From assembly GCA_026419785.1 (NCBI GenBank), contig JAODTK010005523.1:186001-250000 (forward strand): a DNA stretch of 64,000 nucleotides, in the 5' to 3' direction. Position 1 is the first letter of the stretch. Each line of letters begins with the position of its first letter. The notes beneath the pieces are model-generated. The model was not told where the DNA came from, searched no databases, and saw only the letters and a list, made by a program, of their open reading frames with translations. Made by a program: the position numbers and the translations under genes. This stretch comes from Sclerodactyla briareus. Taxonomy: Eukaryota > Echinodermata > Holothuroidea > Dendrochirotida > Sclerodactylidae. Positions 1 to 64,000 of the stretch are shown in pieces.

Positions 1-899
1 CCCCCCACACCACGGGACTATCACCCGTTCTGGCTATGATTGATTCGAGGTGGCCCAGGTCCTAGCAGGAACTTGAGAGAACGGAACCCCACGTCAGCCA
101 GACTTCGGTTCTCCCTTCCCGTACCGGTTCTCACACACTTACCCAGGTTATAATCCCCGATATCATTATAAGGACAATTACCTAACCGCTGTCAATTTGC
201 TGGTGAGCCTTGATAACTCCATTGGACAAGAGAAGGGGTTCTCCAACGCGCAATGATTGCATGTGACCGTTGTGCTCTCACTGGATTACTTACCGGTATC
301 TGTTAATAGACCTGACTTCCCGAAGCTATTCATGTCTACTGTTCTGCTGAATCTTATCGCTTATGTATCACTGATCCTGTCCTAATGATCTAACGATCTC
401 CGTGCAATCGAGGTTACCTCAGGAAGTTGGGAGGGATGGGCCAGGCCCAGGCCTGGACGCTTGCTCGGAGGAGGCCAGCCGGGCGCTTGGAAGCGGTGAG
501 TGTATGCCGCTCACATCAGTGCCTCTCCTGCATGTGCTCTCATGAGTGAGTGAGTGTCGAATGTCTTTTCAAAGGACTTGAGGAATATGAATAATACCTG
601 ATTATTCTCCATCTCATCTCTCGAGTGAATAAACTTTGGGGACACAATTCGAGTACAATTTGCTTTATTATGCCGTGACGGACTGTGTCTGACGACTGAT
701 TAGAGAAAATGAGAACGGGAGACACAATAGAGAATCGAGCAATCTAGAATTACCAGTCAAAGCGAAAAATATTTCTCAATCCATTACTCGGGCGGCCCTC
801 TAGCCAGATGTTAATGTTCCAATGTGCTTGTGGTACATGTTCTGATCCATACTAGGATGTATATAGTTCCGTTTGGTATTCTTGAATCGGTATGATGTG
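1..899. other. No gene recognised; GC-rich patch with donor-like site
   Basis: No open frame here has recognisable protein content. The one noticeable feature is a GC-rich patch at about 425-500 in otherwise AT-rich DNA. It ends in GTGAGT at 496-501, which matches a plus-strand splice donor. It could be the end of a non-coding first exon, but nothing downstream supports a gene and a chance match is likely. Confidence 0.3.
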
Positions 900-1950
900 A
901 CGTTGATTACACAGTGAACAGCTATCGCATGTAATTTGATGACTAACGACTGTCTCCGTGTTTCAACAGTATTTCACGTGACATGGAATTACAGAATCAA
1001 ACAGTTATTGGGTTTCACGTGGATTATATTGTTCACCTGTAATTTCCCCTCCGGACGTCCGTTTGGTGGCATTTATTTATGAGCAACTCGTGGGAACCGT
1101 GATATTGGAAGTATGTGGGTCCCATACGTGCTGAGGCCGATTGTCTATGGTCACTGATGATAATCAGCTCAGGTATAACACTGACTGATTTCCCGCGGGA
1201 ATAATATACTATAACTGCTCCTTTTGGGCTGTGGCTGAAGTATTAAATTATGCATTCAAATACCTTGACTACATGTGAACTAACGGTATTTCTGCAACTA
1301 GACTGATGAATGAATGTTTGTAACAATAACGCTTTCACCTGCATCCAGCAACTTCCGCATCATTGTTTTGCGCATGTGTACTCCTGCAAATAGAAAATGG
1401 ATAATAATATTAATACCACTGTTAGATCCTTCATAAGAGTCTGCAGTAAAACATTGTGGCGATTACTAAAAGAACAACAATATAAAAGAGAACAATAGGA
1501 GAACGTGTGATGAACGCGATAAACAATTAAGATTCCCCACAATATTGCCTCTGTCATGCCCTATGGCGCGTGGTCTTCTAACTAATCAAATTCGCCACTA
1601 TAGACTATTTCGTTTGTTCTCACAATGTGCATTAGAGCGCACCTCTCAAAAGGTATATCCCGAATGTTGGCTCGAATTGGTTTCATAATTAATGTATTGT
1701 TAGAAAGTTAAAAGAGTTTTGGTGAAAAATGTAATAGATATCCTAATAATAATAATAAATATTAATAATAAGAACTATTGTCTAGAGTAACACAATAACA
1801 CTCGCCGTTCGGCGTGTGCATGCGTACTTCCAGCATCAACTGGCGTATTTCATGGGAATGCTACTCTAACCCTGCTTATTCATAGACAGTTTCACATATC
1901 TGAAGTACACTAGTCATTACGCAACATGTTTTCCTCGACTAGCGTAAGCA
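900..1950 (+). repeat. Old third copy of the segmental duplication (unit 0)
   Basis: Seen by eye: about 900-1,300 aligns with 5,640-5,960 and 24,000-24,260, sharing a word series around TTCAACAGTATTTCACGTG, an ATTGGA block, CTGATTTCC and a TATACTATAACT-like end. About 1,800-1,940 aligns with 7,845-7,930 and 25,395-25,480 (GCATGCGTAC, then GAAGTACACTAGTCAT). The order is the same as in units 1 and 2, but the intervening material is shorter and divergence is higher. I infer a more ancient duplicate of the same locus or family. The limits are approximate. Confidence 0.5.
1744..1771. repeat. TAA microsatellite
   Basis: A short interrupted (TAA)n tract inside the diverged unit 0 copy. A longer (TAA)n lies in unit 2 at 22,602-22,677. 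Confidence 0.9.
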
Positions 1951-2024
1951 AGAAGAGTTCATGTAAAAACCACACACCCAAGTTCGGAGAATAAAGGGCA
2001 ACTGCAGGCTTGGATACAGTTATC

Positions 2025-2510
2025 TTGTTGGAGAATGGAAAACTGTATACATAGGTCTAAACCCCATTTCATACTACGTTTCTATGTGGAGTTTTGGCCT
2101 TCAAAGTTGGTGGGCATTTAGCCAAGGAATTTGGGGAGAATCCCAATTGCGCACTAACGCATGACGTCACACATGGACACACAGGAAATTATGTTATGAA
2201 TTTGCTTGTTTCATTTTGGTGAATAAGTCAACGTTTAGCAGGAGTTCTGTTGTCTACCAACCAACTACAGCAATCCTCTCCCATATAATAAATGTTTTTT
2301 GAGCAATGACTGTTGAATTTCATGAAAAACAAAGAATGTTTCCAGGGTTGTCCCAAGTATGCCAATACTTATTCTTGCATGATGGTATGCTTTCGATCTT
2401 GCGCAATACACATGCTTCACAAAAAACCAACTTCATGACTATAACTCCGTAACTTAAAGTCGTATGAACTTCACGTTTGGACTGACGCATTCATTTTTTA
2501 ATCCACTATT
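2025..2510 (+). repeat. Dispersed repeat with TGACGTCA core, copy 1
   Basis: About 490 bp that aligns along most of its length with 19,520-19,920 (same strand) and with 59,320-59,835 (opposite strand). Shared landmarks in order are GGAGAATGGAAAAC, TAGGTCTAAACCCCATTTCA, a GGGGAGAATCCCAATTGCGC block, GCATGACGTCA, TTTCATTTTG and ATAAGTCAACATTTAGCA. The TGACGTCA palindrome (CRE-type) and the adjoining TTGCGC word are kept in all three. I see no coding capacity, poly-A tail or clear terminal inverted repeats, so the class (MITE, SINE or LTR piece) is undecided. Confidence 0.75.
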
Positions 2511-3177
2511 CAATTAGCCCTGTAAAAAAATCAGCCTGCATTTTTTCCTTTACAGCTGGTTGAATTAATCTAATTTTACTGGAGGAATTTAGCACTTCCA
2601 ATCTAACGCTAAGATGGCTTCGTTAATTCAATACACAAATTTGTCACTGTCACTCTTCTCCGTACCAACGACCAAAAGAAGACGGGCAGCAGCATTCATG
2701 GAGAAATGATTTTTCCTTACGTTTCGTGACAACAGGGGGACTGTGTCTTCAATGTTTTTTCATTGGTTTTGTTATGAAAAGGTACCTGTGTTACTTTCTT
2801 TAACGGTACACAGTTCTTGTTTTGTTCCTTAACGTAATAAAAAACACTACCAGCGTTGCAGTCATCGCACAGATTTAGGTACGTGGGCAATTAGTACACG
2901 CAAATGATGTCACAAACCTCGGCCGCAACATTTTCATATATTTGACAACAGCCGGATATTTAGGCCTAATAACAGGTTCGTACCTATCAAGCAGATTCGT
3001 AGTGATCGTATATCAGATTAGCCTACCAGACATCTCATACCAGACGGTTAAGTAATATCTACTTGAACGTTTGCTGAGGCATTAGTTACCTGGTTAACTG
3101 GTAATTGAAAACACGTGTTTAACGTTTGGGGACATATGTTCATTTCTCATGTATTATTCTTGTAAATTGGTCTGTCA
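2511..3177. other. No feature recognised
   Basis: AT-rich sequence with short homopolymers. I see no recognisable coding, RNA or repeat structure between the CRE-bearing repeat and the start of the 343-bp tandem duplication. Confidence 0.4.
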
Positions 3178-3800
3178 TAATCGGCAATATAGCAATACCG
3201 TTGTGCTCATCAGTCCAGAATAATCACCATTCAGTAATATTGGCAATTGAAATATTCCCGCCATTGGGATGAATTTGGACATTCACAGGAGTCCAAGGAC
3301 CGTACATATTCAACTTTGATATCTTCCGGAACAATATAACGAATCAACACGCCATTATTGATATATATATCGCCCCTGTTCTATTTTTATATGGGCCTCC
3401 AAATCGATAATCACAACACGCGTCTTCCTGCATTATATCCGCATCTATGCAATCCCAGCCTAACGCAGCAGCACGCTGGTCAGTGCTACTGGTTGCTGAC
3501 TATATTGTTCCAATTGCTGTATATCGCTAATACAGCAATACCGTTGCGCTCGTTAGGCCAAATTACGAATATTCATTATATCTTGAGCGATTGGAAATAT
3601 TTTCGCCATTGTATGATTTTGGTCATTCACAGGAGTCAAAGGACCGTACTGATTCAACTATTATTTCTTTCGGAAGAATATAACGAAACGAATCAACACG
3701 CATTATTGAAAAAAATCACCCCCCCCCCCCCCTTCTTCGTTCTGTTTTTATGTGGAGAAAGTGTGGGCCCTTAATTATGTCGATATTTACAATACGTGCG
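3178..3800 (+). repeat. 343-bp tandem duplication with poly-C
   Basis: Two direct units. Landmarks AGCAATACCGTTG, CATTCACAGGAGTC, AAGGACCGTAC and AATCAACACGC recur about 343 bp apart (first near 3,190, then near 3,532). The second unit carries a C15 run at 3,719-3,733. The corresponding place in unit 2 (near 22,217) instead has a T14-G18 run. The second unit is the one that aligns with 22,011 onward, so the extra unit seems specific to unit 1. Confidence 0.7.
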
Positions 3801-4185
3801 TGAGTAATTGTTGTTTATCTTTCAGTTTCAGAACAGGCGTCATTGAGCATTATATCCCCGTCTTTCTGAACCACGTTCGCTAGTCAACAGTGCACTATTC
3901 AGTATTGCCAATATTCGTTGCAGAGGGTTGTGAATAATGAATTGTTACTTCCTCAATTCCAGTCATTTTGTCCCGACGGAGAGACTTAGGCGAGTGATAC
4001 GTTCGCATCTGTTCAGCTGATGGGGGGAGATGATGGTTAGGATTTTCTTTAATTGTTACATAGTAACCCTCTCGTAGGATTTCTTTTTTCTTTGACAACT
4101 GCATGAATTATCAGTCAGTATAAACATTGGTAAACACTGCGCATTTGCCCTAATATAATAGGAATATTTTAATTAGGATTGAGAT

Positions 4186-4363
4186 CCAGTAGAAGCATCA
4201 CTTGAATACACGAATACTTAGAAGTCTGCTTTATAAAAGTCCAAGTAAAAGCGTCACTTGAATCAATATAATTAGAAGTCTGTATCATAAACGACCCAGT
4301 AAAAGCATCATATGAATACACGAATACTTCTGAACCACAGGATTAAGTCTGGATCATAAATTA
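4186..4363 (+). repeat. 55-bp minisatellite, three units
   Basis: Three direct units start at 4,186, 4,241 and 4,296, an exact 55-bp spacing. Each begins CCAGTARAAGC or a close variant, followed by ATCACTTGAATACACGAATA, AGAAGTCTG and ATCATAAA. The third unit has an internal insertion. The aligned position in unit 2 (about 22,690-22,740) keeps only one recognisable unit, so the array grew in unit 1 or shrank in unit 2. Confidence 0.8.
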
Positions 4364-5762
4364 CTTGTTACAATTACGGCGGTTGACAGATTCGCTTCCT
4401 GGCTGGTCCCCAAATCAACATTTATTCAGTAAGATCTTCTATAACTATCACCAATCTCCCAATTTTCATAGTACAGGTGGAAATGTGTTAGTGAATAGAT
4501 CCATGGTACATGAAACTTCTCCAGCAGAGAATGCCATAAACCACTGCGTCGAACCTTGCCTAAATACTGACACACGTTTGAAATGATAGCGCTATGAATG
4601 CAGTTGGAAGCAGGATGGTCTGCACAGTGCGATGTAATGGACAGCAGATAATGAATGAGATATTGGGTTGTTTCATAGTTATTCTATCAAACGAGTCTCT
4701 TCGACTGTGCCATAACAAACGTGTTCCTCATTACCTCTCACACTTCCCCCAGCTGCTCCGCTATCGTCACTGAACCATCCCTTCTCAGTTTTTGTTGTTG
4801 TATTAATGGTCAGACACTGTATAATTATTAAACTTTGTTTGCTCGTTCCCATCCATTCAGTGATGGTATCAGTAGTGCAGATAGTCTGACCAGGTCATCA
4901 TCTTCATTTTAGGAGCTCTAGACCAAACAGAATACTCGGCCTGCCCCACGTGATACCTCATTAGCATGCAATGAGGAGTGGGAATGTCCCATTTGCCTAT
5001 AGAGGTGCCCCATTGATGTGGATATTTCTCGATTGTAAATAACTCTTTCTAATAAAATCAATTCACCCCTAAAATGGGGGAAGGGGGAGGGAAGAGTGCC
5101 CCCTTCATACTTTCTGCACTCCACTGAAATTTATATTCGTTTATTCTTCAAGTCACAAAACTGGGAGCATTTTAAGAGGTTCGTAATCACTGGAAGGTTA
5201 GATTAATTGAATTGAAATGATAATAATTTTGTTAGGCTTAATGAGTGGATAGCCTGTTGAAAGGTGGACAAGCTAACTAGGTGGCTAAAAAAGGTTGTAT
5301 TATTTCCCTTCAGCGCAAAATCTACGTCCTTGACATTTCATAATAATCACTTGTAGCTTCCGTTACTGATAATGCATCTCTGAATATTAAAATTACAATC
5401 GAAACGGCGTTGGAATGAACAAATTACCTGAGATCCAGATCCAAGACGGCAAACAAGACCGAGGAACCAAGCAAGTATTAGATCAAAATATGAAAAATTT
5501 CGTTTCTTGTCAATACGGGAATGCTTTACCCGAATCAATAAATCGAACCTCCAACCTGGCACCACTCCCAAGGCACAGTGTACATTTACTGACCTATATA
5601 CATTCTAGTTCCGCGTGAATCGCATTACCTATTCATGATTGTTTCGTGGATGTCAATAGCGGATTTCATGCAACTTTGTGATAACCGCACCTCGTATTTC
5701 AACGGTACTTCACATGCCATGTTTTGATCACATGAATCAACAGTGTGTTGAATAATCGTCAC

Positions 5763-6210
5763 GCATGCAATTTCATCAAGACGCCGCGTTTGTGCATGTA
5801 TTACGAACGATGTGTGGCAAACGTGACATTGGATTAATTCGTTTCCTTCACTTGTCTAAGGCCGTTAACAATCAGTTAACATATATTATTGGCTGATTTC
5901 CTCTGTGAATGATGTTTATATTATACCCGCTTGTTCATGTCGTGTAAATAATCTCTTCGAACCCGCGCTATCTCTCGAACAGTATGTTCATAATCGTCAC
6001 TGCAATTTCCTTCAGATACCACGTTTGTGCATAGGTTCTGAACAACGTGTGGAAAACGTGACATTGGATTAATTCGTTTCCTTCACTTGTCTAAGGCCGT
6101 TAACAATCAGTTAACATATATTATTGGCTGATTTCCTCTGTGAATGATGTTTATATTATACCCGCGTTTGTTGTGTAACTAATCTATTCAATACAGCGCT
6201 ATCTCTGCGA
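5763..6210 (+). repeat. 235-bp tandem duplication with identical core
   Basis: Two direct copies offset by 235 bp. The core at 5,819-5,930 is identical to 6,054-6,165 over 112 bp (starts AAACGTGACATTGG, ends TTATACCCGC), while the flanks on both sides carry many differences. Unit 2 has a single, more diverged copy at about 24,100-24,270. The sharp change from perfect to poor identity suggests gene conversion of the core or an assembly stutter. Confidence 0.85.
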
Positions 6211-7014
6211 TTGGACCAATGAATAAATAACTCCATAGCCTACATGAACAGCTCTCACATTAATGTGTCAACCCGGTGTATAATGTTCTATTGGAGGTGG
6301 GAATGATCGTGGAGGTAATTGTACCGTTATCCCAGTCATGCTGACAGTCGTTCCTTTAAAATCGTTATTGCCAGTTGAAATACGGGTTATACCTATTAGA
6401 AAGTTCACAGATAGAGTAAGGCTAGGATTCCATAGATGCGGATGTGGTGTGCAATTATGAATGTGAAAATCCTAATTGTACGAGGGAGTGATATTTTAGA
6501 AGGAATTAAACTGTATAATAGTGTAAAGGGCCATAAATATCTACCAACTGCATTATTGACGCATCCGTGCACATGGTATTTCTGCCTACTCAGGGTTCGT
6601 TCCGTTTTATCTGGATGAATTCTTGCCCCTACGGAACTCGTCTGTATATCTGCAAACCAGATAATTTAGTTAGTTTTATTGTACTCGCGTTAATAATATT
6701 CCCCTGTTCGTTGGGGTCATAATGAGGCCTTGATGATAATATAACGAATACGTTTACTGATTTCATCCGACTCGCACGAAACACCGAAAAATATGACCCC
6801 GACGAGGGCTAAAAGTTTACTAAGTTACGATCCGCATCGATAGACGATTCCGTTAGTTCCAACTAACCTAAGTTAAAGACCGTAGTTCGAAAAGGTTTTC
6901 CCGATTATTAGGTTTTATTGCCTCAATTTGATTCAGTGCGTACTTTTTGATTAGGGTTAGGGAAATAATTGATAGGGATTGACAGATTCGCGTGATCTCA
7001 ATGGTTGTTGATTA

Positions 7015-7845
7015 TACATCGGCGACACTGGAAGTGTCCGGGGAATATGGTTTTGGGTGTAGTGGCGCAGTCTCCGCCGCCGGAATACTCTAGCAGTTAG
7101 CGCTCTTTCCGCTTTATTCGATTGATCGGAAACTTGGTACACATGTCCGCCCTAGTGAAATCTCTGATGAGGTCGAAAGTGGGTATCACTGCATGTCTGC
7201 TGCCCTCTATTTTGCAGGTTTCACACCACTAAAAACTGAGTTTATCCGATTTTACACGAAACTTGGTGGTTGGGGACAAAAGTTGGTCCCGAAAAACATG
7301 ACGGTGATTTCAAGGTCACCGGAGGTAAAATTTGTGTGTGTGTTGTTGTTTTTTGCGAAAATACATAACTCTTTCCCGCTTCAATCCGATTGAATTGATC
7401 TGAAACTTGGATACACATGTCCGCCCTAGGTGAAATCTCGGATGAGGTAGAAAGTGGGTATCACTGCATGTCTGCTGCCTCCTATTTTGCAGATTTTCAA
7501 CGAAATATTGGAGTTTTAGTTCCCGTTCACACCGAAACTTGGTGGGTAGGGACAAAAGTTGGTCCCGAAAAAACATGACGTTGATTTCAAGGTTACCAGA
7601 GGCAAATTTGTTATTTTTTCACAGGAGGTCTGATTTGCATGAATCCTGCGATTTTTGTATTTAAATAAAACTTGGAAATGTGGACACGTTTGGACCTGAA
7701 ACAACAGGAAGGGTATTCCAAATTCACTGGAGGTCACTAAACGAGGTCCACAAAGGCTGTTTCCACGGGGCTATCACGTCGCGGTTCACCCTCGCACCAT
7801 GTCTATTCTTGTTTGGAAGACGCACGCTCCTAGCACTGACGGTCC
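7015..7845 (+). repeat. GACACT-family repeat insertion, tandemised copy
   Basis: An insertion in block A that is absent from unit 2. It begins near a small palindrome GACACTGGAAGTGTC, followed by a GC-rich CTCCGCCGCCGG patch. It holds two direct units about 274 bp apart: ACATGTCCGCCCTAG at 7,141 and 7,415, and GACAAAAGTTGGTCCCG in both. The same order of motifs is found inverted at 36,660-37,250, and the terminal part alone at 11,395-11,480. This is a dispersed family; I do not recognise its class. No target-site duplication could be fixed. Confidence 0.7.
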
Positions 7846-8746
7846 CGGTGTGAGCATGCGTACTTTTAGCAACAAACGGACACATTTCAGGGAGAGACGG
7901 AAGTACACTAGTCATATGACGACGGGATTCTCTTAAACTACAGTACGGAACATGACGAAACCACTAATACATCTTTTGAGATTGTTTTATGACGTCCTCG
8001 GGACTCGATGCGAAGACGGCCTATTGACTTTGCACAGTTAAAGATGGATTGTCGTCAATTAAAATAGATCTTGTAAACAATATACTGCACCCAGCAATTT
8101 AGATGAATTGAAACCAATGGTATATTTCATTCACCAGGCATTTTTTCCGTCCAAATAAAATTGATATAAAGATCGGAAAGTATCTGGATCCGATATACCG
8201 ATTTGTGCTGCAACATTACGAATATTTTGTCGTGACGTCATGCAAAATTACGCCGTCGCTTGTTCGCTGACGCCAGCAGACGACATCCATCTTTAACTTT
8301 ACATTTTGTCATTAGATGGCTAAAAGACACAGTGGTGTTCATGACTAAATGAGGGGAGTGATTCTTCTACATCTTGTAAATAATTTTGAAAGCTATTATC
8401 CGGAACCTAACGACGGCTACAGAATTTCAGAGGGGTTCTCATTGACTCTGGGTATTGCGGAGGAACCTGTGTCCCTCAGTTCATCGTATTGTTTAGTTTA
8501 GTTTATTGAACAAGAACACAAAGTTGTGTAGTGATTCCTTGCCATATAGCGATATCAACCTTTTTTGACACCTTGTCCTTGAACACCCTTGTCGCAGAAT
8601 TTTAACAGTTCCAAGTAGGCCTACTGTCACTGTGAGTGGTTTTAAAAATTGATTTCCCCAATGTTGGGCTCATACACGCCACATCACACCCCCACAATGT
8701 ATGGCTAGAACATTGATGGACCACGCCTATCGGACACAATTAATCT

Positions 8747-9077
8747 CAAGGCCGCGTTCCACATGCAAGTGGAAGCGAGGGCGGGTTCTGTCTTGACGAA
8801 ATCACGCACTAGTGTGTAATATGCGCTATATAATAACCGTGTAGCCTACTATTATTTCTGTTTTATTGTTATATCATTTTTATCATTCTATTATTATAGC
8901 TATTATCAAACACCGGACGAATAGGCCCACTAGAATGTTTAAAAACACTAAACACCGGGCTTTAGTTTCTTAGAAACCATTCGTTCTAAATGTCAAACGA
9001 TGAGCGCTTTTTTTTTTATACTCGCGTTGTTCCGCGTGCCCGCCCGCCCGCCCGCGTACATGGAAACGCGGCTTAAG
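8747..9077. mobile_element. MITE-like element with GC-rich inverted ends
   Basis: The left end reads AAGGCCGCGTTCCACATG, then AAGTGG and GAGGGCGGG. The right end (about 9,031-9,075), read in reverse complement, gives AAGCCGCGTTTCCATGTACG followed by a GCGGG series. These are imperfect terminal inverted repeats of roughly 40 bp around an AT-rich centre, giving an element of about 330 bp with no coding capacity. A TTAA lies just outside or at each end (8,740-8,743 and 9,073-9,076), but I cannot fix the target-site duplication. The class II superfamily is undecided. Confidence 0.5.
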
Positions 9078-9119
9078 GGGGCACCAATTGAAATGCAAGG
9101 ACCCTACAAACACCAACAC

Positions 9120-9560
9120 GTTTTTTACACAAACACATTTTTACACATGTTTCGATGATTGTTTCGAAAACGTTTTGGTGACACAAGGAACACCCGAGGG
9201 TAGGAGTCAAGTTACAGAACGTTCACAAAACAGTTTGAAGAACGTTGAGTGAAAACATTTCCAAAATTTTTCTGAAAGTGTTCTAAAAGGTTTTGGTGGG
9301 AAAAGATTTGCGCCAAAACGTAATTTTGAAGAAGTTATGTTTAGTAATTCGTCGGGTCTATTATATTTCGTTTTGTCTCCTCGGTTTGCTGTAACTCCTC
9401 AATTTGGAGTGGAAAATTGAAAGTTTCTAACCTTTTTCCCGAAACATTTCTTGGAGGGTATGAAAACTTTCCCGCAACCTTCGTGTTACTCAACATCAAA
9501 CGTTTTTCTCAGAAAACATATACGAACCATGTTTCGAAAACGTTTTGTGTTTTTGCTTGG
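9120..9560. repeat. AAAACGTTTT-rich repeat with 17-bp direct ends
   Basis: The 17-mer GTTTCGAAAACGTTTTG occurs at 9,161-9,177 and again at 9,531-9,547, with related AAACGTTTT words between. The region is dense in AAAACATTT, GAACGTT and CAAAACG variants. It may be a short non-autonomous element or a degraded tandem array. No coding content. Confidence 0.4.
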
Positions 9561-11394
9561 AGATAATAATTGTATGAACTCTTTTATAAATTTCAACATT
9601 TGCTCCACATAAATTATGGCCTAGTGACGCATAACAATACCTTTCTTGACAAAACTGCCTCAACAATGACAAGGGGTATACATTCTCTTCCTAATACCTA
9701 GGCTTGAATTGACAGAATGAACTGTCACCTGTGTGATGTTTCCCAGCATGCACATGAACCTTTCCCTGATATATTAAATTGCAAATTTGTTATATGCAAG
9801 CTGGCAAGTAATGACTCGATTTCATGTTTCTGCCCCCACTCAGAGAGTCGCTGATTATCATAATGCATGGGAGCAGATCCGAGAGCCTGGCATCACATGG
9901 AAGACTTGGGTGGATATTACAATGACTTCCAGGAAGAATCCTGTGGAAAACAGTACAACGGCGTAACGACTCATTCCTAGGCCCTCACCTCTAACATGAC
10001 ACATTGCTTAACTTGGGTTTACAATCCATTCAGTCTATTGGTCTAATAATACGCTAGGCCTACGCTACGCCTATACATGATTACACAACCAAGGCCTACG
10101 CCTACTGCCTAGGCATCACACATTACAATTTGGGTTGGATGAGTTGTATATATTCCCCCAATTCCAAATGAGTTTGCAATCTTTGTGTGTCCTCTCATGG
10201 CTTAAAATGCCACAAGGTCAGTGCAGGTGCGGTCAAAGACACACAAATAGTCGCCGTACAATATTCGCAATAAGCAAATGGCAAGCCACTCCCCACCCTC
10301 TTACTTAAGTAAGCCAGGAGCACAATGAATTTCGAACACCAGTGGAGGGGGTGGAGGGTTCGATTGGGACTGTTTTTTTATCTGAGACCTGTTTTGCTCC
10401 TTTCGACTTGGTTTCTCACAGACGACTCAAATACAGGGTTCACCCTCTCTCACCAGTGTCACACATACCCCTATTTACACTCAATGGACAGTTGTGACCG
10501 GGATTTAATCATCGATTCGTTAATCAGTACACCTCTAATTTTGTTTCTTCATGATGGGCGGTTTGGGCCTAGGGTCCCAAGTTTGTCAAGTTCATGGGCT
10601 CGGGTATAGGCTCAGAATGTTAACTGACTGGTTCGGCTGGACCTCTTTCAGGTATTACGATTATTGCTCAGTTCGCTATAATCAATTTTGGAAAATAGGT
10701 TCACTGGCTACCCATTTGGGTGATGAGACCTTCGTGTTTTGGGAACCCCCCCACCCCTCTCCTCCCCAAAAAAAAAAAATGTACACCCTGTATGCCTATG
10801 CTTCTATGCAGGGAGGGACAGGGGGCCCCCCCCCCCCTGGCCCCCCCACTTCCAGGAAATTTTTTGATACCTTGGGTGTTTTTGGGACAAAACAGTTGGG
10901 TCAAACTGTATGGAATTTGAGGGAAATGGATTCTGGCACCACCACATCTGTGCCTGCTACTGGCTTGGCACCACCACGCCACGAGTAATAAGCCCTATAC
11001 TCCTTACCACAGGCATTTACTCTCACTCATGAAATCAACATTCATCACAGATCAGTACACATCCTGTCAGTACACTGTGACCAGGGACCTGTGGGCAGTG
11101 ATCCAACAAACTGTCACCAGTGAGGACCCATACCCTTGGTGATTCAAAATGGAAAACAAATGCCACCAACAAAATGAATGTTGCCTTAAAACTAAGGTAA
11201 ATAACCCCTCATTGGCCTTTACTGACCTTGAATCACATGAATGTTATTTGGGGAAATGACCCCCTACCTCATTCACAGGAGCCCAAAATTATCAACATGT
11301 TGTATCCTGTGCCATTTTGGCAGTTTATTCAGTTTTCAGTCACTATTGTGAACTGCCTGTTATACCCCATCTAAAACTAGCTGTGTCCAAATAG
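9561..11394. other. No gene; low-complexity tracts
   Basis: I see no gene. At 10,040-10,115 there are repeated AGGCCTACGC-type words common in echinoderm DNA. At 10,745-10,850 there are runs of C, A and G. These runs create the longest open frame of the window (about 10,551-10,988, plus strand) by avoiding stop codons; its product is not protein-like, so I do not call it. Confidence 0.5.
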
Positions 11395-11480
11395 ATGGCA
11401 CTGTGACGGCCGCGGCGGCGCTACAAAGCTACACACCCAAACCCATAATATCCTCGGACACTTCCAGTGTCCCGGATAAA
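11395..11480 (-). repeat. Terminal fragment of the GACACT family
   Basis: On the minus strand this matches the start of the copy at 7,015 and the end of the copy at 36,660-37,250: a TTATAGTT-like edge, GACACTGGAAGTGTCC, a GATATTATGGGTTTGGGTG block and a GCCGCCGCGGCCGTC patch. The rest of the family unit is missing or unrecognisable. Confidence 0.6.
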
Positions 11481-12050
11481 CTATAAGATATAATTATGAG
11501 AAAACTTCAGAGACTCTCTCAGTACTATACGATCAATCACCAGATTATTCAAGTGAATTAGGGTCATATTGGAATATCGCCCATGTCCGTTGCCCAAATA
11601 ACCTAAATACGACTTTGCAGACAGCCTATTGAAAACAGGGCTACCAAATTTTTCATGCCAATATTGGTCCATGACCGCCTTCAAGAATGTAAGAAATAAA
11701 TGTACTTCCCAGCCCAAATAGTCAAACAAGAGGAGAACAGAGCTAGAAACAGGCAACCTGAAACAATGGTTCCCTGGGGGAGGTCCCCTGGCTAGCAGAC
11801 CTGTCAGCCACAGTGCAGGGGCCATTATTCTTTTGTTAAATATTGCTGCTATTTATGGAGTATACAGGGGGGAAGCCCAAGGTCACGTGCCAAATGAAGA
11901 CTAAATCAGACAGCTGTCAGACAGTGATAAATGCCATTTGTAAAATCAGAATTACTGGCCCATTTAAAGGACCATGGACTGGTAGTCAATTGAAATGCAG
12001 GGGAATACTACTTACTATGAAAGAGCATTATGTCACTCACAAATACCATT
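11481..12050. other. No feature recognised
   Basis: A minus-strand frame of 114 codons spans much of this stretch, but it has no recognisable domain and is within chance length. I see no RNA gene or repeat. Confidence 0.4.
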
Positions 12051-13680
12051 GCTAACAACTCATTAAAACGCATAATTAATGCAATAATTATCCTTGTTGT
12101 GACCAGAAACAATATCTATGACTTACATACTGTCTCCTAAAATTTCAACATGCCAAGCACGGATACACTGTAAGTTGTTCAAAAAAACATTACTTTTTTG
12201 TCCAAAGTGACTTCGAATGACCTTTTGATGACCTGAATTTTTATGGAATTTGTTACTCTCGATGAAATGCACGCGGTCCTACAAGCATCGGTATCCCAAA
12301 GTAATACTGCCGATCTATTGCCAAAAGGTTCAAAACCAACCTCGATCCTTGTAACTTGAAGGAACCAGGTGCCCGATGAAACGGGAAGTTTATTTTTGTG
12401 TAATTCGCACGGCAGAGCTCTGCATCATAACTTTGCACACAAAGGTTACATAACATGGGTCAATTTATGGACCATTCCAATCGGAAGGTAAACCTTTGAG
12501 ATTCGAAACATGGCCCACAAAATTTGATTCGCCCAAAACAAGGTGAAGGTCAAATTGAGGTCAAAGGTCACACAGATGGAGGTCAGTGATTGGATCACTT
12601 TGGCACACTCCCCACCTCGGCAGACGTATGGTTTCAATGTTATGGCCAAAACTAGTTTTTGACCTCTGATTTGACCTTTTATGACCTTGGATGACGTGAC
12701 CGTTTCTATATAAAAGTTAACATTATAATGGGATACACTGTGTCCTGAAATCACCAACCACATCACGGAATTGTCCCTACTGGCAAGTTGTTGTCAGGAA
12801 CCCATCTATTTGGCAGTTTTATGCCCATAACTTGCACTCGAAGACCTTTGCTACATGATGGTTTTTATGAAAATTTCTCCGGGCCTGAGGTACAACCCAC
12901 ACCCTGGTCCTGAAACTTCACATTGCCAAGCAATGTCACTGTAAGTTGTTCCGAAATATTCGTTTTTTCTTAAAGTGACCTCAAATGACCTTCGATGACT
13001 GACACACTTTTTTATTAAAATGTTACTCTCGAGGGCTGTGGACGGTGCACGCCTTCCTACAAGCATTAAGTATCCCAAGTATACTGCCGATGCTTTGCCA
13101 AAAAGGTCATCAAAACCAACCATTTGACTTGACCCTTGTAACTTGAGAACTCGCGTGCCCCGTTGAACGGAGTTTATTTGTCTATTCAGTCACACGAGCC
13201 GTTCACATTACAAAATTGACAGTTTTTATTTCTTTGCCCTCTAACTCTAAAATAAGCACATCTATTCGCGATTTGACCTCTTACCTTTTGACCTCATCAT
13301 CAGAGGGAGTTTGACCACGTCCATTCTAAAACAACCATGATAATCACTATGAACCATCCTAACTGTCACTAAATTTCAAATAAAAACTTTGACTCTGATA
13401 TCTTCGCACACAAAGGTCACATGGGGCCAAGTTATGGTCCTTTCGATCAGGAAGTACCTTGAATCCTCAAATGGCCACGCAAATTTGATTCGGCCCAAAC
13501 ATGGTAAGGTCAAATTGAGGCAAGGTCGCCACGGATAGGGTCAACGATGGATCACAATGGTGCACCTTCCCACCTCGGCAGATGTACGGTTCCCATGTTA
13601 TGGCCCCAAAACTAGTTTTGGCCCCTAATTGACCTTTGAAAATGACCTTGGATGACCTTTACTGTTATGTTTTTTTTTTT
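12051..13680 (+). repeat. Two-unit GACCTT tandem repeat
   Basis: Two long direct units. TAAGTTGTTC at 12,171 and 12,942 gives a 771-bp offset. CACCTCGGCAGA near 12,613 and 13,571 gives about 958 bp, so unit two carries about 190 bp more in its middle (about 13,175-13,400). Shared order: TGTTACTCTCGA, CCTACAAGCAT, ACTGCCGAT, AAACCAACC, ACAAAGGT, CAAATTTGATTCG, AAGGTCAAATTGAGG, CTCGGCAGA, AAAACTAGTTTT and TGACCTTGGATGAC. TGACCT/GACCTT words are dense throughout. Satellite-like or a degraded non-autonomous element. Confidence 0.8.
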
Positions 13681-13917
13681 TTTTGAAATATGAATCCCTC
13701 TCCTAAATCGCAACTAGCCCAAGTCAGCGATTAGACCTTGCTAATGGAAGTTATTGCCCTTTTTAATGATTTCATATTTTGCCTCTCAATTGACCTTTGG
13801 TGACGTGACCCGCACTAGAAGAAATAGGGATCAACGACACACATGAGAACCCGGCTGCGAATCTGAACTTTATACATGCTCGCGTTCTCCAGTAAATCGT
13901 CCGGACAAAATGGTCAC

Positions 13918-13990
13918 ATCACCCACACAACACACACACACCGCCCACACACACACAACACACAACCACACCGGACACAACACACAACAT
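13918..13990. repeat. CA microsatellite, interrupted
   Basis: An interrupted (CA)n tract just before the 3' end of the minus-strand LINE. CA tracts also follow the GACCTT array at 29,346, so here too the tract may belong to the neighbouring GACCTT repeat rather than the LINE. Confidence 0.9.
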
Positions 13991-13994
13991 ACTT

Positions 13995-16390
13995 GCTTGA
14001 CCGCATAGATTCCTTTGCGCCGTTGCAATGAATCAAAAAGGGTCGGAAGGACAAAACTCCATGAGAACCGGCGAAGCCGAACATCCCAGAAGAGAAAGCA
14101 ACCCGATGCTCAAAGAATTCCCCACTTCTTGAAATAAATCAAGACTGTTCTTGATGCATTCAACTCTTATAACACTATCTTCAGGAGGGCTATTCCACTC
14201 ATTAATAATCTCTGAGAAAGAAATATTTCCGAATGTCCCATCTACAACGTTTGCCACGAATCTTGAGACAATAACCCTTTAGTGTGACTTTTTGGAAACT
14301 CAAAGAAATAGTGGAAGGAAAGGCCCTCAAACCATGAACAATTTTAAAATCTCTGAATTAAATCACCCACGAATTCGTCTCAGTTCCATCGAAGTTAAAA
14401 AAAACCGCGACGCCTCAATCTCCTCTTCTGAGGTAAATCTCCAAGGTTGGAATTAATCTAGTGGACCTCCGCTGAAAGTTTTTCATTACCTCTTGTTTTT
14501 TGAGAAATATGGATTCCATTCTTGGACAGAATACTCCGTAAACAAAGAGTCTCACCATCTGCTTAAACAACCTGACACAATATCTTTTATCGAGGAACTG
14601 AAGTGACGTCAATCAGCAGAATCCAGTTCTTCCTCGCAGCTTCAGCACACTGCTTATAGGTTCCAAAGGGAATTACAATCACGCTGAGATCCTTTTCTGA
14701 ATGCACCTGTTGAATATTTTGCCCATTCAATCGCTGCGATTGTGGAAACCAATATGCATAACTTTTGGCACTTATCGGCATTGAAAAACATTTGCCAATC
14801 GAAAGACCATTTGGAGATTATATCAGGATCCCTTTGGACAATTGCAACATCATCGTTCGAAGCAACCTCCCGATACAACTTGGTATCATCATCCTACAAA
14901 CTTTTAAGTCTGGAATGCACCGAATCTTCCAGATCGTCAACATACGCCAGAAAAAAGCAAAGGCCCAAAAAACGATCCTTTGTGAGCACCACTAGTGACT
15001 TTTTGCCAAGGAGACGAACGCCATTGATACAACACTCTTTGTACCCTATTGAAAGCCCTGACGAATCCACTCAAGGGCATTTCCCCTAATGCCAAAACTT
15101 TTCAATTTAAGCAAGAGATGCTCATGAGGAACCTTATCAAAAGCTTTTTGGAAGTCTAGGAAAATTTATCAACAGCCCTGCCGTTGTCAACTGCACTATT
15201 AACGCTTCCCTGAATTCTAAGAGATCAGCCAGACACGAACGATTTTTCCTGAAACCATGCTGAGAACCCGGATTAGACTATACTCATCGAAAAAATCGAC
15301 AATATGATCACGACCTGATGACATCTGACACATTGCAACAACACTAGGAAGACGTTCACTGGCCTGTAATACAAGGAAGAGACCGGTTGCCTTTCTTGAA
15401 ATTGGAGAAACATTTGCTCTCCTCCATCATCCGGAACAACACCTTCTTGCAAGGTTTTAATTGAAATAATTTGCTAATGGCCGCAGACAACTGGTCTGCA
15501 AAGATTTCAACAAGAAGGGGTTAACTCCGTCCGGACCGGGGTCTTTACCACTTTTGAGCTTCTGTAGTTTCTCCTTTATCACATCAGGTAAACAAACTGT
15601 ATTACCAATAGTATTATGAAGCACACCTACCACAAGGTAATTGTAATTATCCAAGTTTTCCTCATTGAATACCTCACGAAAATAGTTATTAAGAATTCTA
15701 GCCATCTCCTGACTATTGCGGTTGTATTACCTGAATAGGACACTAACCGTGGACCAATGCTGTCCTTCACTTTCTGCTTACCCCTCACATAAAGAAAAAC
15801 GCACCGAGGATCATCCTTTTTTTAGAGGCATCTGCCTATTGAATCGAGCTCAGCACCTGAAACTAAACGTTTGACTACCCTCTGTTGACTTTGAAACGAT
15901 CTAAATCCGACAAAGAACCAGTAGAACGATAAAGTCGCCAAAGATGTCTCTTACGTTTAACGGCCAGAAAACCCGCCTTTTCATCCAAGAAGGCCTTTTG
16001 TTCTTAGCGCGAAAGCTTTTTCCAAGGAACTTAAACTTCCATTAATCGTTAACGTTGCCAATAGGAAACTTCCAGGAGTCATCAACTTCAAATTTCCTAA
16101 GAAAGCAGACCAATCTACATACTCAAAAACCCAGAAATGCCATCCAGATCGGCCCTCGAGAAACGAGGAACGAGCTCAACGCTCTGTGGACTAGGACAGA
16201 ACAAGACACATCGAAAGCGATAATATCGTGATCACTTGCACCAAGCTTACCAAAACTCAGTCTCTACATTATCCACGGAACCTGGATCACTACTCAGAAC
16301 TAAATCTAAGATATTATGCTTCCTGGTAGGAAAATGAACACGAAAGAAACAATTTTGGGTGACATTAAAAAAGGCAGAAACCGGAATCAT
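13995..16390 (-). mobile_element. 5'-truncated CR1/Jockey-type non-LTR retrotransposon
   Basis: About 2.4 kb read on the minus strand. It starts inside the endonuclease at about 16,385 and ends after the last stop near 14,033. The 5' end coincides with the point where unit 1 and unit 2 resume homology (TTTCACATTCCCGTT at about 16,400 and 25,948), as expected for target-primed reverse transcription that stopped early. No target-site duplication or 3' tail could be defined because a CA tract and GACCTT repeats adjoin the 3' side. Confidence 0.85.
14033..16385 (-). pseudogene. LINE ORF2 remnant: endonuclease end, reverse transcriptase, C-terminus
   Basis: Read in several minus-strand frames, the domains follow in order. 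An AP-endonuclease C-terminal part has LDLVLSSDPGS (about 16,276-16,316) and SDHDIIAFDV (about 16,210-16,240). An RT N-terminal block has SGKDPGPDGVNPFLLKSL (about 15,500-15,560). An AFDKVPHEHL block lies near 15,130, and the catalytic DDTKLYREV near 14,865-14,895. A QCAEAARK block is near 14,640, RRSTRLIP near 14,450 and INEWNSPPEDSV near 14,190. These are family hallmarks of CR1/Jockey-superfamily elements. Between motifs the frame changes often (several times within 15,361-15,480) yet few stops appear in the composite. It encoded a nicking and target-primed reverse transcription enzyme; it is not functional as read. Confidence 0.85.
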
Positions 16391-18730
16391 TCCTTTTTCA
16401 CATTCCCGTTGGAATTAAGATGTGGTTTTGATTAAAATAGAAACTAATCGAAGTCTATTCGAACATAGTTCTCGAATATATGATGCTCGTGCATAGTTAT
16501 AATACTTCTACACAACGCTGTACTCATCGGACTTGGTATGGTCCAATTAGTTTACTGTTTAGTTCAAATATGCTCAGATATCCTGAATATAGGATCTTCA
16601 GTGAACGATTACTGTGAAAATATAACAAGCCAAGGACGGAACCTGCGTGCAAATGCTCCACTCTTGCTCCAATTTTGAATGATCTGACGGGAGAATCGAA
16701 TGCTTTAAGGCCAATATAATTCCGAATTGAAATATGCCATGTTTGCCGTTGGAGAGGATTACTAAGAACATTGCGGCATGTATCTCAGCTTCACCTATTA
16801 GATAATTCCATTTTATTTATCGACAATATTACACGGTAAATTGTGGACCTTTATGTATATACTACATACACATTGTTAGTTATATAGCGCTCCAGACTGA
16901 ACTCAAATTAGCCAGCTATGGTTGATATACAACGCGATTCATTCTGCTAACGGAATGATATAATGGAAAACTATGCCTCATCATGTTTTTTCTCGTCAAG
17001 TACACGATAGTTTTATGTAGTGCAATAATTACATTTCGGAGCAGCGAAAGGAGATCTGAGCCAGATTAATGAAAGAGTAGACCGCACGCCGTCGGATCAC
17101 TTGAACAGGAATTAACGCTCTCTTCAGCTGTATTAATAACTTCACCTGTTCTGGAGAAGATTGAACTCCTTCAATTACAGGACGGTAGAATCATCAACGT
17201 TTCGCACTAGTATGACTCTTCGTCGTGGTGTCTTTCCTATATGCATTACCTGCATGGTTTGAAATATTCTGCTTGAAATCGTACTGGTTCATGTATTTTG
17301 AGAACTATCAGATGTTACAATAACAAACGAATATCAGATGTGCGTAATCAGAAATCTCCCACTAGACGTTATGCAATCTCCTATCTCCTATCACGACATC
17401 GTATGAATTTTGAACCAATTATGCGGACGTAGCTGATGTAAGTCTGAGTGAGTATGAGAATTTGAGAAGCATATTTTCCCCGAAATGGTTGTAAAGCGCT
17501 CGAGGGAGAGCGAACAAATACCGTACAAAAAGGACAAATGAAGCAAAACACATCACAGCTTGCGAAACGAATTATATTTCAAAGCACGTTGGAATTATCC
17601 TGTAGAGGTTGCCTGACGCACGCCAAACAGTAAAGAGGTCATCTATTCTGTCGCAACAGTACAGGAGAGGGCGCATGGGCAATTGGGCATCCCCTTTGGA
17701 TCATTGGGAGGTTGATTGGGGGGGGGGCGTAGTGCACGAGCAACGATTAAGTCGGTGATGAGTGAATAGTTGATTCATGGGCCGAGAGTCCAGTTTTGAA
17801 TGTGATACGATGAAATACTGGTTGGCCAGTGCTGTGCAGATCCATCAGTAGAGGGGAGACATGGTCACGCAGTTTGTTTCTTGGAAATGAATTTCGCTGC
17901 CCCGTTCCCCATTTTCTGTAAGCGATCGCTCTCCGTTTTCGTTAGAACTATATGCAAGGGTTACAATAATCCAACCGCGAAAGTACAAGTGCACTCACGA
18001 CGGCATGTCAGGTTGTCGCATCTACATGAGGACATACATCACTGATGTTGCGGAGGTGAAAGTTCACTGACTTGCTGAGCTGGGACACATGAGCGGACAT
18101 AACCATTTTGTTACATAGTTACCTGCAGGTTACGAACCCAAGTGGGCAGCCTGATTGCACGTCGCCACAAATCCCTGAAATACACAACAACGAAGGCCGC
18201 ATTAACTGAATCTGCTCCTGGTTTATGGACATGGTTGAATTAGTTACCGAAGTAGGGTGATAACAAATTTTACCCCTTCACACCAAGGCGATCCTCAAAA
18301 CGGCGCAAATGAATATCAAGGTCAACCGTGTCGGGAGCGTCAGGGAGATTAGAGCGTTAGTAATATACAAATTTCGTTGATCAGTTGCTCGCAGAATGTC
18401 ATCATGGACCATTTGTACTGTGGAAAGTACAGTATACAGATTGAAGCAGCTAAATTAAGGCACAACGATGGATGTGTTTTTTGATTTTTACTACCACAAT
18501 GTTGTAGTTCCGTCAGTTATTTTTATCCAAGTTAGTTTTTTTTTGTGATGGTTGGGGTGACAATTGCATGAGCCAGGGACTCGGGGAAAAACGTTTATGA
18601 TCATGCCACCAGCCCCGCCCCAGCCGTCAAGCACTCGGTTGGATTAGGATCCAAGATTTCGATGGAGATTGCGTGATGATCTTCCTCATGTCCTGGTAGT
18701 TGGTCTAAAATAGGAATGTTATTCACACGG
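16390..18730 (+). repeat. Segmental duplication unit 1, block B
   Basis: Collinear with 25,948-29,690. The clearest stretch is 17,045-17,235 against 26,612-26,805, sharing GATCTGAGCCAGATTAATG, TCGGATCACTTGAACAGG, CACTAGTATGACTCTTCG and TCGTGGT. Further matches are CATCGGACTT with ATGGTCCAATT, GAGGGAGAGCG, TGACGCACGCCAAAC, CAGTACAGGAGAGG, TCCTCAAAACGGCGC and GGTCTAAAATAGGAA. Small indels are frequent. It lacks the two insertions seen in its partner. No recognisable coding sequence. Confidence 0.8.
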
Positions 18731-19043
18731 GAAAGGAGGAAAACGAGTCATCTGTAGCATATAGTAAATTCGTCATGTGCATCACCAATGAAATGACGTA
18801 ATTCAGCGACCTCGATACAAAGAAATTGCTGACACAGAAGCAGAAATTTTTTCGTTGGCAATAGGGAGACTTGCTCACTGGTTTATTTCATAGGTGAGCT
18901 CTACAACATCACGTGGTACACTGAGACATATCAGTGCATACATCGAAAGATCATCAAAAGCAGCGAGTCTTACTTCAGAGCTATAAAGGTGACAGCAATA
19001 TCAATTATTTATGTTATCACCTTGTCACTATTCGCCGCAGGTG

Positions 19044-19045
<2 letters not shown>

Positions 19046-19077
<32 letters not shown>
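19046..19077. repeat. A32 homopolymer
   Basis: Thirty-two consecutive A residues follow GCAGGTGAT. It could be the tail of a retroposed sequence running on the plus strand, but I see no recognisable SINE or processed gene just upstream. Confidence 0.95.
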
Positions 19078-19078
<1 letters not shown>

Positions 19079-19519
19079 ACTACACTGCGGTTGCATGACT
19101 GTTATCTACGACATGAGCACACACCAGGTCAATTATGTCAATAATTAACATACTGAATCACGGATTGAGAAGACTCTTGATTATATAATTAATATTCATT
19201 ATTGTTCTTCAAATTTTTATTACTGTCTTGTGGTTGCTCAAATGCGCTTTGCGATTAGGTGAAACAGGGGGTTTTCAGTTTCCCTTTGAAACCCTCTCGA
19301 AGGTAGGAGGAAATTTAGGAAACATTTATTCGGACGAAAATCGGGATTAATATATAGGTTTACACTGTTATTCCTTATGGCGAAGTGATGCAGTTCAAAT
19401 GACCACAGCAAGTTGGATATCACTAACGATTTGTTCGAATTCCATACCCGCTTATTGAAGGCGTTGACACAGGATACAGGATTTCGATGGAAGGTTTGAT
19501 GATTTTTATGGATCATTTT

Positions 19520-19920
19520 TGGATATAACCGAGGTTATGTCGTGGAGAATGCAATGGAACACTGTATGTATAGGTCTAAACCCCATTTCAATACGATGTT
19601 CCTATGGTGGAGTTATTTGCCTTCAACGTTTGGTCCATTATGCAGAGAAATGGGGAGAATCCCAATTGCGCAATAACGCATGACGTCAAACTTGGATAAC
19701 CCGGGAAAGTATGTTATGTATTTCACTGTTTCATTTTGAATAAGTCAACATTTAGCAAAAGTTCTGTTGTCTCTCTCTTACCACAGTGACCACCAACACC
19801 TACCAACCCACTACAGCAATTTTCTCCCATAGCTAAGATGCTTTTGGAAGTTGAAATAATGTGTGGATTTCAATAGAAAAGCAAAGAATGTTTGCAGGGT
19901 TGTGCAAGTGTGACAAATTA
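19520..19920 (+). repeat. Dispersed repeat with TGACGTCA core, copy 2
   Basis: Same order of landmarks as copy 1 at 2,025-2,510: TAGGTCTAAACCCCATTTCA, GGGGAGAATCCCAATTGCGC, ATAACGCATGACGTCA, TTTCATTTTGAATAAGTCAA, then CAAAGAATGTTTGCAGGGTT. It shares an extra ACCACAGTGACCACCAACACC stretch with the inverted copy at 59,320-59,835 that copy 1 lacks, so copies 2 and 3 may be closer to each other. Confidence 0.8.
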
Positions 19921-20559
19921 CACATGGCACAGAGTCAGAGGACTGAAAAAACTGTAATGGAAAGTCGTAGAAACTTCGAGTTAAATATCTGACTAGATTC
20001 GGTAAGTTTCGAGAGAAAATGGATATTTTGGAGATGAAAATAGTCATATATAAACCGAATGCAGTCAAATATTTTGTAGTATAGGATTCCGTGAATAAGG
20101 ATGTGGGATTCGGGATGACTCGGAATTCGCGTCAGTACATGCTCGAAAAGTGTCTGAATATGGATGCTGTATTTGGTGTGCAGAGATGGATATCAGTTCA
20201 TAGAGGCAAATATTCATCGAAACGAATGAGGAAACAACAAAGAACAAGCCAAATAACCACGTGTGCCAAGTCGGCATTGATGCAGCATCGCCGCAAATGT
20301 ATTCCGCGGAATATCCTTCTACGGATATCTAACGTCCATATATTGATCGAATGCTACATTTTTCTTTATGGCCTCTCTGCGTCAGCATACAGTTGTTCGT
20401 ATTCATATCGGAATCCTAGCCAAATGACACACCTCAGAGATCACTGAACGAGAAACCCCATGAGGGTGGAAGACATCTCCAAACAACTGCTGGAGACAGC
20501 ATGAAAAAAGGTTAGAATATGCTGAAAAGAGCTTAGTTCAACTGCCAGAGTAGTCTTGT

Positions 20560-20680
20560 TCGAGACGCTGTGACTCTAATGATCCCAAGCACATTGTCAT
20601 GCCAAACATGTATTGTTAAAACGCACGATATGATTGAATATATGCCGACCACGGGGTTTTGTTACTTGAAACACGAGACG
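20560..20680 (+). repeat. Likely right end of segmental unit 1
   Basis: GCCGACCACGGGGTTTTGTTAC near 20,643 aligns with GCTGACCACGGGGTTCAATTAC near 29,760, with weaker similarity for about 80 bp upstream. I take this as the last part of unit 1 homology. The exact end is uncertain. Confidence 0.4.
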
Positions 20681-21539
20681 GTATTATTCTTGTAGCTCAT
20701 AAATATGCATGATGCAGGCTGGAAAGTTATCGAGCAAGAGCTGTTCCGCAAGTCTGAAATCTGTCCGAGCTCTGAATAATATCCACCAATCTGGGGTACA
20801 ATGCGTTCAAGTATTTCCTCTTTTCTCATCTCGAAATATTTGTTTTATTAATTATATTTTATTTATTATATTAAGTTTTACGTTGGTGTGTTGGTAAAAT
20901 TCACCTCAACCAACCAGCCTACCTAAAACAACAACAACAAACGTACTTATCACGAAATACATCATAATCCGATCAACCCTATATATGACAGATGCCTTTC
21001 ATCACGGCTGAGTAAGTAATGACCATATAAGCGCAGAGTACATATAACACATGAGAGCAAAACACATGACCAGGCTACCAGGCGTCCGAACCAAAAACAG
21101 AGTACAAAATGTTGGCAGGGTCTTATGTCGAAACGAGAGATGCTATAGCACCCTGATTTGTCTGATTGTGTCTGATAGCAGCAAACAGTATTTTTTTATA
21201 TGGTATGTGTGACAGTATTGGTGGAAATGGTCGCTCTACGTCCCAACGGGGCGGTGGAGGCCCTTATCACGCCGTGCCAGCCTGCCGCCTGACGCGCAAA
21301 ACCAGTCAGTGGGGATCATGTGCTACCGGTCATGTTAACGCAAGGGCACCCGGACCCACGGTGAGAGGGAAAATTCTCAAAAGTCAACAAATTCCGCTCC
21401 GAGCGCATATATACTCGTCAAATCCGCCTGCATGAATCGCAGACGGGGGAGCAGTCGCCGTGTTCCAGAATCATCATGCTCTTCCCGATGGGGTGTGGGC
21501 GTGAAACTCCCTGGGAACGGAGCCCAAAATTTCTGCAGA
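20681..21539. other. No gene; GC-rich patch
   Basis: Mostly AT-rich with a short ACAACA run near 20,930. A GC-rich island at 21,235-21,370 stands out from its surroundings and ends in a donor-like CGGTGAGAGG at about 21,360. An 89-codon frame covers it but has no recognisable content. It could be an exon or a fragment of a GC-rich element. Confidence 0.3.
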
Positions 21540-21870
21540 ATATAGCTACGGTTAGTATTCCATAGAGGCGTCTGATGTGTGCGGTATGAATGTAAAAAAT
21601 CGTGTGTTCGCGAGAGATGTTGATATTCTAGAAGTAAATGAACCCTGTGTTAAAGAGTCATACTAGGAAATCATGAATTAGGACGTTGCTTGCTGCCTTT
21701 TAGGGAGGACAGTTATATAAATCAACTTGCCGTAATGCAGCATTACTGTCGCACCCGTACAAATAGTAAGTTTGCCTACTCAGTGTTCGGTTCAATTTAT
21801 TTGGATGGTTTTTTGCTCCCTGTTACGGAATTTGCTCCATTTCTGCTAACCAACTGCAGCTCATTTAGAC
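21540..21870 (+). repeat. Extra fragment of block A
   Basis: Resembles 6,415-6,660 and 24,540-24,800: a TAGTATTCCATAGAGGCGTC start, GTGTGCGGTATGAATGT, CGCGAGAGATG, GATATTCTAGAAG, then TGCCTACTCAGTGTTCG and TACGGAA. This fragment lies just before unit 2 and outside the main collinear order, so it marks an additional duplication. Confidence 0.55.
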
Positions 21871-22216
21871 ACTTTCACGTTCGAACTCGCATAAACGCCA
21901 TTTATGGCGATTTGACGCATTCGACATTCTTATCTATGGTCCCAGCCTAACACTACAGCACACTAAGGGGGTATAAAGCCTGTGTTACTGAAGTTGTGGG
22001 TGAATATCGCTAATATAGCATTACCGTTGAGCTCATTAGGCCAGAATTATAAAAGTTATTATATCTTGTGCAATTGAAAATATTTCCTCCATTGTATGAA
22101 TTGGTCATTCACAGATGTCAAAGACCATACTGACTGCAACTTTTCATTTTCCTCCTCACAGAAATATAAGAAACCATTCAACACGCCATTATGGGAAGAT
22201 ATCGCCCCTCTTTCTG

Positions 22217-22248
22217 TTTTTTTTTTTTTTGGGGGGGGGGGGGGGGGG
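22217..22248. repeat. T14-G18 homopolymer pair
   Basis: Fourteen T followed directly by eighteen G. The aligned place in unit 1 carries a C15 run instead (3,719-3,733). Lengths of such runs are unreliable in most sequencing data. Confidence 0.9.
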
Positions 22249-22601
22249 CAACGATATTCCAATATGTGCGTGCGTAATTGTTCTTCCAGTTCCAGAACAG
22301 GCGTCGGTAAACGTTATATTTCCGGTATCTCTGAACCACGTTTGCTGGTCAACAGTTCAATATTGATTACTGATGATTCGTTACAGATGGTAACGAATGA
22401 AGAACTGTTACTTGCTCAGTTCCAGTAATTCGTCCCGACGGAGGGAATTAGGCAAGTGATGGGCTTCGCATCTGTTTCCGCTGATAGAGAAATATGCTAT
22501 ATTACTGAAGATACGGAGACTTGGTACATAGGGTATACTCTTTAGGATTACGTTTGGCATTATTATCAGTCATGTAACATTTTGAATCTTGACGTTTAGC
22601 C

Positions 22602-22610
22602 TAATAATAT

Positions 22611-22650
<40 letters not shown>

Positions 22651-22677
22651 TATAATAATAATAATAATAATAATAAT
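22602..22677. repeat. TAA microsatellite
   Basis: About 76 bp of (TAA)n with one or two interruptions. The aligned part of unit 1 near 4,150 has only TAATATAATAGGAATA, so the expansion is specific to unit 2. Confidence 0.95.
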
Positions 22678-24788
22678 CTAATGTCAGACTGAGACTCTTA
22701 ACAGCGACACTTTTGAATACACGATATTCATAAATAACTTGAAAAACTTAACCTAAACGTTACGACAATATTCGCTTCCTGCCTTGTCCCCAAATCAACA
22801 TTTATTCGTTGAGATCGACTTTGGCCTTCGAGAATCTTATATAACTCTCACCGAACACCGAACTCTTTTATAGTAACAATGTGAAGCGTCTATTGATTAA
22901 TTCACGCTCCATAAATGAACAGTCTCTCTACAGAGGATCCAAACCACAGCGCGAGCTGGAATTCCCATGCCTAAATACTGACTCATGTTTGAGATAATCG
23001 CGCTTAACTGCTTATGCCGTTGGAAGCAGGATCGGTCTGCGGTCTGAGATGTAATAGACACGCAGGTGGTAGATGAGGTATTGTTTTTTTTAATATGTTC
23101 CTCCATCAAACAGTCTTTTCGACTTGTCATACAAAAACGTTTCTTATGAACTCATCACTCCTTCCCCTTTCATACCCATGTATGAATATCCCACTTTGTT
23201 TTGCGTTCCATTCCTTCAGTAGGTATCATCATCCAGATAATCTAGCCACGTCACCCCCCCCATTTTTAGGGTCTCTAGAACCAATCGGATACCTCATTAG
23301 CATACATTAAGGAGTGGGAATATTCCGTTTGTCCATTGGAGTTCCGAATTATGGTGATATTCTTGATTGCAATCACACTCTTTTGATCAGACCATTAATA
23401 GTTTATCCGCTTTCGGGAAAGTGCCTTATTCAGATTAATCTGCTTTTCTACTGTGTTTATATTGTCGTTATCGCTTGAGATCCTAAAAATTGAAGCATGT
23501 TACAGGGGTTTGTAGTCATGAAAGGGTAGATCAATTGGCTTGAAAGATAATTCCATGCTATGCGTCGGTCACAGAGGACAACGGCCTACTCAACTTATCA
23601 TCATCTGCAATTTTTTTTTATTTTTATAAATCATCAGGCTTTTCTGAAAGTCGATATGCCCATTGAAGGTCACCATCTTATAGTTGCAAGTCAGTGGGGG
23701 GGGGGATGAGGAATCACGCGAATTTACATTACAACCTAGAACTAACCACTAGTAGCGACCGTCACTGGGGATGCATTTGTGAATATGAAACTGCAATCGA
23801 AACGGCGTGAACTGTATCAATCAAAATATCAAAATAATAAACATATTGTTACGTCAAAACAGGGATGTTTTATTCAGACTAATAGATCTCGGCGACTGGT
23901 ATCACTCACAAGGCACAGTGTACTGGTGCACATGACTGACCTACTCCTAGTTCCCCTTGGAATTTTATTACCTGATCATGCTTGTGTCGTTAATGTCAAC
24001 AGCAGATTTCATACACTTTTGTGATTACGCTGCACCTCGTATACGGTAAGGTAGTTCAGACGTCTGTGCTGATCACAGAACAAACAGCTTGTTGATACCA
24101 TTGTCACTGCAATTTCCGTACAAGGCTTCCACGTTTTTGGCATAGATATTAACGACGTGTTGAAAACGTGCACACTGGATTGATTCTGTTCCATCATTTG
24201 TCATTTGACAAGGAGCTGATAACAGATTGATTGATTTCCTGTGGATTTATATTATAACTCACTTTCCTCAGATGTGAAATAATATATTAAAACAGCCTAT
24301 CCCTGGGAGTCTATTGATGAGTTAATAGCTTTGTAGCCTACATTAGCAGCTTGTCACCTTTTAATGTATCAACTCGTGTATAATGTGTTATATGGTGAGA
24401 ATAATAATGCTACTGTCAGGATGGTAGATAGAAGGTAAAGCTTTTTGTGCCGTTCTCAGGTCATGCGACAGTCGTTCCTTTATTAATAGTTCATGCCAGC
24501 TGAAATACGGGTTTACCGCAAGTTAGTGGTGGTTCACAGATATAGTTAGGCTAAGATTCATGAATGCGGATGTGGGGTGCGGTCTGAATGATGACAATTC
24601 ATAATTTCGCGAGGGAAGTTTTCATGTTGAAAGAATTAAATGTATGATAATTTAAAAGTGTCGTATAATTACTGAATAAGTACGACAAATGGCGTCAGTA
24701 AGGAGCTGTCCAAGAAGGATTCGACGTGATGCCGCATCCTATACTGGTGGTAATTTCGCCTACTCAGGGTTCCTACATCTCTAGTACG

Positions 24789-25010
24789 GAACTCGTCCTT
24801 TCTTTGCAAATCAATCGCAGATGATTTAAATACTTTCTGCTTGTTATCCGTTGATCGATATTCGGGCGAGTCATGCCGCATTCCACATCCACACGAGTTT
24901 CGTAAAGAACTCGTCTTTTCTCTGCAAACCAATTGCAGATGATTTAAATACTTTTCTGCTTGTAATCGCGTTTAATTCGCTATTCGGGGGGGGTCATGCC
25001 GCATCCACAT
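24789..25010 (+). repeat. 118-bp tandem duplication
   Basis: GAACTCGTC at 24,789 and 24,907 opens two direct units, each continuing GCAGATGATTTAAATACTTT, CTGCTTGT and a CGGG-TCATGCCGCA end. Unit 1 has one copy at about 6,629-6,730, so the duplication arose in unit 2. Confidence 0.8.
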
Positions 25011-26959
25011 CAGCACATATGAAACCCGGTTCCAGTGACTTGTGACTTTTAGATAGTATAATATGAAAATAATTCGCGATTGTCAAATATTACGAGAATG
25101 TGGAAGGTAATCAGGGTTCCGAAGACCTAGTCATCCCACTATCACGAAACACTGAGACAGAATACAAACCCAAAGAGTTGTCAAAAGTTTACTAATCAGC
25201 ATCCAATATACAGACGGTAGTTACCAACCAAACGTTAGTAGGTCGGAGAGCGACCCCTACCAAGGTTTGTTGCCCGATTATTTGTTTTATTGCTCTTATT
25301 TGATTGAGTGTGTACTTCGTTAGGGTTAGCGAATATTTTTTAGGGAGTGGCATATGGTTGCGTATCCTATAGTTAGAGTACGCATGCATTGAACACGTCC
25401 AGTGTGAGCCTACGTATTCATTACAGCAAGGAACAGGCTTCGGACAGGGAGATACGACTTCATCATGGTTATCGAATAGACGACTTCATCAAGCTGAAGT
25501 TCACGACAGGGTTCCTAAGCTATCAATGAAATGAGTACGAAACATGACGAAGCCTCTCACAGATTGATTTATGACAATTAAATTAATAAATCGATGCCGT
25601 CATCGGGGACCCGATGCAGAAGACGAGCCCATAGACTTCGCACAGTAAATGTTACATACTGTATTTCGATGGTTGAAAGACTGTGGTGTGTATAAAGAAA
25701 ATTAATGATAATTTTTCCGCATCATCTTTGTAAATAACCTAGTAGGTTACATACTGTCACGTCGATGGCAAAGGGCACAGTGGTGTTTATATAGAAATAT
25801 AGGGATAAATATTGACAACTTGGAATGAGCTAGATTCAAAAACCTAACAACAGGGATACAGAACTTTCAAAGTTACAGGTCCTATCGACTCTGTATTACA
25901 GAGGTACCTGCTACCCGAGGTATAATCGTTATTCTCCACCATCCCTATTTCACATTCCCGTTAAAATAAGATTTGTGGTTTTGCTTCTTTGACGATAACA
26001 ATAGAAAGTAATCGAAAAGGTATTGAACATAGTTCTGGATATATGATGTTGTGTTGTAAACTTTGATTTTACACTCATCGGACTTAGGTATGGTCCAATT
26101 GTTCTATTGTTAGTTTGGTTGAAACTTGATCAGAATCTTGAATATAGGACGATCATGAAATATTACTGTAGAATTAATCCTATATAGACGGAATTTGGTT
26201 GCCCCAAATGCTCAACTTAGGATATTCTGGACAGTCTGATGGGGGGAAGAGCGAATCGCATTCACACCCTTTTATAGTTCCTAATTGGAAGATCTATATG
26301 TGAATCACGGGGCAAGTACCACATCAATTAGGTTTTTAGTGAGTGTTCTGTACGGTCAGTTTGTTCTTATCACGCAAATCTTTACAACCAATCTTTAATC
26401 AACAGAAAATAAACTGTGGAATGTATTACTACACACACAGTGTTATTTATTTAGCGCTATAGAATGCACTCAGTAGCCAGGTATAGTGATATGACTAACG
26501 CGAATATTCATGCTTACGAGAAACGCAGAATTAGAACTGGGCAGCCTTTCCTCTCGTTGAATTGTACAAATATAGTCTTCCGTAGAGTGGTATAATGAAC
26601 ATCTCGGATCAGCGTAAGCAGATCTGAGCCAGATTAATGAAAGAGTAGAACGCACGCGTCGGATCACTTGAACAGGAATACGCTCTCGCAGCTGTATCAT
26701 AATTCACCTGTCTGGAGAAGATGACTCCTTCAATACACGACGGGAGACTCATTCAACGTTTAGCACTAGTATGACTCTTCGTCGTGGTATCCTTCCTACA
26801 TTCAGACAGTAACATCTGCTGAGATCGAACAGTTATGTATTTCTGAAAACTATCAGATGCTTTATAACAACAAATTCGCATGAACGAATATCAGATTTGC
26901 TTAATCCCAGAAACCTCCCCCTAGACGTTATGCAATCTCTCTCGCATATCACGGCATAA

Positions 26960-27790
26960 GCGAATCATGTGCCAAAATGGGAACCATAGATAAGAAAGTA
27001 CGAAGTGTATCGGTTCAATTTCGAATACTATTTGGCAACACCAGTTTAATTGCCAGCACCGCCATTTTGCACGTCCCGTGCTTTCATTTTGAATGTAGCA
27101 GCCTGCGATCGCATCGATGGTAAGTAGTTTAACTCTAACTAGTTTTCAGCATACAATTTCCATCACCATTGTCAGCCTAACAATTACCATTCTATATATC
27201 ATTAGTGCAGTCAATGAACTTGATACTAGTCGTCGCCGCTTATAATTATCGCGGCACTTTCAATTGTTAATTGCATTGCGGAGCGACAGCGCTCTAGAGT
27301 AATAGCGCGTCAATTCTGACGGTTATAGGAGAACTTCAACATTAGAAATTCCTAGTGACGACAACGCAATTTTCAGCGTTCAGACTTACTGCCTCAAAAC
27401 CTTCCGAGATATTCGCAGCCGCGACACAGGTGACAATCTGTCTTTACATCCGGTTATCAATTATCGTTTGTGCTGTTATCTTGCAATATAACTCCCACAT
27501 TGACAAAACTATTCAGAATCATTATCAGTTCTTGTCCAATCCTATAAGAAATGCAAGCGTTACAGCTACAATATCACCACATATGATATAATATACTGCC
27601 CACATCGTTATACATTTGTCAGTTCCGCTGGTCCCCGTCTTTGATTTGTATCTTTAAATAGCCATTGAATGCGATGCCGAGATGGAGTTCATGGTCGTTG
27701 GCTCACAGGATACGGTACGAGACTGGGGTGTCGGTGACACCCTGGTATTCTTCACGAGTAAGTACGGCATTTAGAGAACATATCTCCGAA
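26960..27790 (+). other. Insertion in unit 2 block B
   Basis: Unit 1 has about 105 bp between flanking homology (17,390-17,495) where unit 2 has about 850 bp. The extra sequence begins near CATGTGCCAAAATGGG and ends near GGCATTTAGAG. It contains the promoter-like stretch at 27,055-27,125 and a 78-codon open frame at 27,355-27,591 without recognisable domains. It may be a captured gene fragment or an unknown element; no terminal repeats were found. Confidence 0.5.
27055..27125 (+). promoter_or_regulatory. YY1-like site, then ATG abutting a consensus donor
   Basis: CCGCCATTTTG at 27,059-27,069 matches the known YY1 consensus. Fifty bases on, an ATG (27,117-27,119) is followed directly by GTAAGT (27,120-27,125), a textbook splice donor. 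Exon 1 ending at the start codon, with YY1 sites near the transcription start, is a known layout of housekeeping genes such as many ribosomal protein genes. I found no downstream exon that would name the gene, so this is a suggestion only. Confidence 0.25.
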
Positions 27791-28779
27791 AAAGTTATGA
27801 ATCACTCAAGGGAGAGCGAGCAAATACAAAAAGACAACAATGAAAAGCAAAACAACATTCACGACCTGCTGTGAAACAAACTATATTTGAAGATACGTGA
27901 AGTGTCCTGTAGAGGTTGGCTGACGCACGCCAAACGGGAAGAGTTCTTCTATACTGTGCAGCCAGCAGTACAGGAGAGGTGAATGGGGCATTAGCTTGAG
28001 ATCATTAGGAGGTTGCTGAGGAGGAGCGTAGTTGCACGAACCACGATGAGTCAGGGTTGAAAGTTGATTGTAAGTCCATTTCAACGCGAGGCGATGCAGA
28101 TACTTGAAGCCAGTGACTGTCAGAGCCCTCAGTTGAGGGGAAACATGTCCCACCGTTGTTTCTGAACAAGATGTTCGCTGCCTTTTTCCTGTAGTTTCTA
28201 TACGTGATCTAAGTCTGATTTTGTAGCCAAACTATATGTATTTGATTACAGTAACCAAACCGCGACCGAACCCGAAAAGTGATTTTCACGACGGTATGTA
28301 ATGTGAGATTTGTCCAGGTTACGAACCGGAACGAAGTGGCCGGATCGATGTTCTTGTCGCCATAAATCCAAGGGAGGAAACTCTCAAATGACGCTCCACG
28401 TCAACCGAATCTGCTTTTGATATGAAGGTGGTTTGATTTGTTACCGAAATAAGAGATAACAGAGCTGTCTCTTTTATCGATCCTCAAAACGGCGCCGTGA
28501 GAGGGTCTGTGGTCGAGCGTTTTCGAGTGCTAGCATAAAGTCATCTTGGACACTAAAAACAGTTCCGTAACTGTGTCTGGAGGATGTGCGAAAAACGGAC
28601 TGAAGGGGCTAAAACAAGGCGATCGCTCCCAATGTCACGCCTGGTTGCGCGACCCCGTGCTTTCTCTATTAGTTCCCATGCGAGCAATTGCAAAGCATTC
28701 CATGCGGTGCTTTCAGATTTTTTGTATTAGCATTTAGCAGAAAAAGCTTACTAATCATTGACTAATTTCAAATTAATAA

Positions 28780-29345
28780 GGACTGAATATCGACCATGTC
28801 TACCAAAGGATGAGGAAAGTTCGTAGAAATAGGACTGAAATTGCCTTAACATTCAAGGGAATCAACGAACTTGAACATTTGCATGAATGAAGCAAATTAT
28901 ACACCAATGAATAACCCGAGAGACTCAAGTCAAGTGTTTTTAAAATTAGTCGGGACAAAGGTAGACCATACCCATCAAGCTTCATCAAATTCTAACAAAA
29001 CTTGAAATCGGAATATGCAAAGATGAACACACGTATGAAAAAGTGAAAAAAAGTTGAAAGTACGGCTAAGCATATCTAACAAAGGTTATGAGGAATCCGA
29101 CAAACTTTAAAATTACGCATAAATTATGCAAATTAACACGTTAAATGACCTCAGTCACGCTGAATCCAGATAGAAAAGTCTGGAAGCGAAGGTCAACCAT
29201 ACAACCAGGTTTCATGAAAATCCAAAAACTTCAAGATTCGCATTACATTATGCAGATCTAACACATCGAATGACCTTCATTGACCACCGAATCATTCGGA
29301 AAAAGTTTTGGGACTGAAGGAGACCATATTCACCAAGTTTAGGGA
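28780..29345. repeat. TGACCT-type tandem array, about 125-bp period
   Basis: Repeated blocks of CAAACTT-like, AATTATGCA, AATTAACACG and AATGACCT words at about 125-bp steps: TATGCAAATTAACACGTTAAATGACCTCA near 29,126 reappears in changed form near 29,250. Earlier blocks near 28,800-29,040 are more diverged. It sits in an insertion absent from unit 1. Confidence 0.65.
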
Positions 29346-29435
29346 ACATCCGACGCCATGTCACACACACGCACGACACACACACACACAACACGCACAC
29401 ATACACACATAATACATACATACACAACACACGAC
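29346..29435. repeat. CA microsatellite, interrupted
   Basis: About 90 bp of (CA)n with TA and GA interruptions directly after the TGACCT array, as also seen beside the array at 13.9 kb. Confidence 0.9.
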
Positions 29436-29800
29436 CAGAGTGATCGCTAAGTCTCAGGCGAGACGATAAGTCACGACGAGAAATGTTAATCATTTAACAT
29501 AATCTGTTACAGTTCGATAAATGTTGCTCTATCATCTTGGGAGAAGAGGCTCCAGACCGCATTACTCCGATAGTGATTGCATTGAAGATCTCCCTCAATC
29601 ATCCAGAGTGAGTGGTTGGTCCAAAATAGGAACGATTCTAACACCGTCACAATTTAGCAGAAGGTAACTGGTCAGCCTGTCGACATGCATTTGTAACAAA
29701 TAGAAATGATTCCAGAGACCTTCGATCAAATAAAGGCTAATATAAACGACCCTGATCTGTGCTGACCACGGGGTTCAATTACATGTATTGAGAACCATTG

Positions 29801-31319
29801 GCTGTGCGTTTAAGCCCTGTGCCAAAGGAAGTGTACCGTGGTAACACTTCACAGTGGTGTAACGAAACGTAGTTTAACTACGGCGAGTCCAAATGCCGCC
29901 ACAGTACACCGGGTGTTGGAAACAACACTGTATATTATTAGTCTGGCGAAGACGCTCTAATTGTGTTGCTCCGGGAGATCCTTCAATTAGCTCAAACGAC
30001 CTTTATCCTGCCGATAATCAATGGAGTGAATCATCTCGTGCTCTGGTCGAACCAAACTCTTGTAGAGCCCTTCCCAATCGGTTGAAGCCGAAACGCATGA
30101 TCTTGACGTATAAGAGTACGATGGCCAATCGAATGCACCACAGCCTGTGAACATTAATCGATTCATGGGTTGAGCAAAATTTCCAAAACATGACTATCTC
30201 AGTGTTTCATCATAAATGCGTATCGAAGAGTTAGGGTATGAAAAGTATTTTATTCATGCCCTTTTTCCTGAAACCAACGTTCATTGAGTGATCGTGGATT
30301 TGGAGAATTTTAGTTACTGCACACCAAACTCATCAACTTAATGACTTTCTGAATATGTACGATACCTGGTGTCAAGAATATAACAGCCTAATGCCCCTTA
30401 TCGCAACATTTGTCGAGAACATGATTTCATGCTACGTAAACCGATGGTTTCATCACATCACAACTTGGATAACCTGGTATGAATACGATAGATAAAACTT
30501 TTACTGTTCTATTATATATTTACGTGCAGCTGGAAGCAGGATGGGGAGGGGGGAAATGTTATAAACTTACAGGTATCAACTGATTGAGAAACGTCATATG
30601 ATTTTCTGTCAACTAACATGATAAATTACTGGTATAGACGTGAAGTGACAAAGGGAAGGGATATCCCGAAATGCAGGGGTGCCTTGCTTCAAGGAATTCT
30701 TCAATATGGGCGGTTACAAAATCGAAACAATGACAGCCGCACTATCACATCAGCGCAGACTCTACCTTGGAATTTCATAATTTCGTCTCTGCCAACAAGA
30801 GAGCATAACTTCACGCTCTTCTAGACAGTCATTCTTCCAATATTATTCTTGGCTACGAAACCAAGGTAGATGACAGTATTAATGATCAATCTATTTTCTC
30901 CTCAAATTACAGACTTCTTAGGAGAAACTGGAGGTGGAGGTTGTGGTATTTTTTTTGCCTTTCACGGGGACAAGCTCCGAGTGACCGACACTGAAGTTGA
31001 CTCGGACTGTTGAAATCGAGTGGGCAAAAATATCTGCCACTCACTAGTCTATCGTCACAAAGGCGTAGAAAAAGGACCTCCCTATTCAACGAGCACAGAG
31101 CTGACAGAGCCACCCTGACTACTGCAGAAAATCATAAGACCTGATTGCTTATTTCTCCTTGGCGCAAATAGTTGCCACATCTACTCGTGGTGATCACTCC
31201 TGGATCATGTACTGACTAACGAACCTGGCGCTGTCACCGATGTTAGATATTTCCTCTCTATTCCCAAACACTATTGGATCAAATTTCAATGAAGCAGAGG
31301 TAACATCCAATATCCAGAC
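29801..31319. other. No gene recognised
   Basis: Unique-looking sequence with several open frames of 60-85 codons, none with a recognisable domain. No tandem repeat was seen. The last 200 bp may contain further degraded endonuclease sequence of the following LINE. Confidence 0.4.
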
Positions 31320-32011
31320 TGCCGACTACTAGACTTGATTCTGACTTCCACAAAAACGCAAATAATAGTGGCCAACAGTGAATAACTGTACTCTGCTATT
31401 CACCCATTACACTATAGGCTCGACACCAGTTCATTCTCACCAGGAGAATATTCATAGCAGGTATACGGCAACTATATTAGACAGAGGGACAGAGTGGTTC
31501 ACGGTGACGCAGTGCTCCTTACTTGCAATGGCCTTGACACAAGAAGTGATTGCTCCCAAGTTATCAGTATCTTGCTTCATGTGAAGCCTCACCTCGAATA
31601 TGCTTTTCAGATTTTGTCCCCTTACTCCGTTAACGGTAGGATGGAACTAGAGGTAATTCAGTCCAGAGCTGGCTGATTTGTGAAGTGCTGGTACTGATAG
31701 TATAAAGGAATTATCTCTGTCCTGAGATGGCACTCGGTGGCACTCGCAGAAAAGGAATATACATGATATGGTTACTTGTCATCACACTTTGCACCAAAAA
31801 CCTGGGTGTCCCTACACAAAATGTTTCATTCAACACATCGATCCTAGGGCCAAACAGGACCCCCCTTTTTTTTGGCTGTGTCGACGCTGTCGCGGGCTCT
31901 TTTTTTCCGAGGACTATTCGTAAATGGGACAAGCCTTTTACAAACAAAGCTGGATTAGCTAACGAGGACACCTTTGAGAGGGCAGCAAGCCTTCAGCTTC
32001 TTAACCAGTGA
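31320..32011 (+). pseudogene. Non-LTR retrotransposon fragment, endonuclease trace and RT C-terminus
   Basis: At 31,326-31,364 the translation LLDLILTSTKTQI matches the conserved C-terminal part of LINE endonucleases. After a gap, KPHLEYAFQILSPYS (about 31,584-31,628) matches the thumb-region HLEYA-WSPY motif. Near 31,705-31,735 VLRWHS follows, and GSFFPRTIRKWDKP (about 31,896-31,937) matches the SFFPRTI-WN motif close to the ORF2 end. The final frame stops at 32,011. Most of the RT catalytic domain is missing, so there is a large internal deletion. The motif set differs from the LINEs at 14 kb and 57 kb, so it is a separate lineage of the CR1/Jockey-like group. Confidence 0.7.
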
Positions 32012-32299
32012 CCGCCACATCCAACACACCAACTATAGTTTAATCGCATTATCACGGAAAAGTTAAGCGATCATCGCCGTCGCTTTTTTGTCGGTTGCTA
32101 CCAGACGACAATTGGTTTTGACAAGGGGACTTGGAGCTCTCATCGAGTTGCGCCCATTTGTTTTTGTCACATCGTTCCAGGAGTTCCAAAAGACTGTGGT
32201 AAAAATCTTCACTGATTACGGAAACAAAATCAAGATGAATAATTGCCTGACTTCCACACAACTGTACAACCGGCGATTGAACTAATGATATCGATTTTT

Positions 32300-32610
32300 T
32301 TCTTGTCGCTCATCGCTCGCGGCGAAAGTATGTCATCTTGTGTCATCGTGACAACCATGGTAACGTGAGCCTACTTATTCCCAGTTTTCATCTCATTACT
32401 AATATTCATATTGTAACTTGACTAACACGCGTTTATTAAGGATAGGAACTGCTGAGGCAGTAAGTTATGAGCAGGCACACTGTACGGTCTCTCGTCGCTA
32501 TCTCGGCCGGAATATGGTTTTACGTTGTTATACGATATCCAGTTCATAACAAAAGTGAGCAAGTTGACAATCTCTGTGGGGTACAGTACGTTGAACCTTT
32601 GAATTCATGT
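32300..32610 (+). repeat. Dispersed repeat pair member 1
   Basis: Aligns with 61,668-62,112. Shared words are ACGTGAGCCTACTTAT, ACTAACACG-GTTTATT, GAGCAGGCACA-like, GTTGTTACGATATCCAGTTCATAACAAAAGTG (cut by small differences) and GTTGACAATCTCTG. The partner carries about 160 bp of extra sequence in the middle. Confidence 0.65.
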
Positions 32611-35600
32611 TTCATCCGCGTTTTTGTACGGAGCTCATGAGGAATCTGCGGTATATATGGGCATTATAAAACGGGAGAAGCAATGTGCAGTATCGTTACA
32701 AAGGGAAAAAGAAAGTTAAGGGAAAATAGAAAGAGAACATTTCGATAATCACGCCCGAATTCGGAAGTTCGAGATTTTTGCCTGATTTGTGATATCACGG
32801 AAGTCGATTGCCAAGGCCGCTAGGGACGAGTGACTATCTATACACCACCGCCAACGAAGGACAGTTGAAATCAGATGATGTTAGGCAGCGGAGTTCGGTC
32901 AGGACTGTGTAGAGGGGAGCGTACACGTAGGACAGGCAGTACAGTGCTTCACGATAAAAGGGGGAATTTCGGGAACCCTGCAAGGGACACATTCTCAAAT
33001 CGAAGTTACGTCAATTAACTGAAGGATTCTGATAGGTAATGTGTGTCAAGAATTCTCGTTTTCGGAGGAAGTTAGAACAAAATACCAAATAGCCAGCTTA
33101 TTTTTCTTTCTTTTTAAAGAAGTCCGATTGAGGCAACATTTTGTTGAGACGGGCGTATCGGAGGATGGTCCATGAAAAATGGCTCCTTCTGAATTCTGAT
33201 CAATAATTTGTGGGTACATTTGCATGTCAAATAGTGTCGGAAATATTCTTTTGGAAAAAAGGAAATATCTACTTGTGAAAGGACGCAATATCCCCCTTCC
33301 TTCGGTGGTAACATGCTCGCCTAATCATAATGTCGGTTTTTCATAAGCATAGAGACATTAATGACAGTTTAGGAAATGAAAAAGAATAGATTTTAATTCT
33401 TGTGAAGTAAGTGCTAGAAGGCCACTCATAGTCGTCTGTTACAGAGGTTACAACAAAAAGCCCACATGTTTTTTTCACATTGACATTTTAGTGCAGGTGA
33501 TTCATGCCGTTCGTCCCGTGACCTCAAAAGGGGATTTTTGCATTTATTGCATTTCCTTTCGGTACACTAAGCACACTAAAACTGTTTGTGGATGTAGCTC
33601 CTCTAATGTTCAGTAACGATATAACTCATATTACCTGAAAATAGTACTTTAAAGCTTCCATTCAGCCTTTGCCCCTGCTCGAAAACGAACTCGCAACGGA
33701 TGCAAATGGCACCTGGATAGATCGATTCTTCATCAAAAAGAGAAATGCATCAACCCAAATTCGCCACAATTCATGCGGTTTTCGTGGTGGAAGAAAAGAA
33801 GTCTAGTGAATGTGTCAGAAAGGAAAAAGCCGGCCGCGCCGAAATTACAGGGAAGGCCGAAGCCCCCGCAGTGACAGCCAATCAGAGACAATTCGCAGCT
33901 AATATCAACGGAATCGATCCTTCTGTCTAGAGGAGAGTAACACTGTCAACGATAAGGTAATGGGGTCCACAGCCAACACTCACTGAATGATATGGCCACA
34001 CTCGAATTCCACAACGGTTCCCTCTGATTCTCTCCACCGTAGCGGAGGAGGGTTGTCATTCGGTATCTTGCTCCACGATAGATTTTGTTTTAGCGTGATC
34101 ACGGTCGTTATTCTTCTAAACATGGATCATTGTAATTAGGGAGCAAACACATGCTGCTAAAGCAGAAAATATAAACTGACACCGTTTCACGCGGCTGGGA
34201 ATTTCTCGTGACATTAATGTCGAAATCAAGTTGGCTCATGAAAGGGATCGAGAACTCATAAATTACGAAAAGAGATCGATATATACGGAGTTCTCACACA
34301 AAAAATGTGTTGTCATTGGCAACCATGTATATGCCGGCTGCAGCGGGATGGTCCAAAAGAAAATGGAGGACCAAGCCCCAACAAAGAAAGGAGGCTGAAA
34401 TTGATACCCGATCGGAAGGAGCGGAAACGAGTGCAGAGGCGAAATTCAGACAGCCGGAGAGAGTGAGAAGCGGAAATCAGATAGAGAGATGGGACAGTAT
34501 GCAAGCTCGGAAAATGAGTCTAAAAAACACTGACGTCGAAGTAGCATTGCTACTGGGACAGGTGTGGTTAAATCGCCTTGAGCGTACTGCGTGGTAGTAG
34601 TAGTAGTTAGAAACAGGTTAAATGGCTATCCACTTCGTAATGTATTCTTGGGGTAATTGTTGTAAGGTGCAACGTCGTCGAACAAGATTTCGGACATTTT
34701 AAGCGTGTGATCGCTTTGAAGTAGCTCAAAAGAGAGCACATGGTTAATGGAGAAACAGTGGCTTACTGGAGTATGCAGTGCTATATTATTTGCTATTCAG
34801 AGTGTGGGGTATTGTGGTTCACCATTGTGGAACCAACATTCAATGATCCAAGACACGCGCAAAAGAATATGTCACAATAGCAAAATACAACCTACACCCG
34901 TCAGTAGGTGTAAACAAAAGTGAACCCTGTACAACGTCAATAGCACAGTTCTTCTTGACATCGAGTTATCAAAACTTCAGATAGGTTTCAAGTCCATTCC
35001 CTTCCAGTTAGGCATGAAAAGTGAAACAATTTTCCGAATTTCTACCTGTGCGAAACAATGCCACCACCGCCTATAGAACACGACACTAACAAATTGCGAC
35101 TTTATAAGCTTAGGGAAAGCCCTTCAGTGTGTAAGGAATAACACTAGGTCACTGTGCGTACACGCGGACGTAAGGGCAAATCCTGAATTGGCAGTATTGC
35201 ATTCAGACTGGTGAGGCAAAAAAACTGGGACCGTGACGAGTTACGTTAACCCCCATGCTTGGTCACTGAGCATTAACATGCACACTCAATGCAAAGTTTC
35301 CAGACGTACACACGGTATAAAAACATTTATACTGAGAAAGCAAGCCACGATGGAGCCTGGGAACATACCAAATGTCATAATAGCCAGGATATGATCAATA
35401 CAACCAAGCGGCCAATTAGCTATTCGGGCTGTCTGAGTTGTCTAAACGTGACTAGGGGCAATGGACTAGGGAGGCAAGTCATGACATTTTCTGTACAGAG
35501 TCTACGTTGTTGTTGTTTTACTTAACAAAGACTGCTGGTCATTGATCTGTGGTGACCAAGAGGTGAGGGGGTGGGGGGGTTAAGACAGTAGGGAAGTAAA

Positions 35601-36655
35601 AGACCTTGAGAACAAGGTTTCATGTGAGAGAATCATGTACAGGCCTGATGGTGGAGATTTTCAAGAATGTGAGAGATTAGGACAAGGTGTTTCGCGTGAG
35701 ACGAACAAGAAAATGTGGGTTGACTGCCCAAAGCGGGTGACACCGTACATGGTATGCTGCACTTGAGTAGTCAAGTCATACACGTTTGTTTAGTCCAAGT
35801 GGAGGGCGGGGTGGGGAGGAGGAGTCCTAATTGCGGGCCCGCGTGTAGGTCCATTCACCAGTCAACCTACGATCTAGAAGTTAATGAGTGTGGCACTTGA
35901 GTAAACTGTGTAATACGAAACAGTATTGGGACACCTCTCTGCATTTTGGTTCAACTTAGGATCGTTAGATGACTTAGAACATCACCCGCTACTCCAAGAA
36001 CATCCCTAATGTATTCAAATATGCCATGTAGGCGATCAATGAAGGGCAGAGGTATCATCAATAACATATTATAATTCAGACAAGGAATCACATGTTTAAT
36101 CAGGGAGACAATGCAGGGATCGTTAACCGAGTATGAGTGAGGAATTAGAAATGCAGTCATACTGGGAAATTATGGGAAAATACAACACTCATTTGCTAGA
36201 TCAAGTTGATGGCAACGGATATATACGGGGACAACGGCAATGAATGGGATATCAAAAAAAAACAAGGGGAGGGAAAGTGGGTTAGTTCAAATAGTCATTC
36301 TTGTAAGGCTACTGGGGTTACTACCGTCTGTAAAAGTAGTTGCAGTGGTACAATTCTAATTTGCAGATAGCGGAGTCACATCACAGAACAGCGAACTGAA
36401 GGCTGCTGGCCAATCTACTTCACCCCACACTCAGCACATACTATAGTCAGCCTTGACCATCAAGGAGGTAGTTCTTCAAGAACAGTATCGAGAATAGGTC
36501 CATGAACCTATTGTGGTAGGTAAAGAACGATCATGGCTGCACTTTCATTTGGGAGATCATGTTTGGACACTCTGGCCATTTAAAATATACAAGTTCCATT
36601 ACTGAATTAACTGCAACATAAAGAGTTTGTGAAACTGACTGTTAGAGACATTTCC
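32611..36655. other. No gene recognised; two weak open frames
   Basis: Two plus-strand frames have a somewhat protein-like, charged composition: 33,745-33,930 (61 codons, Lys/Ala/Glu-rich) and 34,307-34,597 (96 codons, Lys/Arg/Glu/Gln-rich, followed by a TAG repeat). Neither has a domain I know, and both are of chance length. G-rich runs lie near 35,560 and 35,805. No tandem repeat, RNA gene or transposon protein motif was seen. Confidence 0.35.
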
Positions 36656-36659
36656 ACAG

Positions 36660-37250
36660 CAGAGTCAAATAACACTATGGGAACCTGTCAGATTTATGCA
36701 ATTTGACCCACGATGGTTCGAAATGACTTAACAAATGTAGCCCCATACACTAAGTTTCGTTCAAATTGACACAAATTCGGAAAATCTTGAAAAGAATGCA
36801 AATTTGACCCCGATGACCTTGAAATGAATTCCCAAATTTTGAGGATCAACTATAGGCCCTACCAACCAAGTTTTGTTCAAATTGACAAAAGTTGGGAATC
36901 GCAACATTTCGTAATTTGACCTTCCGATGACCTTGAAACAACTCGACATTTTTCGGGATCAATAAGTCACCCACCTCACCACACCCAGTTCGCTTCAAAT
37001 CCGAAAACTTGAAAAATTCGGTAAATTATGAAAATTAGCGGCCCCCGGCATTGCAGTGATGACCACTTTCCAAATCATCCGAGATTTCACTAGGAGGACA
37101 TGTGTACAAGTTTCAATCAACGGAATAAAGCGGGAAGAGTTATGCGCTGACACCTAAAGTTTACGGCGGCGGAGCCTGGGCTGACGGCGGCTACACACCC
37201 AAACCCTGATATCTCCGGACCCTTACAGTGTCACGGGGATTATAAATTAT
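36660..37250 (-). repeat. GACACT-family repeat, inverted copy, with TGACCT array
   Basis: On the minus strand it starts with TTTATAATCC, GACACTGTAAGGGTCC, GGGTTTGGGTGTGTAGCCGC and CTCCGCCGCC. It continues CTTCCCGCTTTATTC, ACACATGTCC, CTAGTGAAATCTC and AAAGTGG-TCATCACTGCA, which is the order of 7,015-7,300. Beyond that lie about three units of 100-120 bp built on AATTTGACC, GATGACCTTGAAA and CAAATTGACA (near 36,697, 36,799 and 36,910). So the family is a defined terminal module joined to a TGACCT array. Confidence 0.75.
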
Positions 37251-37881
37251 CAAGCTTGGGCCTAACTAGACCTAGAGGTCCTAGGCAGATCGAAGGCTAA
37301 AAATACCACAAGTGAATAGGTGAAAATTGGTATGAAATTAGAGTCGGCCTGGAAGTACCACGTGTCCACTGACCTAAACTGGCTGTTGTGATAATAACTG
37401 TCACTGTGTTGTAGAATGGAAACAATGAGGGAGCACGGTATGTCACTTCCGGGCAGTGCCACGGATTCTAAATTGGCCAAGTTTGGTGGTACAGTAGGTT
37501 TAGGTTGGTATTCGAGAAGAGTTGGAATAATAACAGCTGTAAGGATCGGACTTAACTAGTCGCTGACTCCGACTGTGTTTCCAGTAAACATACATGACAC
37601 ATGTGTAGGAAAGGGAAACGATACATACTCAGTCGCGAGGTAGAGTCAGTGATTACCCTAACCCCAACCCTAGGTCTGTCTCCAAACAATAATTTCAAAG
37701 TACATCAAGGTACACAGGTGACATGGCGACATGGAGGATAGCCCTGGTTACAGCTTACTGGAGCTACAGATGCGGGAGAAATTACGTTGTTGGGGCGTGC
37801 TCCAATCACTGCTCATCGAATATAGCTAGCGCTGCATACCTGTAAGAGAATTACAACAAGAGCCGTGTTGCAATACATATG
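37251..37881. other. No feature recognised
   Basis: A telomere-like CCCTAACCCCAACCCTAGG at about 37,656-37,674 is too short to mean much. No gene or transposon motif. Confidence 0.4.
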
Positions 37882-38130
37882 TGGGAGCGAGCCTAACTAC
37901 CCTCCAGCTGGAGAAAGCGAGCGTAACCCTTTCGTAATATCTAATATTCAACTGGCCTACTGGCTGGAAGGCGCGCTGTAACCCCTGCTCTATTCTGTCA
38001 CCAACTGGTTGACGAAGTTAGGGCTACATGAGGTGGGAGAGAGCGAGTCAACTGTTAGTGGTGAGTGACTTAACTACCTCAGCTGGAGAAATCGAGCGTT
38101 AACCCCTTCCGTAATACCCCTGATCTTATC
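37882..38130 (+). repeat. Direct repeat, about 175-bp period
   Basis: CAGCTGGAGAAAGCGAGCGT at 37,905 recurs as CAGCTGGAGAAATCGAGCGT at 38,080, followed in both by AACCC, TTCGTAATA and CT. The spacer includes a related CTGGAAGGCGCGCTGTAACCCC near 37,963, which may be a third degraded unit. Confidence 0.65.
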
Positions 38131-38569
38131 TAGGCACCGCTTTTCGTAGGGCATTCGGGTTAATAGCAGTCATGGATGGAAGCCCAGAAAAAGCATATTC
38201 ACTCATTTGTGAGTGTATCGCCACCACAAACTTGATTATATTGTTCTTGTTATCTTCTCCAATAAATTGCAGAATTCTGATTGAGGTCATTTTTTTCCAA
38301 CTTCAGGAAACTTGACCACTATGCAGAATAAACACCATTTCCGAAGGGATGAGGAGGGGAAGACAACTTTGTGACCGGCTGTTGCCACTGGTGTACCAAC
38401 TTCCCTGTGCTTCAGACTGGCGATGAGCTGAATGATAAAAACCTGCTCTGTAGGAGGTGAAGCATTGCACAGTCTCTCAAATCGCCACAACATAAAGAAG
38501 ATATCCCATTGAGGATCGGTTAAGAACGCAAGTAACAGGTATCAAGTAAAGGGGGCATCCGGGTTATTT

Positions 38570-38800
38570 ATGGTAGTGAGTCCTGGCATAAAACTGGTTC
38601 GTTACACTGGAAGGAGTAACGCTTGTGAATTGTAACTATAAATATGGATTATTTGATAAATCGAAGGTTCACGCCATGGATGACAAGACTGACGGCACGA
38701 GGTCGGTCTAGTACATTACTTGATGACCCTTCCGAGGCCCTATCACCCCCCCCCCCCTCCATGGTAGCGAGTCGTACTGGCACAAAACCGTTTTGGTAGT
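38570..38800 (+). repeat. Direct repeat, 191-bp period
   Basis: ATGGTAGTGAGTCCTGGCA at 38,570 recurs as ATGGTAGCGAGTCGTACTGG at 38,761, both followed by CA-AAAAC-GGTT-like sequence. A C13 or so run lies just before the second unit. With the repeat at 37.9 kb this suggests a region prone to local duplication. Confidence 0.6.
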
Positions 38801-39099
38801 GACTTTATTGGTTTGTGCAACAGGACGAGTGGTCGATACGAAGAACTGACCCAGGCCACAAGATCGTTAGGTGAGTAAGTCACCAGATGTAGCTTCACAG
38901 ACTGACTAAATCTCCAGTACACCAACACCCTTAACAAATAATTTGTTGCAAAACTATATAAAGATTTTAATGATAGTGTTGTAGAGGTCTGTTTGACAAT
39001 TTACAGAGGTCATAGCTGGAGATGCATGTGATAGCATTGTTACATATATGTCAGTGCCAATTGTACTTATTTGTTGGTTGCAATAGATGCCTATGGTCG

Positions 39100-39650
39100 T
39101 CACAAAAAACATTGACCTCGAAAGGTGAAAGAGTCACAGACGTGGTTACCTAGACGAACAAGCTTCCATTACAACATTATCGGAAATGTTCCGGTGCCAA
39201 AATATAGAACTTAATTAGGATGCCTTTGGTGACCTCCAATGACCTTAACATGGACCAAAAACAATAGGGATCCTCCTCACATGTGCAACCCATGGCAACC
39301 CACATACCTAATAGATACTTGCCATCATTCGATATCGTGCTGACAAGGTGTCAAACTTTGCCCTGTTGTGACCTTGAACTGGCACAAAAAAGACTGGGTT
39401 CATCCTCTCCAAATGAGCAACCCAGGTGGCCCATTTTGAACTGATACCGGTGTTCGTTAGATATCAGGTGACAAGGGGTGTCACACGATACCACACCCGC
39501 ACAGCCATTCTTCGATGGGCCCTGCAGACCTTCTACCAAGGAATCAACAAGGTATATCTGCTGATAAAGGGGTAAAGAGAAAGTTGCCAGCATGTCTTGA
39601 GTTCATTTAGCTCGGGTCATCTTTGACCCCATGAAGGTCAAGGAGAAGGC
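39100..39650 (+). repeat. GACCTT tandem repeat, 129-bp period
   Basis: GACCTTAACATGG at 39,241 recurs as GACCTTGAACTGG at 39,370. Each is followed by CAAAAA, GGG-TC-TCCTC, a GCAACCCA-GG block, an ATA-TT-G block, GATATC and GACAAGG-TGTCA. This word order (GACCTTGA, CAAAAACAATAGGGATC-like, GCAACCCATGG) is familiar from GACCTTGACC-type tandem repeats of marine invertebrate genomes. Confidence 0.75.
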
Positions 39651-42600
39651 ATGGGAGGGCACAGTTGCCATTGTGTGAAATCGCCTTTTAGCACAAAAGG
39701 GTCATCTATCCAGCTTCTCCTTGCGCACTTGCTTTACTGTGCAAGATCAAACAGGAGAGTGAGACAGGGGAAAGGGATTCAAAATAAACTTGTAATTGGG
39801 TCCTAAACAGAATAATTCATACAGCAAATGTCCTACTCATGCCCTAATGCGGACAATTGGAGGAGGGAGGACTGGTGTGGCCAAAGATGCAGTATAGAGG
39901 TCCAGACTGAAATGGAAATATCACAATAATTTTAAACGTTATGCCTGAATGGAAATCTGCCAAGGTCGTCGATGCACATGGTCATTCTAGCAGATGGGTC
40001 AAGAAAAGGATTGAGAGAATCGTTTTCCAAATTGCCCAATACTGCAATTCCTGTACCATGCTGGAACTTTTTTTACTACAACTGGGTGTGCATGCATTTG
40101 TTGGTCAAGGCAGACATTGTCATGTACAGAACCTCAACCACACTTTCCAGTATCCAGAAGGTCATTGGGGCATTGTGCACTGCCGCATCTGGGCAGTGTT
40201 TGGCACCAGCCTACTATACTGGGTCTAATCTTGTGATAAACCATTGATATTTTGAAAGTTCCACTTAAATCATTCCTTTAACGTGAATCATGGGCTATTG
40301 CCATTGTGTTCAAGATTTTCTGGGCCATTAACTGGAAAACATACTAGACCCCTTTACTTGATGAATGTACGTTGAACCCCATATTTTTTTTTTGTCCTGA
40401 TATAGTGACTTATGTCCAACATGTCAAAATAGAGGAAGCCAACTCACAAACTGCTTAGGCCTTGGTAATGTAGCCTCTTATGTTGCGTGACTACATGATA
40501 TTGCAACATGCCATATGAGAATACTAATGAATGTAAAAGATTTATATTGAAATGCTTAGCTTTTTTCAGCACTCGTTTAACACTACAAGCTTGTCGGAGA
40601 ATTATGTTACTACAAAATTTAATTGATCAATAATTTTCTGAGCAAAGAGTTGTCCGCAGCAACTTACGAGACAACAGAGAAATTGGGAAAATGTTTTGAA
40701 CGTTACTGACTTTAACAGTACTGTGACACTAGCAAAAAGATCGAAAGAGTTCAAAGGAATAATGCTTAGTATTCCAGTGTTTACATTTCTTCCCCACTGG
40801 GGTAACCAGAGTTTTGTCATCAAGGTTGGATATGTATGTTTGTAGTTTGCATGGAGGAATCGTCCAACTCCCCATAGCCCCATCCCGCTGCCCTCACCAA
40901 TAGGTTCGTCACTGGTATTTATGACACAGTTCCAACAGCTTAGCTGGAACCCGAAAGGCATCAAGCCAACCTGCTGGGCATCTGGGTCTGGGAAGAGTTC
41001 TCAAGTACTAATAACATCACAGCTTGGAATAACCCAACGATCCCTTATCTAAAGACCCCCATAGTTCCACAAGACAAACTGTCTATAGGCAGTCCACGAT
41101 TGCGATCGCATCGATGCTGCTTTGCGCGAAGATGTCGTTCCCAGTGTCTGGGCATTGCCAAGGACATGGGGTGTGAGGACCATTTGCTTCATTTTCCTGA
41201 ATGGGAAAGGAATTTAAAAACTGGAATGTATTGAATGTCTGTAACGGTTTTTTGGGTGAGACACGTAAACAATTTTGAAGTGCTACTGGAGAATGTGGAA
41301 TCAAACATGCGTATTTTGGGAATGCTTTATGGCTTACTGATTCTTTGCCGTCCATACTGATGGCGTATGATTGAACTGGAGACTGTTTCAAGCCATGTCT
41401 CTCAATTCCAGTGCCATCTACATCTGCACAGGTTCTTAAGGGCAGATCAAGGACTTTTGATTTCTGAATTATTCTCATTCAGGCTGCACTGTTGTCAAGG
41501 GGGCTAAGGCAAGGAAATTTGGTGTGAAAATTCTTAAGAAAAAGGACAAGTTGGCGCCAGAGAGGACTGGATCCATGTAAAATACTCTTCAAGCTGTTCA
41601 TTCCTCAAATAGCCACTTCTGAACTATCATGCTGAGTTCCCAGTTTGACAGGTAAAGAATGGGGTTTGGGGGGGATTGCCATGAAGATCCGGGAATCTTA
41701 AATAGCCAAAGCCCTGTTGAAATTAAAATTTCATAGAAGTCAGGCTTCTCCAACTCTCCATATGGACTAGGCCGAGATCCTTTGGCGCAGTGCTTTGGAA
41801 TTGGCTACGGCAATGATCCAATGCAGCACAGTTCCAGGTCCCATTTGGGCAACAGGTACATTAAATATGTATCACTAAAAAAACATTTTACTTACTGGTG
41901 ATACAGTAAACAGACTTCAGGGGGGCCAGTGGGAGATCAGATGTTCTCCTCAACTCGCTGCAACAGCCTGCCACAGGCGCCACTCTGGTTGATCCCTGAG
42001 ACAGCTTGGCTGTGTGTCCCATGGGTGCTCTCCCCAGATGTCAAAAGAATACCTGGTGGCGCTCTGCAACTATGAGCAAAAGTGGCCTGTGGTCTACTTC
42101 TTCAGCAGGTGGTTGATCATGTTCTGAAAAAAAAAAAACATGTTCTATAATAATAAGGGCAGATGCGGATATCAGGTCGTTGTAATGATAACTCATTTGT
42201 TTTTTTTTTTTTACCCCATAGGCGGGTACTCGTGAGCTTTGAGTGGTTCCATAAGCAAATCGCCAAACCAAGTATATGGTCAGGTGTTAGGTTAAACTGG
42301 TTGCCATGAAAGCCATGCTAATGACTATCATTTTCCCAAGTACAAAGGGCTCTTCTCAACACACGGAGGACAAATATGTGTAGGGGCATGTGTGTTCCCG
42401 TGAGCAGTGAACACAAGTCTCACCAACTCTCTGGCAAGCTTACATCACACCACTATAAAATCAACTGGGGAGCAGTGGGTTGGCAGGGAACGGTAATGAG
42501 TTGTCTGCCGCAATTTTTGGCAGGAGTACCTGGTTCAAACCCTGATTGATGTCGGCACAGACACCAAATTTCACCCACGCCTTCTTGTGTAGGAAAGAGG

Positions 42601-42819
42601 TTGCACGAGTGAAGCTAAACTCTTGTCTGTTGGATGGGGACATTAAATGGCAATACCATGCCTCGTGTCTTTAGGGCACTCTTCGAAGAGAATAGGCGGG
42701 ATTCGCCAGTGTCCTTCCACACCCCAAAACTGGCCACTACAATGTCCAAATAAGGCATTTCCTTGTCAGCTGAAGCACCTCCCGGTGGGAGCAGATAACT
42801 CGAGGCCGTATAAAATGGG
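39651..42819. other. No gene recognised; several 60-131-codon frames
   Basis: The longest are minus-strand frames at 41,083-41,478 (131 codons) and 40,602-40,964 (120), and a plus-strand frame at 39,941-40,228 (95). None shows a domain or signal I recognise, and such lengths occur by chance in this much AT-rich DNA. A and T homopolymers lie near 42,126 and 42,199. The stretch is slightly less AT-rich than its neighbours and could be a decayed element or contain exons. Confidence 0.35.
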
Positions 42820-43150
42820 ATAAATCACTGGACCTGACTTAGTTAGTGTGTTCAATGATTTGCATAATGTTGGTGACCCTCGGAATTACCTCACTTTTTC
42901 ATGACTAGAAATATCGACATCCATCAGGTCAATGGCCAGAATTGACTTCCTAGATGACCGCAACTGGACTTCTGACCAAATCCAGTACAAACCCCATATG
43001 GCATTCATTGGTGAAGAATAAATTTACTGATAAACTTGCCTGATCAAACAGGGGTCCATAATGTAGAAGGCTGCAGCCAAAAGTGTAAACAATATAGGGC
43101 GATGACCAGTAGATGACCTTTGACCTCAAGGCCTGAACACCCTGTTTGTA
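42820..43150. repeat. Weak GACC-type repeat
   Basis: Repeated TGACCT, GATGACC, GGTCAA and TTGCTGATAAACTT words. AATTTACTGATAAACTTGCC near 43,020 and AATTGCTGATAAACTTCTC near 43,167 are about 147 bp apart. It is probably a degraded member of the same broad class as the array at 39.1-39.65 kb. Confidence 0.35.
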
Positions 43151-44184
43151 CCATTGGTCAAATGATAATTGCTGATAAACTTCTCATGACCATCCATTCA
43201 ATCTGAAGAGATAGATAAGTCAACAGAAATATGGATGGAGATCTAGATACATGGGTAGGACAATGCCAATTGTTCCGGGAGGGAGCAAAAACAGATGGGG
43301 GAATAATAAGGAAGAAGATTTTACTCTGATGTTTTGCTGGCCTCTCTTTTCTCCTTTGTTCCTGCTGCAAGAGACAGTTGTCTTGGATCAGCAGTCCTCC
43401 CCAGGTCCGAAAACCTGGTCTCTAGCTACTCAATGGCCCTCTTCGCCGCTTCTACTACCTTGAAGCAGTTCTCTATACCTATATAGGCAAGTTTGGAAGG
43501 AAATGTAAGCTCCCAATATAATGCATACACTTGTAAATTTTCCTTTGATGCATGCAGGATATTATGCAGTTAGAGGCAGAGGCTCCAACCTAAAGGACAT
43601 ACATGCAGATCAGTGTGAAGCGCTGACAACTTTTCTGGCCTATAATAAACATCAGGGTTACTAGGAAAGAACACATCCTAAGAAAATAGGAGAAATTAGC
43701 TACATAGGAGATGATCAGACAAATAGCTCAAAGGGTGCCCCTCTTGGTACTGCTTGTTTCTTTAGTGGAATCTTACTCTGAGTGGCAATTGTATTTCTTC
43801 TCCTCTGTCTTATCTGGTATCAAATTTACTTTCTGTACAGTTATTCTGATAAAGGAAACTGGTAATGACAATACGGAGAGTATTTGGCGCCTGGGTGAGA
43901 GAATGTTCAATAATCACCATCCAACGAAACGTTCTTAACTTTCCCAGAATGAATGCCACTTGCACACATGAGAAAGTAGTAGAGAAGAATTTTTTTACAC
44001 TTTCAAATTTTCTTTTTTCTTTTTTTTTTGAGTATTGGCATGAATTAATAATCACATGTCGTAAACTCAGATTTGCACTTGTCTTTAACACACCGAACGA
44101 GCATTTTCAGTTATAACCTATATGAATACATGGAAGGCCAACAGGAGACAATTATCCTACAACCGGATACACAACAAATATTGA
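43151..44184. other. No confident gene; signal-peptide-like frame
   Basis: At 43,711 a plus-strand ATG opens a 75-codon frame whose first residues look like a signal peptide: a basic start MIRQIAQR, a hydrophobic VPLLVLLVSLV, then a polar ESYS. The rest is not recognisable. A first exon of a secreted protein is possible, but hydrophobic frames are common by chance. Confidence 0.2.
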
Positions 44185-44382
44185 ATGGATTCTGACATGA
44201 TCATAATTCAAGAAGGTGAACTCGATCAGAAAATAACCAAAGTCAAAACAGTGGACTACAATTACTCTGTGAAAAGAGACCTGTTCCATTTGAACGACAC
44301 ACACATGCTAGATATAGGCCTACAGTCATACAAAAATATTGATCCTCACCGTCTGACGTCCTGTTTAATGCAGATTTCCAGG
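44185..44382 (+). other. Candidate first coding exon, unrecognised
   Basis: An ATG at 44,185, directly after an in-frame TGA, opens a frame with a balanced charged and polar composition (begins MDSDMIIIQEGELDQK). It reaches TTTCCAG followed by GTGAAA at about 44,383, a reasonable splice donor. Continuing without splicing meets a stop at once. It resembles no family I know. A chance frame is still the more likely reading. Confidence 0.15.
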
Positions 44383-44385
44383 TGA

Positions 44386-46639
44386 AACAACTAGCCGCTG
44401 GTGCTAGGGCTGTAATCAGCACAACGCATGCTGCAACACTTTGTTGGTCTCTATTCAAGGCCCTTCAAATATATTGTTCTCCTGTAGATTTCTTTAGGCC
44501 CAACCTTGATGGACAGTACTCCCAGTAGGTTTCAATGACCTTCCGTAGCAGCGGTCAAACGCCCTGCCGGTAGTTTCCGAACTCTCCTCAATCTTGATCG
44601 ATTTTGATTTCGTCTCGACCTTATGAAGGACCGACGATTGTCATCGATATAAACACACAGACTTGCAATTACCAATTTCCTCACTTTCCTCAATGTGATT
44701 CAATGTAAATTATGTGAGTAGACAGCATTGTAAAAATCGAAGCTCAGAGTAACATAATGTATAACCTTCGTTGGGCATGATTGCATCTGCATAATGTATA
44801 CCCATGCGTTATTACTTGGTGGGCTAGGTTATGGTCGCATTTCAATTCCAGATGGAGTTAATCTCAATCTTATAGTCACTAAGACCGAAACTAAACCTTT
44901 GTTAACGCCACCCCAATTCTAATCGGATCCCTAACACGTAACATCATAAATACATAATAAACATCGTGACATGGGAATCATTATACAATATACCCGGATG
45001 GCATTGTAAGGCTGTTCTTGTAATCTCGACATCAACAGTATCGAAAGTCAGTATAGGAAGTGGGTACGAACAACAGTAACGATAGTATCAGTGCCTGGCT
45101 ACAATTTCTACTAGTTATCGTGGGGTTTTTCTTGAGGCACCGTGTGGGAGCAGAGGCTTTCGAATCAAACGAAGAGTGGATTAGTTTCCACCTACCCGCC
45201 CGTCTTCTTGCTCCGCTTCCCTAGTACTAGCAAGAACGTCTCCTTTTATCGCTGGGACCGTGTGGGTTTGGTCCAGTCTGGTTTGCTTCGATGACTCGAT
45301 GAGACCTAGCTGGGTTGTCAGAAACTCTCTGTAGAACGCAAAATGTTTCGTTCGACTCAGTAATTTGCACAGTGTACCCGATGTCACCCGTCAGCGAACG
45401 TTATAGGAACCGATCACCATCTTGCACACGAATATTAATAGCTCCAGGGGGACAACGAATGGCAGAACGGTAAAATATCTGAGACATTTGCACTGTTCTT
45501 CGAACTGAGGACCGTTCTTTCACGGTTTGGAGTATCAAAACATTAGCGGAATGTCAAGGACATTATTATGGAGTGGCTTGAAGTTGCTAAATGTCGACGA
45601 AAAATGGTGATTTGAAACAAGGTCGGAAGGGAGGCGTAATAATAATATGTTCATGAAGGGAAATAGAGAAGTATCACATGTGGGACTGTTTCCGCCGTGT
45701 GCGATAAGTCAGTGGTTTAATTTTATTACTTGAAGTATGACGCAGAGTAGGTTAGGCGAATGACAGCTGATAAACTAACCAACCTAGTTACCGTCGTAAG
45801 GTTTCAAGTTAAACTTATGGGATTACTTACTACCGGTCTGGGATATTGGGTAGTGTTCGCTGCTTTTACGCGGAAAGCATCCTTATTGGAGGGCATTGGT
45901 AATAGGTTTTTTGAGAGACATCAACGTCCCGCAACACAGGGACGAAAAAGTGGCGCCCGTTGTTTCATAATCGATGTGTGGTATTACGCCACCAGGGCAT
46001 AAATTCTGTCACTACAGCATAAAATATTGGTATATAGCCCGAAGGTTCGAAGCCCTCGAGGTCGTTGAAAAGATGTGATTGGATAAATGTGATTCAAATA
46101 CTAGCTTGGGACTGTTGATTGGGTTGACATGGCGTATACGAATAGGGTGTGGAACGGAGAAGGAGTTGAAAGTACACTGGTGCGACCAGCTATTAAAAAA
46201 CCGAGAGAAAATCTTGCATATCATGTTTTCTGGGAATGTAGTTGTAAGGTGTTGGTGGGGCGTTAAGTCAGTGATGGATCCCTAGGATGCTTGGAAGGTG
46301 TTCTCGTATTGATATTCAACAAATCGTCCTGTAACCTGTCTGAAATGAGACAGCTTGACACGATTGGAAAGAATTCGTTCTTCCCACAAAGATCGTTATA
46401 TGCACTGCAGATTTTTCAATTTTTTATTGTTCCGTTTCATTTTAGTATGAAAAAAATACACTTAATTAGTCGCCATGCGTAGTGATAGGGATAAAGGAAC
46501 ATGACCTTTATCGTTGTGGAGATGTTTGAATCTCTTGATTTGCACTACTAACGTTCGCATTGCTGTCGATTCCTCATACCACTTAGGCAAGCATGTCTGG
46601 TATACGATTCACTAGTGGGCTTTGTTCGTGACATCATTT
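44386..46639. other. No feature recognised
   Basis: Unique-looking AT-rich sequence. Open frames here are below 81 codons and have no recognisable domains. No tandem arrays or transposon protein motifs were seen. Confidence 0.4.
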
Positions 46640-46860
46640 TCGCCAATCCCGATTATGCCTCTTCAATATGACTCAATCTGGGGTGGAATCCAAACCTGAT
46701 CCGGAATCGAACTCAAGGCCCGACACAGAACCAAGCCCTCTCAGCTACAAGTCAGATATCATCTAACCACATACAGCCGCTCTAATTGTCCTGATGCCAA
46801 ATAGAACATGGTGTATTCAGTTTATTCCGAGATCGCATCGAGGACTGTACGTACGCATCT
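46640..46860 (+). repeat. Dispersed repeat pair member (partner at 63,750)
   Basis: GATCCGGAATCGAACTC and CCCTCTCAGCTACAAGT align with AATCCGGAATAGAACCC and CCCTCTTAGCTGCAAGT at about 63,812-63,867. The end GTATTCAGTTTATTCCGAGATCGCA aligns with a TTTAGTTTATTTTTGGATCGCA stretch just before the window end. Divergence is substantial. Confidence 0.5.
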
Positions 46861-47859
46861 TTGTGTGCAGTGTCATAAATCTAGTCATATCCTGCGTTAT
46901 ATTGCCAAGAATGTGTTTGTTTGTTTGTCTTGTCTGATAATTGATAATATAATACGGTAATAAATATTCCAGATTCTCAACCATTATTATACGACGGTAT
47001 TACGTCAATACTGGCTAGTATCGGCAATGCGCCATTAGGGCACGGTTCTTGGACAGTTCCGGCTAATATCTTTCGACAAACCGAACGGTTAGGGATGCTG
47101 GTGAGAATACGACGACTTGGCCACATCTTATAACATTCAGTAACAGTAGAGATACATTATAATATGGTTTGTAGGAAAAAAAGGAAACAGTATAAAGGTG
47201 AATGTGAAGATGAAACTAAACTATAATCAATGCACCGATACAGAGATTCGAATGGACGAAATTAAAGCATTAAGGCCTTACAACTTTAGCTGAATTTCGG
47301 AATCACAGACCGGCGGAAATACAATGCAAAACCACCAGTCAGTTTTACTCCACGTCCCGCGACTATACTACTGGGTGGCAGTGGATAGATTTCTGATCAG
47401 GGCATTCGATAAAATACCGTGTTACGTCCAACTGAGTGTCACGATCTCTTTGAGATTTGTCGGTAGCTAGGCAAGGAACCAACAAACCGCAGAAACGACG
47501 AACGGAAATTCTATAATGAATATTTCAATCACATTAGCAGTGCTTCATATCACTAGACATCGACTGTCGCGCAAACCGCCAACGTGTATATCCCCATTCC
47601 GAGCATTCCGTGAGTGACTGGTATCATTTAGACGGCAGAATCGCTGTTATATGGGGATCGATGAAGCGGAGAGAGTTTGTCCCAAAACTATCGGAGTAAC
47701 GGGACGCTTCGAAACATTAAATTTATAAATCCCTTACCCAAAGTGTCTGCTGTTTAACACTATTTTGCAATTGCGACACGGAATGATGTTAGGATGCATG
47801 AACAATCCAGGAAAGTTGCCCAGCGGATAATCGGGGTTAATTTACCTTAGTTAGAATGC
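46861..47859. other. No gene recognised
   Basis: No recognisable coding content. Sequence upstream of the LINE 3' end was read in all plus frames for RT motifs and none was convincing, so the LINE copy that follows is short. Confidence 0.4.
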
Positions 47860-48209
47860 CTATATAATGAGAGAGTTCACAATAAGATGAAACAAATCAT
47901 GCAAGATCCGACCCACCCATTGGTTGAAAATTATGTCTACACCGCCCTGGATTGCGTTTATGCCCTCCTCGTACACTTAGGGCACGCTACAGGAATTCAT
48001 TTGTGCCTAACTCAATTCATTTATTCAATTCCCAAGTGAGAAGATAATTGTATAATTATGGCAAGATGTTCTGTACTTGTTTGAATCGTTCCTGTATATG
48101 TATCGCTGTATATTGCTACTATTGTTACTATTGTGCGTTACGACCTGGGTTAGCCAAATTTCCAATCGAGGACAATAAATTCAATCAATCAATCGATCAA
48201 TCAATCATT
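47860..48209 (+). mobile_element. LINE 3' end with AATC-type tail
   Basis: On the plus strand a DPTHPL motif (about 47,905-47,922) and, in another frame, RYRNSFVPNSIHLFNSQ (47,985-48,035) match the very C-terminus of a class of LINE ORF2 proteins, where a RYRNSFVP-I-LLN motif precedes the stop. A 3' UTR follows, with AATAAA near 48,174 and a tail of (AATC)n at about 48,178-48,209. Simple-repeat tails instead of poly-A are known for several CR1/RTE-like groups. The copy is strongly 5'-truncated, at about 350 bp. Confidence 0.7.
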
Positions 48210-50140
48210 AATATTTTGACAAATTTTTTTTCGCAAAAATGAAAAGAAACCGCCGGGTTGGGTCCTCGCGGCAAATATGTAAGTCGATTTCGAAACGATC
48301 GCCATGTTTCGAAAACAAGAAACGAATAATCAAAAGAGTTCGTCAGAGCGGTACAGCAATGTCCACATTCGAACCCATCCGAGATTTTACTATGGTAGGC
48401 CGTGTGGCAGTGTGCCAAGTTTCAGGTAATTTGCATTCAATGTGCGAACACGAGAAACTCTTCTGTGGTTGTGACGGCGACAGAATTGTCTAAATAATCG
48501 AACCTTCAAAGACATTTTGCCACCCTAACACAGCAGTGAATCATGTTGCTATTGGCCGATGAGATGTTGGTCGCCCCGTCACTTCGCATATAATAATATC
48601 TCGTTCTTATTTTAAAGCGCTTTTCCAGGTTGAAGGCATGCTCAAAGCGTCTTTCAGATATCATCCCAGATTATTGATCACACACGTATCATACATCACT
48701 CACCTCTTGCTGGCTCTCTCCTGACGCACTATTTCAGTAAGCCACTTCATCGTGTCCCCAATATTAAGCAGCCACATACGGCGCTCAAGACTCTTAACAA
48801 ATCACCTTAGAAGATACTGAGCTAATTCGCCTCCTCGCCCCATTCACTAGTTGTTCCTGTGTTTATCAGTTTATTGAATATGTTGTCTACCCTAACAACG
48901 CGAATTCTCGATCCTAACTCCAAGTACAATTGATTCTTATTAAAAAAAAACAGTTGATTAGTGCGGCTGTTCTGAGAACTACATATTTATACCATTATTA
49001 TCGGACAAAACAGGGCGAATTGCGAATGGCTCAAGTTATTCTCATGGATCGAACCATTTCCGAAATATGTTGACAACATCGTACTGAAAAAAAATACACA
49101 ACTCACTACGACCCAGGTATTGTTGGTTGGATGGGTTGTAGAATATGCCTACGGTTAATTCCGCCTGTCGTCAGAGGAGATTAATACATGGATTTTTTGA
49201 CCCGTAACAGACACGTATTCAACCTATCATAAAACATTACCCCATAGGATCTCTCCACCGTATATTCAGGGGAATTTGACCGGACCGTATTCCCCATGTG
49301 CCGTATAAATCAATTCAATGGGAGTAGGTCTGTACTGTACTGTATAGGCATCATTCGCCAAGATTGCTGCAACTCTCTATACGTAGATAGGTATACAGGC
49401 AGGTGGACTGATATAAATGCATGTGTGCTGTATCTATATCCACAGATGGAAGAAGGAGAGCTGAAATACAATCTCAATGTGGACGATATAGAGTACAATC
49501 ATACATTTCTGTGGAATTTTCGGGCCAAGGAGAAAAGTTGTCCCCATGCGAGATACAATGAAGAACAAGCAATTGTATTATTGTGTAACGTCCTTCCAGC
49601 AACATAAAGTTTTGTTACTCTAGCTTGCAGAAAAGATGCGGAGACGAATTCTAGGTAGAGCAACCTGGATATGGAAAGTGCCAGTGTGTGTGCATGTAGT
49701 CTCAACGCAAAGAGTGCAATCGCCTTCCAGCATGGGCAGGGGGACATTTTGGCTTCTAGGCTATAAGTAGGGCGACAGGTATGCCTCGTACGTAGACGTA
49801 ACAAAGTTGCGGAAACATGACATGTTGCATAGTATTGTTTATCGCCATATTCTACACAACAGCGTCAATCCAGTATAGACGCGTTATTGTTGGATTGCTG
49901 GGGCTACACGCAAAGTTCCCGGAATCCACCGTAAGGTGGTAACACACGACGAAAGCCTTAACGGAACACATCCAATTGTTTAGTAAACGTGCCAACGGTT
50001 ATGGTTTAAAACGCCCATTTATCTGTGTTACAGCCGCCCTGATGACGTTTGAACGTATGGAATACCTCACAATATATTCAAGGGACTATGAAATGATTTA
50101 AAATATTTGGGAGAAGCATTATTTTGGGAGAAATAAGGAT
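48210..50140. other. No confident gene; one candidate exon
   Basis: At 49,446 an ATG directly follows an acceptor-like CTATATCCACAG and opens a charged frame of about 54 codons (begins MEEGELKYNLNVDDIEYN) ending near 49,607. It is part of a longer 103-codon frame starting at 49,296. I recognise no family. The 84-codon frame at 48,239-48,493 is equally unsupported. The remainder shows no repeats. Confidence 0.25.
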
Positions 50141-50147
50141 TTCCTGT

Positions 50148-50290
50148 CAATGACGTCATCGTCCTGACGTCACCGAAATCAATGACCCGAGGATGACCCG
50201 AGGTCTTATTGACGAAAACAACAAGTCCGACTTGTTTAGCCCGAGGTCATATTGACGAAAACAACAACACATCCGACTTGTTAAGAGTCG
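50148..50290 (+). promoter_or_regulatory. Paired CRE sites and a 45-bp direct repeat
   Basis: TGACGTCA at 50,151-50,158 and TGACGTCAC at 50,165-50,173 are two CREB/ATF-type sites 14 bp apart. They are followed by two direct repeats of about 45 bp that share CCCGAGGTC-TATTGACGAA, AACAACAA and TCCGACTTGTT (about 50,196-50,239 and 50,241-50,284). The cluster is outside the CRE-bearing dispersed repeat. It looks promoter-proximal, but no transcript start or downstream coding exon is recognisable. Confidence 0.3.
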
Positions 50291-50499
50291 TTTCCGAATA
50301 CAAAGCAAAGGACACAACAAAGCAACCTGATTTGTACTTGCCACAGTCGTTTTGCACCGCCGTGCGCGCATGACAACAGTGACTGTAACTTGAAGGAAGA
50401 CTCCACACCTGCTTCAACAGCTTGAGAGGTTGAAGTTAATACTAGAGAAGTTCTCCTCGGTCAAACAAATCAGGTGATTTAATTGTTCAGAGTAGGCTG

Positions 50500-50760
50500 A
50501 AGTGAAGGCTTCGACCTTAGGCTTAGGTTAGCCTAACGTTAGGCGTATGCCATAGCTTGCCGCCTAGGCGACATAAAAATTAACATTACAAATTTACAAA
50601 TCACAGTTACACAGTCGCCGCAAGATAAAATAGGCCTAACCACTATCCAGCCCAATCTCATTCGCGAAGTCTAAGTTAGGACTTTATTATTGTAATTGTG
50701 TAGTAGAATATGAAGTGTGAGTCAATAAATAGGCTAGGCTTGTACTTGCATAATGTTGTT
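50500..50760. other. AGGCCTA-rich stretch with 14-bp palindrome
   Basis: Contains the perfect palindrome GCCTAACGTTAGGC (50,531-50,544), and repeated TTAGGCTTAGG, TAGGCCTAAC and TAGGCTAGGC words. Such words are frequent in echinoderm intergenic DNA. No coding content. Confidence 0.5.
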
Positions 50761-52665
50761 ACTGGCCATAATGTTGTTACATCACTGTCCATTGTGAAAA
50801 CAGGATGTAGGGTGTAGGTCACACAGAATATTTTAGGCGTGGCACGTCAGTCAAATGAGGGACGAAGTTTTAAATGAATCTTTGGTGTGGAGTCACATAA
50901 AGGCTGAACAAACTTTCAATTGTGGCGCACCAGTAAAAAAAATTGTAGCTTGTCTTTCAATTACTTTACAGTACAAGTAAGAAAAAAAAATTATAACTCT
51001 AATGAGTTTTTTGGTTGACAATGTAACGTCAGCGTAGCATTTACTTTACATGTGAGAAAATCCCCAAATTTTGATTGGTTGCTTTTAAACACCTAAGAAA
51101 ATTACAGCAAATCTGATTTTAGTTTGTTCTTCCTACTTTAACATAAAAAAATATGTATTTACGAAAAGGAACCCTATCATTAGGTGAGAGGATGCATTCC
51201 CTTTAGGGTGAGGCATCCTCTCACCACCAAACATCTTTAGCAGATTTTCCCACTGCCAAGCTTACAGCGACATATTCTCTGTATTAAGCGAACTGAAATG
51301 CCCTCCAGACAAAAAGGCATCGCGTGAAGAGGCATGCCCTTAACCACACTTCAAGAGAGGGGAGGGCCAAACTTCGGTGGGGATAAAATAATGGATGCAG
51401 TAAAATGATCTAAGTTATACTATTATAACTAATTGTCACTCAACAGCCATTAACTCCCTATGTCGTTAGTAGCATGGGATGGAATCCTCGCCACACTTAT
51501 TGTTTCACAACTTAATATAACAAGATGCTCATCACAAAGGCGAGTCATGACATGCATGCGACCATTTCATATTGGCACCTTTCTCAACCCAGCAATGACG
51601 GGTAGTTTTGTTGAAGAGGGAGACAGCGGATAGGTCCTTCCTACGTAACGTAAACTATCTGCCATATATTTAATCACGCATATAACTCGCCATTGACTAC
51701 CCCGCAATGAAGCTTCAAATTCTGGTTCCGAAAACTCTGGATTTCAATTGTGCCTCCTGTGGTGATGTGACTACAGATTTCGCACTTGCGCCCTCTACTC
51801 TGTCTCCTGTTTGCAAGGTTAAATGGAATACGGTCACTGCTCCTAACAGGTTTCTCTGTGATTAACTCAACTCAACATGACTCCTGATGACAGATTTAAG
51901 GATACCCTGCTAATGGGAAGTATTTCGTGAAGAGAGAAACATGTTGCTGGTGATCATTGGGGTCCGAGCAGATACGTTTAGGTAAGCCTAAGACATTGTA
52001 GACATTGTATATGATGACTCCTTCAAAGAGCTAGAATGCCTCAAGTGTATCCCGACCCTGGCTACAAATCATAGACATCGATATATCTGAAATAATACAG
52101 GGGTTGCAAGTGGAACGATGACGAGATATTGAACTAGAATTCGCTCATGGAGATATTGGTATGGCACGAGGCCATTTCCTTATTCATGGCGGTAACATTC
52201 ACGTGACGTAATACGTGACATTGAAGGTGAAGATATTGGGCGTAAGAATAAAGTTGATTTGCTGGGTTGGTTAGAAAACACACTGTCCTCACGGTTTTCG
52301 AGGTAGAACTCTCTGCACGCAAGGACACCTCCGTCACGGGGAATGTTAGTGATAATACAATGATGTAAAACCCCATAGTGACGAAGAGGCAACAATCAGG
52401 GGTGTTTTCTTAATAGAACTTAAACTATTAATGAATTGAGTTTAGTCCTTAAAATGGCTGTGAATTTTATAAGGCAAAGGGTTCAGAACTGAGCCCACAT
52501 ACCCAGATATAACAAGTCTACCTGGGTTGACATCCATAGATTCAGCAATATGCAATGATTGCTTCTAGTGTTAGATTCGTCTCCGGACGGTTTCTCCATT
52601 ATGTAGTTCGAAATCAGTTTTTTCTACTTCAGGTAGGGTAGAAAGCGTAACGAATATGGAACAGT
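50761..52665. other. No gene recognised; one strong hairpin
   Basis: AT-rich with short A runs (50,935-50,990). A perfect hairpin lies at 51,183-51,225 and is listed separately. Minus-strand frames at 52,134-52,395 overlap in two phases and may extend the doubtful coding region that follows, but no domain is recognisable. Confidence 0.35.
51183..51225. other. Perfect 13-bp hairpin
   Basis: GGTGAGAGGATGC (51,183-51,195) and its exact complement GCATCCTCTCACC (51,213-51,225) flank a 17-nt loop that itself contains CCCT-TT-AGGG. It is too short for a typical animal microRNA precursor. It could be a structured RNA element, a protein-bound palindrome or the scar of a small inverted duplication. 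Confidence 0.7.
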
Positions 52666-52669
52666 GGCC

Positions 52670-53330
52670 TTTTCGGGAAATTATTTCCTGGGATCGTCGG
52701 GTGTCGTCGGGTAGTTTTCGGATAACTGTTCTTTCGCTCTTCCAATGTATTTGGGGAAATCTAGAATTGGGATGGCGCCTACCTTGTCAGCCAGCGGAAT
52801 GGTGAAAGTGGAGGTTTTGGATGCCTTCACAATCCTCTCGCGAGATGTTCTGGTGTGGTCCGGTTGGTGCGGTTTGGTTGTTCGATCGTCAATGAAGTAG
52901 GCCGTGTAGCATTGGTATTGGCTTTTGGTGGAGCAGTCGGATTTTTTGGTGGCCCAGGCACAGCTGGCGTCTTTGGTGTGATCTTCTCTGTCCTTGAAAT
53001 AGTCGGCATGGGAATTTCTCAGATGAGTTCATGAGACGGGCAAAACGGCAATCTCTTACCGAGTAGTGTCTTTCCATTTTTTGATTGTTCGTGGCCGGAG
53101 AGGTTCGCCGAATTGGTTTTCGTCACGATGATAGGTGGCGGTTGGCGTGGCCAGGAAATTGATTCTTTCGATTGAGAATTTGATCTTCTTGCATTTTCGT
53201 GATCTTCTGATGGAAGCAGCGTTCAATCGTCTGGTCGTTAGAAGAGTCAGGAGCTGCGTGAACTTCCTGTCGGATTGGACATTGGTGATGTTCGCGTTGA
53301 GTTGCCATTGGTGCTCCTAGATTGCCGGGT
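52670..53330 (-). other. Possible decayed coding region, minus strand
   Basis: Two minus-strand phases stay open over long adjoining stretches. One gives a Pro/Thr/Lys-rich linker-like sequence (TPKTPAVPGPPKNPTAPPK, about 52,900-52,975). After a phase change comes an ordered-looking stretch (FTIPLADKVGAIPILDFPK, about 52,735-52,800) ending in a stop near 52,673. The combination of disordered linker and folded-looking segment suggests a gag-like or LINE ORF1-like protein or a host exon, but I match it to no family. Frame breaks may be decay or sequence errors. Confidence 0.25.
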
Positions 53331-56300
53331 TATGGCGTTCTGTCTGACATAATTTCAGTGCATGGTTGCTTAGTTATGAGAGTGCTGTTGACAAATCACA
53401 TCACATCGTTATGGCTTCGATGGAATTCGAGAGGGTTGCTCAGCCTAAATCCTATTGGAACACTCCAGGCTGTTTACATTATGTGAGTAATGAATGTTCA
53501 ATCTCGCTCTCACTAGTTTCCCAAGTTAGTATCCATGCTCAGAGTGCAGAGTGTTACGTCCAGATGAGGTCTGAACGGATCATGCTATATCTCATATTTG
53601 ATATGATGAATATTACAGCTCACGTGGCTCTTAACAATTTTACCGTGTACAAATATTCTTTCCTCCTAACAAGGAGGGTAGAAATGACCCTTTCATTCAA
53701 AATATAATCATCTGAACTTTACCCATACTTAAGTGCGTGCGTTAAGGATTGTCTGAATGAAGACCAATTTGCAGATTCTACGTTTAATTTCTATGTATTG
53801 GTCAAACACAACTATGATTCCTAACGTAATGCGAAATCCTGGGAGTGCAATGAATTGTCCTAATAGAGACATTTTTAAAAAATAAATAACAACATAAACT
53901 TATAAACTTATATGAAGAAGCGCCAAATAATGTGGTAGCTATGTGGGTAGAGTAGATTATATAATTACTACAGGAGTGAGGTACTTCCTGCGTATTGTAG
54001 TCATCTGGTCGATATTCTTATGCCTTATCACCAAAACGGGACAACCAAAGGAATTATGATATTCAATGCATCCACTCTTACATTTTGGTGGAATGAGAAG
54101 AATAACAATGGGAGCTACAACCAATGTTGGCAAATCATGGTAAAAACAGCCGAGCGAGGCTCCTCACATTAGATCAGTCCTTATATTACTGATATCACAT
54201 CCGTACAAATGATATCATTTTGTCATACACTGTACCATGGGAATCTCATCATTGTATTCAACACAACACGCAAAGTAGCTCCAGTTGCAAGAGTTCTTTT
54301 AACATACTGAATACACACGAGATATGTATGTCATATCGATATATCATGACAACCTAGGCATTCATGTTCATGTAAGGAACGAACGTGATCAATCATGAGG
54401 AAAACCAACGCTCCCATGCCGTGTTCACGATGGTTGAGACATTATCATCAGCATTCCCCGAGCAGTTTGATGGATATCGCTCGTAGAGCAACATAATTAG
54501 ATATTCATAATGATCTCAGTGTATCCAGTCCACTGTAGCCCCACTGTGGCTTTTTGCAACCAGCATCTGATACACTTAATGGGAAACGACGTACATAAAT
54601 GAATAGCGTATGCTATTAAACTAGTACACGGTATAGTTACCGTCATATTCCGTCAATATTGAAAGCGATACTGAATGGTAATTCAACAGTTTCAATATCG
54701 AAATAAAGCACATGTGTATGTTCACTAGGGTCATATTATAAAACAATAGGAACAAATGAAGTGTGAGTCTCATTTATGCTTACGTTATGTTTAATTTTGA
54801 AATATATTTCTCACCAATATTTCACAAACGTAATATTGTGTTTCGTTTTGTTGCGGATAGTCTTCATGCCCTGTGGATTTATCACGTGGTCTATCTTCGA
54901 TTATTATAGTGAATTTCCATGAAACACAAACACCAGTGACCACGTGTCAACTGTAACACTGCGGAAAATGCCAATCTATAATCCCGAGTTCCTGCCCTGC
55001 TTATTCATGGAAGCCCATGTTATATGCCCGAAGGGACGCAGTTGAAGATCACAACTCCGGCAACTAACTTCACCATTTCCGCCTCCTCGAGATTCCCGAC
55101 ATTAGGCAAATGGTTCTAGTCTAGGTAAGAAACCCTGTCACCAAACGAAAGCTCTCAGTTAGTGCTGCCTGTCACCCTCTTCATAACCCAGTCCTTGCAT
55201 GTGTTGAAAGTGGTCAGCGCTAGTGTGCACCCCGGCAAACGTTCATACAGGACATACAGAGCCAGGATGCGATACACAAATATACGTATTGGGAGTGAAA
55301 CTCGACTGTTTGGAACGCTGATGCGCGAGCAACTGAAGCAGATCTAGCAGAGACTTAGCCAGACATCGAAAAGAGTATAACTCTTCTGCATTTCCGAGCT
55401 TCACCTTCCGTTCCCAGATCGGAGCAAGAATTCCCCCTTCCCAGTGAGTTGAGATGTCACCTGGGCAAAAATCTGAGCATCGGAGACCATGTGACTCGGA
55501 GGACTGGCCACCAGTCTCGTGCATCTCTGGATAAGAATAGCAGTAGCCTTCTCAACCGCTAACTATAATCCAGTGCCTCTCGAGTTTGATGATAGTCATG
55601 TCTCAATCTACAGGCATTTCGCCTACGAGATGATACCGCAGGCCCATATTTGTATTTCTAATCTTGGTGGATTAGTCACCAACGTTCCCCGTGTCAAGAT
55701 CCCGTCGTCATCTGCTTAGTCATCACGCCGCTGACAGCTGCCGTGTTATCAGTGCAGCAGTGCCAGGCGCTGGAAATCTAGGAAAAACCTTGGACGCTCC
55801 ATGAGGCACTCCCCCTACTGTCTTGAGGATGCGGAGTTCTGACAATCCCTGCTAGGGGTCTACATTCACATGCAGCCCTTTGAGCGACCGTACGAGCTCT
55901 TAGGCATGCAAAGCCGCAACTTTCGAATTCTTCAGTTTGCGCACATCGAATTTTATCAAGTGCAGGGTCGATCCTATGGTAGTGGCACCTTCATTGGAGT
56001 ACCAAGTCCAGTACCCGCGTCAGATCATCGAAATAATGAACGAGCTGTCTTAGGGCCACGACTGCCAGTAAGGTCCAGTAACCTAGCTGGCCTGGCGCAT
56101 CTGAGAGTAATGGAAAGAGGCAAAGAAATGAATCCAACCACTTGGTCGGAGCCTTAAACGAAAAAAAGCCCTGCTAGCAAGAAGTTCCTTGAAATACGAA
56201 TTCAGCTACTGATTAATGTCGACCGTAAATCCGTGAGAAACTACTCATTATTCATCCATAACTATTAAGGTTAGGTAAATATATTATATAGCGCACATCT

Positions 56301-56429
56301 CTATATACATATTTGTATGCGCTTTACAAACAATACAAAGCATAATGCTCTCCTGAGCAAGCGACACGCAACAATAACAAGAGATACCAATACATAGTAT
56401 AGGGCAAGAACGTGACCCACGACGGGATC
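53331..56429. other. No gene recognised
   Basis: 53,331-55,100 is AT-rich without recognisable structure; the 113-codon frame at 53,366-53,707 has no domain. 55,130-56,160 is visibly less AT-rich and has overlapping open frames on both strands (93-95 codons), which could mark a decayed element, but I recognise no RT, integrase, protease or transposase motif. 56,160-56,430 is AT-rich and may be the 3' UTR of the minus-strand LINE that follows. Confidence 0.35.
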
Positions 56430-58090
56430 ACTAAGGCTATACCGAATACGCCGGATTATTAAATGTTTTGAGCTGGGACCTAAAGTGGCTCAGGGAACTT
56501 GAAGCCCGAAGTGAAGCGGGAAGCGAATTCCACACAGTTGCCGCGGCCACGGCGAAGGCACGGTCGCCAAGGCATTTCGAGTTGGTCCTAGGAATCTTAG
56601 AAGAATTGAGTTACCCGATCTCAGTTGGTATCTGGTATTTCCTGCTGAACAATCATAGATTTAAGGTATGATGGGGCCGTTCGCGAGGGTCTTGTAAGAA
56701 CGACAATCTTAAACAGTATACGGTACTTAACTGGCAACCAATGCAGATTTTAAGATGGTCTTGGATGTGGTCAAATTTTGATACGTGTCACACAAAGCGA
56801 GCTGCGGCATTTTGAATCTTTTTGAGACGCGCAATCTGATATGCAGGAAGTCAATAAAGCAGAGAATTCAATAATCGAGGGGGGCTGAAGATGAGAGCAT
56901 GAACAAGTATTTCACGGGTTTCCTTGGTGAGGAACTTGCTGATGGTACGGAGATTATGGAGATGATAATTAGCAGTTCTGCAGACCTTGGTTATGTGCTC
57001 GGACATATTAAATTCTCGTCGTGAATCACCCCAAGATTGCGTACCCTTTGGACACTTTCAATTTGGACATCGCCTACGGTTATTCGATAAGAATGACCTT
57101 TGCTAGCATTTGTCTGGTACCCAGAAGCATATATTCAGTCTTACTGTCATTTATTTTCAATTTATTCGCCAGCATCCATGTTCTGACCTCACCAATGCAA
57201 TTCTCTAAGGAAAGGATTGCATCACGCTCGGCATTGGTCTTAGAGGGATGAAAAGACAGCATAGCCACTCATATTCACAGAATGATGCTGTGCTATGTCA
57301 AATAGTGGGCTGACATAGTTTTAAAAACCAAAACAACGGGCCAAGACAAGACTCTTGTGTAACACCATATTTTAGTTCGACCTATCAGATAATTATCATC
57401 CACCTTAACAACCTGATGCCCGTTTGTTAGATAGACTGAACCAGTTAAGAGCTGGACCAGTAACCCCAACTCTATTCTGAAGGAGGGACAACTTTACTAA
57501 GTGGTCAATTGTGTCGAAGGCGGCACTTAAATCCAATAATACAAGCTGGGTCACCTTCTTGTTATCCATATTTAGGAGGATATTAGACTGGATCTTTGGG
57601 AGAGCCGTTCCAGTACTGTGGGCTCCTATATGCCGACTGGAGCTCAGGAAGTTCGGCATTAATTGACATGTGAGATAGGAGCTGGGGAATAAGCAGCCTT
57701 TTCTGCTAGTTTAGTGATGAAGGAGAGGTTACTGATCGGGCGATAATTAGCATATGTTGGATCTAGACCGCTGTTTCTTAAGCACCGGTGTCACGACGCG
57801 GATCGCTATTCTGCTGGAAAGTGACCAAAATTTCTAGAGAAACTGATCATTTCAGTAATGGTGGCAGCATCATATCAACCCCCTCTTTAACAAGGAAGTA
57901 GGAATGGATTCGAGACGACTTGCCGTGTTGGGGGCAGACATTATGAGGTTCCTAACCGCAATCTTTCAGTGAGGTCCTGAAACTCAGTGAACAACTCACC
58001 TGGGTTGTGTAATGGTTGCCGACCATAGAACCCTCATTAAAGTGATCCAACAAAAGCCTAATCTCATCAATTTATTTATGAAAAAGCACG
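56430..58090 (-). pseudogene. Non-LTR retrotransposon ORF2 remnant (CR1/L2-like RT)
   Basis: On the minus strand, in order: EIRLLLDHFN (about 58,050); LIMSAPN and IPTSLLK (57,890-57,945); a FGHFPAE block and LKK; NYRPISNLSFITKLAEK (about 57,700-57,755); HSTGTALPKIQSNIL (about 57,590-57,630); VLLDLSAAFDTIDH (about 57,500-57,545); GVTQESCLGP in place of the usual GVPQGSVLGP (about 57,330-57,360); LSFHPS after a damaged YADD site (about 57,250); LKINDSKTEYMLLG (57,125-57,165); ARLKKIQNAAARF (about 56,790-56,830); HWLPV-like and FKIV (about 56,715-56,750); and GDRAFAVAAATVWNSLPAS (about 56,505-56,562). Several frameshifts and stops are present. The endonuclease is not recognised, so the copy is probably 5'-truncated near 58.1 kb. 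Confidence 0.85.
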
Positions 58091-59319
58091 CACGTTCTTG
58101 GCTAGTTTTATGGCAGATGTGTGTTCAGGAAGTGGCTTGGTTCTCTGTTCCTTGGGAGATTGCCTTGATCAGCTGGGAGCTTCTTCTGGTCTCCTGTTTC
58201 CACTCTCAATCCATTTATTAGTTTGGGCCAGTGATATATTTAGGACCATATCACCATCTCGTTCGACAGAAATAGGCACATACGGTCAACATCCAATGCA
58301 GGTTACATAGACCTATACTTTTATAACCGAACCAGCCACGTCCGCACTAGGCAAAATGTACTTCCAGATTCGTTCTCGCCTGACCATATTCATGGCTTGC
58401 CAGCAACTTGTACCGACTGCTCTTTATCAGTACCCCATATTTACGGTCCACCTCGCTCGAAGGTTTGTAAATCATGTAGCCTCAGCCACTCTAAATCTGT
58501 AATTGATGACCAGGGTTCATCCAATGGATACGACTGGTGCCATGGATAAAGCGACAGGTCGAATTAAACCTGAGCCGAGCAGCACAAGTAATTATGGCCT
58601 GCCTCAATCGTGGTAATCTAATCAAGGAATCGATTTCATTACGGTTTTCCGTGATGAAAAACTCCAGGTTCCCAGTCATTGACATAATGGAGAAACCATC
58701 CAGTAATATGACCTGCATATGATGCGACTTCAATCAAGGAGTTATGTGTTAATTTTATTATATGTCCATGCGTCCATATTCCACCACAACTTGTAATAAC
58801 GTGATGGAACTGTTTTGATGGGGTATCAAGCAAATATCTTACAAACTGGCATCATAATTGGTGCAGACAGGACGTCTCACAGAGTATGACTTCAGTATTT
58901 TGAAATGGGACTACATTGTGGCCTGCGCTATGTCTCGGATATGGAAGTGTCTGATACCACCTCTCTTTATTGAAAAAAGTGATACATTGAGGAGGTTTGC
59001 TATGGGGAATTTACTATAACATTCACAGTAGCCTCAGTAGACATTTTTCTTGAAGTTTCCTACCAGGGGGAAATATTATATGAACGGTGCTCGGGAAATA
59101 ATCGCGAGTAATGAATAATCATACATCAAACGATAGAAGTGAACGATACTAGAACAAATGAGATCTCACGCTTCAGCATCAGCTACGCGTACATGACGAC
59201 TATACACGTGTTCTTTATAATCAAGTTTTCATCCTCTAATTATTCGTGTTATTAAAGACAACTGCAGGATGATTTATCAATAAATAGTAATATAATAACT
59301 AATATTATAGCTGAAAAAA
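58091..59319. other. No gene recognised
   Basis: Overlapping short open frames on both strands (60-80 codons) without recognisable domains. No tandem repeat seen. A few hundred bases at the left could be decayed upstream LINE sequence. Confidence 0.35.
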
Positions 59320-59835
59320 ACTGATGCATCAGTCCAAACAGGAAGTTCATACGACTTTCCGTTACGGAGTACAGAATATCGTGCATTGTGAAGCATGTGT
59401 ATTGCGCAAGATCGAAAGGCATCCATCATGCAATAATGAATGAAGTCATACTTGCACTTGCAAACATACTTTGTTTCTATTGAAATTCAAACATTAATCT
59501 CACTTCGAAAAGCATTTAGTCTATGGGAGAGGATTGCTGTAGTAGGTTGGTAGGTGTTGATGGTTACTTTGGTGAAGAAGGACAATAGAACTGCTAAATG
59601 TTGACTCATTCAACAAAATGAAACAATAAAATTAATAACGTAATTTCCTGTGTTGTATATGTGTGACGTCATGCGTTATTGCGCAATTGGGATTCTCCCC
59701 AATTCCTCTGCTTACTGAATAGCCCAAACTTCGAATGCCAATTATTCCACATAGAAACATCGCATTGAAATGGGGTTTGGACCTATGATACAGTTTTCCA
59801 TTCTCCACGATATGACTACTGTTATATACAAGCGT
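59320..59835 (-). repeat. Dispersed repeat with TGACGTCA core, copy 3 (inverted)
   Basis: Reverse complement of the repeat at 2,025-2,510 and 19,520-19,920. On the plus strand the landmarks appear in reverse order: GTCCAAACAGGAAGTTCATA, GCGCAAGATCGAAAG, TGGGAGAGGATTGCTGTAG, TGACGTCATGCGTTATTGCG, GGGATTCTCCCC, GAAATGGGGTTTGGACCTA and GTTTTCCATTCTCC. It reaches as far as copy 1 at the distal end (the GCGCAA and CATACGACTT words), which copy 2 lacks. Confidence 0.8.
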
Positions 59836-61667
59836 GCAGTTGTTCTTTGAAACCAACAGACATGTTACTGGTTTGAGAAAGGATAGTCCTACTTAGCTCA
59901 TCCTCCTCTGGATAGCGATCGACTGCTCTGTCCGTGTAATTCAATAACCAGTCATTTATCCCGCTCAAATTTACCTTTTACATATCGTATCCAAGTGACG
60001 TCGGTTCAAGCAAACGTCAAACCCGGGGACTGACGGGAGATACAACATTGCCTAATTACCAGCTATCTGTTTTTGACGTTTTGTTTGAGATCTACGTAGA
60101 TGTTATGTAAACATCCTGCCGGATGGGGTAACTCACGTATTTGTAATCGGTCATCTGAACGTTCATATCCAAGATATTTTGCAGTATGCATTTACGCACA
60201 GGATCACCATTAAGCGCATCACGAAATATGATTCAGGAATACCGTTTTCGCAGTGGCGATTAGTAAATACCGCGCGAATTTGCTCTCTGTGCACGTTATA
60301 TCATCGAATGACATTAATTAAATCATCTACTGTATCACCCAATCTGTAGTGAAATCAGACAGGAATATTCCGATTTCTCAATCATACATCGGACACGTAT
60401 AGCTGAATTGTTTCTGAGGCAGTGTCCAACATTAACTGTTCGTCTGTCAGTAAGTTTATGTTATGCCCCAAATGATATACTTCTACAGATCGAGTCCCCA
60501 ACCTCAAGTTTGTAATTGCAGGAAGGGTTTTTGTGAGTCTCCGGTTAAAAAAAGCCCGCAGTTATATTGATAAACAGTTGAACGGATAATCGTATCAGAT
60601 TGCCGATGATATATTGCAAGTGTAGGGGCTGTCCGTTTGTTTGTTGGTTCCCCTTCTTCTTGTTGTCATGAATGCCGTTATCCTAAATAGCTCTATGTGA
60701 TGAAATTGAACCGACGACAATTCATTTATTTGAACAAACTTTACTGTGAATTCATTTGAATATTTTGTCCGAATAAACTTCATGAATAAACTCAAACTTA
60801 TGTTTTTCCTTTCTTCAATTATCATATTCAGAGGGACTAGATTAACAAAAGCAGTAGTATTCATGTTAGCGTCGTCGTCTTTTTTTCTCTCTCTTTTTGT
60901 TGTTGTTGTAGTTCTTGACTCTTTGGGATCGGAGGCTCTAACGACTGAATTACTTTCGTTTTTTTAAACATAGGTTGTACATGTATGGATAGGCATGGAT
61001 TCACCCTACCTGAATACTGCAAGGCCCATTTGCACAAGATGACGCTAGGCAGTTAGAGGCACACTGGGTTTACCACGGATCGATGACAGTAGGCTCTTAT
61101 GTAATAATAAAGTTTCGTTTTCTAATCCATGAACTCCATTGAGCAAGGTTTTTCAAGTTCAGCTCAACAATCGTGGTTTTCATGACTCATTGAGTTACTC
61201 CTCTCTCTCCGCTCAACACACTGTGTCTACTCTCTTCCCCCCTCCTCATATTTTCTCCCCTATTTCTTTATTGCTGTTGATGTTTTTTGATACTCGCGGA
61301 TACTGTATGAGTTGCTCATTCGCTTCAATGATTGCATTCATCAACGTTATCTTCCAATTGGCAAAGCGAGTATGACATCACTGCTGAAATGATATATACG
61401 TCGGATTGGATTGACCAACTGACCTATACGCCCTCACCTATTTACTGATGTTCACAACGTCCCCCTTTTCATATGCATCATCGATATATATACAATGGGC
61501 GTATGTTAGTACGCAACATCGTATCTTTAATAACAACATGAACAAATTCGGCTAGGAGAATCAAGATGAATGACTGTGTGACATCCATAAAACTCTGAAT
61601 TGGATTTTCAATATCGATTTATATCTTTCAATGCCCTCATTCCTTCGCGTCTAATTTGTGAATCTTT
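59836..61667. other. No feature recognised
   Basis: AT-rich with a T/TTG-rich stretch near 60,880-60,915. Open frames up to 89 codons without recognisable domains. No repeats matched elsewhere in the window. Confidence 0.4.
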
Positions 61668-62112
61668 GGCGATTGCGATGTGACGTGAGCCTACTTATCC
61701 CTAGTTCAGATCCGATTAAGAATATTTTTACTATCATCATGATGCCACTAACACGTGTTTGTTCAGAGCAAGGAATGTTGAAGACAACAAGTATACGAAC
61801 AGGCACAACCTATTCTAGATTAAGTTCGATGTTTTTTTCCATTCTATACTGTTACGAAGGTCTTTATTATTTAGTTTCATGTTGCCCCCGTACACGATAT
61901 CTAGGTTATTATTCGATCATTATGGTTCGAGCAGGAATACTCGTGCCAAACAGGTTTTCTGCTATCAGAGAACTATCTGAGGGCACGAGGGTACTATGTT
62001 GTCATATGTATATGGATGTCGTTGTTATATGATGGGTAACGTGTTGTTACGCAATATCCAATTCATAACGAAAATGTGCGAGTTGACGATCTCTGCAGGC
62101 TACAGTGCTATA
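61668..62112 (+). repeat. Dispersed repeat pair member 2
   Basis: Partner of 32,300-32,610: GACGTGAGCCTACTTAT, CACTAACACGTGTTTGTT, GAACAGGCACA, GTTGTTACGCAATATCCAATTCATAACG (with small differences) and GTTGACGATCTCTG. About 160 bp near 61,850-62,025 have no counterpart in the partner and may be a later insertion. Confidence 0.65.
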
Positions 62113-62873
62113 GTCGGGACCGGTATACCCTCGGAGACTGATAAGCCAAGACCAGAGGGTGTTGGAAATAAAACCGAGAGCAGGAACAGTGACTGAGACT
62201 GGGGCCAAGATCGAGACCGTGGTGGAATGTATATATTGTATAAATAAGAGATAAACGTTTCGACAAACCATCTATTAGTAGAATACCTGACAATATATCA
62301 GCTCAGTATATCATACATGACTGTTTACTCCTGTCATGTGCCAAACAATCAGTGGCATCCTCCGCTGCTTAATACAGGATTCGCCCTCACGGTCCACTAA
62401 GGGTGAATATAGTACCTTAATTGTAAAAACTATACACTACTAAGAGTCATTGAATAGCATTGTTTCTGTCTATTACCTTGCCTGGAGTATAGAAATGTGT
62501 TAGTATACCTCCACTGCAGCCTCTGTTTGGCCTAGGCTACACTGATGTTTCCGCAGAGTAAATTATAGCCTTGCACGGAGAAAAACAAACAAACCTCACT
62601 GGACTTTGCAATAGGTGTAACAATATGATGTGATGTGTTTATCTGGAATAAGTGGTAAGTACGGTATTGCATAGATTTTGAGATATGGAGAATGAGAATG
62701 TTGTGCTATTGAACTAGCGGATAGTGGTGAACAGTATACAGTCTATGTTTTTTTTTCTTCTTCACACGCCTAGGGCCATGATGCACATTGACGGTTTGAA
62801 GGCTGGAGATCGACATTCCAAGGAAATTAAAAGAGGTTTTAGATGGGGCAAATATACTGTAAGAAGGCATGTG
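62113..62873. other. No feature recognised
   Basis: AT-rich sequence without recognisable coding content or repeats. Confidence 0.4.
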
Positions 62874-63030
62874 ATCATGAATCACGAAACCAGATAGTTC
62901 AATGTGCTAAACTATGCAGAAATTGACCATATACTCATTAATCACAAAACCGAATAGTCCATCAGTCCAATCGGCGAAAGTGTACAGATATTGGACATCA
63001 GCAATGAATCCCACAGACCGAATATTCTTG
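62874..63030 (+). repeat. Short tandem repeat, about 62-bp period
   Basis: Two to three diverged units: ATGAATCACGAAACCAGATAG near 62,877 and ATTAATCACAAAACCGAATAG near 62,937, then an AATGAATCCCACAGACCGAATA near 63,003. The middle of the units shares GTTCA-TC and GCAGA/TACAGA-ATTG words. Confidence 0.55.
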
Positions 63031-63749
63031 GGAAGATAATATGGTGATGGTGGTTTCAACAGTGTAATCTGTCAGTGTTATGCCAGTATCAAGCAGAGAG
63101 TGTATCATTGTCATCAGAAATGGCATAATGCTAATGAATTACCGGGTGCTTACAATCTAGTCAGTGAACTCCTAAATGACTTCACATTGTCTTCACAAAT
63201 GAATGTGAATGTAGAACCCTCGCTTTTACTGTGACGTATTCATGTAACTGATACGTACAGATGATGCGATTAACACTGGTGAAATTGATATAACCCCAAT
63301 TAGTAACTGCCGGTTTGGGTGGATGCTGAAACAGTCTTCGGCTTGTTGTTGTTTGTGCGAGTACTTCGATATATGATATATTTGATGTAGTATGCATTGA
63401 TTAGGTTATACACATTGAACACCATCAGCAAATCGACCTAGTGAACGTTCCCAAGTTGGTTATGGTTTTTGTCAGTTGCTTTATACAGAGTCTTAACCTT
63501 AACCGTATGGTGTATACACGGGTATGCAGGTATGAACACCGAGTTGTGTCATTGCTTCCACGCATGAGCTCGTATGACGTATTATGGCATTGAAGGAACA
63601 GTATTATCTCACAATACCAGGTGAAAATTGGACTATGACTTTTGCATTACGTCACAACGAAATATAGTCTCAATCCATTTCTAGATCAATTATATCGTCA
63701 CTATAATATTTCAATATACATAGGAGAGTTTTTTTCTTTGTGGCGTCAT
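63031..63749. other. No feature recognised
   Basis: No coding, RNA or repeat structure recognised. Confidence 0.4.
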
Positions 63750-64000
63750 ATGGATGTTACATCTTTTTCGCTAGGTGTTGCGAGGGACGATGGTAACAGG
63801 AATTCGAATCTAATCCGGAATAGAACCCCACACTCGACTCGGAATGGAACCCCTCTTAGCTGCAAGTTCGGAAAGTTTGATGCTTCAAATTCGTGATACG
63901 GTTGCTCCTGGTATGACTAATTAGATATCCATACCTGCTGCCTTATTGTGGAATTCATGAACATTAACATTTAGTTTATTTTTGGATCGCACCCAGACGG
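63750..64000 (+). repeat. Dispersed repeat pair member (partner at 46,640), cut by window end
   Basis: Aligns with 46,640-46,860 at CATC-TTTTCGC, AATCCGGAATAGAACCC, CCTCTTAGCTGCAAGT and the final TTTAGTTTATTTTTGGATCGCA. Homology may continue past the window end. Confidence 0.5.

Follow-up and report, generated by a model that had tools for sequence, protein, structure and literature searches.

A highly probable old local duplication with unit-specific repeat insertions in a contig of the holothuroid Sclerodactyla briareus

Introduction

Local tandem duplications into which transposons have subsequently inserted are an ordinary and known class of genome rearrangement, as are segmental duplications decorated by repeats. 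According to PMC2566985, segmental duplications (duplicons) are longer than 1 kb and occupy more than one genomic site. Copies that lie side by side in an assembly may also be artificial; among the signs of false duplication, PMC9516828 includes a gap separating the copies.

Here, we have analyzed a stretch of 64,000 nucleotides (hereafter the window), which represents positions 186,001-250,000 of one contig in a genome assembly of 319 Mb and 3,171 contigs. A first-pass annotation had described two units in this stretch, each consisting of a block A followed by a block B and each carrying insertions that the other lacks. On the basis of our results, an old local duplication followed by the arrival of unit-specific mobile elements is a highly probable explanation of the locus, and several of the boundaries first proposed have to be changed.

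Results

Two collinear units

The window was compared with itself by BLAST with permissive scoring (1/-1), using the reversed sequence as control. Block A occupies 3,426-8,487 in unit 1 (A1, with the inserts I1 and I2) and 21,913-25,929 in unit 2 (A2), and block B occupies 16,386-18,728 (B1) and 25,938-29,644 (B2, with the inserts I4 and I5). All four lie on the forward strand, and each was matched to its partner by both BLAST and nhmmer. The BLAST pairs were 3,430-5,975/21,917-24,304, 5,978-6,527/24,083-24,656, 6,763-7,006/25,131-25,374, 7,942-8,041/25,534-25,649 and 8,299-8,487/25,747-25,929 for block A, and 16,388-17,399/25,940-26,957, 17,446-18,013/27,756-28,304 and 18,126-18,306/28,315-28,495 for block B. 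The best E-values of these self-matches were 1e-161 and 2.7e-121, and the reversed control gave no match at E 0.01. Block B was lengthened by profile search (18,124-18,461/28,313-28,620), and the score of a further short match (18,660-18,728/29,568-29,644) was reached by 0 of 300 shuffles. Net of inserts, collinearity extends over ~4 kb in A and slightly more than 2 kb in B.

The same order and orientation of A and B in two units, as first described, was thus recovered by collinear BLAST and nhmmer matches with an empty reversed control, and the self-comparison and pairwise alignments of A1 with A2 and B1 with B2 that the first-pass annotation proposed gave long collinear similarity on the same strand. 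Its unit ends at 20,680 and 29,800 could not be demonstrated: the sole match placing block ends there is a weak one of 31 bases with a local score of 17, which 1 of 300 shuffles attained when the flanks were short and 24 of 300 when they were longer.

Spacer, dispersed repeat and additional copies

A tandem structure had also been claimed. The units do lie side by side on the same strand, but nothing corresponding to the spacer at 20,680-21,540 was found after unit 2 (its comparison with 29,800-31,000 gave a score that 93 of 300 shuffles reached), so that a simple, clean head-to-tail duplication is not demonstrated. No nhmmer match to 20,560-21,540 was found at E 0.01 across 264 kb, and one part of the spacer (21,281-21,526) is similar to units that recur on other contigs. 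The start of A2 is abutted by a dispersed repeat at 21,547-21,950, where genome matches are concentrated: of the 56 matches listed for 21,500-25,938 (best 40 of 123 candidates), 44 fall there, and among those listed on other contigs 43 of 47 fall in 21,546-21,955 and 4 elsewhere. A relative of this repeat is present inside A at 6,412-6,694. The interval 21,540-21,950 was also considered as a third full unit and was rejected, being the dispersed repeat itself.

Each unit contains a local tandem duplication on the forward strand that is seen only in that unit, one at 5,739-6,206 (halves 5,739-5,975 and 5,978-6,206, with 10.0% substitutions between them) and the other at 24,784-25,016 (halves 24,784-24,894 and 24,902-25,016, with 11.8%). 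Furthermore, three upstream matches indicate that pieces of A are present a third time. The stretch 731-1,223 on the forward strand (E 4.9e-14 to A1) matches 5,474-5,935, and the accompanying 1,796-1,855 matches 7,831-7,892; their scores were 37 and 24 against A1, where the maxima of 200 shuffles were 22 and 14, and 17 and 20 against A2, where the maxima were 16 and 15. Directly before A1, an extra copy of the start of A lies at 3,165-3,420 on the same strand (E 1.3e-23 to A1), and its part 3,179-3,420 matches 3,522-3,796 in a profile search with A1 as query. These upstream pieces, the unit-private tandem copies and the insert I2 (see below) were absent from the first-pass annotation. Profile search of 264 kb revealed no third piece of B, and beyond these upstream pieces and the stretch of dispersed repeat, no more copies of A or B were found in positions 86,001-350,000 of the contig. 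In the 319-Mb genome, a piece of B was found at two places, both within the window, by a search that can, and in one case did, overlook old copies.

These distributions bear on the idea that A and B represent a mobile element of very low copy number and not a chromosomal duplication. Such an origin would suit a repeat-rich region with a dispersed repeat both where A2 begins and within A, but we regard it as quite improbable, given the confinement of the B piece to this window, the closeness of the two copies, the concentration of 43 of the 47 listed other-contig matches of 21,500-25,938 in one dispersed stretch, and the lack of any Pfam domain in six frames each of A2 and B2.

Inserts in the two units

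Relatives of the inserts were taken from the best 31-40 scored candidates of each genome search, and these searches revealed I1, I2, I3a, I3b, the core of I6 and I5 to be members of dispersed families. The five insertions first reported were supported at both edges in some test in four cases, with revised edges.

In A1, an insertion reported at 7,015-7,845 was confirmed as a dispersed repeat (I1) by the shared ends of its family and by a right flank that aligns to unit 2, but its edges are now placed at 7,008-7,808. Its relatives start at ~7,005-7,011 and some extend to ~7,805-7,809, the best among the matches listed reaching 83-85% over ~300-355 bases. The score of the right flank against unit 2 was reached by 0 of 300 shuffles (nhmmer E 1e-6), and the two flanks are found within ~25 bases of each other in that unit. 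I2 (8,037-8,296) is a short element of 260 bp in A1 with terminal inverted repeats, whose arms were read directly as GTTAAAGATGGAT... and ...ATCCATCTTTAAC; it has many relatives with nearly identical ends, up to 89% among the matches listed, and an empty site in unit 2. Shortness, terminal inverted repeats and many copies, as in MITE-like elements, are all found in I2.

The stretch 8,486-16,385 had been taken for a single insertion. In unit 2, the flanking BLAST alignments indeed stop at 25,929 and start again at 25,940, 11 bases apart, but the intervening DNA consists of two adjacent elements. The first, I3a, is a dispersed element of ~5.5 kb at 8,508-13,992, with a left edge common to its relatives at ~8,505-8,509 and a right edge that falls between ~13,960 and 14,000; among the matches listed, two near-full-length relatives were at 77% (contigs C2990 and C3084), with 81% over 3 kb. 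The second, I3b (14,035-16,379, minus strand), is a LINE-like fragment with a possible reverse transcriptase remnant, seen as an RVT_1 match in one of three minus-strand frames (E 1.7e-5; 25.1 bits, under the 29.6-bit cut-off). Its best listed relatives reached 81% along its entire length and 83-85% in parts, up to 85% over 1 kb.

The last difference in unit 1, reported as an insertion at 18,731-20,559, is a composite unit-1-specific stretch (I6) that contains poly-A, an abundant repeat at 19,519-19,919 (the core) and an inverted dispersed-repeat piece at 20,088-20,340. Its left edge was supported but not its right edge, where the flank scored 20 and the shuffled maximum was 26 in the joined-flank test, and where the local alignment gave no more than the weak 31-base match described above. 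The best relative of the core was at 86% among the matches listed, and copies elsewhere on the same contig were more distant (73.9-79.8% identity).

In B2, the insertion reported at 26,960-27,790 (I4) was supported by its joined flanks, but its edges moved to 27,004-27,755. Its other relatives among the matches listed (best 40 of 2,904 candidates) were confined to contig C2876, where they recur, and were at 72% to 85% depending on the piece. The one reported at 28,740-29,500 is an abundant dispersed repeat (I5) whose edges are shared by many relatives (left ~28,610-28,615, right 29,455); these place it at 28,611-29,455, although its joined flanks scored 28 with a shuffled maximum of 29. Its right flank gave a score reached by 0 of 300 shuffles in a more permissive test, and its best long relatives were at ~77% among the matches listed.

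Empty sites and age of the inserts

For each insert, the score of the joined flanks was compared with that of the left flank alone, the right flank alone and the maximum of 300 shuffles. A clear gain from joining was observed only for I2 (67; left 53, right 41, shuffled maximum 26) and I4 (90; 56 for either flank, shuffled maximum 29), both of which have clean empty sites in the opposite unit. The corresponding scores were 53 for I3 (left 29, right 53, maximum 26), 47 for I1 (left 47, right 21, maximum 24), 47 for I6 (left 44, right 20, maximum 26) and 28 for I5 (left 28, right 18), and the joined flanks of I5, I1 and I3 did no better than the stronger single flank. The idea of later unit-specific insertions with empty sites stands in substance, but several of the edges first given were unproven or wrong.

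Some of the differences might instead reflect deletions from one unit, a reading to which the undefined right edge of I6 and the poorly aligned surroundings of I5 give some room. However, I1, I2, I3a, I4 and I5 each have an edge that falls at a family end common to relatives elsewhere, and deletion appears distinctly improbable.

The distance of an insert to its closest relative would set an upper bound on its age. The I6 core differs from the five closest relatives fetched by 9.5-12.2% substitutions, compared with 18.5-19.8% between the units with the same aligner. The best relatives among the matches listed were at 83-85% for I1 (over ~300-355 bases), 89% for I2, 81% for I3b at full length and 86% for the I6 core, compared with 71.4% (A) and 68.3% (B) between the units when gaps are counted. 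The proposal that each insertion can be dated as later than the duplication is mostly right. For I3a and I5 the check is weak: their best long relatives, at ~77%, are near the divergence of the units and do not separate the age of either insert from that of the duplication.

Divergence and assembly quality

Among 2,166 aligned sites, A1 and A2 differ at 401 by substitution (18.5%), and B1 and B2 at 284 among 1,433 (19.8%). These counts cover 13 alignable segments and leave out poorly aligned stretches and the conserved island described below; since the poorly aligned stretches are excluded, the true divergence is higher. With gaps, identity over the alignable segments is 71.4% in A and 68.3% in B, and in the longest continuous alignments it is 62.5% and 69.4%. 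Because of the 18-20% substitutions per aligned site, ordinary allelic variation is very unlikely as the cause, and the duplication is very likely old.

It should be noted that gap openings per substitution were high (0.42 in A, 0.44 in B and 1.18 in the island). Actin matches elsewhere in the assembly, compared by coordinates, are split into three consecutive pieces in different frames at 170,309-170,820 of contig C1260 and into two such pieces at 267,460-267,940 of contig C2792, which also has one open actin piece of 402 bases. The spacing of two actin words was 310 bases at one locus (L046) and 309 at another (L045). Single-base gaps may be assembly errors or, elsewhere in the genome, pseudogene damage. 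In view of the frame breaks in actin exons, small gaps are not usable as history, which in such an assembly should be read solely from large inserts whose family ends are shared. By eye, the frame apparently changes at a histone H3-like locus too.

The window contains no N, and thus no assembly gap separates the units; the sole run of N across the 264 kb covered is at 84,001-89,000 (window coordinates). A false duplication, in which the assembly joined both haplotypes of a single locus, would fit an assembly that looks imperfect in its split actin matches, and false duplications next to the true copy have been described (PMC9516828). It is very unlikely in view of the 18-20% substitutions per aligned site, the absence of N and the pieces of A present a third time upstream.

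Content and conserved island

The duplicated segment is apparently non-coding. No Pfam family was found at E 0.1 in the 12 frames of A2 and B2 (unit 2 was scanned), no Rfam match within the window reached gathering scores, no tRNA was found, and the translated self-matches listed were short, many with stops. The most conserved island of B is located at 17,040-17,245 (partner 26,605-26,792), with 11 substitutions in 184 sites (6.0%) compared with 19.8% in the rest of B; the binomial P is 9e-8 for an island picked by eye and with rate variation between sites ignored. Its RNA structure showed no excess stability (z 0.52 and 0.03). The similarity may reflect constraint, gene conversion or an assembly quirk. 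With regard to genes outside the window, a COX1 search of the genome gave no match.

A second collinear pair, C, is present at 32.2-54.7 kb/61.5-66.4 kb. Further downstream, at 71-98 kb, lies a multi-copy array (both in window coordinates). No Pfam family was detected in any of the six frames of window positions 51,601-56,500 or of the 12 frames of two 4.9-kb pieces of the downstream array. It is conceivable, but unlikely, that local duplication has struck this contig repeatedly as a hot spot (A/B, C and the array within ~100 kb) and that the island is a non-coding element under constraint in both units.

Discussion

The collinear similarity of the units and the repeat nature of the inserts are direct observations, as are the clean empty sites of I2 and I4 and the closeness of the I1 and I3 flanks in unit 2. 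The mechanism of duplication, the succession of events inside each unit and an absolute date are inferred. In the most probable history, a non-coding segment of ~6 kb (A followed by B, inserts not counted) underwent an ancient local duplication that preserved its orientation; unequal exchange or a replication error is the probable mechanism in this repeat-rich region. Where they can be aligned, the copies then diverged to ~0.21-0.23 substitutions per site. Afterwards, unit 1 gained I1, I2, the large adjacent elements I3a and I3b and the composite I6, and unit 2 gained I4 and I5; each unit also has its small private tandem duplication.

This kind of genome history is real, ordinary and well known. 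The locus changes nothing known about mechanism, and it provides a usable worked example for the relative dating of mobile elements in a duplicated pair.

Compared with haplotypic duplication, the divergence of A/B (18-20%) is very unlikely to be at the level of alleles; no gap was seen between the copies. Like segmental duplications, A/B exceeds 1 kb, is present at two sites, is decorated by repeats and is not itself a high-copy repeat (the B piece is found at two places), but its identity with gaps in the alignable segments is 68-71%, far lower than the usual 90%, which makes it much older. The spacer, which is not repeated after the last copy, and the pieces of A present a third time upstream differ from ordinary tandem duplications, whereas the order, orientation and side-by-side position of the units, together with their private insertions and empty sites, are the same as in that class.

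Additional duplications and repeats

Besides the A/B pair, we identified a second collinear, same-strand duplication, which the first-pass annotation of the A/B pair leaves out. Three pieces could be aligned, in order along the window: 32216-32480 with 61547-61808 (E 9e-14), 46685-47533 with 63799-64653 (4.6e-21) and 53761-54695 with 65408-66415 (2.4e-28), the second copy extending beyond the window end (to 66415 in window coordinates). When 53,700-54,750 was searched against the genome, the sole match listed was the query itself, despite the copy at 65408-66415; thus, the genome search misses copies as old as this duplication.

Within block B, an island (17040-17245 in unit 1, 26605-26792 in unit 2) showed 6% substitutions between its two copies, and most of its gaps were one-sided and a single base long. 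Actin matches elsewhere in the assembly (L046, L045 and C1260:170309-170820) were interrupted by frame breaks, which points either to errors in individual bases or to pseudogenes.

Part of the spacer between the units (21281-21526) was similar to units recurring at roughly 340-510 bases spacing on two other contigs, C2510 and C367. Past the window end, several local copies were densely arrayed at window coordinates 71156-98192 (about 257-284 kb of contig C2766), with an N run of 5 kb among them. No Pfam families were found in the two pieces of this array scanned. A fragment of it lies inside the window at 59807-60146.
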